From: Aporrectodea caliginosa
Taxonomy: Eukaryota; Annelida; Clitellata; Crassiclitellata; Lumbricidae
Direction of reading: 5' to 3'
Length of the DNA: 64,000 nt
Assembly (NCBI GenBank): GCA_020284085.1
Contig: JACEVL010000045.1
Span: forward strand, 325,001-389,000
Positions 1-64,000 of the stretch are shown one piece after another. Numbering within the stretch: the first letter of the stretch is position 1; each line of letters opens with the position of its first letter. The notes beneath the pieces are model-generated. The model saw nothing but the letters and a program-made list of their open reading frames with translations. It was not told where the DNA came from and did no database searches. A program made the translations under genes and the position numbers.

Positions 1-409
1 TTCGTTCATTCATTTGTTCTTTGTTTGTATGGTGTTTTTGTTCGTTCATTGTTTTCGTTCGTTCGTTTGCTAATTTGTTTATTGTTATTTCATGTAGGGC
101 CTAAGCCGCCTAAACGACGTAATATTACTTTCAATTTTATTACACGTCGAAAATGAGTATTGATGCATGTGGAAACTTTGAGCATCATAAATACGATTGA
201 AGCCATATTGTCTTTGAAGACGAACTGCATGTTTTTGCCCTTGTAACGGCATGGCCGTGTTACGGCGCCATATAAATTGTCGTAATTATTATTATTATTT
301 GTCCTACAAACAAACAATTTAACACCCATCAATGTTAACATAGAAAGAGATCGATATCAGATCGAATGATGACGTATCAATCACAATCGATCGTTTTCAT
401 CTGTTTCAG
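1..409. other. unassigned upstream/intronic DNA
   Basis: The first 70 bases are a degenerate TTCG/TTTG simple repeat, followed by about 340 bases in which I see no coding potential. Because the CUB exon that follows starts at a splice acceptor, this stretch is presumably intron of the same gene, whose 5' exons lie outside the window. Confidence 0.5.
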
Positions 410-661
410 CTCTACAGGTGACCAGCGACGCCTGTACGTCATCATCATCCTCCTCCCTTCCTTCTCCACTTCCATCCTCTTCCTCCTCTTCCTTCTCAAC
501 GACGGCCTTTTCCATTTCGACGCCCGAAGGATACATCACGAGCCCCGCATCCAATCCATCCTCAGAACCTCGGTCCCCAACCACCTGTTTCGTCTCATTC
601 CATCTGAACCCCGGTCAGCGCCTTAACCTCACCCTCTACGACTTCTCTTTCTCCTCTTACT

Positions 662-696
<35 letters not shown>

Positions 697-3600
697 CAGA
701 TGCCCTCCCGCAACCGTTCGGAACTCCCTCTTCCCAACGAGGGGTCACCGTCCATCTCCCTGGCCTCAGCGGGGCCCTTCAAGCCCTGCCATCGCTACGC
801 CCTCGTCATCGAACCCTTCTCCGCTGGCGACGCCGTCAGCGTCTGCGCAGGGAACCAGCGTCTCAGTCACGTGTACACTTCGCGTTCAAATCACGTCCAG
901 CTCGAGATCCTGGCGCCGCCGCCACACTTGACGACGGCGCATGTCTCTAGATTTCTGGTGCGATTCGAAGGTGGGTGGATGTGTAGGAGGCGGCGCACAG
1001 AGCTTAGCGAAGATGCGTGTCATTTGGAGCTGTCTGTTACTTGAAGTGATTCGCCGTTAATTAGAACTTACATCAGATTTCCGAAGATCAGGACGTTCGA
1101 ACGAAGAACGAAATGCAATTTCGTTTTCAGGACTTCAACGAAAACATTTCTCCTTTCATCGTTTTACTCTCATTAGATCCGTCAATTGCTTCTTCTTCGT
1201 TACGTCCTAACTTCTGTTCGAATTTCTGTGCTCTTCCTTCCTTCCTTCCTTCCTTCCTTCCTTCCTTCCTTCCTTCCTTCCTTCCTTCCTTCCTTCCTTC
1301 CTTCCTTCCTTTATTCCTTCCTTCCTTTATTCCCTCGTTCGTTCGTTCGTTCGTTCGTTCCTTCCTTCCTTCCTTCCTTCCTTCCTAACTTCCTCTTCCT
1401 ACCTTCATTCCATCCTTTCTCTTCCTACCTTCACTCCATCCTTTTTTCTGCCTTTCTTCATTCCTTTCTTCCTTTTTTCTTTTCTTTTCTCTTTCTTCCT
1501 TCGTTCCATCCTTTCTTTCTATCTTCTTCCTTTCTTTCTTCCTTCGTTGTTTCTTAATTATAAATGTTTCAGTTACGAATTTAACCTGTGCTCGTATAGA
1601 TAACTTCTTCTACTGAGCATCTCTCTTCTTCCTGTTTCCTATTGCTTAGTCATCGGCTGTCCCGATCCCGTTCATTCCGATGACGTCATCGTGACGTATG
1701 AGGAGAATCGGATGACGGTCACGTGCAATGCCTCTGGCGAGACTTCGTTTCTCGTCTGCTCTGGTCGACGATGGATCGGCTATCTGCCCAACTGCACCAA
1801 CAACAACAACAACCACAACAACGCTAAATCAGCCACAGGTGCTACTTCATATCTATAGGACCAGACACTATAGGCTCTGAACTCATACATACACACACAT
1901 ACATATATACATACATACACACATACATACATACATATATATATCTGCAGTATAGGACCAGACTAAATAGGCCCTGAACTCATACATACATACATACACA
2001 CACAGACATACAGATATACATGCATGAATACATTCATACATACATACTTGCATACATACATACATGCTGCCTCATTAAGTTAGAAATTTAAGGTCGGGAG
2101 CACTCTGAAGCGTTTCTCTTGAAGAGGCGCTATATAAATCTGTAATTACATTACTTTGCATCCTCTTCTCAATGCATACATACATACACTTATTTACTTT
2201 ATTAATTACCTAACTACTTATTTACGTAATTCCACACACATATTATGGCCAAAATAGACAAAATTTTAAATGTCTTGCATTACAGTTTTGCCATCAGAAC
2301 TCGATGACGATGATAATTTTGGAGACTTTTCGAGCTTGTCTCAAGTGGGTAAGTAGAAGCCGACAACAGGAATTTTGCTAAAATGTCGTAATTAATTAGC
2401 TGCATGTAGTATGCAATTTTAAAATTAAACTTTGGAATGAAGAGCTCGCTGCAAAGAACACACAATTTCAGTCAGAAGAGAAAAGAAAGTGCAGAGATAT
2501 ATGTACTATGTAGCATTAGCGAATAGTTTTCTTGACCTCGTCATATAAGGGCGAGTGATGAGTCATATTCCTCGCCGTCTGATGTTCCCACTGAGACTCT
2601 GTCCGGTCAGTGTAGGCCTAATCGCTCTACCGCTGAGTTCGCTTCGGAGTTTAGATGGAGCAGAAATCCAACAGATGAATTCATCCGGATCTGGCAGGAC
2701 TTCAGATCCGGGACCTCTGATTTGACCAACCACCTGAAATTTGAGATCCGCCACCTAAAGAATAGACGCGGCACCTAACTGCTTTCTTTAATAACAGTAA
2801 TCGATTTTGTGCATCGAGTTTAACACATTTTATGCTTATTCAAACAGCGAATAGCGAGTATCGATTATAGATACGCCAGCTATGCTTAGGTTTTAGAATT
2901 GGAGGTCCGCAATCTCTCGATAAGCAATTTAACCACTAAATCTCGAAACATTCATATGCCTTGTATGTCTCTCAAAAGGCATATTATTCCGATGTGGCAA
3001 GGGCAGTTTCAAAATGGAAGAATTACAACTGCGCATTAAAATTTTTGACTGAAAATAAAGATTTAGTGAAAAACTTGAGGGCAATACGTGCAACAATAAG
3101 TAGGCCTAGTTTAGAAATGTTGCAGTTAATGCTCGTCTTCAGAGTGCATTGGTAAGTGGATACTAAGACATAAAAACGTTATTCTCGTTGACCAGCGAAA
3201 TAGTTCTTAGTCAACACTGCTACTTGATCCTTAAATTGATATCGCGGAATCGATGGGCCGCCTGTAGATGAAAGACGCCATGCATGCAGGCCAACAAAAT
3301 GGCGGCATGATTTCTGCGCCTGCATGCACAGAGCGACCGCGGGGGTTCCTATCTCCTCGATTAATTCATAGATCAACGGTGACTGTATCGTCGGCTACAT
3401 ATAATGTTGAAAACTGCCCGGATGCAATTCTAATGCGCGTCGATCCTAAATGTAGAGTCTGCCGGAAAATTAGTCGATGTTTTCGACGGACCAATTGCCG
3501 CGGATCTTCTACAGTCGAGGAAATGAGAGGAAAATCAATGGCCAGACCGGATCCAAAATGGCCGGATTCCGCCATTTTGGGTCAGATAACGAGCTCTGAT

Positions 3601-4128
3601 CACAAGCCGACCCAGAAATGAATTTCATACCAGAAAAAAATGCGGTCCGTACTAAGTACATGGTCTGCTCTTTCGCTGTTAGCAATGACGATGAAGATGA
3701 TAAGGGCACACAATTTCACTCTACCCGAGAAAGACTCGATGAACTTGATCGCAAGAATATTATATAAAAACATGCACTAATTAACCCATCCTTAAGTAGC
3801 CATACTATCAACTATTATGGTTCACCTACAGCGTTTTGCCTGTCGTTTTATAAATAAACGAATATGCATACATAGTATTACATACAGTCATGATGTAATG
3901 CCCAACTGTAGTTTTATATCTGAATGGCAAGAGAGAGTATTGCAGGTAAACGAAATTGAATAACGTTATAAGGCCTACGCGTTTAGACCTAACAGCAGGA
4001 AAATGTTTTATAATACGTAATAAAGTGCATGTATAATATACATATTGTCCCCACATATTCACATACATATACAATTATATACATTCACCCAAATACACAT
4101 ACACACACCTACACACACCTACACACAC

Positions 4129-4166
<38 letters not shown>

Positions 4167-7100
4167 ACGCACGCACACAAACACGCACACATACACATTA
4201 TATTCATTTATTCATTCATTCATTTGAGAATTTATATAGCGCCACTTTAGGAAAACTACTCAGAGGTGCTCCCGACTCCAAAGCGCTAAAAAGAACAGTT
4301 TTAAGTTTAGTGAGGAAAGTTACAGACAGCTTCCCAGTGTGTACTGTGTAGGCGCAGCTCTATAGGAAGAACATTCCAGATCACTGGGCAGTCTGGACCT
4401 ACCAAAGAAAAAGCTCGATTCCACATAGTCGCGGTACGAGCAAACAGAACAAGAAGAACTCCTTTTTCTGCGGAGCGTAGAAGGCGACGCCCTGGGAACC
4501 CGAAATCAAACAGCAGAACTCACGGAGATAAATTGAGGCGAGGCCCTGGAGACAGCGACAAACTAAGGCATCTACCCTGTACTCAATGCGCTGGCAGATA
4601 GGGAGCCAGTGAAGGACCTCCGATATGATTGTATCTGGAGACGTGACCATACTTGGTAATTTGCCCAATACATTTACGTAAGCTTTAACAAGATGGTACG
4701 TATCTCAAGCGCGTCAGTTTTTGTTGCATAAGTTGGTCACGTGAGTAATTTCTTAGATGATTTTCTTTCGTTCGGACTTCTGACGTGACCTAGCATTTGT
4801 TCTTGGAATATATTGATATCTTTCGCTGTTTTTGGCTATTGTGGACGGTGTTCGGACATCTTTTGTCAAGGTCTCATGAGCCGCAGATGGACGCAACAAC
4901 CGAATAACCCTCTCTCGTATATAAGCCTATGTATGTATGTATGCGTGTGTGTGTATGTATAATGTGTATGTAACTAAGTTTATGTATGTATGTATGTGTG
5001 TATGCATGATAGATAGATAGATATTCGTTTTATTATCTGACAGGTTGACAGACCGCAACCAGTTACAATAGAAATATCTTAAATAATGAAATCAAATTCA
5101 AACAACAACAAAAATCAGACAAGTGTGCAGTCAGGTGAGACCTAGGGCAAGCGTTTGCATAAAGTATCTGCTCTATGTTTGTATGTATGTATTGTATGTA
5201 CGTATGTATATATATGTGTGTGTGTGTATGTGTGTATGTATGTATGTTTTTGGAATGAGACTCACGTCCTACGCCACTTCTTTCCACCACCTGTGCGTAG
5301 ACCCTAAGCTCTCCCACCTCCCGTGCACATGACTTCGTACTTTCTCCAAAAGACTAAAAATCATACATCTAGAGTTCTATATAAGAGTATTCTGAAGCCA
5401 TCCCGTTGACTCCAAATCTCAATAATTCCAACATTTATTCTTTTTTCTCTTTAGCTTTTGTGAGGTGTTAGTGGCGAAGCGGTTTATCTTCCTGCTTGAT
5501 GTACAATAAACGAATATAATATGTGTGTTTGTGTATGTATATAATGTATGAATGTGCGTATGCATGTGTGCGTAATGACTATGTATGTATGCATATATGC
5601 ATGTATGCATGTATGTACTGTGTCTGTATGCATGTATGTATGTATGCATGTATGTTGGTATTGTATGTATGTAGGCCCATGCATGTATTTGTATATGTAT
5701 ATGTGTGTCTGTATCTATGTGTCAGTGTGATTCTCCTTACAGATTTTATTTTAGTTATAGTTACAGTTATAGTTAATGGTCTTTTATTTTAGTTATAGTT
5801 ATAGTTATAGTTAGTATTATTTTTTTTAGTTATAGTTATAGTTATAGTTAATGGATTTTTATTTTAGTTAATTTTAGTTACTACTTAGTTGCAATAATTA
5901 AGGCTATAAGCAAAATTGTGTATTAACACGCTGTTTCACAATTTGCTCAGAGCTTTGAAAGCCTTTGAACCATGGGTGCATTCAGCTTGATGAATAGGCC
6001 TACACGAGTTTCCAAAGCAACTAACAAACTGCATTATAAAAATATCGCATTTTTCGTTCTCATTTGTGTCGAATCGTCCATATTGCACCTCCTATTTTTA
6101 TTTTTTGCATTAACGAAAATAAAGATGAATTTTCGTTAGTGTTATTTTCGTTATAGTTATAGTTATAGTTAATGATATTTTTAGTTATAGTTATAGTTAT
6201 CGTTAACGAAGTCATTTTATTTTCGTTAACGAACATTTTCGTTATCGTTATCGTTAACGAGAATCACACTGCTATGTGTGCATGTCTGTTTGCGTAATGA
6301 TTACGCATGCATAGTTTATTTATGTATTTATGTATGTATGTATGGTGTATGTATGTATGTATGTATGTATGTATGTATAGGGAGGTGGTTCAGTACGTCC
6401 ACGCCGTCTCCCTCGGGCAACGGGACTAGGTCCCGGCTAAATCTGAACCAAGGAAGAGGGAGAGACCTGAACAGTCGCCTTCACCCCATTGATCATGAAA
6501 CTCAAAATGGATTAAGAGGAAGGCAGAAGAAACGATGGATGGATATGATAAGGGAGGACTGTGGAGAAATGGGCTGGACGGTTCAGGAGGCTATGCATCG
6601 GGCATACAACAGAGAGGGATGGAGGTCTTCCATAAACGAGCGGCTTATGCGTGCGGGAGCATCGCCAAGGCCATAAGTCAAGTCAGTAAGTCAGTATGGT
6701 GTATGCTGCAGTATGCATGTATGTAAGCTTATGTGTGTATGTATATGTGTATGTACCCGTGTGCAATGATGATGTATGTATGTATTTGTGTACGTGAGAG
6801 GAAAGTATACGCAGAGGATTAGTGAACTCTCTGGGTCGGAAATAGAAAGCTTTGACGGCCGATAATTAATTACTAACCGTCTTAAAGCGCATTAAGACAT
6901 AGCAGACACTTTGCCGACCACACGTGGTTCTCCCCCTCGTTCGCCCCTTCAACACTAAACAACATCCAACGTAGCCGTCTGTCTGACCCCATTTGACCTC
7001 TTGACCTGGGAGTTATTTTTTTCCTGCCTGCCTATCGACTGTGTTTTGACTAAGCGCCTGTGAATAAGCTGGTTCCCGCGGCTTCGTTGTTTTTTGGACG

Positions 7101-8818
7101 CTGTAGAAATTTCAACATTCACTTGGCATCTCTGGACAACCCCTCTGAGACGACGCAGCGCTCCTGAATAAGCTGATGCCCTTTGCCTAGCTTCAAAGCA
7201 GCGCTATAGAAATCTTGAGACGTCATGAACCCTCATTTCCAAGGGCATTACCTTATAAAAGGCGATCGACGAAGTCTCTGGTGGACCAATCAGAAAGGTC
7301 GTGTTATTCAAAGAGTCAAACAACGTGACTTTCATGTGACTATAAACTTACCCTACCATCCGCTAGGTGGAGCGGCTGCTTTGATTTATTGACCACCACA
7401 TATAATTATGCGAGATTTACACAGCGAAGATAGACTGCTACACGGTAACTTAATATGCGCTGTGATCAATGCGAGAACTATATATCAAACGGGTGATGAG
7501 CGACTACTCCAAGCTACCTCACAACGTTACAGTCCAGCGTTACAAGTCGCTGTTTGAACTGGACCAACGCCCTGCGAGTTCATGCCTGCTTGTATGTCCT
7601 ACTGCCTATGTTTACATATGTGCCTTGTTTTGCACGTGCGTGTATTGCAAACAGGAAATTACTAGCAATCCATAAGTCAACATGACGCGAGATTTCCGTG
7701 CACAGTATCGAGAGATTTATCTGACAGGTCATTGAAATATCTATTGACAGTCTCTCTGTTTACTCACTATTGACACGAAGACGACTGGCTTGCAGTCTTT
7801 TCTCCTGCAGTGACAACTCTATAGCCGGCTTTTGACGACACCTTATTATTTTGCACGGGATACCATATCACGTTAGCAGTTACTGTATCGACTCCGAGTC
7901 AGTTGCTACCAAATTACCTGTTTATTTGCCACATTCAGGACGTGACGAACAACGTGGCGTATAACGATAATATTATGGTTTACTTTAGACCAATGTTTTC
8001 CGATCTGTTTTGGTTACGGATTCTTGTTGATCTGAAACTGTTTTGACGGAAACTCGGTCTAAACAAAACAGTTTCTGGTATAGGGCCTACACGTAGCGCG
8101 TGCGAAGCCGATCAAATTAGGTTTAGTTAATAACACAGTTATGAATAATAGAATTATCTGTTATATAAGCAAATTTTAAGGGAAAGCCTATAAAATTAGG
8201 TTTAATTAATAATACAGTTAGGATTAATAGAATTATCTTTTATATAAGCAGATTTTGAAGAAAATTTCTCACATGAAAATATGAAGTGTAAAGTTCAAAC
8301 CAAGTGCATTGCAATGCAATACCGGGAATATACATTACAAGGACTTAATAATGTGCCTGGTGTTTTTGCTTCGTCCACATATTTTTATGATGTTCGGCTT
8401 GATGATAGAAAGTTGGATTTTATGGGGTCGATCGGGTGCAGAATTTTTTCGTATATAGTACCCTTGTCCTCACCCCGAGGTCTCATTTATAATGTAACAA
8501 CACATCCAAATTTTGACTAATTTCCTCACGGAACGCTTGTCCTTCAGTCAAGGAACCCTAGGGTACCGCGGAACACCCTTTGGGAAAAGCTGCTTTAGAC
8601 GATGGCAGTTGATTCGTGGGAAATTCTATTCGTAAGTAAGTGGGACTTGGTAGTCGATTGGTTGAGTGCTCGCATTGTTACGCGGAGAGAACGGGTTCGA
8701 ACCTCCGCTGAAACGGTTACTGTGTAGGGACCATGAGCAATAAATAAATAAATACTACTAGGCTACTACTAATAATAATAAAGATGATGATTATGATGAT
8801 GACGATCATGATGATGAA

Positions 8819-8870
<52 letters not shown>

Positions 8871-8943
8871 TTGATGACGACGATGATGATGATGATGTTG
8901 ATGATGATGTTGTTGATGTTGATGATGTTGTTGTTGTTGTTGT

Positions 8944-8991
<48 letters not shown>

Positions 8992-9072
8992 CGACGATGA
9001 TGATGATGATGATGTTGATGATGATGTTGTTGATGTTGATGATGATGATTATGTTGTTGCTGTTGTTGTTGT

Positions 9073-9147
<75 letters not shown>

Positions 9148-9228
9148 CGACGACGATGATGATGATGATGTTGATGATGATGTTGTTGATGTTGATGATG
9201 ATGATGATGTTGTTGTTGTTGTTATTGT

Positions 9229-9309
<81 letters not shown>

Positions 9310-10030
9310 CGATGAAATAGAATCTTTCATAGTAATGGTGTATTTCTTTAGGCATATCGATGGTGATAACATTCGGAGTGGCTCTTCTCGTCGTTGTCTA
9401 CGTTTCCGTTATGGCAGTGTGCGCCATGTACATTCGTAAGTAAGTACATCTGTTCCATGTCTTCGCATCTTTATTCATATTTCATTATTTTGTTGAAGAC
9501 TATTATTTTATCCCTTCAATCAATCAATCAGCCAATCTGAACTTCATATAACGCCCCTTCAAGATACCTACTCAGAAGCACTCCCGGCCCAGCACGGCTG
9601 AATAGAACGGTTTTTAAAGATAAGTAAAAATCCGAAAAATTAGTCCTACTGTAGGTGAGAAACTCAGCTCCAATGGAAGGTTGTTCCAGATAGCCTGGCC
9701 CACGACGGAGAAAACTCGACGTTGCATGATGAAGCTGCGTGCAAAGGGGACAATTAAGGCCCATGGCTTTCAGTGTTGCATTTCTATCAGAAAATTGAAA
9801 GAATCACAGGCGTATTTAGGGGTGGTTTAACGGGTTCAACCCCCCATGCATTACTGTTGTTGAAAACTATAAATATAGAAAAATACGGCAATTTTCAATG
9901 GAACCCCAGAAAAGTTAAACTCCCTCCGAATTATTTTTCTGGCTACGCCCCTGAAAAGGATTGAGTATTAACCAAATGGATATTCATAATTGGTTTTATG
10001 AACTGTGTGTGTATGCCTACACAAGTAAGT

Positions 10031-10124
<94 letters not shown>

Positions 10125-11305
10125 TGGTCTTTAATACACCATTTGCAAACGTACAATGGGTCAACAGTTGTATAATGATAATGATAAAACATGGAAGTAA
10201 TAATTGTGTAAAAACTCAAATACTAATGAAACATGATTAGTAGGCTAATTGTTCAGCATCCTAGTGATAAATCCCTTCCTAATAAGGGCCCAGAGTGCGG
10301 AATATTACGGTTGTGCGAACGAGGTCTTAGGGAATATCCGGTATCACGGATATGAGGGAGCAATCCGTGTAGGACATGCAATTGTTCTTATTTTACAGCA
10401 GACGCAAGCGCTATAAGACCGCAGCGGAAGCGACCGAGCAGACGACCTCCTTCCTTGAGCGCGAGGACAGCTGCCAGCTGGTCAATCTCTTCTCAAAACG
10501 CAGAGGACAACACAACCACGGCCTTACGCAGCAGAACAATGGCGGCGGCCACCATGTTGAAAACGCTGATCCACACGAAGTATTCTGTCTACACCATCAC
10601 GACGCATATATCTATGGCGGATGTCACGGACGCCATTTTGGCTGTTTACACGAAGGACATAGACTCATGGGTGTCGAAAACACTCGAAATAACCGCGAAG
10701 GGGCGCATAATGTACGAGTTTTCGAGAGTTTAGGGGTCGCGAGTCGCATCGAAAAGCCTTCGGACGGTTGGGGGCAGGAAGTCGACGATAAATGGGGCAG
10801 TCGGAACAACGAGCAGGACGAAATAAAACCTGATTGGGTCTGTCTTGACGCCGCTCTGATTGGCTGTCCTCATGGCGACGCACATTTCAAATTGGGCGAC
10901 CGTTTTGTTAGTCGTACGACAGCTTCTGGTGGTGGACCATTTGGGAGAAATGTGGAGAACCCCGACGAAGAGGAAAGACTGATCGAGTGCCTCCACTTGA
11001 GCTGTGGTTATCCGAAAACGGAAAGTGAAGTAGGACTCGATTTCTTGAAAGATTACGCAATGCAGCGCGCGGAGAATGAAGCGTTTGGTGTACTTCCAAA
11101 GCAGTCGTCAGTTCTTGTTATTGAATCGAGTCCGGATCACAATCATGAAGGTTCCGGTTGTTTCGATCTGGATCAAGCAGAAGAGAAGAAGAAGACAAAA
11201 TCAGAGTTGGCGAATACCGTGTTCAGTCTTGCTGAGATGGTGGAGAGAGCCGGACCTGACGTTGTCTGCCCATGGATTGCAGCCACTGGTTCTCCTCTTC
11301 TTTAG
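410..11305 (+). CDS. CUB-sushi single-pass membrane receptor (3' part of gene, 4 exons)
   Basis: Four exons join in one open frame: 418-970 (acceptor at 417; 409 is an alternative), 1650-1838, 9352-9439 and 10399-11305. Exon 1 encodes a CUB-like domain: a GYITSP start, the strand NPGQRLNLTLYDF, then CHRYALVIEP, VCAGN and SRSNHVQLEI, with FLVRFE at the end; serine-rich runs (a TCC microsatellite) interrupt it. Exon 2 encodes one sushi/CCP module with four cysteines (CPDP...VTCNASG...FLVCSGRRW...LPNC) and an Asn-rich linker. Exon 3 is a transmembrane helix (about 24 hydrophobic residues from MVITFGVALL) followed by the stop-transfer residues RKRKRYK or RNRRKRYK, depending on which of two adjacent AGs is used. 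Exon 4 is a single 302-residue cytoplasmic tail that I do not recognise; it is His/Gly/Asp rich and ends GSPLL. Junction phases agree (1, 1, 2). The signal peptide and 5' exons are outside the window. CUB and sushi modules usually bind ligands or complement-like proteins; the function here is unknown. Confidence 0.75.
1235..1390. repeat. (CTTC)n / (GTTC)n microsatellite in intron
   Basis: More than 150 bases of CCTT/TTCG tetranucleotide repeat lie in the intron between the CUB and sushi exons. Degenerate pyrimidine-rich copies continue to about 1555. The Pro-Ser-Phe-Leu reading frames across it are artefacts of the repeat. Confidence 0.9.
2088..2150 (+). repeat. L2/CR1-type LINE 3' tail
   Basis: The sequence runs ...GGGAGCACTCTGAAG...GAGGCGCTATATAAATC. 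The GCGCTATATAAAT ending is the typical 3' end of L2-clade LINEs and recurs more than ten times in this window on both strands. Only the extreme 3' end is present here. Confidence 0.6.
4229..4670 (-). repeat. L2/CR1-type LINE 3' end
   Basis: On the minus strand the copy ends with the GGCGCTATATAAATTC tail, seen on + as ATTTATATAGCGCC at about 4230, followed by an ATTC microsatellite. Upstream, minus-strand reading gives fragments such as RTATMWNRAFSL, similar to the end of the LINE reverse transcriptase ORF. It is 5' truncated and has no complete ORF. Confidence 0.55.
5723..6271. mobile_element. hAT MITE with internal GTTATA repeats
   Basis: The element has 13-bp terminal inverted repeats (CAGTGTGATTCTC and GAGAATCACACTG) flanked by a perfect 8-bp target-site duplication, CTATGTGT, at 5715-5722 and 6272-6279. 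An 8-bp duplication with CAG termini is diagnostic of the hAT superfamily. The 549-bp body is non-coding and consists largely of (TTAGTTATAG)n and CGTTAACG-type repeats. A partial relative with the same subterminal sequence lies at about 24345-24533 in the opposite orientation. Confidence 0.9.
6395..6690 (+). pseudogene. LINE reverse transcriptase C-terminal fragment
   Basis: The frame contains RGRQKKRWMDMIREDCGEM followed by WTVQEAMHRAYNREGWRSS, the pattern (GRpkkRWxDxIxxD...A.dRxxWRxxv) found after the RT domain in RTE/CR1-like retrotransposons. The copy is truncated on both sides and flanked by (TATG)n microsatellites. Confidence 0.6.
7105..7228 (+). repeat. SINE-like dispersed repeat (AATAAGCTG family)
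   Basis: The core ACAACCCCTCTGA, then GAATAAGCTGATGCCCT and a tail GCGCTATAGAAATCTTGAGA, recurs at 22425-22520 (-), 44625-44755 (+), 59870-59990 (-), 60525-60640 (-) and 61445-61545 (+). At 44.7 kb the tail is followed by (GATTAC)n, which fits a retroposon 3' tail. I cannot name the family. Confidence 0.5.
8641..8745 (+). repeat. tRNA-derived SINE head
   Basis: It begins GGGACTTGGTAGTCGATTGG, has a good B box (GGGTTCGAACC) and continues CGCTGAAACGG...TGTAGGGACC, ending in (ATAA)n. The same ...GTAGGGACC... segment follows the tRNA-like head at 35.3 kb, so this is a SINE and not a tRNA gene. Confidence 0.6.
8775..9310. repeat. 530-bp (GAT)n/(GTT)n trinucleotide minisatellite
   Basis: About 180 near-uninterrupted GAT triplets are broken by a recurring higher-order motif (GATGTTGATGATGATGTTGTTG, written here only in outline) present three times. 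All frames on both strands are open, giving meaningless poly-Met, poly-Ile/Asn and poly-Ser readings. It ends only 40 bp upstream of the transmembrane-exon acceptor. Confidence 0.95.
9535..9765 (-). repeat. L2/CR1-type LINE 3' end
   Basis: The minus-strand frame reads LKTVLFSRAGPGVLLSRYLE and then the tail GGCGTTATATGAAGTTC. This is the usual C-terminus and 3' tail of L2-like elements. It is 5' truncated and lies in the intron between the TM and cytoplasmic exons. Confidence 0.6.
9803..9955. mobile_element. possible hAT-like MITE
   Basis: The left end CAGGCGTATTTAGGGG and the right end GCTACGCCCCTG resemble hAT termini (CAGGGGCGT class), but the termini match imperfectly and I see no convincing 8-bp duplication. 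Confidence 0.3.
10026..10125. repeat. (TAAG)n microsatellite
   Basis: About 25 uninterrupted copies of GTAA/TAAG lie in the last intron of the CUB-sushi gene, 270 bp before the final exon. Confidence 0.95.
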
Positions 11306-12136
11306 GATGTCCGACAACTGCGGGTATAGACTGTACTCTAGTACCCATGACGATTGCACAGCAGATATAGGCAATGCACGGCCTAGTTCCCCATAGTTTC
11401 GCATTCGTCAGCTCTGCCTACAGCTACGAACCCCAATGCTTCGCGTATTTTTTATTGTTCAACTGGAAACTGCTTTCTGTGAAATCTGCTTTCTTTTCAA
11501 CCGGACGCTCTGTCGAACGATAATATAAGCACAAACCCATACAGTGTCATGTAGTCCTATATCAACTGTTACAGATGTCAGTAGATGTCAATAGATAACC
11601 GGTTGAAGACTACTTTCTGCTTTAGAACCAATTTTTAGTGTAAAGGTTTCGTTCAAGTTACAAGGAGCTTTAGTAAAGCTTTAGAAGAAATTACAACGAG
11701 AGATGGCTGTGCCAAAATCGATACGCTGAATTATGAATGACACCAAAATGAAGTTACATATTTGTTTTCAATGTTTTTGTATTGTATGCAAGCATTTATA
11801 AAGCGCCTCTAGTAGGTGAACCGTTCAGAGGCGTTTCCAATGCGCAAGGCCACGAGAGAAGAAATAGGTTTTGAGAAAAGAAAAGGAGGAGGAGGGGTTA
11901 CCACTTACCAGCTAGAATTTGAGAGCGAGTAGATGGAGACAGCGCATTCAAAAGAGAGGGACCAATAATTGAGGTAAAGCACCGGGACCGAGCCATAATA
12001 TCGTTTGTTGTATGAGGAACTAGAAGATCAAGTCTGTATGAAGAGCGGAGTGGACGATGCGAGGAGGCTGAATGAGGTCGAAGATATTTCGACTTAGCCT
12101 ACCTGTGACAAAATTTTCACACCACTCTCTGTTTAG
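11306..12136. other. 3' flank of the CUB-sushi gene with LINE tail
   Basis: Downstream of the stop codon I see no canonical AATAAA close by. A minus-strand L2-type 3' end occupies about 11794-12110 (ATTTATAAAGCGCCTCT, followed by TTCAGAGGCG). No gene is recognised. Confidence 0.5.
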
Positions 12137-12230
12137 GGGTCGTCCATTATTTATGTAAAAAAAGGGAAGGGGGTTTGAAAAAGTTTGACAATTCTTGACA
12201 AGGGGTTAGTAGAACTTTGCTTACTAACCA
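12137..12230. mobile_element. single hAT-like terminus
   Basis: TAGGGGTCGTCCATTATTTA followed by G-rich tracts and AAAAGTTTGACAATTCTTGA matches, in inverted form, the sequence ending at 24163 (TGGACGACCCCTA). No second terminus or target duplication is seen here, so this is a truncated member. Confidence 0.4.
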
Positions 12231-12639
12231 AGAGTTTCTGTAGAGTAGCCTATGGCACCGATTTTTAACTTCCATATTGTTTATAAACTGATACACAATG
12301 TAAGAAACATAGGCCTAATATCCCATATGATAAGATGATCGTATGTAAAGTAGTAAAATACCGTAAAGGCATCAGGTGTTTATATATAATATATGCGCTA
12401 TATAAATCTGCGATTACGCACACAATTACAACCTTACAACTCATAACATTTGCTTAAACTCTGAGTTGCTCTCCAATTATTTCAAACTTCACATAGCCTA
12501 ACAACGAGTTTGCAAAAGACGCTAACGTTCTCAGAAACCAGAATTAACCGTTACACTCTCATCGAATGACCTTTTTGGTATCGACTTGATTACGCCTAGC
12601 TTTTTGGTGCGCCATCGGTCGATGCTTTGTGAATAAGAC

Positions 12640-13365
12640 ATGGGCGTTATAGACGCTTGTATAAGAAATAATAATAATGCTAATGATGATGATTATGGTT
12701 ATGGTAATACTCAGGCCCAGAATGCCATTGTATTCAGAAGCATATTTCAGGATAGCCGTGAACTTTATTATACGAGTAAGACAGAGAAAGTGGCTTGGCC
12801 ACATGCTGAGAGGGTATTCTCTGCTGACAAATATCATGGAGGAAGAATGATGGGAAAGAGAACAAGGGAAGACCTAGACACAGAGCCGGATTAACGTATA
12901 AGCCAAATAAGCCATGGCTTAGGGCCCCACAATGTTTTGAGGGCCCCAACTATCAGGAAATATAAAATCAGATTGTACCAGGGTCCTAATTGACAAAATG
13001 ACAATGGTAAGTGCATGTGTTATTATTTAGCCAATTATTTCATTAGAAAAAAATCGCTTATGTACGGATCGAACTTTGTGCACAAAGACACATATTTTTG
13101 CATCGCTTTGCGGTTAGGGCCCCCGGATGTCTTAACCTGGCTCTTGGCTTAGGGCCCCGAAAGTCTTAATCCGGCCCTGCCTAGACAGATGCTACTGGAC
13201 TCGATGATGGTATATGGATGCACGAAACTTAGAGGAAGTCCAGCATCGAAAGGAGTGGCGCCACGGATGTCTGAACGACAGTGAACATACCCAAGGGCAG
13301 AGAAGACGAGAAAGACATTGATTTTTAGATATAAGTCATTTTCTACTGCCAACTTCATTGCCATT
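12640..13365 (+). pseudogene. LINE C-terminal remnant split by a hAT MITE
   Basis: The frame TEKVAWPHAERVF...GGRMMGKRTREDLD resembles the post-RT region of RTE/CR1-like LINEs (K...WfGHv.Rm....GkR.RGRp..D). It is interrupted at 12881-13179 by an insertion with a perfect 8-bp duplication. The LINE sequence resumes afterwards (CCTAGACAGATGCTACTGGA). Confidence 0.5.
12881..13179. mobile_element. hAT MITE (GGGCCC-rich)
   Basis: The termini are CAGAGCCGGATTAA and TTAATCCGGCCCTG. The target-site duplication CCTAGACA at 12873-12880 and 13180-13187 is perfect. It is 299 bp and non-coding, with GGCTTAGGGCCCC repeated inside. Confidence 0.9.
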
Positions 13366-13580
13366 TTATTGATCTTGGAGATCGTTTCTACCCTGGTTTA
13401 AAATAATAATAGCCATAACAATAGCAACAATGCATGGTGTATAAGCTTTAGCTGATCATGTTAGACTGACTATGTGATATGCAGGTTTTGCAGCTCTACA
13501 ATACTTTTCTATGTAAAGCATGTATTTATTTTTGCATAATGTATTTTATATGGCGAATATATTATTAGAAATATCAGTAT

Positions 13581-14479
13581 CAGACTTAGGTTGTCTCGAG
13601 ACACTGTCTCGGTCTCGAGACACTGTCTTGGTCTCGAGACACTGTCTCGGTCTCGAGACGTCTCGCGACAGGTTTTTTGACGTCTCGGTCTCGGACCCCA
13701 CTGTCTCGGTCTCGGTTTCGAGGTCATTTCTTGACTTTTTGGAAACTGTCTCGAAACGAAAGTCTTGTTCTTTTCTAGAAGCAGTCTCCCTAGTTCTCGC
13801 GCAAACTGTCTTTACTTCTAAACTTCTGACAGTATCGCGTTATAAAATTGGCCTGTGCCGAACGGATAACTAGTTAATCGAAAGTGCTAAACAAACCGGA
13901 AGTTTGGAAAAGATGTGTTTCTGGTATTAACAGATATTGAAAAGAGCAGTGTTAAGTTAGTATTTTATTGCTTTATTTTCATTTTCTAATTTCTATCAGT
14001 GCAGATACCTTAAATGTCTCATAAAGAACGTGAAATAGTGAAATTTGCATTCACGCAATTTGAAATCAATGAAAAACACAATAAATGGCATGAAGTTTAC
14101 CGCTGGTGTAAAGCCAATATAGCCTAAGCGAAACGCTTGGAACAACATCTAGTTTCTCAAGGTGAGTGATGTGACTTATGTCGTTAATATGGAATGTTCT
14201 TGGTTTAAATTTTAGAATCATTTAGAAGATTCCAGAATAGATTAAATATTTAATTTCTTTATAGTTTATACTATTCAGGTGATTGGCTGATTTCAGTTGA
14301 CTTCTCCCTGGTATTTGACTTCAAAAGTTGAGAGCAAAATTGTTTCGGGATTTGGGTCCAATGTGCATTTCACTCGTTTTGAATTGTCTTGAACTGTCTC
14401 GGACCTTGTGTCTCGGTGTCGGTCTCGGTCCCACTGTCTCGGTCTTGTCTCGAAGTTTGACGTCTCGTATACAAGTCTA
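13581..14479. mobile_element. hAT MITE with GTCTCG satellite, copy 1
   Basis: The termini are CAGACTTAGG and TATACAAGTCTA; the 8-bp duplication ATCAGTAT lies at 13573-13580 and 14480-14487. Subterminal arrays of GTCTCG(GTCTCGAGACACT) flank a unique core containing TCGTTTTGAATTGTCT. It is homologous along its length to 51327-52241. Confidence 0.9.
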
Positions 14480-14487
14480 ATCAGTAT

Positions 14488-15362
14488 AGGCCTACTTAAC
14501 AATTTCGCAGTTATAAATATGTATTCGAGCCATACTTATGAATCTTGGCATTTTCTTCTTGCTATGGTTTAACCGGTTTAGGAGCCGTCGCTCAAATAGA
14601 TGTCAAGTAGCATATAATATACTTTTTGCATCAGCGCATGCATTGAAATTATGGGTCCACTTTAGAGACAAATACTTAATTGCCATTTCGAGGTATTTGT
14701 CTAATTAACAGTTCAAAATAGATTTGCTAAAGGTTTTTAACTTGATAGTCAATTTACAATGTACGACACAACTTTGAAAAGTCTTGAATGATGAACAATA
14801 AGTAGAAGACTCTAAAGAAATGCAGTGACATGCAATTTTCTCAGCTGAAATATGGTCTCACGATTTGAATTTCATATATTATGGTCTCAATCCGTTTAAT
14901 TATATAAACTTATACATTAACAGTATGAAGATTTGAATGTAACTGTGCTAGCATGTGTGTATGAGCAAACTCTATGATCTCATAATTTCTGTGAAAAGGA
15001 TACAAAGATAGGCCCTAACTAATATTTGCGAGATATCCTATGATAAATGCCACGAACGTCAACTAGTTTATATGCATATAATATAGTCTACGTATCTGGG
15101 ATATTTGTCTCATATTTTTAAACTGACATAGTTCTGATGGAAAACAAGAAGTAAAATTATCCATTAGATCTAAGCTAGTTTACAGGAAAATATCGGCAGA
15201 ATTCAATGTGCATATATCTACCTGCCCACTTTAAAAATGCACCTCTGAGTTATTGCAACGGTCATTGTCAAATATAATTAAGCTCCAGTGTATTTTTCTT
15301 CCATAAATATTCAAAAGGTTTATGTTTTGTTTCGTTTTTACATGCACGAGTACTGCAACACG
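14488..15362. other. unassigned AT-rich DNA, 3' flank of receptor A
   Basis: I see no ORF, recognisable repeat or RNA gene here. It lies immediately downstream (minus strand) of the last exon of receptor A and presumably holds its 3' UTR. Confidence 0.5.
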
Positions 15363-15682
15363 CTAATGCTGCTCAATATTAGCATAGGCTGAGGTATGTT
15401 GCACAATATTAGCATAGGTTGGGGTCGTCTCGGAAAACTCATCTTGTAGTATTATATTATGGCTGCTACTGGCTTCAAGTGCAGAGAAGACAACAATTGG
15501 CTGGTAAACAATGACTGGTCTATCCATTAAAGCGCTGTAACCCTCGGAAACATCTTCAGTCTCGTCTGCTCTCGACGATGTTGCTGGAAATGCGTTGATT
15601 TCTACCTCGTGAATTGATTCGTAATCTGGGGATCGCCTCTGAAGATTCTCATTGGTAGAAATCTCCTGGATTCTTGATTTCT
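15363..15682 (-). CDS. terminal cytoplasmic exon of receptor A (tyrosine motifs)
   Basis: Acceptor tatcgtag at 15683-15690; the exon is open for 106 codons to TAG at 15363-15365. It is too GC/ATG-poor to stand out as an ORF, but entering in the phase set by the TM exon it reads five YxxI/L motifs: YESI, YSAL, YQPI, YANI, YANI. The spacing is YESI-24-YSAL-7-YQPI and then YANI-6-YANI. YANI is also a pYxN (Grb2-type SH2) site. IVYQPI and SAYANI also match the ITIM consensus (I/V/L/S-x-Y-x-x-L/I/V). Confidence 0.75.
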
Positions 15683-18600
15683 CTACGATACAAAGATTAA
15701 CGAATAGCCATGCTAAGTTTCAAAGTAATTCCACTTAAAGCTTAGATCTATTTGACACAATAAGAAATTAGATATATGGCAAGATATAAAATATGATACG
15801 ATAATATGACAATATACGAAAAGAGACAATAATGTCACTTTAATTTTGCGCCATATAAACATAGATTTTAATAGCGCTGTATTATGGGACACAACATCTG
15901 GGATGATTATAACATGAATACTATAATTGGCTTAAAGTAGACACTAGAAAGCAAACAGGTGTTTGGTGAGCAATTATAGCAGGTCTTTCCGCTAACGCGG
16001 TCTAACCTTCGGAAACATCTTCAGTGGGAATAGCGGCGTCCTGTATCGTCATTGTTGATGGCGATGCGTCTATTTCTGTTTCGTTAACATTTTCGTAAGC
16101 TGGCGATCGATTCTGACGTTTCTCCTTTGTCAAATTCGCTTGAGTTTTCTGTTTCTCTGTAACACAAAATATCTGCTTATAATATTATAACAACAGAACT
16201 GCACCAATGTGACTATATTGGATACAGAAGAGACATATGATATGCAACATAAAATATTACATGATGAGAGACATGAGATATGCATATGAGCATTAGAATT
16301 CAAGAACGATGCTAATCTATATTTTACAAATATTACTGTATTGTGATTTTATCGCAGCCGTTGAAGGTATTTGTAAATACTAAATAGTCGTCACTGGGCC
16401 ATGATTTACAGCCTTGTGCATTACCAGAAAGACTAAATAAATGTCACTATGACTTAATGACATACGTTGATTTACAGTCATTGAACTTATAACCCAGTCC
16501 ATCCTAAGGCAAGAGTTCAGATGCGATGCACCAATGTACAACAAGCAGATAAATATATATTCATATCTAATTGGTCAGCAATCAATTTTGCTTAACGCCT
16601 TCACTTATTTCATCATAATATGACACTATTTTAAAATTTATATTTATATTTAAATTTTTATTTATTTATTAGTATTTTTATTATTATATTACTATAAAAA
16701 GAAATAACTTACGCTAAGAGATGCTAATATAAACAGGTTAATAATTAAATTTGAGAAAACTGTTTTTGCAACATACAAACGCTTTATCATCGCAATTTTC
16801 CATATTTTTTACTAATCAATTGAATCAAACAATTACATGTATTTAGTGACAATTTGAATTATATTTGATATTAGCCTTTATAAAAGTATAAAGCAGTAGG
16901 CCATAATATGGTCGAAAATGAAATAAGCCCATTCGCTGCTCAAGCGTAGAGCAACCTATTTAGAAGTTTTTAGTAGTTTGCTTACCTTTTATTAGATCTG
17001 TGCCGATAGCAATTACGATAAGCAGCAAAATGGCGCAAATGATTCCCACCAACATGGTAACGACTGAATAATTGTCTGAACATTTAAAATGAAATCATTT
17101 ATGAGTCGGCGATAAAACGTAACCGCTGATTTGACGACAATTGAGTTAGAAACAAGTCAACAATGAGACTCACTATCATAAGTTGGTTCAACCCGTTGTA
17201 GAAGTAGCTTTGAGGAGAAATGAATTATTCTATCCAATTTAAATTCAAGCCACAGCCAGCCATGCACGTTCTCTTTTATGCCAAGACGCATCTTATTAGA
17301 TCCCTAAGATTTCTGTGTTCGCAACGTTTTAAGAGGCCTTGAAAGACGATATGCACAAGCTCAGATACACAATGTCATGTACGTACGTACGTACGTACGT
17401 ACACACTCACACAAATGCACAAATACTTACATACATATAAAATAAACATGCATTCATTCATCAATCCATCCATCGGCTTCTTTGTGCGCACATAGATACA
17501 TAGCTGTCAACATACATACATACATACATACATGCATACATACATACATACATACATACATACATACATACATACATACATACATACATACATACATACA
17601 TACATACATACATACATACATGTATGCATACTTACATGAATGCGTAGCATTGCTTACGCATGTTTATAAATTCGGTATTTTGCATTACCTGAGATTCTGA
17701 TATCGATCGTTGCAGAAGACCGAATGGTTTCATCGAACACTTGATTTTGAGCAATGCATTCTATTACGTGATGTTGATTGGCGTCCAAACCAACGTCATT
17801 CAAAGCTAGTTGAGGTCCATCTGCGATTTTCTGTTGTGCCATTCTCCAGGTGTACGAGGGACTCGGATTTCCAACAGCCTTACAACTTAGAATGTCTTTG
17901 CGTCTATATAAACCCTTCTGAGGTGTTATTGTAGTATTCCTCGGTCCAACTGAAATGCAGAACAATTTGATATGGACTAACAACAAGCATTATGCGAAAC
18001 TACCTTTGGTGAAGCAGAATAACTTATTACGGAATAAAATTAAAATTGCAAAATTAGTGAAGGTTTAGTTGGTGCTTCTGGACAATATAAAACAAATTTT
18101 CACACGAGATATCGCTCAATGAGGTGACAAGACGTTAGAATACAATCGTTCAGTTGTATATATTACTTCGCGGTTATAATTATGCTCAAGTACTTGGATA
18201 ACAGCAATTACATTCTCTAGAAGGACTGTATCTAGACTATTCTAGAGTCAATAGTATATATAGAGTTCTTTAAATTCTTATGTGTGAAATGGACATTATA
18301 TTATGAAGTAATTTTACGAAGACTCATGCTTATTATTCAAGTTAAGTTAACCCATAATCTTGTTTGATAACCCTGACTTTCGTCGTTTTCACTTTCGTAC
18401 AAAGAATTAACTAATTACAGTTATTTGCATAAGACCAAAGAGAGACAGATAATTTCTTCTTGAATAGGCCTATAATATGTGCTAAATCATCGTAGAAATT
18501 ACAGATTCTCAATATTATTCTCAATATTACCTTCTTGTTCCACGAGCGAGGACTGCTATGGCAAATCTAGAGCTTTTGCCTTCATTGGCCTTTCACTTTG

Positions 18601-18781
18601 GAACCAACTCCCTTCATCAACTCGTTCTTTGATATTATCTGGTGGTCCAGGTGCTTCCTTTCGCTGTCTTAAAACCACGCTTTTCTCTCGAGGTCTTTCG
18701 CACTGGGAGCCCCTCTGATTGGTACTCACTGTGAGGGGCGCTTTATAAATTTATAAATAAAATACAATTGTTCTGCATTAA

Positions 18782-18815
<34 letters not shown>

Positions 18816-21706
18816 TTTTTTTTTTGCCCGAGGTAGTTCTATTCCCTCAGGCTATGAAAACTATGTCCGAAGACGTGGTGTCTGGAACGACCGCTCACTC
18901 AACAAGTTCTTGCTGCTCAAAGGTGCCTCTGAAGGCCACGGCGTTAAATCGCTGGATGCAGACTGACAAGCGTTGGAAAAGGTAACTAGTTTCTTTAGGG
19001 TCCCCGGTGGTTTGGCTTACAAGGCGTCCCAAGTCCTTAATCAAATCCATTCCATTGTTGTTAATGGGGCCCATGGTATCGAAGGCCAGAGGAACAAAGA
19101 AATAGGTGCCTGCCAGCTGGATGTATTTAGCGTTCTTCCTGGTGGCCGCCACCTCCGCCGCCGCGCCCGCCGACGCAGATGTCGCCTGGAGGTATGACGG
19201 AGCCACGGTGTCGATCACCGTTGAGTCCCAGATGAGACTCCGTCCTCTGCGCCATGGAATCAGCGTGAGACCATCCGGGCGTCTGCCATCCGATCTAGAT
19301 AATCCGGGTGGTTCCTTGATATTTGGGAATCCCGCGCGTGTGAGGCTGCGACTGATTAGATCGTTCAATGCGGCGTGTCTGGCGATCCGTCCCGGTCCCA
19401 ATCCACAGGAAAGCCCGTGTGCTCCATCTGCCGTCACTCGAGCCCCGCATGGGCATGCGTGCGGCTCGCATATGCCTGTCCCCAGGCGAAGTCCCACCGC
19501 AATTCTGACCGCCTCATCGTCCAGCCGCAGTCCACATGTCGTCACCGGGAGGGCGAACAGCCAGTCCCATGCATGCGGTGCTGCGGTTGCCCTGAGTCGC
19601 GCCTGGTGGTATGGATCGGCATGGACACTGCTCAGTTCAGCTGCTGCCTTCAGCATGAGCGGCCTGTCCCAACTGGCCAACTATTATTATTATTATTATT
19701 TTTGACCCGAGGTATACAGGATCCCTCAGGGACTTCTTATTATTATTAACTCCTATTATGACCCATTAATTAAGCGCCGCTATTGTAGTGACGAAGCATT
19801 AATCGATGGCGCTGAGCAAATGTGAATGAAATATTTGCTCAAAGTACCTACTCTAAAACTATTTCATTGAAGGCTTTCAGCATAACAAGGCGAGTGCTCC
19901 GAACAATAGACTAACGTCTCCCAGATTAGCAGATGTGGCTTCAAACGAGTATTAATACCAAAGAGGTATTTAGTCAGAAAATAAATGGTAAGAAGAAAGA
20001 AACGTATACTTACAGAGCACGTTTAACGTTGTATTCCAGTAAAACAAATATTCCGGTATATTCTTTGCACTCGTTTTGTTGACATTTCTTGTCGTTTCAA
20101 CGAACAATGTTTTGCAAATTATCATCGCATCATTGTCTTCAGCCTTGACTTGCAAATTGATGAATGACGTTAATTGTTGCACATTCTGAGAAATATTGAT
20201 ATTTGCAATAGTAGGTGCTGATTTTAATGCATCTCCTTCTTTTGACCATTGCATCGATGGAGTCCAGTGACCTGAGTAATTTACGGCGCATTTCAATGCA
20301 ACGTAATCAAATTCTTTGAAGCTCCCGTCTATTATTGACATATTGGTGCTGCATTGTGGATCTGATTCTAGGCAAAGCAACATGACATTGTGTTTCTTGA
20401 TAAAGACATCACATGTGTACAAACGAGTCATAGCTTGTCCAGTAGGCCTAATAAGTATTATTAAAACACCAAACTTAAAGATCTTAACCACTTTAAAACC
20501 GTAGAATACATTAGATGCCCGTAAACTTATAAAATATATTGGAATTAACATCTTACTTTCATGAAAGTTCTTTTAGATTAAGAAAATGATTAAAGCCTCG
20601 TGAACAATTGTGAGGAACTTGTTCAAGGTGCCTTCGCAGTGACCGCCTCAGTTGAGGCTCGAACCCGTAATCTTCTCGTTACAAGCAATACATAGTTTAG
20701 CTGTTATAGAAAAGGATCCCATTTGTACGCTGTAGCAGCAGGAAGTGTGAGGAACTTGTTCAAGGTCCCTTCGAAAGTCCGTGTAATTGTTGGCATCAAT
20801 ATAAAGAAATTATATGTGATAGTTTAATTTATTTGGTTTAAAAAGTGCTTTTAGGAAATTGACAAAAGGACAAAAACATTTATTCATTACTCCACCAATT
20901 GCCATGTCTGCATACATGTAATTACCATTACAACAAATCGTTGAAATTATTTGAGACGAATTTGATGGAAAATACTAGCTTTGCTTTTCTCACTGCAAAC
21001 ATCGCATTACAAAATTGTAAACAAATCGATTACAGGGTAATTTACTACCAAAGACAATCAGCTGTGCGCTGTATCGTTCAGGTTGTTTTGGACTCTCGTG
21101 CACAACGCAAGTGTAGATTCCTGCGTCTTCCAGTCGATTTGAGTTGGAGTTAAGCGTTACAGATCCATCTTCATCAACATTGAAATCATAGTGTGAATTT
21201 CTCGTCTTTGCCTGGTTCTTCCAATTCGCCCAAATCCAAGTTATGTTTCGACTCAATGGTTTCTGTATCGTCCACTCGAAGATTTTGGAACCGTTGTCTG
21301 GTTTGCATTTCATTCCAACTGTTTGACCGACGGTGACAGCCAAATTTCTTGGACGATCAGGAAACGTCTTACTTCCTGACGATTCTACAAAATAATGTGA
21401 TTCAAATGTGACGAAACTTGAAGGCGATGATGTGCATTAGACAATTTTGTTTGTTTCCGATAAATTATGTTGTATGATTTATAATATCTAATAATATGAT
21501 ATAAAATGAGATGGCTGAAAACCAGATTATGCAGATATCTGCATCCGCATTTGTCTGTCCCCAAAAATATTAAATAATCCAAAATAATTGTGTTAATTGA
21601 TAAAACCATCAAGCTAATCCTGGTTTCTTGTTTAGCTCTACTTACCAACTATAAAAAATAACTGGAAAAGAGCAGCGAAAGTCCTCATCTTCCTGAAGCA
21701 AAGCAT
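15363..21706 (-). CDS. Ig-superfamily receptor A (3 Ig, TM, ITAM-like tail)
   Basis: Minus-strand exons: 21706-21646 (signal peptide MLCFRKMRTFAALFQLFFIV), 21384-21049 (Ig1), 20367-20014 (Ig2), 17949-17689 (Ig3), 17075-16986 (TM), 16156-16007 or -16002 (tail exon 1), 15682-15363 (tail exon 2). All internal junctions are phase 1, as is typical of IgSF genes. Ig1 is V-like (Cys in MKCKPD, Trp in FEWTIQ, then LEDAGIYTC). Ig2 has MQW and AEDNDAMIIC. Ig3 is I-set-like (LSCKAVGNPSP, YTW, HVIECIAQN). The TM segment is about 22 hydrophobic residues with no charged residue. The tail carries PAYENV, PDYESI, EGYSAL, IVYQPI, PTYANI and SAYANI. YSAL(x7)YQPI and YANI(x6)YANI fit the ITAM spacing rule. It is likely a cell-surface receptor signalling through SH2 proteins; ligand unknown. 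Exon structure was inferred by eye and mirrors copy B exactly through the TM exon. Confidence 0.8.
16002..16156 (-). CDS. tandem-duplicated tail exon of receptor A (PAYENV; early stop)
   Basis: This is a diverged tandem copy of the terminal exon: both start AG-AAA after TAG/CAG and both contain ...TEDVSEG. In this copy the codon that reads TAC (Tyr of YSAL) in the other exon reads TAG at 16002-16004. Used as a terminal exon it gives a short tail with one motif (PAYENV). A usable donor GAAG|gttaga at 16007 keeps phase 1, so it could instead be spliced to the next tail exon and add a motif. Confidence 0.65.
17505..17620. repeat. (CATA)n microsatellite
   Basis: A nearly perfect CATA tract lies in the Ig3-TM intron of receptor A; the mirrored (TATG)n is at 40488-40560 in B, so the tract predates the duplication. 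An adjacent ACGT tract at about 17380-17402 is also mirrored in B. Confidence 0.95.
18480..18775 (+). repeat. L2/CR1-type LINE 3' end in arm A
   Basis: The frame reads AFAFIGLSLWNQLPSS and SFRCLKTTLFSRGLSHW, with stop and tail GGGGCGCTTTATAAATT; this is the standard L2-like C-terminus and tail. It lies antisense within the Ig2-Ig3 intron of receptor A and is mirrored at 39300-39605 in B. Confidence 0.75.
18822..19690 (-). mobile_element. 5'-truncated LINE with C-terminal endonuclease-like domain, arm A only
   Basis: A 261-codon minus-strand frame (19680-18895) contains a Cys-His cluster (CPCGARV...HGLSCGLGPGRIARH) and then RPDGLTLIPW...GRSLIWDSTVID, the order seen in LINEs carrying a restriction-enzyme-like endonuclease after the RT (RPD...D core). 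It is followed by CCTGAGGGAATAGAACTACC TCGGGC and (A)n(TAA)n. A short related tail (CCCTGAGGGATCCTGTATAC) sits immediately upstream at 19700-19740 and is shared with arm B at 39212-39260. The ORF-bearing part is missing in B. Confidence 0.65.
20630..20790 (-). repeat. tRNA-derived SINE fragment in Ig1-Ig2 intron
   Basis: The minus strand reads TACGGGTTCGAGCCTCAACT (B box), then GGCGGTCACTGCGAAGGCAC. The same fragment is at 38160-38345 in arm B. Confidence 0.55.
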
Positions 21707-21930
21707 TTTGCCTGTTGTCCAATGCGCCAAACAAAACAGAAGCTTATATTTAAAACAATGTTCTCGTTCTGACAACCGCTGCTTAAAAACATATGAAAGG
21801 AAAGTTTTTTGGTATGGGTTAGCTTCACAGGCAGAAGGATGAAAGCGTGTATGTGCAGGCGAAATCGTAAATGGTCATAAAAAATCATGATAGCCTGAGA
21901 AACGATAATGCACATTGTATGCAATTATGT
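21707..21930 (-). promoter_or_regulatory. conserved 5' flank of receptor A
   Basis: About 220 bp directly upstream of the start codon are nearly identical to the flanks of B (37030-37250) and E1 (33983-34205), and recognisable in E2 and F. A TATA-like GTTTTAAATATAAGC lies about 40 bp before the ATG. The flank is inferred to be the core promoter and 5' UTR; no transcript data are available. Confidence 0.45.
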
Positions 21931-22348
21931 AGACCGGGAATACAGAAACAAATGTAATATTAGGCTCAATGTCAGTTTCGGTCCTTACTTTTGGAAAAAA
22001 TGGCAGTTGATTTGCTAACAGTTAGAATAGTGAGTGGCAGCCTTCGTGCTTCCTATTGTCAATCAGAAATTCCTGTGGACTTGAGCTGGCAAAACCTAAC
22101 CAGTTGCTAGACTATATATTATGTCCTGTCTCTCTGCTTTTCGAAAGGTTTTCGACGCATGACACCAATCTGCGAAAACTTCGCTTAAGTCATTTTCTTT
22201 AGATCAACTCAAATCATTTATTTATGTCACCATCAGAAGAGGAAAACAAATGTTACACCTAAAACTCGTTTTTGTAACAACAGGTCTTCACCTCTGTTGG
22301 TACATGCATTCAAATATGCTGTGATATCCAACTTCTTCTTTCTCCCTA

Positions 22349-22699
22349 CAAGGGCGTAACTTTGCTCCAGAAAGTGGTGGTGACCAATCTCCTCCTAATT
22401 TTTAACGTACTACTGGAACGCTAGCTAAGCGCAGGACACCAGCTTATTCACAAGCGCTGCGTTAAGTCAGAGGGTTGTCCAGAGTGTTCGATGGTGTTCC
22501 AAGTCCAGTTGCGAAGGAGACAAGAGGCTCTAGCAGCGTCGAAGCCTCAGAGGCACGCTACGCATTGTCCGGCTGCTACTGCGGCTTTTAAATGAATATC
22601 GTTAGGTTACTACTGTAGCCTAGCCTACTACCAATAACCGCAGTTATGATACCAATAGTCATTATCAACGCTAAATCGTTATCCCGTAGTTTCGGTTGG
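22349..22699. other. repeat-derived spacer
   Basis: It contains a partial hAT-like end (AGGGCGTAACTTTGCTCCAG) and, at 22425-22520 on the minus strand, the AATAAGCTG SINE-like repeat. No gene. Confidence 0.45.
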
Positions 22700-22878
22700 T
22701 TAAAGGGGTTCTGAGTTATGGTCATTTGACATTGATTTTTAAGGTTTGACCTTTAAATTACCTTTTTTGTGTTAGTCTTTCAGAAGACAGAGTACTTAAA
22801 CACTAATACAATCCAAGGACATTTAAAGTTCAAACCTTAAAAATCAATGTCAAATTACCATAACTCAGAACCCCTTTA
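22700..22878. mobile_element. foldback (long inverted repeat) element
   Basis: Arms 22700-22758 and 22820-22878 are inverted copies at about 93% identity, starting TAAAGGGGTTCTGAGTTATG on each side, with a 61-bp loop. No clear target duplication is visible. It could form a strong hairpin. Confidence 0.75.
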
Positions 22879-22879
22879 G

Positions 22880-23300
22880 CGAAACAACATTTGGCTGATC
22901 TACGATCATATTTATTTGATTTTGACGTTTTGACCTTGAAATAACCTTGGATTGTGTTAGGCTTTTAGTACTCTGTCCTCTGGAATGTTTTTTGATCGGT
23001 CTGAGCAAACAGGCAAAGTAATAACTTAAATAGAGCAACATTTTACCGAGTTAAGGCAATTTCGTCAAATTTTTCTCTGAACTTGACCTTTTTGTCCTTA
23101 AAATAACTTTAGATCGTCTTACATTTGGTATCCTTGTTTCTTATCACAGGTAGCCCTTACCATGACGAGAAACTCAAGAAAGAGTTAAGTTAACCAATTT
23201 CAACAATTATTGGCCGAGATCTGATCATTTTTCTTTGTTTTTGATAGATTTCGTTTTTATGACCTTGAAATTACCTTGAATGACCCAGAATTTAATCCTA
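22880..23300. repeat. degenerate tandem repeat, period about 160-180 bp
   Basis: Diverged units of the form TTTGACCTTGAAATAACCTT...GTGTTAGG...TACTCTGTC start near 22740, 22920, 23080 and 23255. The first unit overlaps the foldback arm, so the foldback may have arisen from this array. Confidence 0.5.
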
Positions 23301-24170
23301 TATTTTTTCCCGGATGTAGCTGTTATGGAGGCAAACAAACCATAAAAAGTTCATCCACATCGGACTCTTCTTTAATTTTTTGTGATAATAAGAGTAAATC
23401 AACAATGGACCGACATTCCAAGGGCGCCTTGAGTTCTGGGAGTTTAAGTAAGGTATGTTTGGGGGCTTTGATGGACCTCAGAATAACATATTAAAATTCT
23501 GTAAAAATTATTTCTAGACAATATATGAATAGAATAATGGGGGAAAAATAAGGAATGGTTGCTTTCTGCGATGCATCATTTTTCTTGACACCCCTAACAG
23601 CCTTGCAATATTCTAGATTGAAACACGTGCAAATAACGAGCATTTTCCGATAGAAATGAAGACTAAAGTTAGGACCCTTTGGGGACCCCTAAATAGCATT
23701 CGAAAAAATTGAAAATTTTCCACAAACATTGTCATCTAGGAAGGAAACTTTTTGGCTGGTGAGACCCAAGATTTTCGACAAAAAGTTTTTTCTGGGACAC
23801 CCTAGGGGAGGGGGTTTGGAAAAGTTTGACAGTTGTTGACAGGGGAGAGGGGGTGCGGTTCAAGTTGGCGTCAACAAATTTTTTCCCCAATGAATCCAAA
23901 AAAAAGGTAGCGAAAGAGTAAATGTTTATAAAAAATCATCTAAAAAAATGTCTAAAAAAAGGTCATCGGAGTTAAAATCTCTAAAAAACGGTCATTGAGA
24001 ATAAAATTTCAGTCGGGCTACGCTGCTGGTAGGGGAGGGGGTTCTGGGATTGTTGACATAATTTTTTGGGGGTCCGTCCATGTTTGACAGTTGTCAAACA
24101 TTGAGGGAGGGGGTAAAAAAAAGGCCTAAAATTTGTTGACATAATTAATGGACGACCCCTAATCTAGACT
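23301..24170. other. AT-rich spacer with hAT-like terminus
   Basis: No gene. The right part (about 23800-24163) contains repeated GTTGACA and GGGGGAGGG tracts and ends TGGACGACCCCTA, the inverted form of the hAT-like end at 12137. Confidence 0.4.
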
Positions 24171-24344
24171 AATCTAGACTAAACTATAGGCCTATAATAT
24201 GCAGCAATACGAATACGATACACAAAACACGCTGTACAAGTACAGTACAACAAACGCTCTCGAGGTCGATCGCGCACCGATCGCCTACGCAATACTGCGC
24301 GATCGATTTTCAAATCGCCTTCTATTTTCAAATGAGAAGCTCTG

Positions 24345-24535
24345 CTTATAGCCCTAATTATTGTAACTAAGTGTTAACTAAAATTAACTAAATTAAAAAT
24401 CCAGTAACTATAGCAGCATGCTATAACTAAAAAATAATACTAACTATAACTATAACTAAAACCAAAATAAAAAACCATTAACGATAACTGTCACTAACTA
24501 AAATGAAATCTGTAAGGAGAATCACACTAGACATT
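24345..24535. mobile_element. partial copy of the CAGTGTGATTCTC hAT MITE
   Basis: It ends TGTAAGGAGAATCACACTA and carries AACTATAACTATAACTAA repeats, the reverse complement of the 5723-6271 element. The left terminus is not found. Confidence 0.6.
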
Positions 24536-25239
24536 TCCTAGCTCCGACTGAAATTCATGTCCAAATTTATTTTAAAATATATTTTGTAGAGAAATTAAAA
24601 GCAAATAGCCTACAAATTAATAGTGTACAACAATTCAAATGTGCACAACATTGACGTAGTTCGTGAATTAAAGGATTACACTTTTGGCAGAAACCATTGA
24701 TGTAAAACATACGGGAAGAAAATAGCACATATAGATATATAAGCCAAAGTGCATTTTTAATGTAGTATTCCAACGGAAGAAGTAGGCCTACATGTAGCTT
24801 TGATTTTCCTGTGTTCTTGCATGAAATAATGCAGCAGGTTTTTTGTCTGATATTCAAACTCTGATCGTTAAAATCTAAAGTCTGAACTAGTGCATTCATC
24901 TTTGACAATCAATGTAAACGCAGCAAAGTATTCTTCAATTTACCGTCAAAGTTAATTAGACTGTACAGTGTACAGGTCACACTATTTTAAGAATTGCAAC
25001 TCAATGAAACCCACCTTAGCAGCTCTCCCAGTAGGGTGCTCCAGAAATATAAAAGTTGAAAATTCATTGCTCCCGGGCATTTTCCCATGCGTCTCATACA
25101 GATGAGTCTAAAAATCCAAATTTTAGGCTTTTACATTAAGGCTAAGCCTTGCCCCCAGCACGATGAAGTTTTAACAATATTCGCAATTTTTCGGTAGAAA
25201 ATACAAATTACCGGTATTTAAGTATATATGAAAAACTAA
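24536..25239. other. unassigned AT-rich DNA
   Basis: I found no supported gene, RNA or transposon terminus. Short ORFs on both strands look random. Confidence 0.4.
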
Positions 25240-26277
25240 TGTGTTTCATATTTATTGGCCAGAACATGAAAGGTTGCAAGTACAAATACAAGTGCTGAGG
25301 TCTTAAGTACCTGTACAAATACTTAAGTATCAAGTACAAGTACGAGTACAAGTACTAAGGTGACAAAGGTCTCGAGTACAAGTACGAGTACAAGTACACA
25401 TGGCTACTGCAAGAACAAGGATTTACTTCGTTGACATATTGGTGTATAGCCACATGCACTCATTTATAATTCTGCGTTTTTATAAATATAATGGATGTGA
25501 GCATCTTGTCACTCAGATTCGATCGAAACTGTTTTAATATTAAACTAAACGCACTCTCAACCGGAGCGCTAGATGCAGGCACACTCACAACTCTAAACGC
25601 TATTGTCAAGAACAGTTTTGCTGCATTCCAAACGTCCAAACAATCAATTTCATCAAAGTCATCATGGCCTCTGATATTCAACCAGGTTGTCACTTGTGAT
25701 GATAAGGTGCTCGGTTTCACAGGAGATCGTGTACAGTAGTGACCAAATAGCTTAGACTTTTTTGATGCATGGGCTCTGCAGTTTCGGTTGGTGCAACCGT
25801 ATCTGTGATTATCACTGCCAAAATGAGACGTTTTTGTCTCACCTGCTCCACCACTGCCAAAGAAACTTAATGTAGTTCCCAACAAAGCATGTGTCTCTGA
25901 CTGTCTCATTCACATAAGACATAATCACATCTGCACACATTAAATAAGAACATACTAGTTGTAGGCAGTCTTTGACTATTGGAGTAACACAAAGAAAATG
26001 CCTTAATTAACGTTTTACGTAAAACAGAAAAGTGATTCAGCATATCTGTGCATCACAAAGCTTATGATCAGTTGCTGCAATCTTCTCAATGAATCTGACC
26101 TTGAAAAACGTAAGTGAATATTGTTACTAAATCTGATATTTATAGGCGCTAAGTGAAAAGAAATGAAACTTTAAACATTTACCATTTTAATTATTTTTTA
26201 CCATATTTTACCATTTTTTTACCACGGTTAAATATAATGCGGCTTTTTTACCGGTAAAAAATCGTTTCACATCACTA
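25240..26277 (-). mobile_element. decayed hAT transposon with transposase C-terminus
   Basis: The minus-strand frame 25909-25460 contains ...DVWNAAKLFLTIAFRVVSVPASSAPVESAFSLI, the hAT C-terminal dimerisation motif (lP.SSAPVER.FS). The right terminus reads on the minus strand TAGTGATGTGAAACGATTTT, a hAT-type end abutting ATCGTATTCC of the duplicated receptor exon. On the left, arrays of AAGTAC/GAGTAC at 25275-25400 resemble subterminal repeats. No left terminus or duplication is identified. Confidence 0.65.
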
Positions 26278-26303
26278 ATCGTATTCCTCGATGCTAACGC
26301 CGG

Positions 26304-26650
26304 TGTCACGAAATAGAGTATCCCCCATGCATGAGTATCCCCCTTAGCGAAATGGAGTATTCGGTTTAATTTGCATGTTTGCGGTTTCTAAGTGTATTCA
26401 GTGGTGCTGTTTGGATTTATTGTACACGTAACATTTTAAAATTGGGTATCTTTAGTTTGTAAGTCGACCTGAAATCAATTTACTTCGTTTTTGGTGATTT
26501 TGACTGGATTTTCGCCGAGGCTATCGTGATGCGTATACCGGTGGTGGATAGAATGGTTTATCCACCCGGATAATCTAAACCGGTTTATTCCATCCGGGGT
26601 AAATTTATTCCTCCCGGATAGTCTTAGGACGGATACTCTATTTCGTGATA
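26304..26650. mobile_element. 347-bp TIR MITE with CCGG target duplication
   Basis: Termini TGTCACGAAATAGAGTATCC and GGATACTCTATTTCGTGATA are inverted (one mismatch over 20) and flanked by CCGG at 26300-26303 and 26651-26654. The E2 copy (45885-45900, AACGGCGGCTTCAG) is the empty site. A partial reverse-oriented copy is at 59315-59590. The superfamily is not assigned. Confidence 0.8.
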
Positions 26651-27082
26651 CCGGCTTCAGATGTATTGCTGTTGCACTGTGGGTCTGATTCTATGAAGAA
26701 CAACATTTTTTTCTAGGCTTAAACTTTGTGTTTAAACTTCATAAATCACGCGAAACGTTTATGCTCACTTATCTTGAGTCTAGCTGCATGCTAACTCAGG
26801 TGACACGATTAATGGTTTTGAACAAGTAGGTAGACCTACAGACGTCTTCCAACGCTTGTCCTGACTTGTCATCCATTCAATATTCATCGGATTTCCAAAA
26901 ACTGCGTTTGACGAAGTCTTATGGAATCAGCTGCGAACGAAACAGTTTCCGTAATTGTTATGCCAATCGTGTAGCCACAAAGCGCTGCAGAAACTTTGAG
27001 CGGTGGGTACGAGCGACCACAAGCGCTGATTTCAGTCAGTGTGCATGTATTTTGATAGCGGCTATTCGGAACCTTTCTAATG

Positions 27083-28029
27083 CATCTAAATCTGAATAGG
27101 ACTGGTGCTTTGTCCTTCGACACTGCATACTTTGCCTGAGAGTCATTGAAAAATCAGATAGGAAGGAACACAAAGGAACTGTCACTGTGAGTACTGTTGT
27201 GTTTTGGTTGGAGAAAGGGAAATCGGCGATTCGTAGGAGTAATGGATGCTGTCTCGAAAAGGATGAATTTCCTTTTGAATGGAAAGCCTTATGAGTGATT
27301 GTTGGAGTGGCTTGATGTGAATGATGAATGATAAATATCTGATATTCTCAGCGCCACATGAAGTCAGGCAATGGAGAACAGCCAATTACCGACGCCATAT
27401 CATATGCAGTTCGTAAGAGCCAAGTTGTTCAGTTTCGGTGCTAGATCAAAATCAGGGGAGATTGGGGCGGAGTAAACAGCGTGTTGCTAAGATGGAAAGG
27501 GATTATGATGGCAAACCGGATGAGGGTGGATGGACGAGCGGTTGAGTGTTAGAGCAGAATATTTGCTACCATAGCAGAACGGTTTCTGTGTCTAATAATG
27601 CAAGGTAGAAAATTAATTCAATGAGGCTGAAGACGATTTGTTGGCTGAAGGAAGTTGTACATAAATTGGTGCAATTATTCAACAGCTAAAAGTGAGGCAG
27701 TTGAAAAATAATGTGCTTAATTAAGTTCCACAGTCAGTGGCTTTCAATTTTATCCTTATAGCCATTTCTATAGTGTGCCTCGCAAATTTGTCAGGACATT
27801 AGATCACAAAGGCAGATGTCAAAAAGTAGTTTATCTGTTGTCTTTCATCTCAGCTGTAATATCCTAAAATTAATCTAAAGTATGTTCGCTTCTTAGTCGT
27901 TAGGCCTACTAATAGTTCATAGGTATTGTTCTTTGATACAGTGCCTTTTATTCTGTGGTTTTAATGTCTATGATAGGCCTATCATTATTAGTCAGACGCG
28001 TCTGCTATATTTACATATGAGAGAAGCTA
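27083..28029. other. unassigned DNA within E1, absent from E2
   Basis: E1 and E2 align up to about 27083/46322 and again from 28216/46905. Between these points E2 has a LINE and E1 has this sequence, in which I recognise no gene or element. Confidence 0.4.
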
Positions 28030-28037
28030 TTACGCAT

Positions 28038-28207
28038 CAGTGGCGGCGCCAGGGGGGCTAGGGGTGCTTAGCCCCCCCCAAATGCGGCTCAGCCTCCTAA
28101 AATCACAGCGAGGAGGTTTTAAATGAGCTGTAAAAGCAAAAAAAGGTCATCCGGACAAATTTGTGAGCTTTAGCCCCCCCAAACCTGAAATCCTGGCGCC
28201 GCCACTG
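28038..28207. mobile_element. hAT MITE with perfect 16-bp TIRs
   Basis: Termini CAGTGGCGGCGCCAGG and CCTGGCGCCGCCACTG are perfect inverted repeats. The duplication TTACGCAT at 28030-28037 and 28208-28215 is perfect. It is 170 bp and non-coding. A partial copy begins at 62157. Confidence 0.95.
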
Positions 28208-28215
28208 TTACGCAT

Positions 28216-30582
28216 AAGGAATTAGAGAAACAGGATTCACCAATAACACGTAACTTTAGTGACTTTTGCGTTTTAAATATTTCAGCTCATGGCAGTTTTA
28301 AGAACGTCACGATGCATTATTAGCACAATAACTAACACAATTGACATTTCTCAGAAATTTGCATTGTGCTAATCAGCACATGCATAGGCCTACACAAAAC
28401 TATAAAGTGTTTCAAATGCTAATAAAGTTTTTCAAAACCATTTTTTCAGTGTGAATAGAACTATTCAGATTCCTGAAAATTATGTGCAAAGAAGGCACAA
28501 TTGTGTTAGAATTGATTTGAGCTGCGCTTATAAATCTTTTTATGGTTATCATCCAGGCAGTAAGCTGAGACCTCTACCTGGAATTGAATCCCTCTGCAGG
28601 TGCTTCATCTACTGGTAAGGGACTCTCAAAATCTTACCCATCTTTTACCAATGCATCAACCTTATTTAAACATGCTCTAGGAAATCTAACCCCTGCTATC
28701 GAATATGGACGGCTCTATAATAATAATAATAGGATCCTTTAGTTTTAAAGGGAAAACGAAACAGCCATTCATCAGCCAAACTTTTGTTGACCGGCAGTTT
28801 GCAGGAAAAACCGCAGTAGACAGCAGACTCAGAATCCTGTTCAATGTATGGCTTTACAATCACTAATTCTTTGTCACAGACTCAATTAGACAAATGCGGT
28901 TGTTAACTTGTAGGCCTAATAGGCTATTATTTGCTTTGCAATTAAAGTAACATAGGCCTATCTATAAAATGTGACACTTTCGTTTTTATCTGGATGGCTT
29001 ATGTAAGCAAATAAAGTCGATCGACTTGATACTTTCCTCAAATAACATTGTGACAGGATTCAGCCTCAATGACACCCCCAGGCAAAGTATGCAGTTTGGC
29101 GACCCCACTGCACCTTATTGAAATCCTTTTTAGCTTTTAATTGAGCCACACAAAACACTGTAATCATTAAAAATGATTAAATTTCATGCAGACATAAAAC
29201 TATTTTTGTGAAAAGGGCAACTGCCTACAACGCCTATACCTAAAGCCGGCCTAGATGTAAAAAATTTCACTTTTCATTTGCTAAACGTAGGCCTACACTG
29301 ATGCATCATGCTTATTTTTTTTTATAAGTGCAGCATAGCAATTTAGAGGCAACATCAGTATCTCAATTATTGGTGGCTACTGTTATTTGTTATTATTATT
29401 ATTATTATACAATATTACTGCTATTTGCAAACATGCTTAGTTGAAGGGTGCATTTAATCAGCATCTCTGCACAGCCAGAGACTTAGAAGCAACATCGCAT
29501 ATTAACAGCCTAGTATTTACATATTGCACAGTCGTATTATTGAGTCCTTTGCTATTTTAATGGTCAATAGCATAATGGGGTCAAATACGTTGCTGGCTAT
29601 CTGCAAGATTGTTTTGGGTAATGAGAATAGCCTATGCTAAAATTAATTTCATATAGGCTAATTGTTAAATAGTTGGTGATCTCTTGAAAAGCGTTGTCCT
29701 TTTAGCATTGAGTCAGAAGTCTGAAACTCAGTAACCGTTGGGGATCGGGCGAAATCCACGGTTATGCTATCCGCTCAATTACTAAAAGTCTGATTCGAAG
29801 CAGTAGACACAAACACTGATTGTGCGAGAAACTAGATCTACATGTATGGCGTTACAATAATAGCAATGCGATAGAAAAAATGGATTGGTCAAACAATTAG
29901 ATTAGGTTCCTTTGTGAGAACATTACTAAAGACAGCAAGTAATGGGACCTAGCAGGAGCAGCATTATGCTGTTGCTAAGATGAAGACTGGTAGTTACAGA
30001 AACACGAAAGACGAGGTCCATCAACATGAAGGATGAAAAAATCTCTTCGGGCCAGTGAACTTGAAGACGAGGACCTGAAAGATGTGGCTCAGGTACTTTG
30101 AGTTTGTTTAACCAGAAATAGCAATCAGAAAATTATAAACCTCTGAACACGGACGACATGACAAAATCTCTTCTGGGGTCAGTGTGATGCAGTGCGAGCT
30201 CTGACGCGAAAGATGATGGAATTATTAATACGAAGTCATTGTTCTTGAAGGGAAACGCTTATGGAGATTAGGTTCGTGTTACCTTGATCGCCTCATCCAT
30301 AAAATAGTTAACCTAAAAAAATAGATGGTCAAAAATTGATGAGAAGGACTAATCAGATGTCGATTAAATTGCATTACGATTTATTCAACAAAATTCATGT
30401 ATTAATAGCTCCCGTTTTGCATGGAATATAGAGTTGATACGTGAAGCACACAGTAGGACGAATTCAAAGAAATAGATAAAAATTAAATACTGAATGCAAT
30501 AGACATTACCGGATAAATTGAAACCTAAAACGTTTCAAGTTAGTCCTTTCTAGTTGAATCCGGATTGTGGAAGACTCCGATA
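28216..30582. other. E1 internal DNA (duplicated as E2 46905-47077 and 52675-55400)
   Basis: It aligns with E2 in blocks (for example 28216-28388 with 46905-47077, and 28389-28500 with 52683-52790). I see no exon. It contains a short (TTA)n at 29390 and no recognised element of its own. Confidence 0.5.
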
Positions 30583-30868
30583 AACACGGTCGCAGTTGTC
30601 CGTAAGCCGATAATGATGGAATGTTGGATGAAACCAGACGAGACGATGAAGTGGTGTTTAGTTATGCGGTTAAAGGAACTCGTCGTTTCTCGACAACTGT
30701 GAACGATGGTGAAAGAACTGAAAACCTCACCAAGATTCAATTTAGAAATTTTAGATAATTGTACAGGACTTGGTAACATGAACTAATAATAGCGAACAAC
30801 GTTATAATGTCGGATGCTGGAATCTACGAGGCTCGATCAACTCAAATTGCAGCAACTGCTGAAATTAG

Positions 30869-31796
30869 TTGCTGTACTGCAGCATGAAAAAGATGTTTCT
30901 TCTACTATCGTTTCAGTTATGGTGGTAGCGGTACTATGTGGCTGAGCGCAGGCTTAACTTCGGCTGAGTATATGTAGGCGTGGGTTGAATCACGCAGAGA
31001 CACACGAGACGCTTCACTTGACGAAATTCTTATAGACAGACGAGAAATATATATATATATATACATGGCGTATTTACAGAACGGTAATTGTCGGAGTCAG
31101 GTTGTCGTTTTAGAGGTCCTCACTCGCATCCCTCCGATCCTGCTCCCTTGAGAATCCTTCTCTTCCCAATCCGCCCGCAGAATCCCTTTCGTCACTCGAT
31201 GCCTCGTCCGTCTGTCCGTTCGATCCGTCTTCTTCCTCTCCTTTCCGTTTTCTCCAGGAGCAGAACGTGTGGTCCCAAAGGATGCCGCCGCGTCCGGTCC
31301 GTTGAGGAGTTCCTTGCCGTCCCGGTTATTCTGTCTTACGTCGCCTCTTTCTCCGACTGTCGATTCAGCGTGTCTTCGTTCGGTCTCCCTGCGAGTGTCT
31401 CTCGTTGGAGGTGGGTAGCGCTAGCACTCCGTTTCGTCTCTAAGCGTGAATCCCTGCTGGCACAATGTACTGAAAAATTACTACACTTTCGCACGATCTT
31501 CGACTACAATCAACACTCATTCACATGAACAAAAACTGGTGCTGTCTAGCTCACCCGGTTATCCTGTCTTCCTGGATGCGTAGTCCCAAAGGATGCTTTA
31601 ATATACGGTATGTATATATATATATTTCTCGTCTGTCTATAAGAATTTCGTCAAGTGAAGCGTCTCGTGTGTCTCTGCGTGATTCAACCCACGCCTACAT
31701 ATACTCAGCCGAAGTTAAGCCTGCGCTCAGCCACATAGTACCGCTACCACCATAACTGAAACGATAGTAGAAGAAACATCTTTTTCAGTACAGTTG
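30869..31796. mobile_element. inverted-repeat element with GC-rich loop
   Basis: Arms of about 190 bp (30889-31065 and 31608-31790) are near-perfect inverted copies, e.g. GAAACATC and TATATATATA at the two inner and outer edges, around a 540-bp GC-rich loop with a 146-codon open frame rich in Ser, Arg and Pro (31088-31528). E2 lacks the segment 30583-32038 that includes it. The frame matches nothing I recognise and may be non-coding. Confidence 0.6.
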
Positions 31797-32260
31797 CCTT
31801 CAGTAAATTAATCCTCATTGATTCCATAAATGAATGCATATATTAAGTCCTTCATTTAAAACAAGCATGTGTGTATGTATGCAACTATGCATGAATCAGA
31901 AAACGTACATAGTGCCTTTTAAGTAAATTCATAAGGGCTCTGCGGCACGCTGAATAAATGTGACTTAACACGAGCAGAAAACGTTTCCTCAAAATGTCAA
32001 AGATGCTAGTGATCGTATGTCTGGTGGCAGATTGTTCCAGATTGTTCCCAGCCCGCGCAGACTTGGAAGAACTGACGAAGGAAAGCCGGACGCAGCCGGA
32101 GGCGGTGGGGACAGCTTGAGACCGATGTAAAGAGCTCAAAGGTATAGTCCGGTGCCGAGGCAGAGATAGACGCCCGGCCCATGAGGAGCAGTTTGAACTG
32201 CATTCTCTTCTCAACGGGGAGCCAATGCAGTATTAAGTATTCAGTTGCTTAATCTTCCAG
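31797..32260 (-). repeat. L2/CR1-type LINE remnant
   Basis: The minus strand reads fragments such as SARAGNNLEQSATRHTI and RKRFLLVLSHIYS, resembling the L2-like C-terminus (aWNsLP..ir....FK..Lk..L). The segment 32039-32230 is shared with E2 at 55412-55605. Confidence 0.5.
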
Positions 32261-32264
32261 AAAT

Positions 32265-32375
32265 TTGACTGTCACCGTCGGTCAAAAAATGGAAATCAAA
32301 TGTAAACCGGACAACATTCTTAAAATCAGCGAATGGACGATTCAGAGACCATTAATTAAGTCATGACAAAAGACC
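32265..32375 (+). pseudogene. inverted Ig1 exon fragment in E1
   Basis: The plus strand reads a decayed Ig1 start (L.VTVGQ.MEIKCKPDN-type codons, then SEWTIQ), opposite in orientation to the Ig1 of E1 about 1.3 kb away. The equivalent inverted pair is present in E2 at 55605-55710. Confidence 0.6.
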
Positions 32376-32719
32376 AATTTGTGCAAACAGGACGGAGGAG
32401 ACAAAGATGAAAAATTTTACATAATGGCTTCTATGTTGACGAATAATTATGGCCCTGAGGCCCTGTTGTGTGTATCATTTTCTCATATGAATTACACATT
32501 CTGATGGATAAGTCCGAGTATAGAATTGAATAGTTGATTATTGAATAGTAATGTACAGAAATGGAATTTTTTATAGGGGGGGCAGGTCGAAAATGTCAAA
32601 GAAAATTAACATGAAGAACACACCCTAATAATAATATTATGGCTTCTCTTTTGTCAACAAAATTAAAGTCAAATGGTACCAACAGTTTAGTTTGTTTCGC
32701 TCCTCCAGTTAGTCCAAAT

Positions 32720-33521
32720 CATAGTTGTTAAAAACGGTAAAAGCAAACTAAAACCTGAAAAAGCGTCGTTTTATTAAAAAAATAAAAAACGGAAAAAACA
32801 GAAAAGAAAATTATTTGACTTGGTTGCATCTTATACTGCATTTTAAATTTAAAAGCCTTGTTTACACAATTTAATTTTAATCAGCAAATGACACAACTTT
32901 ATTGGTAAACATCAAGTAATATTAATCTACAACAATTATTTTTTTGAAGTTTGGTTTAATAAGAAATTGAGAGATTAAAAATACTGAAATCTTCTCAAAT
33001 TTAAATTGTAAACATAAGTCCACATGAGACCATGCTGATATAAACAATTAAAAAGTAAACTTTGTAAGTATGGATTAGGCCTATACTTAATTAAAACTTA
33101 TAGACTAGGCCTACTTGCAATTTTGACTTAAATAAGAACTTATTATGGAGTAATATCAGTCAGTTTATCAATCAATCGGAGATTACTGTATACAAAGACA
33201 ATATTTCGCATTTTGGATACGGTAACCTAGAAATTCAAATAACTTTTCTAAATTTTATTTCCTGTACTGTGTTATTTATTTCTCAACTGATAACATTAAA
33301 TAGTGACGTAAATTAGTTGAATCCTTTAAAGGATAGAGACAGCGTAAGAGATATCAGACAAAAATAAAATTAAACAAATAATAACAGACAGTAAATAAAT
33401 AAATAAAGTTACATCAAACAAATAAAAAACGGAAGAAAAACGTGACGAAAAATAAAAAACCAAAAACCCACATTTTTTGGGAAAAAATAAAAAAAGGAAA
33501 AAAATGTTTTTTACAAGTATG
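32720..33521. mobile_element. hAT non-autonomous element inside E1 Ig1
   Basis: Termini CATAGTTGTTAAAAAC and GTTTTTTACAAGTATG (two mismatches) are flanked by a perfect 8-bp duplication, GTCCAAAT, at 32712-32719 and 33522-33529. E2 shows the empty site (TCGTCCAAATCCAA at about 55965). It is 802 bp, A-rich, non-coding, with AAATAAAAAACGGAAGAAAA repeats. Confidence 0.9.
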
Positions 33522-34530
33522 GTCCAAATCCAAGTTTTGTTGTGACTTAATGTTTGCTGCATTTTCCACTCCCTGATTTTGGAAATGTTGTACGGTTTAC
33601 ATTTCATTGCAACTGTTTGACTGACGGTGACAGCCAACTTTCTTGGACGATCAGGCAACGTCTTACTTCCTGACGATTCTAAAAATGTGATTCAAATGTG
33701 ACGAAACTTGAAGGCGAAGGTGTGCATTAGACTATTCTGTTTCTGATCTGTTGTAAGAATTATAATATCTAATTATATGACACATAATTAGATGATTGAA
33801 AACCAGATTTGTGGATGTCTGCATCCATATTTGTCTATCTCCAAAAATATCAAATAATCCAAAATATTATTATAAATTTATAAAATCATCAAGCTAATCC
33901 TGATTTTTAAGATCTACTTACCAACTAGAAAAAATAATTGGAAAAGATCAACGAAAGTCCTCATCTTCCTGAAACACAGCATTTTTGCCTGTTGTCCAAT
34001 GCGCCAAACAAAACGGAAGCTTATATTTAAAACAATGTTCTCGTTCTGACAACCGCTGCTTAAAAACATATGAAAGGAAAGTTTTTTGGTATGGGTTAGC
34101 TTCACAGGCAGAAGGATGAAAGCGTGTATGTGCAGGCGAAATCGTAAATGGTCATAAAAAATCATGATAGCCTGAGAAACGATAATGCACATTGTATGCA
34201 ATTATGTAGACCGGGAATACAGAAACAAATGTAATATTAGGCTCAATGTCAGTTTCGGTCCTTACTTTTGGAAAAAATGGCAGTTGATTTGCTAACAGTT
34301 AGAATAGTGAGTGGCAGCCTTCGTGCTTCCTATTGTCAATCAGAAATTCCTGTGGACTTGAGCTGGCAAAACCTAACCAGCCGTTGTTGAATATGCACTG
34401 CCCTTCTCTATCTATGCATAGGATGTCTGATCGCCGCACGCGTGATCAATCAGACCTTGTAATTATAACTTTAATACGACATTTACAAAGCACCACTTGA
34501 AGAATAAACTCATCAGTGGCTCTCAGTGAA

Positions 34531-34920
34531 ATAAATGACTGTCTCTCTCATGCCATTCCACGCATTCCTGGCCAGGGCCTAGATTTAAGCTCATATAATT
34601 ATGAACGCATTCTGGAAGCCATATTTTGCTAGATGAGCTTTGCAATCTTACTGGTCAATCCAGTTCAGAACATAAGAGATGAGAAGAGAGAGCCACAAAG
34701 AACAATCTAAACAGTTTACCACCAGTAGAATATAGAGGTATCTAGCACTACTGAGCTAGCTATAGCATGTTACCTATATTTATTAAGGAAAAGGCAACAC
34801 ACAGCTAACCAAAGTGCTCATAAACCGCAATAGACTTTAGCAGATTTTATTAGGCGCTGCAATATCATGTATTTGGAGTCTACTTCACCTCTTATGGTGA
34901 TACATACTTACTCGTCGGCA
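34531..34920. other. spacer between E1 and the LINE
   Basis: No gene or element is recognised. The segment CCTGGCCAGGGCCTAGA at 34568 is also found at 57480, so this spacer belongs to the E1/E2 duplication. Confidence 0.4.
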
Positions 34921-35765
34921 AAAAATGAGAACTACAATCGAAGAAGAGTTGAAACATGTAGGGCGTTGTGCAGAGCAGAACAACCTGCGTCTTAATACCG
35001 GAAAGTCCAGTGAAATGCTGATTGCCAGACGGGGAATTGAGTTGCCACCCGCTCGGATCAGCAATGTGGAGAGGGTCACATCAATGCGAATCTTGGGCGT
35101 ATCCCTCCAGTACAATCTTCGAACAACACAACTTGTTTCTGAACTGCTGAGGGGATGCTCAAGATCGCTCTACGCATTGCGAATACTAAAGGCCCATGGA
35201 CTACCCTCTGAGTTAGCCACATCGGTCGCGAGGCTCTCCTACTCTGACCCAGCCTGGTTGGGGTTCACCGTGGGGCGGTGGTGTAGGGGTATGTTGGGGC
35301 CTTGCAGCCGGAGGGTTGCGGGTTCGAATCCACCTCAAGCTGCCGCGTAGGGACCCTGGGTAAGTCCTTCACTCGCAATTGCTCATGCGCTTCGGCGTGA
35401 AACTCCGATTCAGTGTCCGCGCTGTAGTCGGGAGCGCCTCTGAGTAGTCATCTTGAAGGGGCGCTATAACAAGTGCTCATACATGCATACATACATACAT
35501 ACATTCATTCATACATACATACATACATACATACGTGCATACATACCTTGGACGAAGACAGAGTTAGAATGGAGCGAATGTGGAACCGGATGCGGCGACT
35601 CGGGTTCCTTCCGGCGACGTCACCGACTATGGAGAAGTTCGCGGCTGAAGCCGATGCTAGGCTCCTAAGAAATTTGATACGGAATGACAGTCACGTTCTG
35701 AGGAGACTTTTTCCACCTCTCGTCAAAACTCGTTACAACATAGGCAGCCTCCATTTGTGTTACTA
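34921..35765 (+). mobile_element. LINE RT fragment split by a SINE
   Basis: The first part (34925-35262) reads RCAEQNNLRLNTGKSSEM, RILGVSL, SLYALRILKAHGLP and SYSDPAWLGF, the thumb region of a CR1/jockey-type RT. The second part (35548-35763) continues DEDRVRMERMWNRMRRLGFL, TSPTMEKFAAEADARLL and RNDSHVLRRLFPP. The two parts are co-linear once the SINE between them is removed. 5' truncated. Confidence 0.8.
35263..35547 (+). mobile_element. tRNA-derived SINE with L2-type tail
   Basis: A box TGGTGTAGGGG and B box GGTTCGAATCC both match the pol III consensus. The head is followed by GCCGCGTAGGGACC, a body with GGGAGCGCCTCTGAGTAG, the L2-like end GGGGCGCTATAACAAG and a (CATA)n tail. A shared 3' end suggests mobilisation by the L2-type LINE. 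The target duplication is unclear. Confidence 0.8.
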
Positions 35766-35924
35766 GTAAAGGATGTTTAAAACTTTATCCCTAGAGTCCT
35801 CTTTGCTGGTGATCACTGACAGAGTTCTGTTACCTCTTTTCATTTATTTGTCTGGTTTGTGCTTCGACATGTAACTGGGTGCGGTATGCCACCCATATTT
35901 GTCTCTTTTTCAAATTAACTGCCT

Positions 35925-36044
35925 CCTTCGCTGTCTTAAGACCACTCTTTTCACTCGGGTCTTTCGCACTGGGAGCGCCTCTGATTGGTGTTCACTGTGA
36001 GAGGCGCTTTATAAATTTAGAAATACAATGCAATACAATACAAT

Positions 36045-36082
<38 letters not shown>
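35925..36082 (+). repeat. L2/CR1-type LINE 3' end plus (AT)n
   Basis: The frame SFAVLRPLFSLGSFAL is followed by GAGGCGCTTTATAAATT, (AATAC)n and a 35-bp AT tract. Confidence 0.65.
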
Positions 36083-36086
<4 letters not shown>

Positions 36087-37029
36087 CGTGACTGTCATAT
36101 ATATGTATGACACACAAGCAGCATATGTGAACGTGTTTTTTGAGGACAGTGACATTTGGTTGAGATGAATATTGAATAGGTTAATTAATAGGCCTATTAA
36201 CGTTTTAATGCTTGAATGACAGCAGTATTGTATATGCACACACACGCACACGCACACACATATATTTACTACTAAAATTTATTAATTATATTATATTAAA
36301 GATATGTATTAATTTATAATAGTTCCACATGGCGCGCAAAAGTTTTCTGGTGTGAGCGATTTGTAATTTTCTAATAGTAGATATGTTTGATCTAGCCTAG
36401 AGACAACTGATGTGTAAAATTGAGTTTGTTGTGTTGAACTGCGAAGAAGAAAGAGCCAGAAAACGTTTTCGAACTGTCTGAACATTACTCAATAGCCATG
36501 CACTACTATAGTGAGGTTGTTATTAGGCAGAAATTAGAAAATACAGTTATAGTAGTGATAGACCAGACAAAGAAGACGAAACCATAACCTTTAGGGAGTC
36601 TAAGGGAGAAAGAAGAAGTTGGATATCACAGCATATTTGAATGCATGTACCAACAGAGGTGAAGACCTGTTGTTACAAAAACGAGTTTTAGGTGTAAGCC
36701 CTAACATTTGTTTTTATCTTCTGATGGTGACATAAATAAATGATTTGAGTTGATCTAAAGAAAATGACTTAAGCGAAGTTTTCGCAGATTGGTGTCATGC
36801 GTCGAAAACCTTTCGAAAAGCAGAGAGACAGGACATAATATATAGTCTAGCAACTGGTTAGGTTTTGCCAGCTCAAGTCCACAGGAATTTCTGATTGACA
36901 ATAGGAAGCACGAAGGCTGCCACTCACTATTCTAACTGTTAGCAAATCAACTGCCATTTTTTCCAAAAGTAAGGACCGAAACTGACATTGAGCCTAATAT
37001 TACATTTGTTTCTGTATTCCCGGTCTACA

Positions 37030-37250
37030 TAATTGCATACAATGTGCATTATCGTTTCTCAGGCTATCATGATTTTTTATGACCATTTACGATTTCGCCT
37101 GCACATACACGCTTTCATCCTTCTGCCTGTGAAGCTAACCCATACCAAAAAACTTTCCTTTCATATGTTTTTAAGCAGCGGTTGTCAGAACGAGAACATT
37201 GTTTTAAATATAAGCTTCTGTTTTGTTTGGCGCATTGGACAACAGGCAAA
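37030..37250 (+). promoter_or_regulatory. conserved 5' flank of receptor B
   Basis: It is nearly identical to the A and E1 flanks. A TATA-like TTTTAAATATAAGC starts at about 37202, some 40 bp before the ATG at 37251. In F and E2 this TATA-like stretch is altered. Confidence 0.45.
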
Positions 37251-40200
37251 ATGCTTTGCTTCAGGAAGATGAGGACTTTCGCTGCTCTTTTCCAGTTATT
37301 TTTTATAGTTGGTAAGTAGAGCTAAACAAGAAACCAGGATTAGCTTGATGGTTTTATCAATTAACACAATTATTTTGGATTATTTAATATTTTTGGGGAC
37401 AGACAAATGCGGATGCAGATATCTGCATAATCTGGTTTTCAGCCATCTCATTTTATATCATATTATTAGATATTATAAATCATACAACATAATTTATCGG
37501 AAACAAACAAAATTGTCTAATGCACATCATCGCCTTCAAGTTTCGTCACATTTGAATCACATTATTTTGTAGAATCGTCAGGAAGTAAGACGTTTCCTGA
37601 TCGTCCAAGAAATTTGGCTGTCACCGTCGGTCAAACAGTTGGAATGAAATGCAAACCAGACAACGGTTCCAAAATCTTCGAGTGGACGATACAGAAACCA
37701 TTGAGTCGAAACATAACTTGGATTTGGGCGAATTGGAAGAACCAGGCAAAGACGAGAAATTCACACTATGATTTCAATGTTGATGAAGATGGATCTGTAA
37801 CGCTTAACTCCAACTCAATTCGACTGGAAGACGCAGGAATCTACACTTGCGTTGTGCACGAGAGTCCAAAACAACCTGAACGATACAGCGCACAGCTGAT
37901 TGTCTTTGGTAAATTACCCTGTAATCGATTTGTTTACAATTTTGTAATGCGATGTTTGCAGTGAGAAAAGCAAAGCTAGTATTTTTCATCAAATTCGTCT
38001 CAAATAATTTCTACGATTTGTTGTAATGGTAATTATATGTATGCAGACATGGCAATTGGTGGAGTAATGAATAAATGTTTTTGTTCTTTTGTCAATTTTC
38101 TATAAGCAATTTTTAAACCAAATAAATTAAGCTATCACATATAATTTCTTTATATTGATGCCAACAATTACACGGACTTTCGAAGGGACCTTGATCAAGT
38201 ACCTCACACTTCCTGCTGCTACAGCGTACAAATGGGATCCTTTTCTATAACAGCTAAACAACGTATTGCTTGTAACGAGAAGAATACGGGTTCGAGCCTC
38301 AACTGAGGCGGTCACTGCGAAGGCACCTTGAACAAGCTCCTCACAATTGTTCACGAGGCTTTAATCATTTTCTTAATCTAAAAGAACTTTCATGAAAGTA
38401 AGATGTTAATTCCAATATATTTTATAAGTTTACGGGCATCTAATGTATTCTACGGTTTTAAAGTGGTTAAGATCTTTAAGTTTGGTGTTTTAATAATACT
38501 TATTAGGCCTACTGGACAAGCTATAACTCGTTTGTACACATGTGATGTCTTTATCAAGAAACACAATGTCATGTTGCTTTGCCTAGAATCGGATCCACAA
38601 TGCAGAACCAATATGTCAGTAATAGACGGGAGCATCAAAGAATTTGATTACGTTGCATTCCAATGCGCCGTAAATTACTCAGGTCACTGGACTCCATCCA
38701 TGCAATGGTCAAAAGAAGGAAATGCATTAAACTCGGCGCCTATTACTGTAAATATCAATATTTCTCAGGATGTGCAACAATTAAGGTCAGTCATCAATTT
38801 GCAAGTCAAGGCTGAAGACAATGATGCGCTGATAACTTGCCAGACATTGTTCATTGAAACGACAGAAAATTTCAACAGAACCAATGCCAAGAATGTACCG
38901 GAATATTTGTTTTACTGGAATACAACGTTAAACGTACTCTGTAAGTATACGTTTCTTTCTTCTTACCATTTATTTTCTGACTAAATACCTCTTTGGTGTA
39001 TTTACCCGTTGAAGCCACATCTGCTAATCTGGGAGACGTTACTATATTGCTCGGAGCACTCGCCTTGTTATGCTGAAAGCCTTCAATGAAATAGTTGTCG
39101 AGTAGGTACTTTGAGCAAATATTTCACTCACATTTGCTCAGCGCCATCGATTAATGCTTCGTCACTACAATAGCGGCGCTTAATTAATGGGTCATAATAG
39201 GAGTTAATAATAATAAGAAGTCCCTGAGGGATCCTGTATACCTCGGGTCAAAAATAAGTTAATAATAATAAAAATAAAAATAATAATAATAATAATAATG
39301 CAGAACAATTGTATTTTATTTATAAATTTATAAAGCGCCCCTCACAGTGAGTACCAATCAGAGGGGCTCCCAGTGCGAAAGACCTCGAGAGAAAAGAGTG
39401 GTTTTAAGACAGCGAAAGGAGGCACCTGGACCACCAGATAATATCAAAGAACGAGTTGATGAAGGGAGTTGGTTCCAAAGTGAAAGGCCAATGAAGGCAA
39501 AAGCTGTAGATTTGCCATAGCAGTCCTCGCTCGTGGGACAAGAAGGTAATATTGAGAATAATATTGAGAATCTGATCTGTAATATCTACGATGATTTAGC
39601 ACATAGACTATAGGCCGATTCAAGAAGAAATTATCTGTCTCTCTTTGGTCTTATGCAAATAACTGCAATTAGTTAATTCTTTGTACGAAAGTGCAAACGA
39701 CGAAAGTCAGGGTTATCAAACAAGATTATGGGTTAACGGCACAAAGACACCAATGCTTGAATAATAACTATTAATTGCGTCCCCTCAGCATGAGTCTTCA
39801 TACAATTTCTTCATGATATTATGTCCATTTCACACATAAGAATTTAAAGAACTCTATATACTATTGACTCTAGATACAGTCCTTCTAGAGAATGTAATTG
39901 CTGTTATCCAAGTACTTGAGCATAATTGTAACCGCGAAGTAATAAATACAACTGAACGATTGTATTTTAACGTCTTGTCACCTCATTGAGCGATATCTCG
40001 TGTGAAAATTTGTTTTATATTGTCCAGAAGCACCAACTAAACCTTGACTAATTTTGCAATTTTAATTTTATTCCGTAATAAGTTATTCTGCTTCACCAAA
40101 GGTAGTTTCGCATAATGCTAGTTGTTATCCATATCAAATTGTTCTGCATTTCAGTTGGACCGAGGAATACTACAATAACACCTCAGAAGGGTTTATATAG

Positions 40201-43181
40201 ACGCAAAGACATTCTAAGTTGTAAGGCTGTTGGAAATCCGAGTCCCTCGTACACCTGGAGAATGGCACAACAGAAAATCGCAGATGGACCTCAACTAGCT
40301 TTGAATGACGTTGGTTTGGACGCCAATCAACATCACGTAATAGAATGCATTGCTCAAAATCAAGTGTTCGATGAAACCATTCGGTCTTCTGCAACGATCG
40401 ATATCAGAATCTCAGGTAATGCAAAATACCGAATTTATAAACATGCGTACGCAATGCTACGCATGCATGTAAGTATGCATACATGTATGTATGTATGTAT
40501 GTATGTATGTATGTATGTATGTATGTATGTATGTATGTATGTATGTATGTATGCATGTATGTATTTTTCATGTATGTTGACAGCTATGTATCTATGTGCG
40601 CACGAAGATGCCGATGGATGGATTGATGAATGAATGCATGTTTATTTTATATGTATGTAAGTATTTGTGCATTTGTGTGAGTGTGTACGTACGTACGTAC
40701 ATGTACGTACGTACATAACATTGTGTATCTGAGCTTGTGCATATCGTCTTTCAAGGCCTCTTAAAACGTTGCGAACACAGAACTCTTAGGGATCTAATAA
40801 GATGCGTCTTGGCATAAAAGAGAACGTGGCTAGCGGTGGCTTGAGCTTAAGTTGGGAGCAATTCGTATCTTCTCAAACTGCAGTTAACTTTTTGTGGCTC
40901 AATAATAATTGTAAAATCAGCGGTTACGTTTTATCGCCGACTCATATTTTCTTGTTAATTGTTCAGACATTTCAGTCATTACCATCTTGATGGGAATCAT
41001 CTGCGCCATTTTGTTGCTACTCGTAATTGCTATCGGCAGAGAACTCATCAAAGGTAGGCAAACCACTAAAAACTTCTTAATAGATTGCTCTACGCTTGGG
41101 CACAGAATGGGCTTACTTCATCCATCGACCATTACTGTTTTATACTCTTATAAATATTAATATCAAAATTAATTCAATTTACAGCTTAATTATTGATTGA
41201 TTTAATTGATTGGTACAAAAATATGGCATGCTACAAGGAGCATTAGAGGCAGTTGCGATGGTAAAGCATTTGTATGTTGCAAACAATAGTTTTCTAAAAA
41301 TTAATTAATATCCAGTTTGTATTAGCATCTCTTAACGTAAGTTGTGTTTCCTCAGCAATTGCACTTACCTGACGTAAAATAAAAATTTACCTAATTATTT
41401 GTTTTTATTAAAATAGTATCACGTATGATGACTTAAGTCAAGGCGTTAAGAAAAATTGATTGGTGACCAATTAGAGGCAAATATATATTTATCTGCCTAT
41501 TATACATTGGTGCATCGCATGTGAGCTGCTGTTTTAGGATGGATTGCTAAACTTTCGTCTGTGTTTCGACGAGGAGGACCAGCTATTGAGCCAGACATCC
41601 TACCAAATGCCGATGAAATTCACAATGGTTTGTTCCGATATAACACTTCAAATTAATCTAAAAAAAATAATAATGATGATATTCTTTATTATTTCAGACT
41701 GACAAATGCAGTATGATTAAAATTCAGTATGAACGGATGATCACAAGTTATTACAGGAGTCGAATTTAACTGTATACGACAGCCATGCAAGGCGCCCGTC
41801 ACGTCCTGCTACACGTTTTACCAACGCCATCTAGCGAATGGCAGGCTGAGTGGACCTTTGATACAAGCCGGTTTCTGCTTTCCCTCATCGTTACTTCTTT
41901 TTATTTGGCTTTGCATGCGCCATTTATGTCTTTCAATGCGCGACTGTGTGTTAACTGTATGTTTTTGTATTTAGGCGACGCTTCTAACAACGAGTTTGAA
42001 CCTTATGGACACTACGCAGTTCCAGCAGAATGCCTAGCTGTTGGTGGGTTATATATATTCAACAATACAATGTTTCAATGTCTGTAAATTAAGATATATC
42101 ATTGAGTCATAGTGACATCTATCAAGTCTTTCTATAGTATGGCACAAGGCTTCAAATCATGGGTTTCGTGGCCCAGTGATCAGGGCCTCCACTCCTAGGG
42201 ATATCCCCCAAGATCTTAGGATTTTGGGGTCGACTTTGAATCTGGGGATTTTGCATAGTAATCTTGGGATTTTTCTAAGTTTTTCCAGTTGCAGCGAATC
42301 AGATTAGTGGATCTGTTTGAAAAGACTTTTATTATTATAGTAACTTGTAAACATTGTAATTTTTTAACTCAATGTCATGATCCGGTTTTTTCTTTGCCAG
42401 TTCTTAGCTTTTTTGGTCACTTTTGGCCAATCTTGGGAATTTTGTTGGAAGATCTTGGGATTTCTGAAAATGGAGAGTGATCAATATTTACATGTAAGAC
42501 TTACCGTAAGCACCTGTGATAGAATCACAATACAATAATATTGGTAAAATATAGATTTTCATCATTCTTGAATTTCTTAGGCCTATTTACAGCAGTGCTG
42601 TTGTTATAAGCGTTTCAGCCATATAAGTCTTAGCCGTTGTATAAGAAATTACTCCTAAGAGTTTATTCAACATGTTGATTCAGGAAATACTCCGAGACAG
42701 CGAGTTGAAAGAGTAATAATTGAAAGTCACGTTGACGTCGTTGAAGAGGCAGGTAGGCTCATAGAACAACATTACTTCATACAACGTAGGTAGTCTTATG
42801 ATGACTATTATTTGTAATATTATTGTAACTGTAGATTTTTGTGACGCTTCTTAAAGGGACAGAAGCATGAGCGATCATGGTGACTGAATCCGGGATCGAA
42901 CAGAACGGTTTTAAGTGCTGTATACGGAAGAGAAGTAAACAAAGGCCACAGTGTGCTAAACATGTAATCTATGCCTGAAAACTTGACCATCTAATGCATA
43001 GCATAATTATAGCATATGTCCTGGAAGAAAGTGAAACGTGTTAAGTCGAACAAAACAACATATTATGAAGAGTAATTTGAACAACGGTAAGCGAGATGAA
43101 CAATGCCTCAAAAGTGCTGCAGTAGGATATGTAAAAGATATGCGGCTTAAAATCTAATAACTTTTGGAGCATATACATACC

Positions 43182-43219
<38 letters not shown>

Positions 43220-44937
43220 CCTATATATTATATATGAAATCCTTCTTAGGGGCAGCTGCGAATAGGTTTGATGAGACAATGGACGAAAAATTCCCGGTTT
43301 ACGCTCAGATCAACAAATCAAAGAAACGTAAGTATGCTTTATTTTATTTTAAAATCAGTAATGTTGTCAAAATATCAGTTTAGAATAATTTACAAATAAT
43401 CAACAGACTCTGTTGACTTAATTAATACGTAGTTAGAGACAAATAGGCCTAATTATTACAGAAATTTATATCAGGACTGAGGACTTGTATAGTTACAGTA
43501 TAAGCCACCAGGATGTACCTGCACTACTAGCAGCAGTTTACATAGAGAATTAGAACTACATTTTAAGGCAAGTTCTAAACATTTATTGTGTTATATCTGG
43601 TACTCTTAGAAGCTGTATCTGAATGCAACACTTATAGTCCATGGGTCGTAGCAAAGACGCCAGCATCAGCAAAAATGGTAGGATATTGCCAATGATCTAA
43701 TGATTGATGTTTTTTGTAGCGTCCATAAACTAATGTAAGTTTGCAGAATGAAATAAGCATACCCAAAGAAATGTATTCATTCAGTTAATTAGTTGATACA
43801 CCTAGCCATATATTTGGGAAAGTAATTATCTATAGTGATGTGTCAGATTCGATCTACTTTAAGACTACGTGTTGGTCCAAAATATGAAATCATAATAATT
43901 TTCTCTATGCGTTTCATAGTAGAATTCATTTTTGGAAGGCTTCTTATACTCCAATTTGATGCTGAAGTTTCAGTGTAAATCTTCTGTTCATGGAAAATCT
44001 GTAGCCTAAATTCTATCAACGTGTCGTAATCGGCCAACAGGCCCTAATTTCTTTTCAAAACTTCATAACAAACTCTTAAACGGCTTCACTTAAAAATAAA
44101 AATTTGGTAATGCCTTAAAATTCACTCAGTCGTAGTTCGATGCGTGAAACAAAATAACTTTAAATAATAATAATAATATTAGGAACTCAAATCCTGTATA
44201 TTCTAGCATATTGGAATCGTCATGGGCCGTGTTATGTTATGAAGAATTAAACCGTTGTGAGTGTCATTGCAGTTTTTTGCAATCAGGAAGTCGTATTGTG
44301 TTACTTCAAAGAACTAACCATACACGCAATTTCTTCTTTGTCTAACTGATGCTGAAGTTAATTAAGAAGAAGTTGCATTTAGAGTCAAACGGTGCTCGGA
44401 TAACTAGAGAAGATACTAGATTTTGTTTAAAGAGATATGTAGTATGACGATCTTGTTTCATATTGTTTTGGAGCTTTCGGTTCTAAATCAACATTCAAAC
44501 ACTCAATAAACACTCAAAGAGAACATTTTACGTTTCTGTCAAACTGAAAGCTATGATATATTATGTAATTTAATGCTCCTCTCTCTGATCTCTCTGGGAA
44601 CCGGACTCCGATCTTCTTGTGGCATCTCTGGACAACCCCTCTGACACGACGCAGCATTTGTGAATAAGCTGATGCCCTGCCCTTAGCTGTATAGTAGTGT
44701 CTTAGAAATTTGTAAGATTACGATTACGATACGATTACGATTGCGGTCTATGATTTTTAGAGCGTTGGACTTGACGGAACAGTCTATGCGGAACTGAAGA
44801 CAGATGAAGGTCACCATCAATCGGAGGAGGCTTCTGGATCACTGTTTCAAAACCCAATGTTCAACCAATCGGAATACGCCAGCATCGACCACACAGTGGT
44901 ACCTCCACCACCTCCACCACCTCCACAGAGAAAATGA
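37251..44937 (+). CDS. Ig-superfamily receptor B (3 Ig, TM, long ITIM-like tail)
   Basis: Exons: 37251-37311 (signal peptide), 37573-37908 (Ig1), 38587-38940 (Ig2), 40155-40415 (Ig3), 40967-41053 (TM, LMGIICAILLLLVIAI), then tail exons 41538-41627, 41975-42043, 42684-42752, 43250-43327, 43610-43677 and 44761-44937 (stop TGA). Every junction has GT-AG signals and phase 1 until the last intron (phase 0), and the frame stays open throughout. The Ig residues are as in A (Ig1 LEDAGIYTC; Ig3 HVIECIAQN). The tail of about 180 residues has FPVYAQI, TVYAEL and SEYASI plus an eight-proline run before the C-terminus QRK. SEYASI fits the ITIM consensus, and YAEL and YASI are 26 residues apart, too far for an ITAM. 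A candidate AATAAA lies at about 45496. Inferred role: surface receptor recruiting SH2 phosphatases, with SH3/EVH1 binding at the polyproline; ligand unknown. Confidence 0.8.
39205..39605 (-). repeat. LINE tails in arm B, with empty site of the arm-A LINE
   Basis: It holds the tail CCCTGAGGGATCCTGTATAC, (TAA)n and the antisense L2-type 3' end, mirroring 18480-18780 and 19695-19745 but without the 0.87-kb ORF-bearing segment. Confidence 0.7.
40488..40560. repeat. (TATG)n microsatellite
   Basis: Mirror of the CATA tract of arm A, in the Ig3-TM intron of receptor B. It is shorter than in A. Confidence 0.95.
42165..42510. other. insertion specific to receptor B intron
   Basis: Sequence absent from arm A, with repeated ATCTTGGGATTT units. 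It has no termini I can identify. It lies between tail exons of B. Confidence 0.4.
43190..43222. repeat. (AT)n microsatellite
   Basis: AT tract 30 bp upstream of the acceptor of the tail exon at 43250. Confidence 0.9.
44625..44755 (+). repeat. SINE-like repeat next to the last acceptor of receptor B
   Basis: AATAAGCTG-family repeat ending (GATTAC)n. Its tail ends about 15 bp before the splice acceptor at 44760, so the polypyrimidine region of the last exon of B is partly SINE-derived or closely abutted by it. Confidence 0.55.
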
Positions 44938-45528
44938 TCTACACGCCGTCAGAAAACTCAAGTGGCACCGATGAAGCTTTTGACTTTTATTAATGTGTTA
45001 AGAGTTGAGGTCTCACATTGTCACTGCATCATTCAAGTTCACAGTTGTGATGTTTCACAGGTCATCCAAAATATGACCTAGCCTTAAGACTGAACATGTA
45101 GAAACCTCTTGAAGGAGAACAATATGTAAACGATAACCTTATTTAACCTCGGCGTTTGATTAAAATTACTTTGGAAAATTTTGGAAATCAAAGCTTCAGT
45201 GTAACATGTAGCCTAAAGATTGTAATGCTATTTAATTATACAGAACTATGCATGCATAAACGTTTACATTGGCGGTGAAGATGGTCGATTTTACCAATTA
45301 CATGGCATTGGATGCGATGCTGGGACATACGTTCGCTATTAATGTTCATGACGGAGAAAGGTAATCTGAAATTTTTTCTACATGTAATCGGCGCATGTAT
45401 TTTAAAAACAGTGAAAATTCAAAGTGCTTGGGTATTTAATTTTTGTTATATCGTAATGATAATCGTAATGGTACAATGGTAATTGTACTGTTTGTAATAA
45501 AGCCGTTTGCAGAGAAACGAACCAGAGG
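44938..45528 (+). other. 3' UTR and flank of receptor B
   Basis: No second gene. AATAAA at about 45496 is a plausible polyadenylation signal 560 bp after the stop. Confidence 0.4.
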
Positions 45529-46321
45529 CTATAGATGCTCTGGATCTATATCGTTGAGTTCATTGCCCACAAAAAACTTCATTGTACTTTTACTCTGGCA
45601 TTCCAATAAAAGTAGTATTCTGGTACATTCTTGACATTGGTTTTGTTGACATTTTTCTTTCGTTTCAATGAACAATGTTTTGCAAGTTATCAGCGCATCA
45701 TTGTCTTCTACATTGACTTGCAAATTGATTACTGACGTTAATTGTTGCACATCCTGATATTGATATTGACAACAAAATGTATTTCGTTCAAAGCATTTCC
45801 ATCTTTTGACCATTGCATCGATGGAGTCCAGTGACCCGAGTAGTTCACATCGGAATGCATTGTAATCGTATTCCTCGATGTTAACGGCGGCTTCAGATGT
45901 ATTGTTGCTGCACTGTGAGTCTGATTCTATGAAGAACAGTATTTTTTTTCTAAGCTTAAACTTTGTTTTAAACCGCATAACTCACGAGAAACGTTGAAGA
46001 GCACTTAACTTGAGTCCAGCTGCATTCTAACTCAGGCGAAACGATTCATCGTTTTTAACAAGTACACACGTCTTCCAACGCTTGGCCTGACTTTTCCAGC
46101 CTTCCATATTCTTTGGATGTCTAAGAACTGCGGTGGCGTTTGACGAAGTCTTACGGAATTCAACTGCGAACAAAACAGTTTCCGTAATCCGTAACACCTA
46201 TCGTATAGCCACAAGCGCTGCAGAAAATTTGAGCGCTGGGCACCAGCGACCACAAGCGCTGATTTCAGTCGGTGTGCCAGTGTTTTGATAGTGACTATTC
46301 GGAACCTTTCTAGTGCATTCA

Positions 46322-46905
46322 TTCATTCATTCCGAAGATTTATATAGCGCCCCTTCAAGGTTACTACTCAGGAGCTGACGAACAGTTCAGGAAAATAGAT
46401 AATTTTATAACCATATTTAGCATTATCCGTAAACGCTTAACTAATAACTTAACTAATAAGATCGGTTTGCTTACTTATTAGGTGGGCGCGTAGCATCTTT
46501 TTAAACATATACAGATTGGTCGTTCGGCATATTTCAGTGGGAATCTTATTCCATATGGAGGAACCAATATGCTTGACTGAGAATTTGCGTGAGTTTGAAT
46601 GTGCAAACGCCGGGCGATAGTTGTTCGAGCTCCTGGTGTAGTGGGTGTGAATATCTGACCCACGCTGGAAGTAATCGTTAAAGTTAGAGGGTAGGAGATT
46701 ATGGGTAAAACCAAACATAAAAGTACCTATTTGTAGAGTTTTAATTTGATGTAATTTGAGTAAATTGAGTTCGGTGAATAAATCTCTCCTGTATAATCTA
46801 GTCGGTGCAGTTTTGGTTATAACCCGTAGCCTAATGCTCGTTTCTGAAGTGAGATCAATTTGCTTAAAAGCTACAGCAATAAAAATAAATGCAAAATGGA
46901 CATGT
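46322..46905 (-). mobile_element. L2/CR1-type LINE, 5' truncated, in E2
   Basis: The minus-strand frame (46937-46449) reads RLYRRDLFTELNLLKLHQIK, FGFTHNLLP, YTRSSNNYRPAF, KHIGSSIWNKIPTEI and FKKMLRAHL, the conserved C-terminus of the RT ORF, and ends in the GGCGCTATATAAATC tail with (GAAT)n. E1 lacks it at 27083-28216. Confidence 0.8.
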
Positions 46906-48881
46906 GGAATTAGGGAAACATGATTCACCGCGAACACGTGACTTTAGCGACTTTCAGTTTTAAACATTTAAGCTCGTAGCAGTTTCAAGAACGTCACAAT
47001 TCATTATTAGCACGATAACTAGCACAATTGACGGTATTCAGAAATTTGTATTGTGCAAGTCAATACATGCATAGGCCCAGGGGCGTCCATCCTATGGGGG
47101 AATGAAGCAGAAATCTTCATAGCCTTTTCAGGGGGGAAGAATTTTTGTTGAACATTAAACGTCTGTTCAGTTTTTCCATCTAAGAAATTAATCGATAGGC
47201 CTACACTGTAAATCCTCAGAACGCCGGACGCGTCCGGCAGCACATCTGAGGCGTTCTATAAATTAACACGGGCGTTTAAAAATATGAACACGCGTGTTCA
47301 ATATGACGCGTCGTGCGTTCAAGTTATGGAAAACAGACATGTAGCCTACGTCAAAGCCGCTGTAACTGTATAGGCGTATAGGTCTAAGGGAAACATTCTC
47401 CATGATAAGCCTGCTTAGAAATGCAGAATTCATTATGTAGCCTAAATGATTAAAATATTATCGAAATCAAGTCAGAAGACTGTCAAACAACGATAATGGC
47501 GCGATACAGGCTAACAATCAAAATCGACATGCAACACTGAAGCGTATACGATCAAAATCAATTATAAATGACATGAATAACCTTTAAATTCCTTTAGCAT
47601 TTGTACATGAAGTAAGTTGAATAAAAGTGTAGGCTACGTTGGAGCTGCATTTTTGAACACCGGTGTTCAATTAAGGACTCGTTGGTATGCTATGTTTGAA
47701 CGCTAGCGTTCAATCTCTGACCACTACATGATGAATATTAATCACGTCTTCATCCGCGAATCGTGATCTGTCCATAAATAGTTCGCTAAGTTTGTGTTAC
47801 ATATTCAGTCGGGCATCGCAGTAGAAATTTTTATGAAATTGAGCTATTATAATAATCTGATGTTTCGCTTTGTTTACGATATATTTTTTCATTTTGCAAA
47901 GCAAGCTAAACCATGCGCCCAACGAGGCTCATGAATATTAATGATGTCTACGTACGCGACCCACTTTCGTTTATGGCGGAATGGCGGTTATGTTTCGAAG
48001 TGCTGGTATGCTGAAGTCTTATTTTTAACGAAATTGCGTAAACATCAGTTGGACAGGTTCATTTTGTGCTTAAAATTGTTGTAAAACTTAGCAAGCGTGA
48101 GTATTTATCCGCACGAAACGTGCAAACGTCACCTCATATATTCAGTAGCAAATTTGCAAAGTAGGCTTCTTTAGGCGCTATATTGTATTGTATTTATTAA
48201 TTTATATAGCGCCGCTCACAACAGTGACCATACTTGCTACAGTACTTGTATTATCGCAACTTCTGATTCCTCGGTTTCATTGATGTAAGGTAATTAACCC
48301 ATTTAGCACCTAACATGGATAATAACCGATGTAGCACTCTTTAAAACACATCAATTTCAAAACAGGTTTTCGAGTGGCGCATTAGAAGTTTGGAGATTAT
48401 TACGATTACGATTATATGTGTGGTCTCTTTTTGTATAGGGTGCTGGCCGAATGTTACTCGTGTAGTTCACTTGTAGAGCACGAGACACATTTCAGCCAGG
48501 GAAGTGAGAAGGAAAGAGGCCAGAATTTTCCAGCTTTCTCTGTAATAGTTGTGTTGAAGGTCAGTGACCGTTGATTCGGAAAATTTTCTGTGGTCTAATT
48601 TTTATCACAATTTCTCATTGCTATAAATTTACACAAAATGCAAAGAGCAATTCAATGTGCCATGGTGAAAACAAATAATTAACAATCATGGTTTGTAAAT
48701 TACTCTTGAATGTAAGTTCTTTTTAAGGATATTAGGCCTATAACAGTTTCATTAGTTGAATGTTCAAGCCATTTTATAAACTAAAATTGATACGTTTTCA
48801 AAAGCTCAAATATATTTCCATATTTGATATTTGCAATCTATCCAGTGTACCTAAACTATAGAACAATGATGACTTGTACAA

Positions 48882-49265
48882 TTGCTTCTCTCTGTGTCTT
48901 CATGCCTGCCTTTCAATGTGCATAATGTTAAATGTTCAATCAAACGTCATCCATTACAATTTTACACATGCTGTAGTACTAGTCATTCTGAATGTTGTGG
49001 ACTTTGTTTCAGATCATTGAAGACAATGGTGTGGCACAGTCTTTGGAGACAGTGCAGAGTGAACCCTGCATATCGTTGTTCTGACAGTGAGCGACGACAT
49101 AACCGCATTTTCATTGTGGGTGACACAGCTGTGACTAAAGTGCCAAAGACCAATATTCTGAGTGCCACCCTGCTGTTGCTTGTCTCACACTATGTTTTCG
49201 ACCTAAAATACTCTAGGTGTTATGCTAATCTTTTGGGCGTTCTCCAAACTCTGACAATTATGTGA
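48882..49265 (+). CDS. possible captured gene fragment inside the TIR element
   Basis: The 127-codon frame ends TKVPKTNILSATLLLLVSHY, then VFDLKYSRCYANLLGVLQTL. This hydrophobic ending resembles the C-terminal tail (..aa.ll..~YvF.l.YP....l.flQ..) that I associate with multi-copy uncharacterised proteins of fish and invertebrates. An alternative frame opens after a good acceptor (TTTGTTTCAG at about 49014) and reads IIEDNGVAQSLETVQSEP. No function is assigned. Confidence 0.3.
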   Translation: MLLSVSSCLPFNVHNVKCSIKRHPLQFYTCCSTSHSECCGLCFRSLKTMVWHSLWRQCRVNPAYRCSDSERRHNRIFIVGDTAVTKVPKTNILSATLLLLVSHYVFDLKYSRCYANLLGVLQTLTIM

Positions 49266-50207
49266 AGGACATCAGCAAGCAGTTCAAATGTTTCATTTAG
49301 TCACTTTAGTCATGTGCTGTTATGTAAAGTTTGCCGGAGTCATTATCCGAGATTAACCACGTCTTATACTGTGACACTGACAAAATCTCAAAGAACCATT
49401 ATTTGCAGGATTTTAGGTGCCAAAGTTGAATTTGAATGTTAACAATTATCATCAATGTCGATGGCATTGTAATTAATTTCTTGTTAATTTAGGATATTTG
49501 TAGTTCTGTGTTCTGTTGGAACTGCTTGTGTGCTTTTATATTTTTGATTAGCATTTGGATTTAAATTTAAATATCCATGAGACTTGGTTGTGGGTCATTC
49601 AAATATAGGCTATATGATATTCGGACAGAGGGAGGGAGGGTCATGCAAATGCGGACAAGGGAGGAAGTCTTATGGCTTTAGCAGACGTCCAGATGGGTCT
49701 GCATGTACATGTACAAGGCTTTTAGTTCAACCTGCTTTAAGCACCAACTTCAGTTATAAGATGGGAGACATTGATTCAGTTTTTACAGCTTTGAGTGCTG
49801 TAATTGGTGTATGGAAACTTGCTTTACTTTCAAGTTTCAAATAACAAGTATATATTCAGACAATTCAATTATGCATGTGCTTATAAATTAAGATGTAGAA
49901 CAAGGAGTTTTGTAAGGGTGTCTTCTGCTAGTTAGTGCATTATAACTGTTACCTGGCATCAGACGTGTGCAAAGTGGGAGAGTAAGGCCAAAAGCGGACA
50001 AAGGGTGATGGAGGGTCCAAAGGAGGTACTTTTTGGGGCGCCCTTTATGGACGAACCCTTACTGTGCAACTGCATTGAAGTATGATTAGTTTATATCTTG
50101 ATTCTGACTTTCATGTAGGCCTAATAGCTGTACTAATATTTTGTCTTAATTTTTGAATGTATTAGGCCTATATACATGCATGCAATTGCTTTCGTTATAT
50201 TGTATTG

Positions 50208-50219
<12 letters not shown>

Positions 50220-50249
<30 letters not shown>

Positions 50250-50250
50250 G
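50220..50250. repeat. (AT)n microsatellite
   Basis: Simple AT tract inside the TIR element. Confidence 0.9.
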
Positions 50251-51326
50251 TGTTTTCTGTCAACTCTGAAAATTTGTGGTTATGGCAAGTGTTCATAGGT
50301 TGGGAACACTAGTGTTCATGAAGAGCACATTGTTGTGTTCCGTTCATGAGCACTAGCGTTTAGAGCAGAGTTTAAACGCCCGGACGCGTTCTATTAGTGT
50401 TACATTTACGCGTTAAAGTATTTGCACACGTCATGCGTTAACGAGTAGAACACTCATCAAGCGTTTAAAAATCGAACACTAGTGTTCAGAAGTTTAATGC
50501 TAGCGTCAACATTAGAAACGCCCGGACGCGTTCTATTAGTGATCGCATAGGTGTTCAATAATCATAACACTATAGTGTTCAAAAACTTAATGCCAGCGTT
50601 AACATTAGAAACGCCCGGACGCGTTCTATTAGTGTTACAATTTGGCGTTTAAAAATGTGTTCTAGGGTTGAACACCCGGATTTAGAGTGTATGCTTTTAA
50701 TTTGATGCGGCTCAGCTGATACGTCAGTGCAGTCAGAAACTGAAACTGATCAGAGAAGAGGAACATCCATGGCTGTCCCTTGTCACACAATTACAACAAC
50801 GATTTGCAACGACCCACAATGTTTATGCGAACTTTCCGGTTCATCGTGCAAGACGACCACTTAGGCAACATGATCAGAAAACTGAGAAAGGGATTGTGAA
50901 ATGTGGTGCTCAGTACTGTAGCACAGACCACTATCGTATTGGCCGTGTTTACTATATAACACTGGATACACGGTTGCTTGTCAAATACAGGACCGTTTCC
51001 ATGATGACATGCTAGGTATTTTTGAAGAAATGGATCATTTTACGCCAAGGAAGAGATAGCTTACCGACAGACAGTGCCTGTGTAACTTCTAAGACCTAGA
51101 CCCACAGATAGTGAAAACCGCTCGAGCTCCAGGAGTTTCGACATGCATAGGCCTATATCGTGCAAGACATTGTGCCTTTTAAAGACTTGATTCCCGACGA
51201 TTGAAAACTAGAACTGATTGATCTAAATGCAGGCACCGGCAGCGACGACGATGACGAGCAAAAGACATATCTGTCAACAGGACAGTGGATTGAAAGCTTG
51301 TTATGTTAAGCTATTAGTGTAATATG

Positions 51327-52241
51327 CAGAGTTGTATTGTCTCGAGACACTGTCTCGGTCTCGAGACGTCTCGAGACAGGTTTTTGATGTCTCGGTCTCG
51401 GTCTCGGTCTCGGACCCCACTGTCTCGGTCTCGGTCTCGGTCTCGAGATCATTTCTTGACTTTTTGGAAACTGTCTCGAAGCGAAAGTCTTGTTCTCTTG
51501 TAGAAGCGGTCTCCAAAGTTTTCGTACAAACTGTATTTTGTTCGGAACTTCGTACAGTATTGCGCTATAAAATTGTCTTGTGCCGAACGGATAACTAGTT
51601 AATCGGAAGTGCCAAACAGACAGGAAGTTTACAAAAGCGGTGTTTCTGGTATTAAGATTTAAGAGTATTGAAAAAAGCAGTCTTAAGTTTGCACTTTCAG
51701 TCCAAAATTTCTTAATATCTTAAAATGTCTCATAAAAAGCTGAAATCGTGAAATTTGCATTCACGCAGTTTGAAATCAATGAAAAACAAAATAAATGGCA
51801 TGCCGTTCGTCGTTTGTGTAAAGCCAACATAAGCGAAACGCTTGAAGCAACAGCTAGTTTCTCAAGGTGAGTGATGTACTTATGTCGCTAAATCGCTAAT
51901 AGGCCTAGGGCCCATATGGAATTTTGTTGGTTTAAATTTTAGAATCATTTAGAAGATGTCAGAATGGCTGAAATATTTAATTTCTTTTTAGTTTATACAA
52001 TTCAGGTGATCGGCTGATTTCAGTGACTTGACCCTTGTATTAGACTTCAAAAGTTGAGAAAAATTGTTTCGGGACTTGGGTCCAATGTGCATTTCACTCG
52101 TTTTGAACTGTCTCGAACTGTCTCGGACCTGGTGTCTCGTCTCGGTGTCGGTCTCGGACCCCACTGTCTCGTCTCGGTGTCGGTCTCGGACCCCACTGTC
52201 TCGGTCTCGGTCTCGAGTTTTATGTCTCGTATACAAGTCTG
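51327..52241. mobile_element. hAT MITE with GTCTCG satellite, copy 2
   Basis: Termini CAGAGTTGTAT and ATACAAGTCTG (one mismatch), duplication GTAATATG at 51319-51326 and 52242-52249. Homologous to 13581-14479 and inserted into the transposase remnant of the larger hAT. Confidence 0.92.
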
Positions 52242-53270
52242 GTAATATGGCAACTTTCAGGCTATCCCACGCTCACCAGCTTGTACAAAATCCTGGTATC
52301 CCTTGCGGTGACCAGTTGCTCAACTGAGCGAGTAATGAGTCACATCCACATAGTTGAAGGTGTGCATCTCTGACAGTATTAGCCTGTGAACGAGACACTA
52401 TCACAAAAACTGGACGAAATTATTGTTGATCGCTTGGCTACGCACTCCGCTGCTCATAAGAAATAGGCCTACATATTGTAATATTAGTATTTACGTTAGT
52501 AGGCCTACTGCCTGGCAGCTGTGGCGGTATGCATTCCTCTGTCTGTGTACAAGCCTTCAAATTTTATTTTGTACAGTGCACATATCGTCTGGGGCGGTCG
52601 TCGGGGGGGGGGCAATCTGATGACACGAGGGGGGAATGCTTCATAGGCTTAAGGGGGGGGAATGGACGCCCCTGCATAGGCCTACACAAAACCATAAAGT
52701 GCTTCAAATGCTATAAAGTTTTTCAGAAACATTTTTCAGTGTGACTTGAACTATTCAGATTCCTGAAAATTATTTGCAAAGAAGGCACCAGTTAGATTTA
52801 CTAGTGGAATTGTGCTAAACCATCTGAACTGTAGCTATTTTGTACTAGAATTCATTTGGAGCTGCTCTTATAAATCTTATTACGGTTATCATCCAGACAG
52901 TAGGTTGAGACCTCTACCTGGAATTGAATCCCTCGGCATCTGCTTCATCTACTGGCAAGGGACTCTCAAAATGTTTCCCATCTGTTACCAACGCCTGGGC
53001 ATTTCATCAACCTCATTTAAACATGCTCTGAGAACTTGATAACTCACGTTATCGAATGGACGGCTCTATAATATAGGATCCTTCAGTTAAAGGGAAACAA
53101 AACAGCCATTCATCAATCAAACGCCTGTTGGCCGGCAGTTTGAAGGAAAAACTGCAGTATAGATAACAGACTCAGAATCCTGTTCAATGTATGCATTTCT
53201 TATCACGAATCCTTTATCACAAACAGACTCAATTAGACACTGTGGTTGTTATATTATTTGCTTTGCAACT

Positions 53271-53272
<2 letters not shown>

Positions 53273-53335
<63 letters not shown>
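53273..53335. repeat. (AT)n microsatellite
   Basis: About 62 bp of AT repeat directly upstream of the LINE in E2; absent from E1. Confidence 0.95.
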
Positions 53336-53339
<4 letters not shown>

Positions 53340-53340
<1 letters not shown>

Positions 53341-54600
53341 TAAAGTCGATCGATTTGATGTAATCGACAATGTAATACAGGGCCGGATTTCATTATATTT
53401 CATGTCAAACAAGTCTATTGATGTTAAAATCATTCATGTCGAGCTAAAATTTGTTGGCGAATGGTTCAACGCCAACAAACTATCACTAAACCTTGTAAAG
53501 ACCAATTTCATTTTGTTCTATTTCTAGAGGAAAACTGAACTCAACTCAGACTGTAATATTGCTGTTAACATAGGTAATCAATGCTTAGCTAGGGTATCTT
53601 CTACGAAATTCTTGGGTGTTCACATTGACGAACATTTAACATGGAGAGAACATATAAGCTGTTATTTCCAAAAAGATATCAAAACATAATTTTATAGGTA
53701 TAATCTCTCGTATTCGGCATCTCCTGCCGCGACACATACTTATTAACTTGTATTATACTTTAATATATCCTTACATGTCCTACTGCAACCTTGTGTGGGC
53801 CTCTACTTACCGAACTCACCTAACCATTTTAATGACCTTGCAGAAACGAGTCGTACGAATTATAATGAATGTACCTTATAGAGCTAACACCAGAATCTCT
53901 ATTCTAAAACTTGAAAATATTGCCCTTCGAGTACATCAACAAATTGCAAGTGGGGTTATTCATGTACAAACTTCAAGCGCATCAAATACCTGCGAGTTCT
54001 GACAACTGGTTTTGTAAAAACTCAGAAGTACACGACCACCTTACACGATCTGCAATGAACTATCACCAACGAAGGGTACACACCACTGCTAGGCAACATA
54101 GTATTGGGATTTGTGGTCCGCTGCTATGGAACTCCCTACCTAATGATCTTACAAACTTACCTACAGTTTATCAACGAAAACTGAAAACTTTAGTTAACGA
54201 AAACTGAAATTCCATCTTTTGGCTTCACTTGCATAAGTTACTTCGTGGTGATTGTATAAGATACTATGTGCATGCACTGTTGTGTTAATATGTCACAGGA
54301 TTGCTAACGTTTGGTGTGCATTTGTCAACCTTGTGAGGAGACTTAAGCTTCCAGTAGAATTAAATATTGACACTCTATCTCAATGACTGCATTGTATTAA
54401 ATGGTGACCATCAATATACTAACTGATTAATGACTGATGCAAATGGGGCAACCCTCATAGCGGAACCATATGTTCCTTTGGGTTAACCCATTGACACCCT
54501 GAATACGATTGCATGAACTATGTGCATGTATTATTATTATCATGGTGGTCAATAAATATATTGATTGATATATTGATATTGATATTGAAATATATTGATT
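53340..54600 (+). mobile_element. L2/CR1-type LINE, 5' truncated and frameshifted
   Basis: The frames contain ELKFVGEWFNANKLSLNLVK (RT), FLGVHIDEHLTW, YCNLVWASTYRTHL, LQKRVVRIIM, then LTRSAMNYHQRRVHT, IGICGPLLWNSLPNDL and the tail (TATTGAT)n. At least two frameshifts. E1 has no counterpart between CGATCGACTTGAT and CAGCCTCAATGAC, so it post-dates the E1/E2 duplication. Confidence 0.8.
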
Positions 54601-55604
54601 TAGCCTCAATGACACCCAGGCAAATTATGCAGTTTGGCGACCCCGCTCCACCTTATAAAAATCCTTTTTAGCGTTTGATGGAGCCACACAAAATACTGTA
54701 GTAATTAAAAATGATTAGGCTTCTTGAAAACATAATTTGTTTGAAAATGGCAACTGCCTACAAAGCCTATACATAAAGCCAACCCAGATGTAGGCCTAAC
54801 AAAATTTCACTTTTCATTTGCTAAACGTAGGCTAGACATATAGACTAATCTATCATGCTTATTTTTTATAGATGCAGGGTAGCTATTTAAAGACACTTTA
54901 TGCAGTAAATATATCTGGCTCCCCTTATCTCTAGTTTCTGAAAACTGGATTATCCGCGTTATCTCACTACCATTTGTCTTGTTCAAGACTCTTGGCTTTA
55001 GTAGTGCTTCAAAAATTCAGAGTTTTTGCCAATGTCTTGCGATCATGAAAGTCTGTCTTTATCACGTAAAGACGCAAATTACAAAAGTCTTTGGCACAAT
55101 TTCCATATGTTTTCATTTGATCGGCTTCTATGTTTGGTAATTATCGCGCGCAAATATCGCAGATTCCTCTGCATAAAATACAGTTGATATATAGCCAGAG
55201 ACTTAGAAGCAACATTGCATTTTAACAGCCTAGTATTTACAGATTGCATTGTCACATATTGAGTTCTTTGCTACCGTATTCTTCTGGTCAGTAGCAAAAT
55301 GGGGTTAAACAGATTGCTCTCTATCTACAAGGTTGTTTATGGCAATGAACATAGACAATCTCACATCTGAGTCATTTCCAGTTGAATCCGGATTGCATAA
55401 GACTCCGATTGTTTCCTAGCCCGCGCAGACGTGGAAGAACTGACCAAGGGAAGCCGAACGCAGCCGGCGACGGCCGGGACAGCTTGAGACCGGTGCAAAG
55501 AGCTCCAAAGTGTAGTCTAGTGCCGAGTCAGAGATAGACAGATGCCCGGCCCAAGAGGAGCATTTTAAACTGTATTCTCTTCTCAATGAGGGAATCTTCC
55601 AAGA

Positions 55605-55710
55605 AATTTAGATGTCACCGTCGATCAAAGAATGGAAATGAAAAGTAAACCGGAAAACATTAATTAAATCAGCGAGTGGACGATTCAGAGACAATTAAGT
55701 CATGACAAAA
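55605..55710 (+). pseudogene. inverted Ig1 exon fragment in E2
   Basis: Plus-strand Ig1 start (TTCCAAGAAATTTAGATGTC and following), opposite to and 250 bp from the minus-strand Ig1 remnant of E2. The same pairing exists in E1. Confidence 0.6.
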
Positions 55711-56945
55711 GATCTATTTGTACGAAATGGATGAGGGAGGAAAAGATAAAAAAATCACATTGGCTTCGATGTCGACGAATATGGCCCTGTTGTGTGTATC
55801 ACTTTATCCAATGAATTACACATTCTGATGGATAGTCTAAGTATAGAGTCGATTATTGAATATTAATGTACAGAAATGGAATTTTTTTCATAGGTACAAC
55901 TTGTGTCTCTGGTCAAAATGGTACCAACAGCTTAGTTTGTCTCGTTCTTCCAGTTCGTCCAAATCCAATTTTTTTTGTGACTTCATGGTTTCTGCATCGT
56001 CCACTCGCGGATTTTGGAAATGTTGTCTGGTTTACATTTCATTCCAACTGTTTGACCGACAGTGACAGCCAAATTCCTTGGACGATCAGGCAACGTTTAA
56101 CTCCCTGACGATTCTAAATATTGTGATTCAAATGTGACGATAGGCCTACTTGAAGGCGAAGGTGAGCATTAGACTATTATGTTTCTGATATGTTGCAAAA
56201 ATTATAATATCTAATTATATGACATAAGATGAGATGGATGAAAACCAGATATGCAGATATCTGCATCCATATTTGTCAGTCTCCAAAAATATCAAATATC
56301 AAATAATCCAAAATATTATTGTAAATTGATAAAATCATCAAGGTAATCCTGTGTTATTGCTTGGCTCTATTTGACAAAATAGAAACAAAAATTGAAAAAG
56401 AGCAACGAAAGTCCTCATCTTCCAGAAGCAAAGCATTTTTGATTGTTGTCTAATGCACCCGAACAAAACCGAAGCTTAAGTTAAAAACAATGTTCTCGTT
56501 CTGACAACTATTGCTTAAATACATATGAAAGTGAAGGTTTTGGTAGGCTATAGGTTAGCTTCACTGGCAAGAGGGTGGAAGCGAGTATGTGCAGGCGAAA
56601 TCGTAAATGTTCATAATAAATCATGATAGCCTGATAAACGATAATTATGCATATTGCATGCAATTATGTAGACCGGGAATACAGAAACAAATGTAATATT
56701 AGACTCAATGTTCAGTTTAGGTCCTTACTTTTGGAGACAAATGGCAGTCGATTTGCTAAAAGTTCGAATAATGCGTGGCAACCTTGGTGCTTCCAATTGT
56801 CAATCAGGAATTTCTGTAGACTTGAACTGGCAAAACCTGACCAGTTGTTGCTAGAATATGCATTTCCCTTCTCTACCTATACAAAGGATGTCTGAGCGCC
56901 GTACGCGTGATCGATCAGACCATTGTAATTTATTGTAATTTTAAT

Positions 56946-57700
56946 CCGAGAATAAACCCATCAGTGGCGCTCAGTGAAATCACAGCAAAATAATGCATAC
57001 TTCAGGCCCTTATGAAATTGCGGAAGGGACAAAGTGAGGAGCACGAGCCGCAGTTCTCGAGAAAGGCGATTCCAGCGGGTGGGCAGTGGCGTACCGAAGG
57101 GAGCAAAGGGGACGACTCGCCCCGGGCGGCACTTGTGCAGGGGCGGCAAAATAGAGTGGAGGAAAAGTTTTTAAAAAGGAGTGAATGTTGGATATCAAAT
57201 GAAAAGTAGGAGAGGAAGAAAGAAAGGTAGAAAAAGAAGGAAGAAAAGAAAGAACCATCACTTTGGTCAAGTCGGCTTGGCTTCCGATGCCGCCCCTAAG
57301 TCTCCCTTAGGGGCTGGATCACTCTGAGAGGTCTACGTTAAGCACTAAACAGTCCCTCTCTCCGCAAATGGATGGTTTTCCACGATGCATGTTGGTAGGT
57401 AATTGAGATCCGACAGCACAGGAATTTCATGCTGACTATGCTCTGTATGTTGGTCTCTCTCTTATGCCAGTCCACGTGTTCCTGGCCAGGACCTCTAGAC
57501 TTAAACTCATATAAGACATAAGACATTTATTACATGCAAGACGGTGATTACGTACATCGACAATTATGCATGATACTGCAATTTCCATGGAGTATTATAT
57601 CATCACAGTGAAACAGAGCTATTAAATAGGAGCAATAGGCGCACGTAAAGGGACTAATCCCGCTAAGCGGGAGGAAATAGAGGAAATCAGCAAATACATA
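56946..57700. other. spacer between head-to-head copies E2 and F
   Basis: It holds a hAT-like end (CAGTGGCGTACC at 57084), purine-rich AGAAAG repeats and no gene. Sequence from about 57700 onward is the 5' flank of F, homologous to that of B. Confidence 0.4.
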
Positions 57701-58097
57701 TCCTAGCAACAACTGGCTAGGTTTTGCCAGTTCAAGTCTACAGAAATTCCTGATTGAACGAAGGTTACCACGCATTATTCAAACTTTTAGCAAATCGATT
57801 GCCATTTGTCTCCAACCTAAACTGACATTGAGCCTAATATTACATTCGTTTCTGTTTTCCCAGTCTACGTAATTGCGTGTAATGTGCATTATCGTTTCTC
57901 AGGCTATCAATCATGAATTTATTATGACCATTTACGATTTCGCCTACACATACCCGCTTTCATCCTACTGCCCGTGTAGCTAATCTACACCAAAAACTTT
58001 CACTTTCATATGTATTTAAGCAGCGGTTGTCACAACGAGAACATTGTTTTGAACTTAAATTTCGGTTTTGCTTGGGTGCATTCGACAACAGGCAAAA

Positions 58098-58836
58098 ATG
58101 ATTTGCTTCAGGAAGATGATGACTTTCGTTGCTCTTTTCCAATTAGTTTTTCTAGTTGGTAAGTAGAGCTAAACAAGAATCCAGGATTCACTGTCGGTCA
58201 AACAGTTGGAATGAAATGTAAACCAGACAACATTTCCAAAATCCGCGAGTGGTCGGTGCAGAATCCTTGATGGTTTTATCAATTCACACAAATATTTTGG
58301 ATTATTTAATATTTTTGGAGACACAAATTATGGATGCAGATATCTGCATATCTGGTTTTCACCCATCTCATTATATCTCAAATAATTAGATATTATAATT
58401 CTTACACCAGATCGGAAACAAAATAGTCTAATGCACAACATCGACTTCAAGTATCGTCACATTTGAATCACATTTTGTAGAATCGTCAGGAAGTAAGAAG
58501 TTGCCTGATCGTCCAAGGAATTTGGCTGTCACTGTCGGTCAAACAGTTGGAATGAAATGTAAACCAGACAACATTTCCAAAATCCGCGAGTGGTCGGTGC
58601 AGAAACCATTAAGTCAGAAGAAAAATTCGATTTTGACTAACTGGAACAACGAGACAAAGACGAGACATTCACACTATTACTTCGATGTGGATGACGATGG
58701 ATCTGTTACGCTTAACTCCAACTCAGTTCGACTGGAAGACGCCGGAATCTACACTTGCGTTGTGCACGAGACAGTGAAACAACCTGAACAATACAGCGCA
58801 CAACTGATTGTCTTCGGTAAATTTTCCTGCAATTGA
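58098..58836 (+). CDS. Ig receptor copy F: signal peptide plus one V-like Ig
   Basis: Exons 58098-58158 (MICFRKMMTFVALFQLVFLV, donor GTAAGT) and 58481-58816 (Ig1: MKCKPDNISKIREW...LEDAGIYTCVVHE) are intact, with the same boundaries as A and B. Ig1 differs from A/B at about a quarter of its residues. No Ig2, Ig3 or TM exon follows; homology to A/B stops near 58950. If the second donor is ignored, translation runs nine residues past Ig1 to a stop at 58836, which would give a secreted single-V protein. It may be a 3'-truncated pseudogene or a soluble relative. Confidence 0.6.
58192..58268 (+). repeat. 76-bp copy of Ig1 exon sequence inserted in F intron 1
   Basis: The intron contains CACTGTCGGTCAAACAGTTG through GTCGGTGCAGAA, identical to the start of F's own Ig1 exon (58531-58604), placed between CCAGGATT and TCCTTGATGG, which are contiguous in A and B. 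Confidence 0.85.
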
Positions 58837-58949
58837 TTTGTTTACGATTCTATAATGCGATGTTTACACTAAGAAAAGCAAAGCACGTATTTTTCATAAA
58901 ATTCGTCTCAAATAATTTCTACGATTGGCTGTAACGGTAATTATGTAGA

Positions 58950-59310
58950 CATTAGAGTATGACGTGGGGAGACAATCTCGTCCCCATCCCCGCAACAAGT
59001 AAGTCTTCCCCATCCCCGCCCCATCCCTGGATGGTTTGTCCCCATCCCCGCTTCAACCCCGCAGGTTTTCTCCCCATCCCGACCCAATCCCGCAGGACGA
59101 CATCACATTCCCCGCAAAACGTTTACACCAATTCAAATTTAAAAATAACATTTTTTAGCTTACAAAGCTATTTGTGCCTCTGACTGCATTAGTCTGTTAT
59201 TATCTTATCGACAGTTTGCATCAATCAAGTCCTGACTATTTCTGACAAGTAGTCTTCAGGAAAAAAAATCTTATCAGTTCTCAAGTTCTTAACATCACCC
59301 GGGTTTATTG
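58950..59310. repeat. CCCCATCCCCGC minisatellite-like repeat
   Basis: From 58960 to 59115 repeated TCCCCATCCCCGC units occur, then unassigned AT-rich DNA. Not coding. Confidence 0.5.
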
Positions 59311-59314
59311 CCGG

Positions 59315-59590
59315 TATCACGAAATACGAAATAGAGTATCCGTCCTAAGACTAACCGGGGGATGTATGAATTTATCCCCCGGATGGAATAAACCGGTTTA
59401 GAGTATCCGGGGATAAACCATTCTATGCCCCATCGTCATACGCATCACGATAGCCTCGACGAAAATCCAGTAAAAATCACCAAAAACGAAGTAAATTGAT
59501 TTCAGGTCGACATGCAAACTAAAGATACGCAACTTAAAATATTTTATGTGTACAATATCTCCAAACAGTACGAGTGAATACATTTATAAC
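59315..59590. mobile_element. partial copy of the CCGG-flanked MITE
   Basis: It starts CCGGTATCACGAAAT and is homologous, in reverse orientation, to 26304-26650; the far terminus is missing. Confidence 0.7.
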
Positions 59591-59605
59591 TTTACGGACA
59601 TCTAC

Positions 59606-60050
59606 ACTGTTAGAAATTACCGTAAATTGAATGTATTTTGACCGTAGATTTTGAAGGTTTTTCCACGTAGAAGTTTTTCACGGTCATTTTACCGTGAATA
59701 ACGCTAATTTTGCCCTCACGTTCTTTGTTTGCCAAACCGAAGGTCTTTCACCGTAAAAGTTACATTGTGTAAAAATCTCTGATTGAAATTGCAGAACAAG
59801 CCTAGTATAGCATTGCGGTGCCGTCTTTCAGCATGCCAGTCACTCAGATATCATAATCTTAATCGTAATTTCCCAACTTCTAAAGCGCCATCCGAAAGCC
59901 AAACGCAAAGCACCAGCTTATTCACGAGCGCGGCTTCAAGTGTTAGGGTTTTCGAAAGGGCAGTCAAAGGATGTCCGAATCCGATTTCGAAGACAGGCAA
60001 CGAGTCATAATGAGACAAGTAGGCCTAGCTATAGAATCACTCTTAGGTAG
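59606..60050. other. TIR-like end and SINE-like repeat
   Basis: ACACTGTTAGAAATTACCGT at 59606 and repeated ACCGT units look like one end of a DNA transposon. At 59870-59990 the AATAAGCTG repeat is present on the minus strand. No gene. Confidence 0.35.
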
Positions 60051-60064
60051 AAAGACATTTAGAT

Positions 60065-60970
60065 GCGTAATAATGCAAGGTTACCGCCGTTTTGAGACAA
60101 GTAAAGCGTTAATTAGGCTAGACTGCTAATAACCATTCGCTACAGCTGTCGCGTTTAGCTCAGTGGTTAGCGTGTTAGCCTAAGTATTTCGTGAATGCAA
60201 GTAACACAGGTTCGATTCCTGATCATGTTTACTTTTTTTATCAAATCTGCAATGATGTAATTATTGTTGACGTCAATTAGCATGATATTATTAAACTTTG
60301 CTCTTAAACAGACTTCTTAAACGTAACATTAACTGCTAATATTGATAAAAACAACAGTAACTGTTATAGCCTAATATTGCAAAGATGATTAGGCCTACAG
60401 AAAGTAATTAAGCATTTTGCAAGCTTGGGAAGTGTTGTTTAATACAGATGGACTTTCAGTTCTGACCTTCATTCAGCCATTGCCCTTGTAATGTAGGCCT
60501 AATGTAAATCTTCGAAATTTCTCAGCGCCACACAAGCACCAGCTTATTACTGGGTCTATAGCAAATCAAGTCTACAATAGCCGCCAGGTCACAATCTGTG
60601 GAGGTCAATCCGAGAATTACAGCATGGTGCTACGGTGGCAATCGGTAGTGCCAGTCCCAAGCCTGGAGAAAGGCAAAGGGCGACGCTTATCATCTTTGTT
60701 ATGACATATATCGCATGCGGCGAGACGAACACAAATACAGGCATAGAATCTGACAGAATCAAACAGACATGATTAAATAAACTTACGTAAAATATAGGCC
60801 TACTAGGTAGACACCGCTTTGAGACAAGTAAACAGTTAATTAGACTGTTAATGACTGTGTTGTGAAGTTGTTCTGTTTAGCTCAAGTGGTTAGTATGCTT
60901 GGTATTTAGGCAATTCGACGGGAAACATGACCTAGGCTACTCAGGTTCGATTCCCGACCGGGAATTTTTT
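60065..60970 (+). repeat. two diverged copies of a tRNA-like repeat
   Basis: At 60150-60232 and 60880-60965 a preceding block (TTTGAGACAAGTAAA...TTAATTAG) leads into GTTTAGCTCA(A)GTGGTTAG (A box) and, after a long insert, CAGGTTCGATTCC (B box). Both have distorted anticodon arms. Period is about 730 bp. They are tRNA-derived repeats, not evident tRNA genes. Confidence 0.5.
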
Positions 60971-61440
60971 TTTTAATTGTTGAAATTAAGAAGTTATTAT
61001 TAATCGGAATTTCTATGAGATTTATAAGTGAAAAGTGGATGAATTTGCGTGATCGCTTTGGTGAATCCAAGATTGTTTAGCAGGTGAAAGAATGCGGCTC
61101 AATGGCAGTTAGCTACATTGCAAGAGCGTAGGCGCGTCTCATGCGCCTCGGTGAGAGAGAGCATGCGGTTCGCGGTTCGCTTCCCGAAGGTGGCTTATTT
61201 CAGAGATTTAAATCTCGGGCGTTCTTGCCGCGCACGGGAATCGTAAATAGCGTGGCGCTTATTCAAAAGGTCAAGTGCTTCTGAATCGAGTCATCGACCG
61301 CCTACTAATTACGGCAGTCTAGTCTTCACTATTTATGCGTTGTTTGGAAATTGAATGCATGGAATAAAATTATGTAGTTCTCCTACAACAATGATAATTA
61401 CCAACTATAAGATATATAAAATAATTAGGCTATTAAATGC
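60971..61440. other. unassigned DNA
   Basis: No gene or clear repeat seen, apart from a possible tRNA-like GCGGTTCGCGGTTCGCTTCC at 61165. Confidence 0.3.
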
Positions 61441-61559
61441 AATAAACATTGGCTGTGACTAGAAATGCTCTTGAATAAGCTGGTGCCCTGCACTTAGGTT
61501 TTAAGTAGCACTTTAGAAAGTTTGAGATCATGATTCAAACTCCTTGACAAATATGCCTA

Positions 61560-61660
61560 TGAACCTTTTATGACACCCATATCCATATGGTTCCATAAGA
61601 AGGGTCCCATATAAGGATATGGGTCAAATTATACGAGTCCCATAAGGGCACACTGTCAGG
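61560..61660. repeat. CCCATAT-type minisatellite
   Basis: Imperfect CCCATATCCATATGG and TATGGGTC units, also seen at 61940-62010 inside the adjacent LINE remnant. Confidence 0.5.
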
Positions 61661-61784
61661 GACGTTAAGTCTTTGAGCTCTTTCAAGCTACATAAAGTAA
61701 TCAGGCGTTATCTGTGTCTTTGGACCACTGAAGGCATCTCCCCTTTATACGGAATATTTAAGTGAGGCCAAACAAAATAATGGG

Positions 61785-62115
61785 ATGTTTCCGCTAAAGC
61801 TACCTACCCAGTTTTTAAACCTCTGTTACCGGAAACACACTTCGTTTTCTTTGGCCTGTTATACCAATATCTTGTTACGAAAACGAGACGATGAATCTCT
61901 AGCGCCACAGTCCATCACAGCCTCTCCAGGGTCCCTGCCAATATACCCATATGGAGCCTATATGGGGACCCACATGAAACGTATATATGGGTCCCATCTA
62001 TATCCCCCAGCCTTCATCTCATCTCTAAAAACTGTTCTTTTCAGCCGCGGCTTGGCCGGGAGCGCCTCTGAGCAGGGGTGCTATATCAAGTTTATATTGA
62101 TTGATCATTGATCTG
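61785..62115 (+). repeat. L2/CR1-type LINE 3' end
   Basis: The frame ends AFISSLKTVLFSRGLAGSAS, followed by GGGGTGCTATATCAAG and (TTGAT)n. The frame upstream is interrupted by the CCCATAT minisatellite. Confidence 0.65.
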
Positions 62116-62156
62116 ACACCCATGGAGGAGCGTGAGGATGTGGGTTCGCATTCCGA

Positions 62157-62270
62157 TCAGTGCCGGCGCCAGGATTTCAGGTTTTGGGGCTAAAGCTCAA
62201 AAACCTTCGTTTTTGTCCCCTCCTCCCTGTGATTTGCAGTGATTTCACTTGAAGCACCCATGGATCAGCG
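62157..62270. mobile_element. partial copy of the CAGTGGCGGCGCCAGG hAT MITE
   Basis: CAGTGCCGGCGCCAGGATTT followed by GGGGCTAAAGCTCA, matching the right half of 28038-28207 in reverse. The second terminus is missing. Confidence 0.6.
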
Positions 62271-63240
62271 TGAGGATGTGGGTTCGTATTCCGATCGTAG
62301 CTATATTTCAGATTTCAATCAAACTTCTTCAACAGAATTACACTAGGATTTCTTGAAGCATCATGACAACTGCCTCAAGTACTGTATTCAACAGGCCAAT
62401 ACAGCTTTGCCTAACTAACTTCAAATCCTGGATCAGCTTCTGGCAATCAAAGCACTATCTGTGGATATGGACACATACATACAAACACACATGACTCATG
62501 GTTTGCAGTTTAGATTAATTACGATAACCGTTAAATAATTATTACACATCGCTTAATACCAACAGATAAAAACGATCAGATCCCACTGTCCACCATTTTA
62601 ATGCATCTTCAATGCTCGTAAACGTTAAGCAACGAAAACAATTGTAAACAATATTTAATTAAACAAACAGAAATCTGTCAAATAGCACACAGGACGTTTT
62701 GATTAGTCGACGAACAATAAAGGTTTCTTTATTGACATTCGAGTAATTTCCAAAACTGAAGAAGAGCAGCAGCCGCTCCTCCCTTCAATTCACGCCCGTT
62801 GGCTCACAGACTACATAACGCTGCGTAGTCTGTCAACGAATCGATTTGGCAGAAAATGATGAATGAGAAAAAAGAACAATAATTAAGATACAACATTGAG
62901 CAAATGCTGACTTGAGATCAATCCCAAAATCCAACCAAACACCATCCCTCCATTCTTTTCCATTCTCCCGACTCTTTTCCATCCATCCATCACCTTCACG
63001 GGAACGTGCCTCCTTAGTCAAAGAACTCGGTTCAATCCAGTAGCCAGAATATGTATTGCTCACACATACATGTCATTTTTCGCATTTCTTCCTATCAGAA
63101 TCTTTCATGTATGATTGTGGACCCAACGATGAATGATTACAGCTAATTTTAAAAAACCCTTTTAAAACTCATTTCAACGACTGCAAATTCATGATTAAAC
63201 TGCTGTATTATGCAATATGCAGGGCCTAAAATAGTATTGT
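62271..63240. other. unassigned DNA
   Basis: No gene, RNA or element recognised. Confidence 0.35.
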
Positions 63241-63400
63241 ATTGTATCTGAACATTTATAAAGCGCCTCTTACAGTATGGACTATTCAGAGGCGCTCTCA
63301 GTGTAGAAGCCCCGGGAAAGAGAAAGGTGTGAAAATAGTGTGAAAGATAGTGTGTTCTCGGACACAAAGTGTGCAGTTGACTCGTCTGGAGTCTGCAGTA
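63241..63400 (-). repeat. L2/CR1-type LINE 3' tail
   Basis: The plus strand reads ATTTATAAAGCGCCTCTTAC and TTCAGAGGCGCTCTCAGTG, i.e. the tail on the minus strand. Confidence 0.6.
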
Positions 63401-64000
63401 TGTATGTAGTAAGAATTTTTCAGAGATTAGCTCAAGTCTTCACACGACTTCATTCTAATACCTGAAATTTTACTTACCATTTCAAGGACAGTTTGGCAGT
63501 TTGAGGAACAGTGTGCAGTTAACATTTGAGTACATGCATTTTAGGCACTGGTATTATGCAGTCACTGGCTAGTATGCAAGGGGATTTGCTTGCAATTTTA
63601 ATTATCAGTAAGTACCCCTTACGAGTTTCTTCAAGTACCTGCTGTAGGATATCAGCAAATTCTATGCAAAGTGTTTGCACACTGAGACATGGATTGGTAC
63701 GTATGTTAAAGTTATTGCACATTTAATGAATAGGGCATTAGTTGTGACCAGTAAAATGCGAAGTTTAAAATATGTTGTAGCATGATCACTGGTCGAATGC
63801 TTGAGACAGAGAACCAGATAAATAGTTTCAGCAAATCATATTAGAATCAATTATTAATGGCCATAATAAATCTGATAAAACATTTTTTCTTCGCCTTGCA
63901 GCAAGTTTTATGCATCTGAATGGCAAGGAATGAACAACTTAATTATGAGTGAAATTTCTTTCTTTTATCAAGCATTAATTAAAATATTAATAAAGAAACT
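63401..64000. other. unassigned AT-rich DNA
   Basis: No gene or element recognised to the end of the window. Confidence 0.35.

Follow-up and report, generated by a model that had tools for sequence, protein, structure and literature searches.

Two genes for predicted immunoglobulin-superfamily (IgSF) receptors, each with three Ig domains, stand head to head in the inverted arms of a real locus within the 64,000-nucleotide stretch of Aporrectodea caliginosa DNA that we analyzed (the window). The sequence supports a pair of putative receptors that share their signal peptide, V-set domain, third Ig domain and the 534 bp upstream of both start codons, identical in the two genes, but differ in their tyrosine-bearing tails. 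Receptor A (minus strand) was modeled at 523 residues and receptor B (plus strand) at 549. The modeled introns of both are GT-AG and phase-compatible, and in these models the tail exons join the Ig exons in frame. The exons of the ectodomains and transmembrane (TM) segments are as follows.

21646-21706, minus strand: A exon 1, encoding the initiator Met and signal peptide; B exon 1 has the same sequence
21049-21384, minus strand: A exon 2, Ig1, V-set-like, one residue from B, whose copy matches V-set
20014-20367, minus strand: A exon 3, Ig2, a diverged domain
17689-17949, minus strand: A exon 4, Ig3
16986-17075, minus strand: A exon 5, TM segment, core uncharged (gene model)
37251-37311, plus strand: B exon 1, encoding the initiator Met and signal peptide (gene model)
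37573-37908, plus strand: B exon 2, Ig1, V-set (gene model, Pfam)
38587-38940, plus strand: B exon 3, Ig2 (gene model, A/B comparison)
40155-40415, plus strand: B exon 4, Ig3 (gene model, Pfam)
40967-41053, plus strand: B exon 5, TM segment, core uncharged (gene model)

A Pfam scan identified Ig families in both models, with B Ig1 matching the V-set family PF07686 at 42.6 bits, and no sushi domain in either; its remaining matches, to other families, were below cut-off, and TMEM51, Ly49 and SIT in A were set aside on that ground. Scans for tRNAs and Rfam families gave no match, and scanning the 5' flank for bacterial-type promoters is uninformative on an animal promoter. AlphaFold models of Ig1 and Ig2 (mean pLDDT 46.7 and 34.2) were too poor for a fold search. 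The TM cores of A and B carry no charged residue, and signaling would thus need the receptors' own tails, in agreement with the original prediction.

The arms lie 14 kb apart (spacer of 14,255 bp). As shown by blastn, they match in inverted orientation over 19684-22347 versus 39271-36603 (97.3%) and 16495-18835 versus 41546-39239 (85.7%), which bears out the proposed placement of A and B on opposite strands of duplicated arms. A transposon-like ORF with 813 matches occupies 18895-19680. The similarity between A and B is a mosaic, in which diverged blocks stand beside blocks free of mismatches such as these two.

36717-37818, either strand: 1102 bp in which arm A shows no mismatch, spanning 5' flank, signal peptide, intron 1 and most of Ig1
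40121-40449, either strand: 329 bp in which arm A shows no mismatch, centered on Ig3 (A/B alignment)

The 1102-bp block is the longest mismatch-free A/B run and was matched in none of 2000 shuffles. From the 5' flank to Ig1 the A/B differences number 0/960, whereas other copies of the family are 8.5-14% apart. Ig3 has 0/261 mismatches (86 of 86 complete codons identical), compared to 3.3% and 6.8% in its flanking introns. The ectodomains had been described as near-identical, and this holds for the signal peptide (identical in alignment), for Ig1 (111/112 residues the same, the one difference being N103I) and for Ig3. It fails for Ig2, in which 96 of 118 residues are the same and 22 differ (31/354 bases), indicating that the ectodomains are not everywhere interchangeable. 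The TM exon and the intron between TM and tail are likewise diverged, the latter by 19.3%. Positive selection on Ig2 was rejected, as dN (0.087) and dS (0.122) are both raised; for the same reason, Ig2 looks like an older island that escaped conversion. The other copies of the family in the window, most of which are truncated or broken, are listed below.

57692-58943, plus strand: copy E, signal peptide and V-set exon both intact; from there to the window end no Ig2, Ig3 or TM was found
33521-34395, minus strand: copy C, with a signal peptide but truncated in Ig1 (sequence comparison)
55830-56865, minus strand: copy D, Ig1 with stop codons (sequence comparison)
45584-45930, minus strand: fragment F, frame-broken Ig2 exon (sequence comparison)

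At the 31 Ig2 differences between A and B, fragment F agrees with A at 11 and with B at 20 (binomial P 0.15), and thus points to no Ig2 donor. The mosaic is best explained by gene conversion acting on an old duplication, as far as the sequence can tell. In a large inverted repeat, arm-to-arm conversion can proceed neutrally, and non-coding DNA also lies within the identical block; identity alone is therefore no proof of selection for a shared ligand.

The tail exons and the boundaries of A/B homology around them are as follows.

16007-16156, minus strand: A tail exon T1 (YENV), either spliced at a weak donor (GTTAGA) that directly precedes its stop codon or serving as an alternative last exon; it scores under the strict splice threshold
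15363-15682, minus strand: A last tail exon T2, with YESI, YSAL-x7-YQPI, YANI-x6-YANI and stop (gene model, motif search)
16486-16503, minus strand: relic in A of B's first tail exon, with acceptor and first bases kept, then an in-frame stop (GWTGL, stop)
41538-41627, plus strand: B tail exon T1, with a weak donor (GTTTGT); A lacks its body
41975-42043, plus strand: B tail exon T2, missing in A
42684-42752, plus strand: B tail exon T3 (gene model)
43250-43327, plus strand: B tail exon T4, PVYAQI (gene model)
43610-43677, plus strand: B tail exon T5, phase 1 to 0, needed for the frame
44761-44937, plus strand: B tail exon T6, with TVYAEL, SEYASI, poly-Pro and stop (gene model)
41560-42078 (edges approximate), either strand: segment with the body of B's T1 and T2, lacking in A, with A/B homology on both sides
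42476-42591, either strand: last firm A/B homology, corresponding to A 16395-16281 (sequence comparison)

The modeled B tail comprises six exons. In A, the original prediction overlooked the extra tail exon at 16156-16007, which is 48% identical to A's last exon over 50 residues. That prediction also called the two genes unrelated past the TM exon. This is correct for the coding exons: homology among them was rejected, as none of 26 comparisons is significant after correction (10/1000 and 13/1000 shuffles for the best). It is not correct for the DNA, where colinear homology is firm to A 16281 / B 42591 and possibly extends to A 16185 / B 42609 through an 18-bp match (B 42592-42609 / A 16202-16185, E 0.063). 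The colinear homology past the missing B exons is unique in the window except for one 36-bp partial match, and shuffling the A tail region gave a match in 0/100. Homology ends before reaching A's own tail exons; from roughly A 16.2-16.3 kb / B 42.6 kb onward, the DNA and the tail exons in it differ between the two genes. Under the strict splice threshold, the B tail region yields only three phase-1 candidate internal exons (T3 and T5, both in the model, and 42408-42493, outside it), and the A tail region yields none. B T1, T2 and T4 fall below this threshold, as do the Ig1 and Ig2 exons, and the donor of A Ig1 scores negative.

All six tyrosines of the A tail lie in YxxL/I/V motifs. The two predicted pairs with ITAM spacing, YSAL-x7-YQPI (15495-15539) and YANI-x6-YANI (15375-15416), both on the minus strand, exceed chance, as two such pairs arose in 0/5000 shuffles of the full tail and 3/5000 of the last exon alone (Poisson P ~0.007 against six-frame stretches of the window). 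In the B tail, YAQI (43300), YAEL (44785), SEYASI (44869) and the poly-Pro run (44902) are likewise in place.

These motifs had been read as a strict pair, in which A activates via two built-in ITAMs and B inhibits via ITIMs. We consider this unlikely, even with the spacing in A above chance and with B's three YxxL/I motifs recurring just 29 times when its tail was shuffled 5000 times. A stricter form of the ITAM places an acidic residue at position -3 relative to its first tyrosine; in this form, no acidic-anchored ITAM occurs in the A tail, where the spacing itself occurs twice. The proposed ITIM of B, SEYASI, is indeed one loose [ILVS]xYxx[ILV] match, but its count is at chance level (1038/5000 shuffles), and the reading of B as an ITIM receptor from nothing but its sequence was rejected; A has two loose matches (139/5000). 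Against six-frame stretches of the window, the P values are 0.11 for B's YxxL/I motifs, 0.35 for its ITIM and 0.058 for the ITIMs of A. The hemITAM pattern applied here matched neither tail. Excerpts of PMC12447643 word the classical ITIM as I/V/L/SxYxxL/V, which occurs in neither tail, while non-classical matches number two in A and two in B. The latter are TVYAEL and SEYASI, whose tyrosines occupy tail positions 134 and 164, a distance of 30 residues; this favors the strict pair.

Tyrosine motifs of this kind suit other roles as well. YxxL/I/V is also a sorting-signal form and YxN is a Grb2-type site, of which A has three (22/5000 shuffles) and B none. The tails might therefore provide Grb2/Src docking or endocytic signals that tune adhesion or internalization, not immune activation. 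Consistent with this, the top PDB matches are adhesion or guidance proteins (CEA, E 1.8e-14, residues 101-287; then Robo2, Dscam and contactin), although ectodomain matches at such a level indicate IgSF only. The excerpted text of PMC2832619 leaves undecided whether the CEACAM ITAM-like motifs signal internalization or activation. Uptake, however, needs no tandem ITAM spacing, and we judge adhesion or uptake an improbable account of the pair.

It is just as improbable that the pair is a by-product of neutral palindrome conversion, A being a degenerating copy whose real tail exons are gone and whose reading frame runs into chance sequence. A lacks B's T1 and T2 and retains a relic exon ending in a stop, as might be expected of decay; most other copies in the window are defective; and the dN/dS of ~0.73 between A's T1 and T2, which gives no clear sign of constraint on the tail coding sequence, favors this reading and counts against the one we prefer. 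On the other hand, all five ectodomain and TM exons of A are open, its last exon, read in the correct frame, runs 106 residues without interruption and has motifs above chance, and T1 and T2 form a duplicated module with a common reading frame. An assembly artifact, with A and B as alleles or a mis-joined inverted copy, is very improbable: the 1102-bp block is the type of stretch that confuses assemblers, but the arms are inverted around a long spacer, the TM-tail intron is up to 19% diverged and the 3' ends are different DNA.

Among the 7995 candidates with most words in common, relatives of B were limited to three fish proteins (two VCAM1-like, one uncharacterized; E 1.7e-7 to 1e-4). For the A tail, 384 candidates included no homologue at E<=10, and no relatives were confirmed in viral and genome contigs. 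We know of no inverted tail-swapped pair in the Hydractinia Alr complex. Compared by description, that complex is an invertebrate IgSF multigene family in which, according to portions of reviews, ITAM/ITIM motifs are reported on candidate allorecognition genes.

The mammalian CEACAM pairs, as excerpted from PMC2832619, offer a detailed parallel. Their homology often runs through the TM exon, and in opossum through the first cytoplasmic exon too, while the last tail exons are replaced; exchange spans the leader and N domain, and the gene clusters are inverted. As in CEACAM1/CEACAM3, the earthworm genes have a V-type N domain probably kept alike by conversion or recombination, replaced last tail exons, an inverted arrangement and, in one receptor's own tail, a candidate ITAM-like motif, for which CEACAM3 is the parallel. 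Unlike CEACAM, each of the two receptors has three Ig domains, of which the middle one is diverged, and a classical ITIM is absent from both tails; the CEA match, followed by other IgSF proteins, establishes no specific relationship to CEACAM. The excerpts of PMC12065747 describe Botryllus FcoR as multigene type I receptors of 520-610 residues, similar in size to A and B, with a V-type and two more Ig domains and long tails bearing ITIM, hemITAM or core YxxI/L/V motifs, which some loci swap by splicing. In contrast to A and B, FcoR has a sushi domain between its V-type and C2-type Ig domains; its gene adjoins a fester gene at the same locus. Oyster CgIgIT2 is likewise an IgSF receptor of an invertebrate, and its own tail contains an ITAM, as that of A may; it has five Ig domains, however, and the excerpt of PMC11999971 mentions no tail-swapped twin. 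An ITAM or ITAM-like motif in a receptor's own tail is thus not new, given CEACAM3 and CgIgIT2 (same sources). In CD300A/CD300C, per the excerpts of PMC12447643, gene conversion also keeps the ectodomain alike while the tails differ; CD300C, unlike A and B, uses a charged TM residue and an adaptor.

The mosaic arms, the unrelated tail exons and the motif tests together support a shared ectodomain with an exchanged tail. This half of the original paired-receptor claim stands; the assignment of activating and inhibitory outputs is unsupported, and which tail does which cannot be read from DNA. In the explanation we prefer, an old inverted duplication would have produced two IgSF receptor genes, and the mosaic suggests that arm-to-arm gene conversion or equivalent recombination maintained the likeness of the binding halves during an exchange of the tail ends. 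A and B may be co-expressed and bind the same ligand or ligand class through Ig1, which the two tails would route to different SH2-domain partners. In A, Src-family kinases would phosphorylate the tandem YxxL/I pairs, and the phosphorylated tail would recruit a tandem-SH2 (Syk/ZAP-type) kinase; in B, the three widely spaced YxxI/L motifs and the poly-Pro end may recruit other SH2/SH3 partners, possibly a SHP-type phosphatase. The structural part of this explanation is very probable. We give an even chance to a shared ligand with different outputs, and the explanation as a whole (converted ectodomain twins, exchanged tails, different SH2 partners) is equally a matter of balance. More tentatively, a CEACAM-style twin may have evolved independently outside vertebrates, with a palindrome whose 5' flank and V-set are conversion-identical and whose signaling exons are swapped, one twin, whose own tail bears two ITAM-spaced pairs, perhaps switching tails by splicing (T1 with its own stop, or T2).

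If both genes are expressed in their invertebrate host, pairs of receptors that couple one ectodomain to two outputs would arise outside vertebrate immunity and, if the explanation is true, by the same route as in mammals, namely duplication, conversion of the binding domain and exchange of tail exons. Clues to the order of these events come from the tail breakpoint and the relic exon, and the locus would offer a compact system in which to test the division of work between ITAM-type and other tyrosine tails.

Genes A and B, two receptor models lying head to head in inverted duplicated arms, have the same layout: an exon for the signal peptide, three Ig domains of one exon each (Ig1 to Ig3), a transmembrane (TM) exon and a tail that carries tyrosines. 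The window also contains at least six other members or fragments of this family.

Members of the receptor family in the window
21706 to 15363, minus strand: gene A, model from start codon to stop
37251 to 44937, plus strand: gene B, model from start codon to stop
57692–58943, plus strand: copy E, intact signal peptide and V-set exon, splice sites present (exons 58.1–58.8 kb)
32.2, 33.5, 55.6 and 56.1 kb: partial or broken family copies
45.6–45.9 kb: frame-broken Ig2 exon

Introns of both models are GT-AG throughout and phase 1, save the last of B (phase 0); the translations comprise 523 (A) and 549 (B) residues, and 14,255 bp separate the inner arm ends. Pfam detected Ig families in both models. 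Searched singly, Ig1 best matched V-set (42.6 bits, cut-off 26), and Ig2 and Ig3 gave Ig matches below cut-off only; every Ig domain carries a cysteine pair, and Ig2 a third cysteine. As a protein query, B gave three weak matches, to fish proteins, among the 7995 candidates scored.

As originally observed, the inverted arms share the signal peptide, a nearly identical Ig1 and an identical Ig3. Mismatch counts between them form a mosaic.

A versus B mismatches, ordered 5' to 3' along the B arm
Signal-peptide exon: 0/61
Intron one: 0/261
Ig1: 1/336
Intron two: 15/678
Ig2: 31/354
Intron three: 39/1173
Ig3: 0/261
Intron four: 37/542
TM exon: 11/87
TM-tail intron: 88/457

The longest mismatch-free run, 1,102 bp (36717–37818), was reached in 0/2000 mismatch shuffles (mean longest run 124, maximum 271), and a second, of 329 bp, has Ig3 at its centre. 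A 960-bp stretch reaching from the 5' flank to Ig1 has no A/B mismatch; the three other family copies compared there differ by 8.5 to 14.0% among themselves and from both genes. The mosaic is explained by an old duplication whose 5' half and Ig3 were later converted. A single recent duplication does not account for it. Ig2 is more diverged than its adjoining introns (Fisher P = 3.7e-6 and 6.4e-5), with dN (0.087) and dS (0.122) both elevated, so we read it as a probable unconverted island rather than as proof of positive selection.

The surroundings look like a birth-and-death cluster. Copy E showed no Ig2, Ig3 or TM exon in the 5 kb between it and the window end, and its Ig1 compares with that of A at a dN/dS of ~0.49; at E below 0.2, tblastn of the window placed Ig3, TM and tail exons in A and B alone. 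Seven blocks, 77–84% identical and in the same order and strand, recur between 26652–34532 and 45888–56980, pointing to a segmental duplication that carried Ig1 fragments along. Within A's Ig2-Ig3 intron, a 261-aa open frame (18895–19680, minus strand) belongs to a large family (813 matches) and looks like a mobile element; the segment 18836–19683 is absent from the B arm. Two 180-bp inverted repeats, 99.4% identical and ~540 bp apart (30885–31064 and 31608–31787), look like the long terminal inverted repeats of an element that inserted recently. An ~830-bp element is repeated in direct orientation (13631–14441 and 51339–52171, 81% identical), and a hAT transposase C-terminal dimerisation region lies at 25463–25909 (PF05699, E 0.00021, narrowly above cut-off). 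The spacer near A's 5' side holds a 178-bp self-complementary palindrome (22701–22878, 85% identity), and 8717–9439 is a long GAT-type trinucleotide repeat with several frames open.

The claim that coding sequence past the TM exon is unrelated stands for the tail coding exons, which showed no significant similarity after correction in 12 DNA and 14 protein comparisons (lowest shuffle counts 10/1000 and 13/1000). The underlying DNA is partly shared. A 16480–16399 matches B 42079–42162 at 81%, and A 16395–16281 matches B 42476–42591 at 74%, both colinear and on the correct strand; their sole other match in the window is a 36-bp partial one at 50141, and 0/100 shuffles of that A region yielded a match. 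Because these stretches lie beyond B's first two tail exons (T1, T2), A is without the B segment ~41560–42078, comprising the body of T1 and all of T2. A keeps the B-T1 acceptor and first bases, with a stop following GWTGL. Deletion in A is the simpler reading; insertion in B remains the alternative, since no outgroup has the segment region. Firm homology ends at A 16281/B 42591, though a colinear match of 18 bp (E 0.063) may extend it to A 16185/B 42609. These points lie respectively 28 and 74 bp short of the next modelled exons, and past them the A/B comparison gives no homology.

Splice sites were scored simply, with consensus values and a strict threshold. Between B's TM and last exons, three phase-1 open candidate internal exons exceeded it, the modelled T3 and T5 and, outside the model, 42408–42493; modelled T1, T2 and T4 fell below, and A's tail region gave no candidate internal exon above it. 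The threshold is harsh, as the Ig1 and Ig2 exons also score below it; donors of B T1 and A Ig1 score negatively. With several modelled tail exons below threshold, both B's six-exon tail and A's use of its T1 are predictions. In A, the tail exons T1 and T2 are related to each other (48% over 50 residues), and T1 has a stop at the position of the YSAL tyrosine in T2, with polyadenylation-like signals behind it. Thus A could end in three ways, with T1 (one tyrosine), by skipping to T2, or with both via a weak donor, and we infer a splice choice.

All six tyrosines of the A tail lie in YxxL/I/V, five in YxxL/I. ITAM spacing is seen in two pairs (x7 and x6), a count reached in 0/5000 shuffles of the full tail and 3/5000 of the last exon alone. 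A harsher control used 2148 stop-free stretches of ≥20 residues from six frames of the window, among them the real tails and simple repeats. It contained 68 pairs of this kind among 83,272 residues, which corresponds to 0.127 per tail length and a Poisson P of ~0.007 for two. In one ITAM form, an acidic residue stands three positions ahead of the first tyrosine; none of A's pairs has it. The proposed ITAMs of A match in spacing, not in this acidic-anchored form. YxN occurs three times in A's tail (22/5000 shuffles) and not in B's. In B, 3/6 tyrosines lie in YxxL/I (29/5000 shuffles, but P 0.11 against six frames). The loose ITIM pattern [ILVS]xYxx[ILV] occurs twice in A (139/5000; P 0.058) and once in B (1038/5000; P 0.35). 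Under the definitions given in PMC12447643, a classical ITIM is missing from both tails, and the non-classical form occurs twice in each, as IVYQPI and SAYANI in A and as TVYAEL and SEYASI in B. The SEYASI proposed as B's ITIM fits the loose and non-classical patterns, at a chance-level count and not in classical form.

Neither TM core contains a charged residue, so the adaptor route described for CD300C (PMC12447643) and activating KIR, LILR and Siglec members (PMC2832619) is unlikely for A or B. A comes closest to a receptor that carries ITAM-type pairs in its own tail; B probably has a multi-docking tail, with no output sign assignable.

A and B have in common 534 bp of 5' flank, the signal peptide, Ig3 and, nearly, the V-set domain, while their tails differ. 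The arms have probably undergone conversion, and the two genes may be co-expressed, share a ligand via Ig1 and engage different SH2-domain partners. We consider improbable the rival reading of neutral conversion between palindrome arms, with A as a copy in decay.

Mammals are already known to have Ig receptor pairs with swapped tails. CEACAM pairs display the main structural steps proposed for A and B: duplication often takes in the TM exon, ITAM-bearing exons replace the last cytoplasmic exons, exchange spans the leader and the N domain, and the clusters are inverted, which is assumed to make conversion easier (PMC2832619). CD300A/CD300C have a similar conversion pattern (PMC12447643). Among invertebrates, Botryllus FcoR receptors carry ITIM or hemITAM, splicing switching the motif at some loci (PMC12065747), and oyster CgIgIT2 has an ITAM within its own tail (PMC11999971). 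The partial literature covered on invertebrates, ITAM/ITIM, Ig and paired receptors describes no invertebrate twin that is both conversion-homogenised and tail-swapped, and the novelty of the A/B twin would hold if its host is a non-vertebrate.
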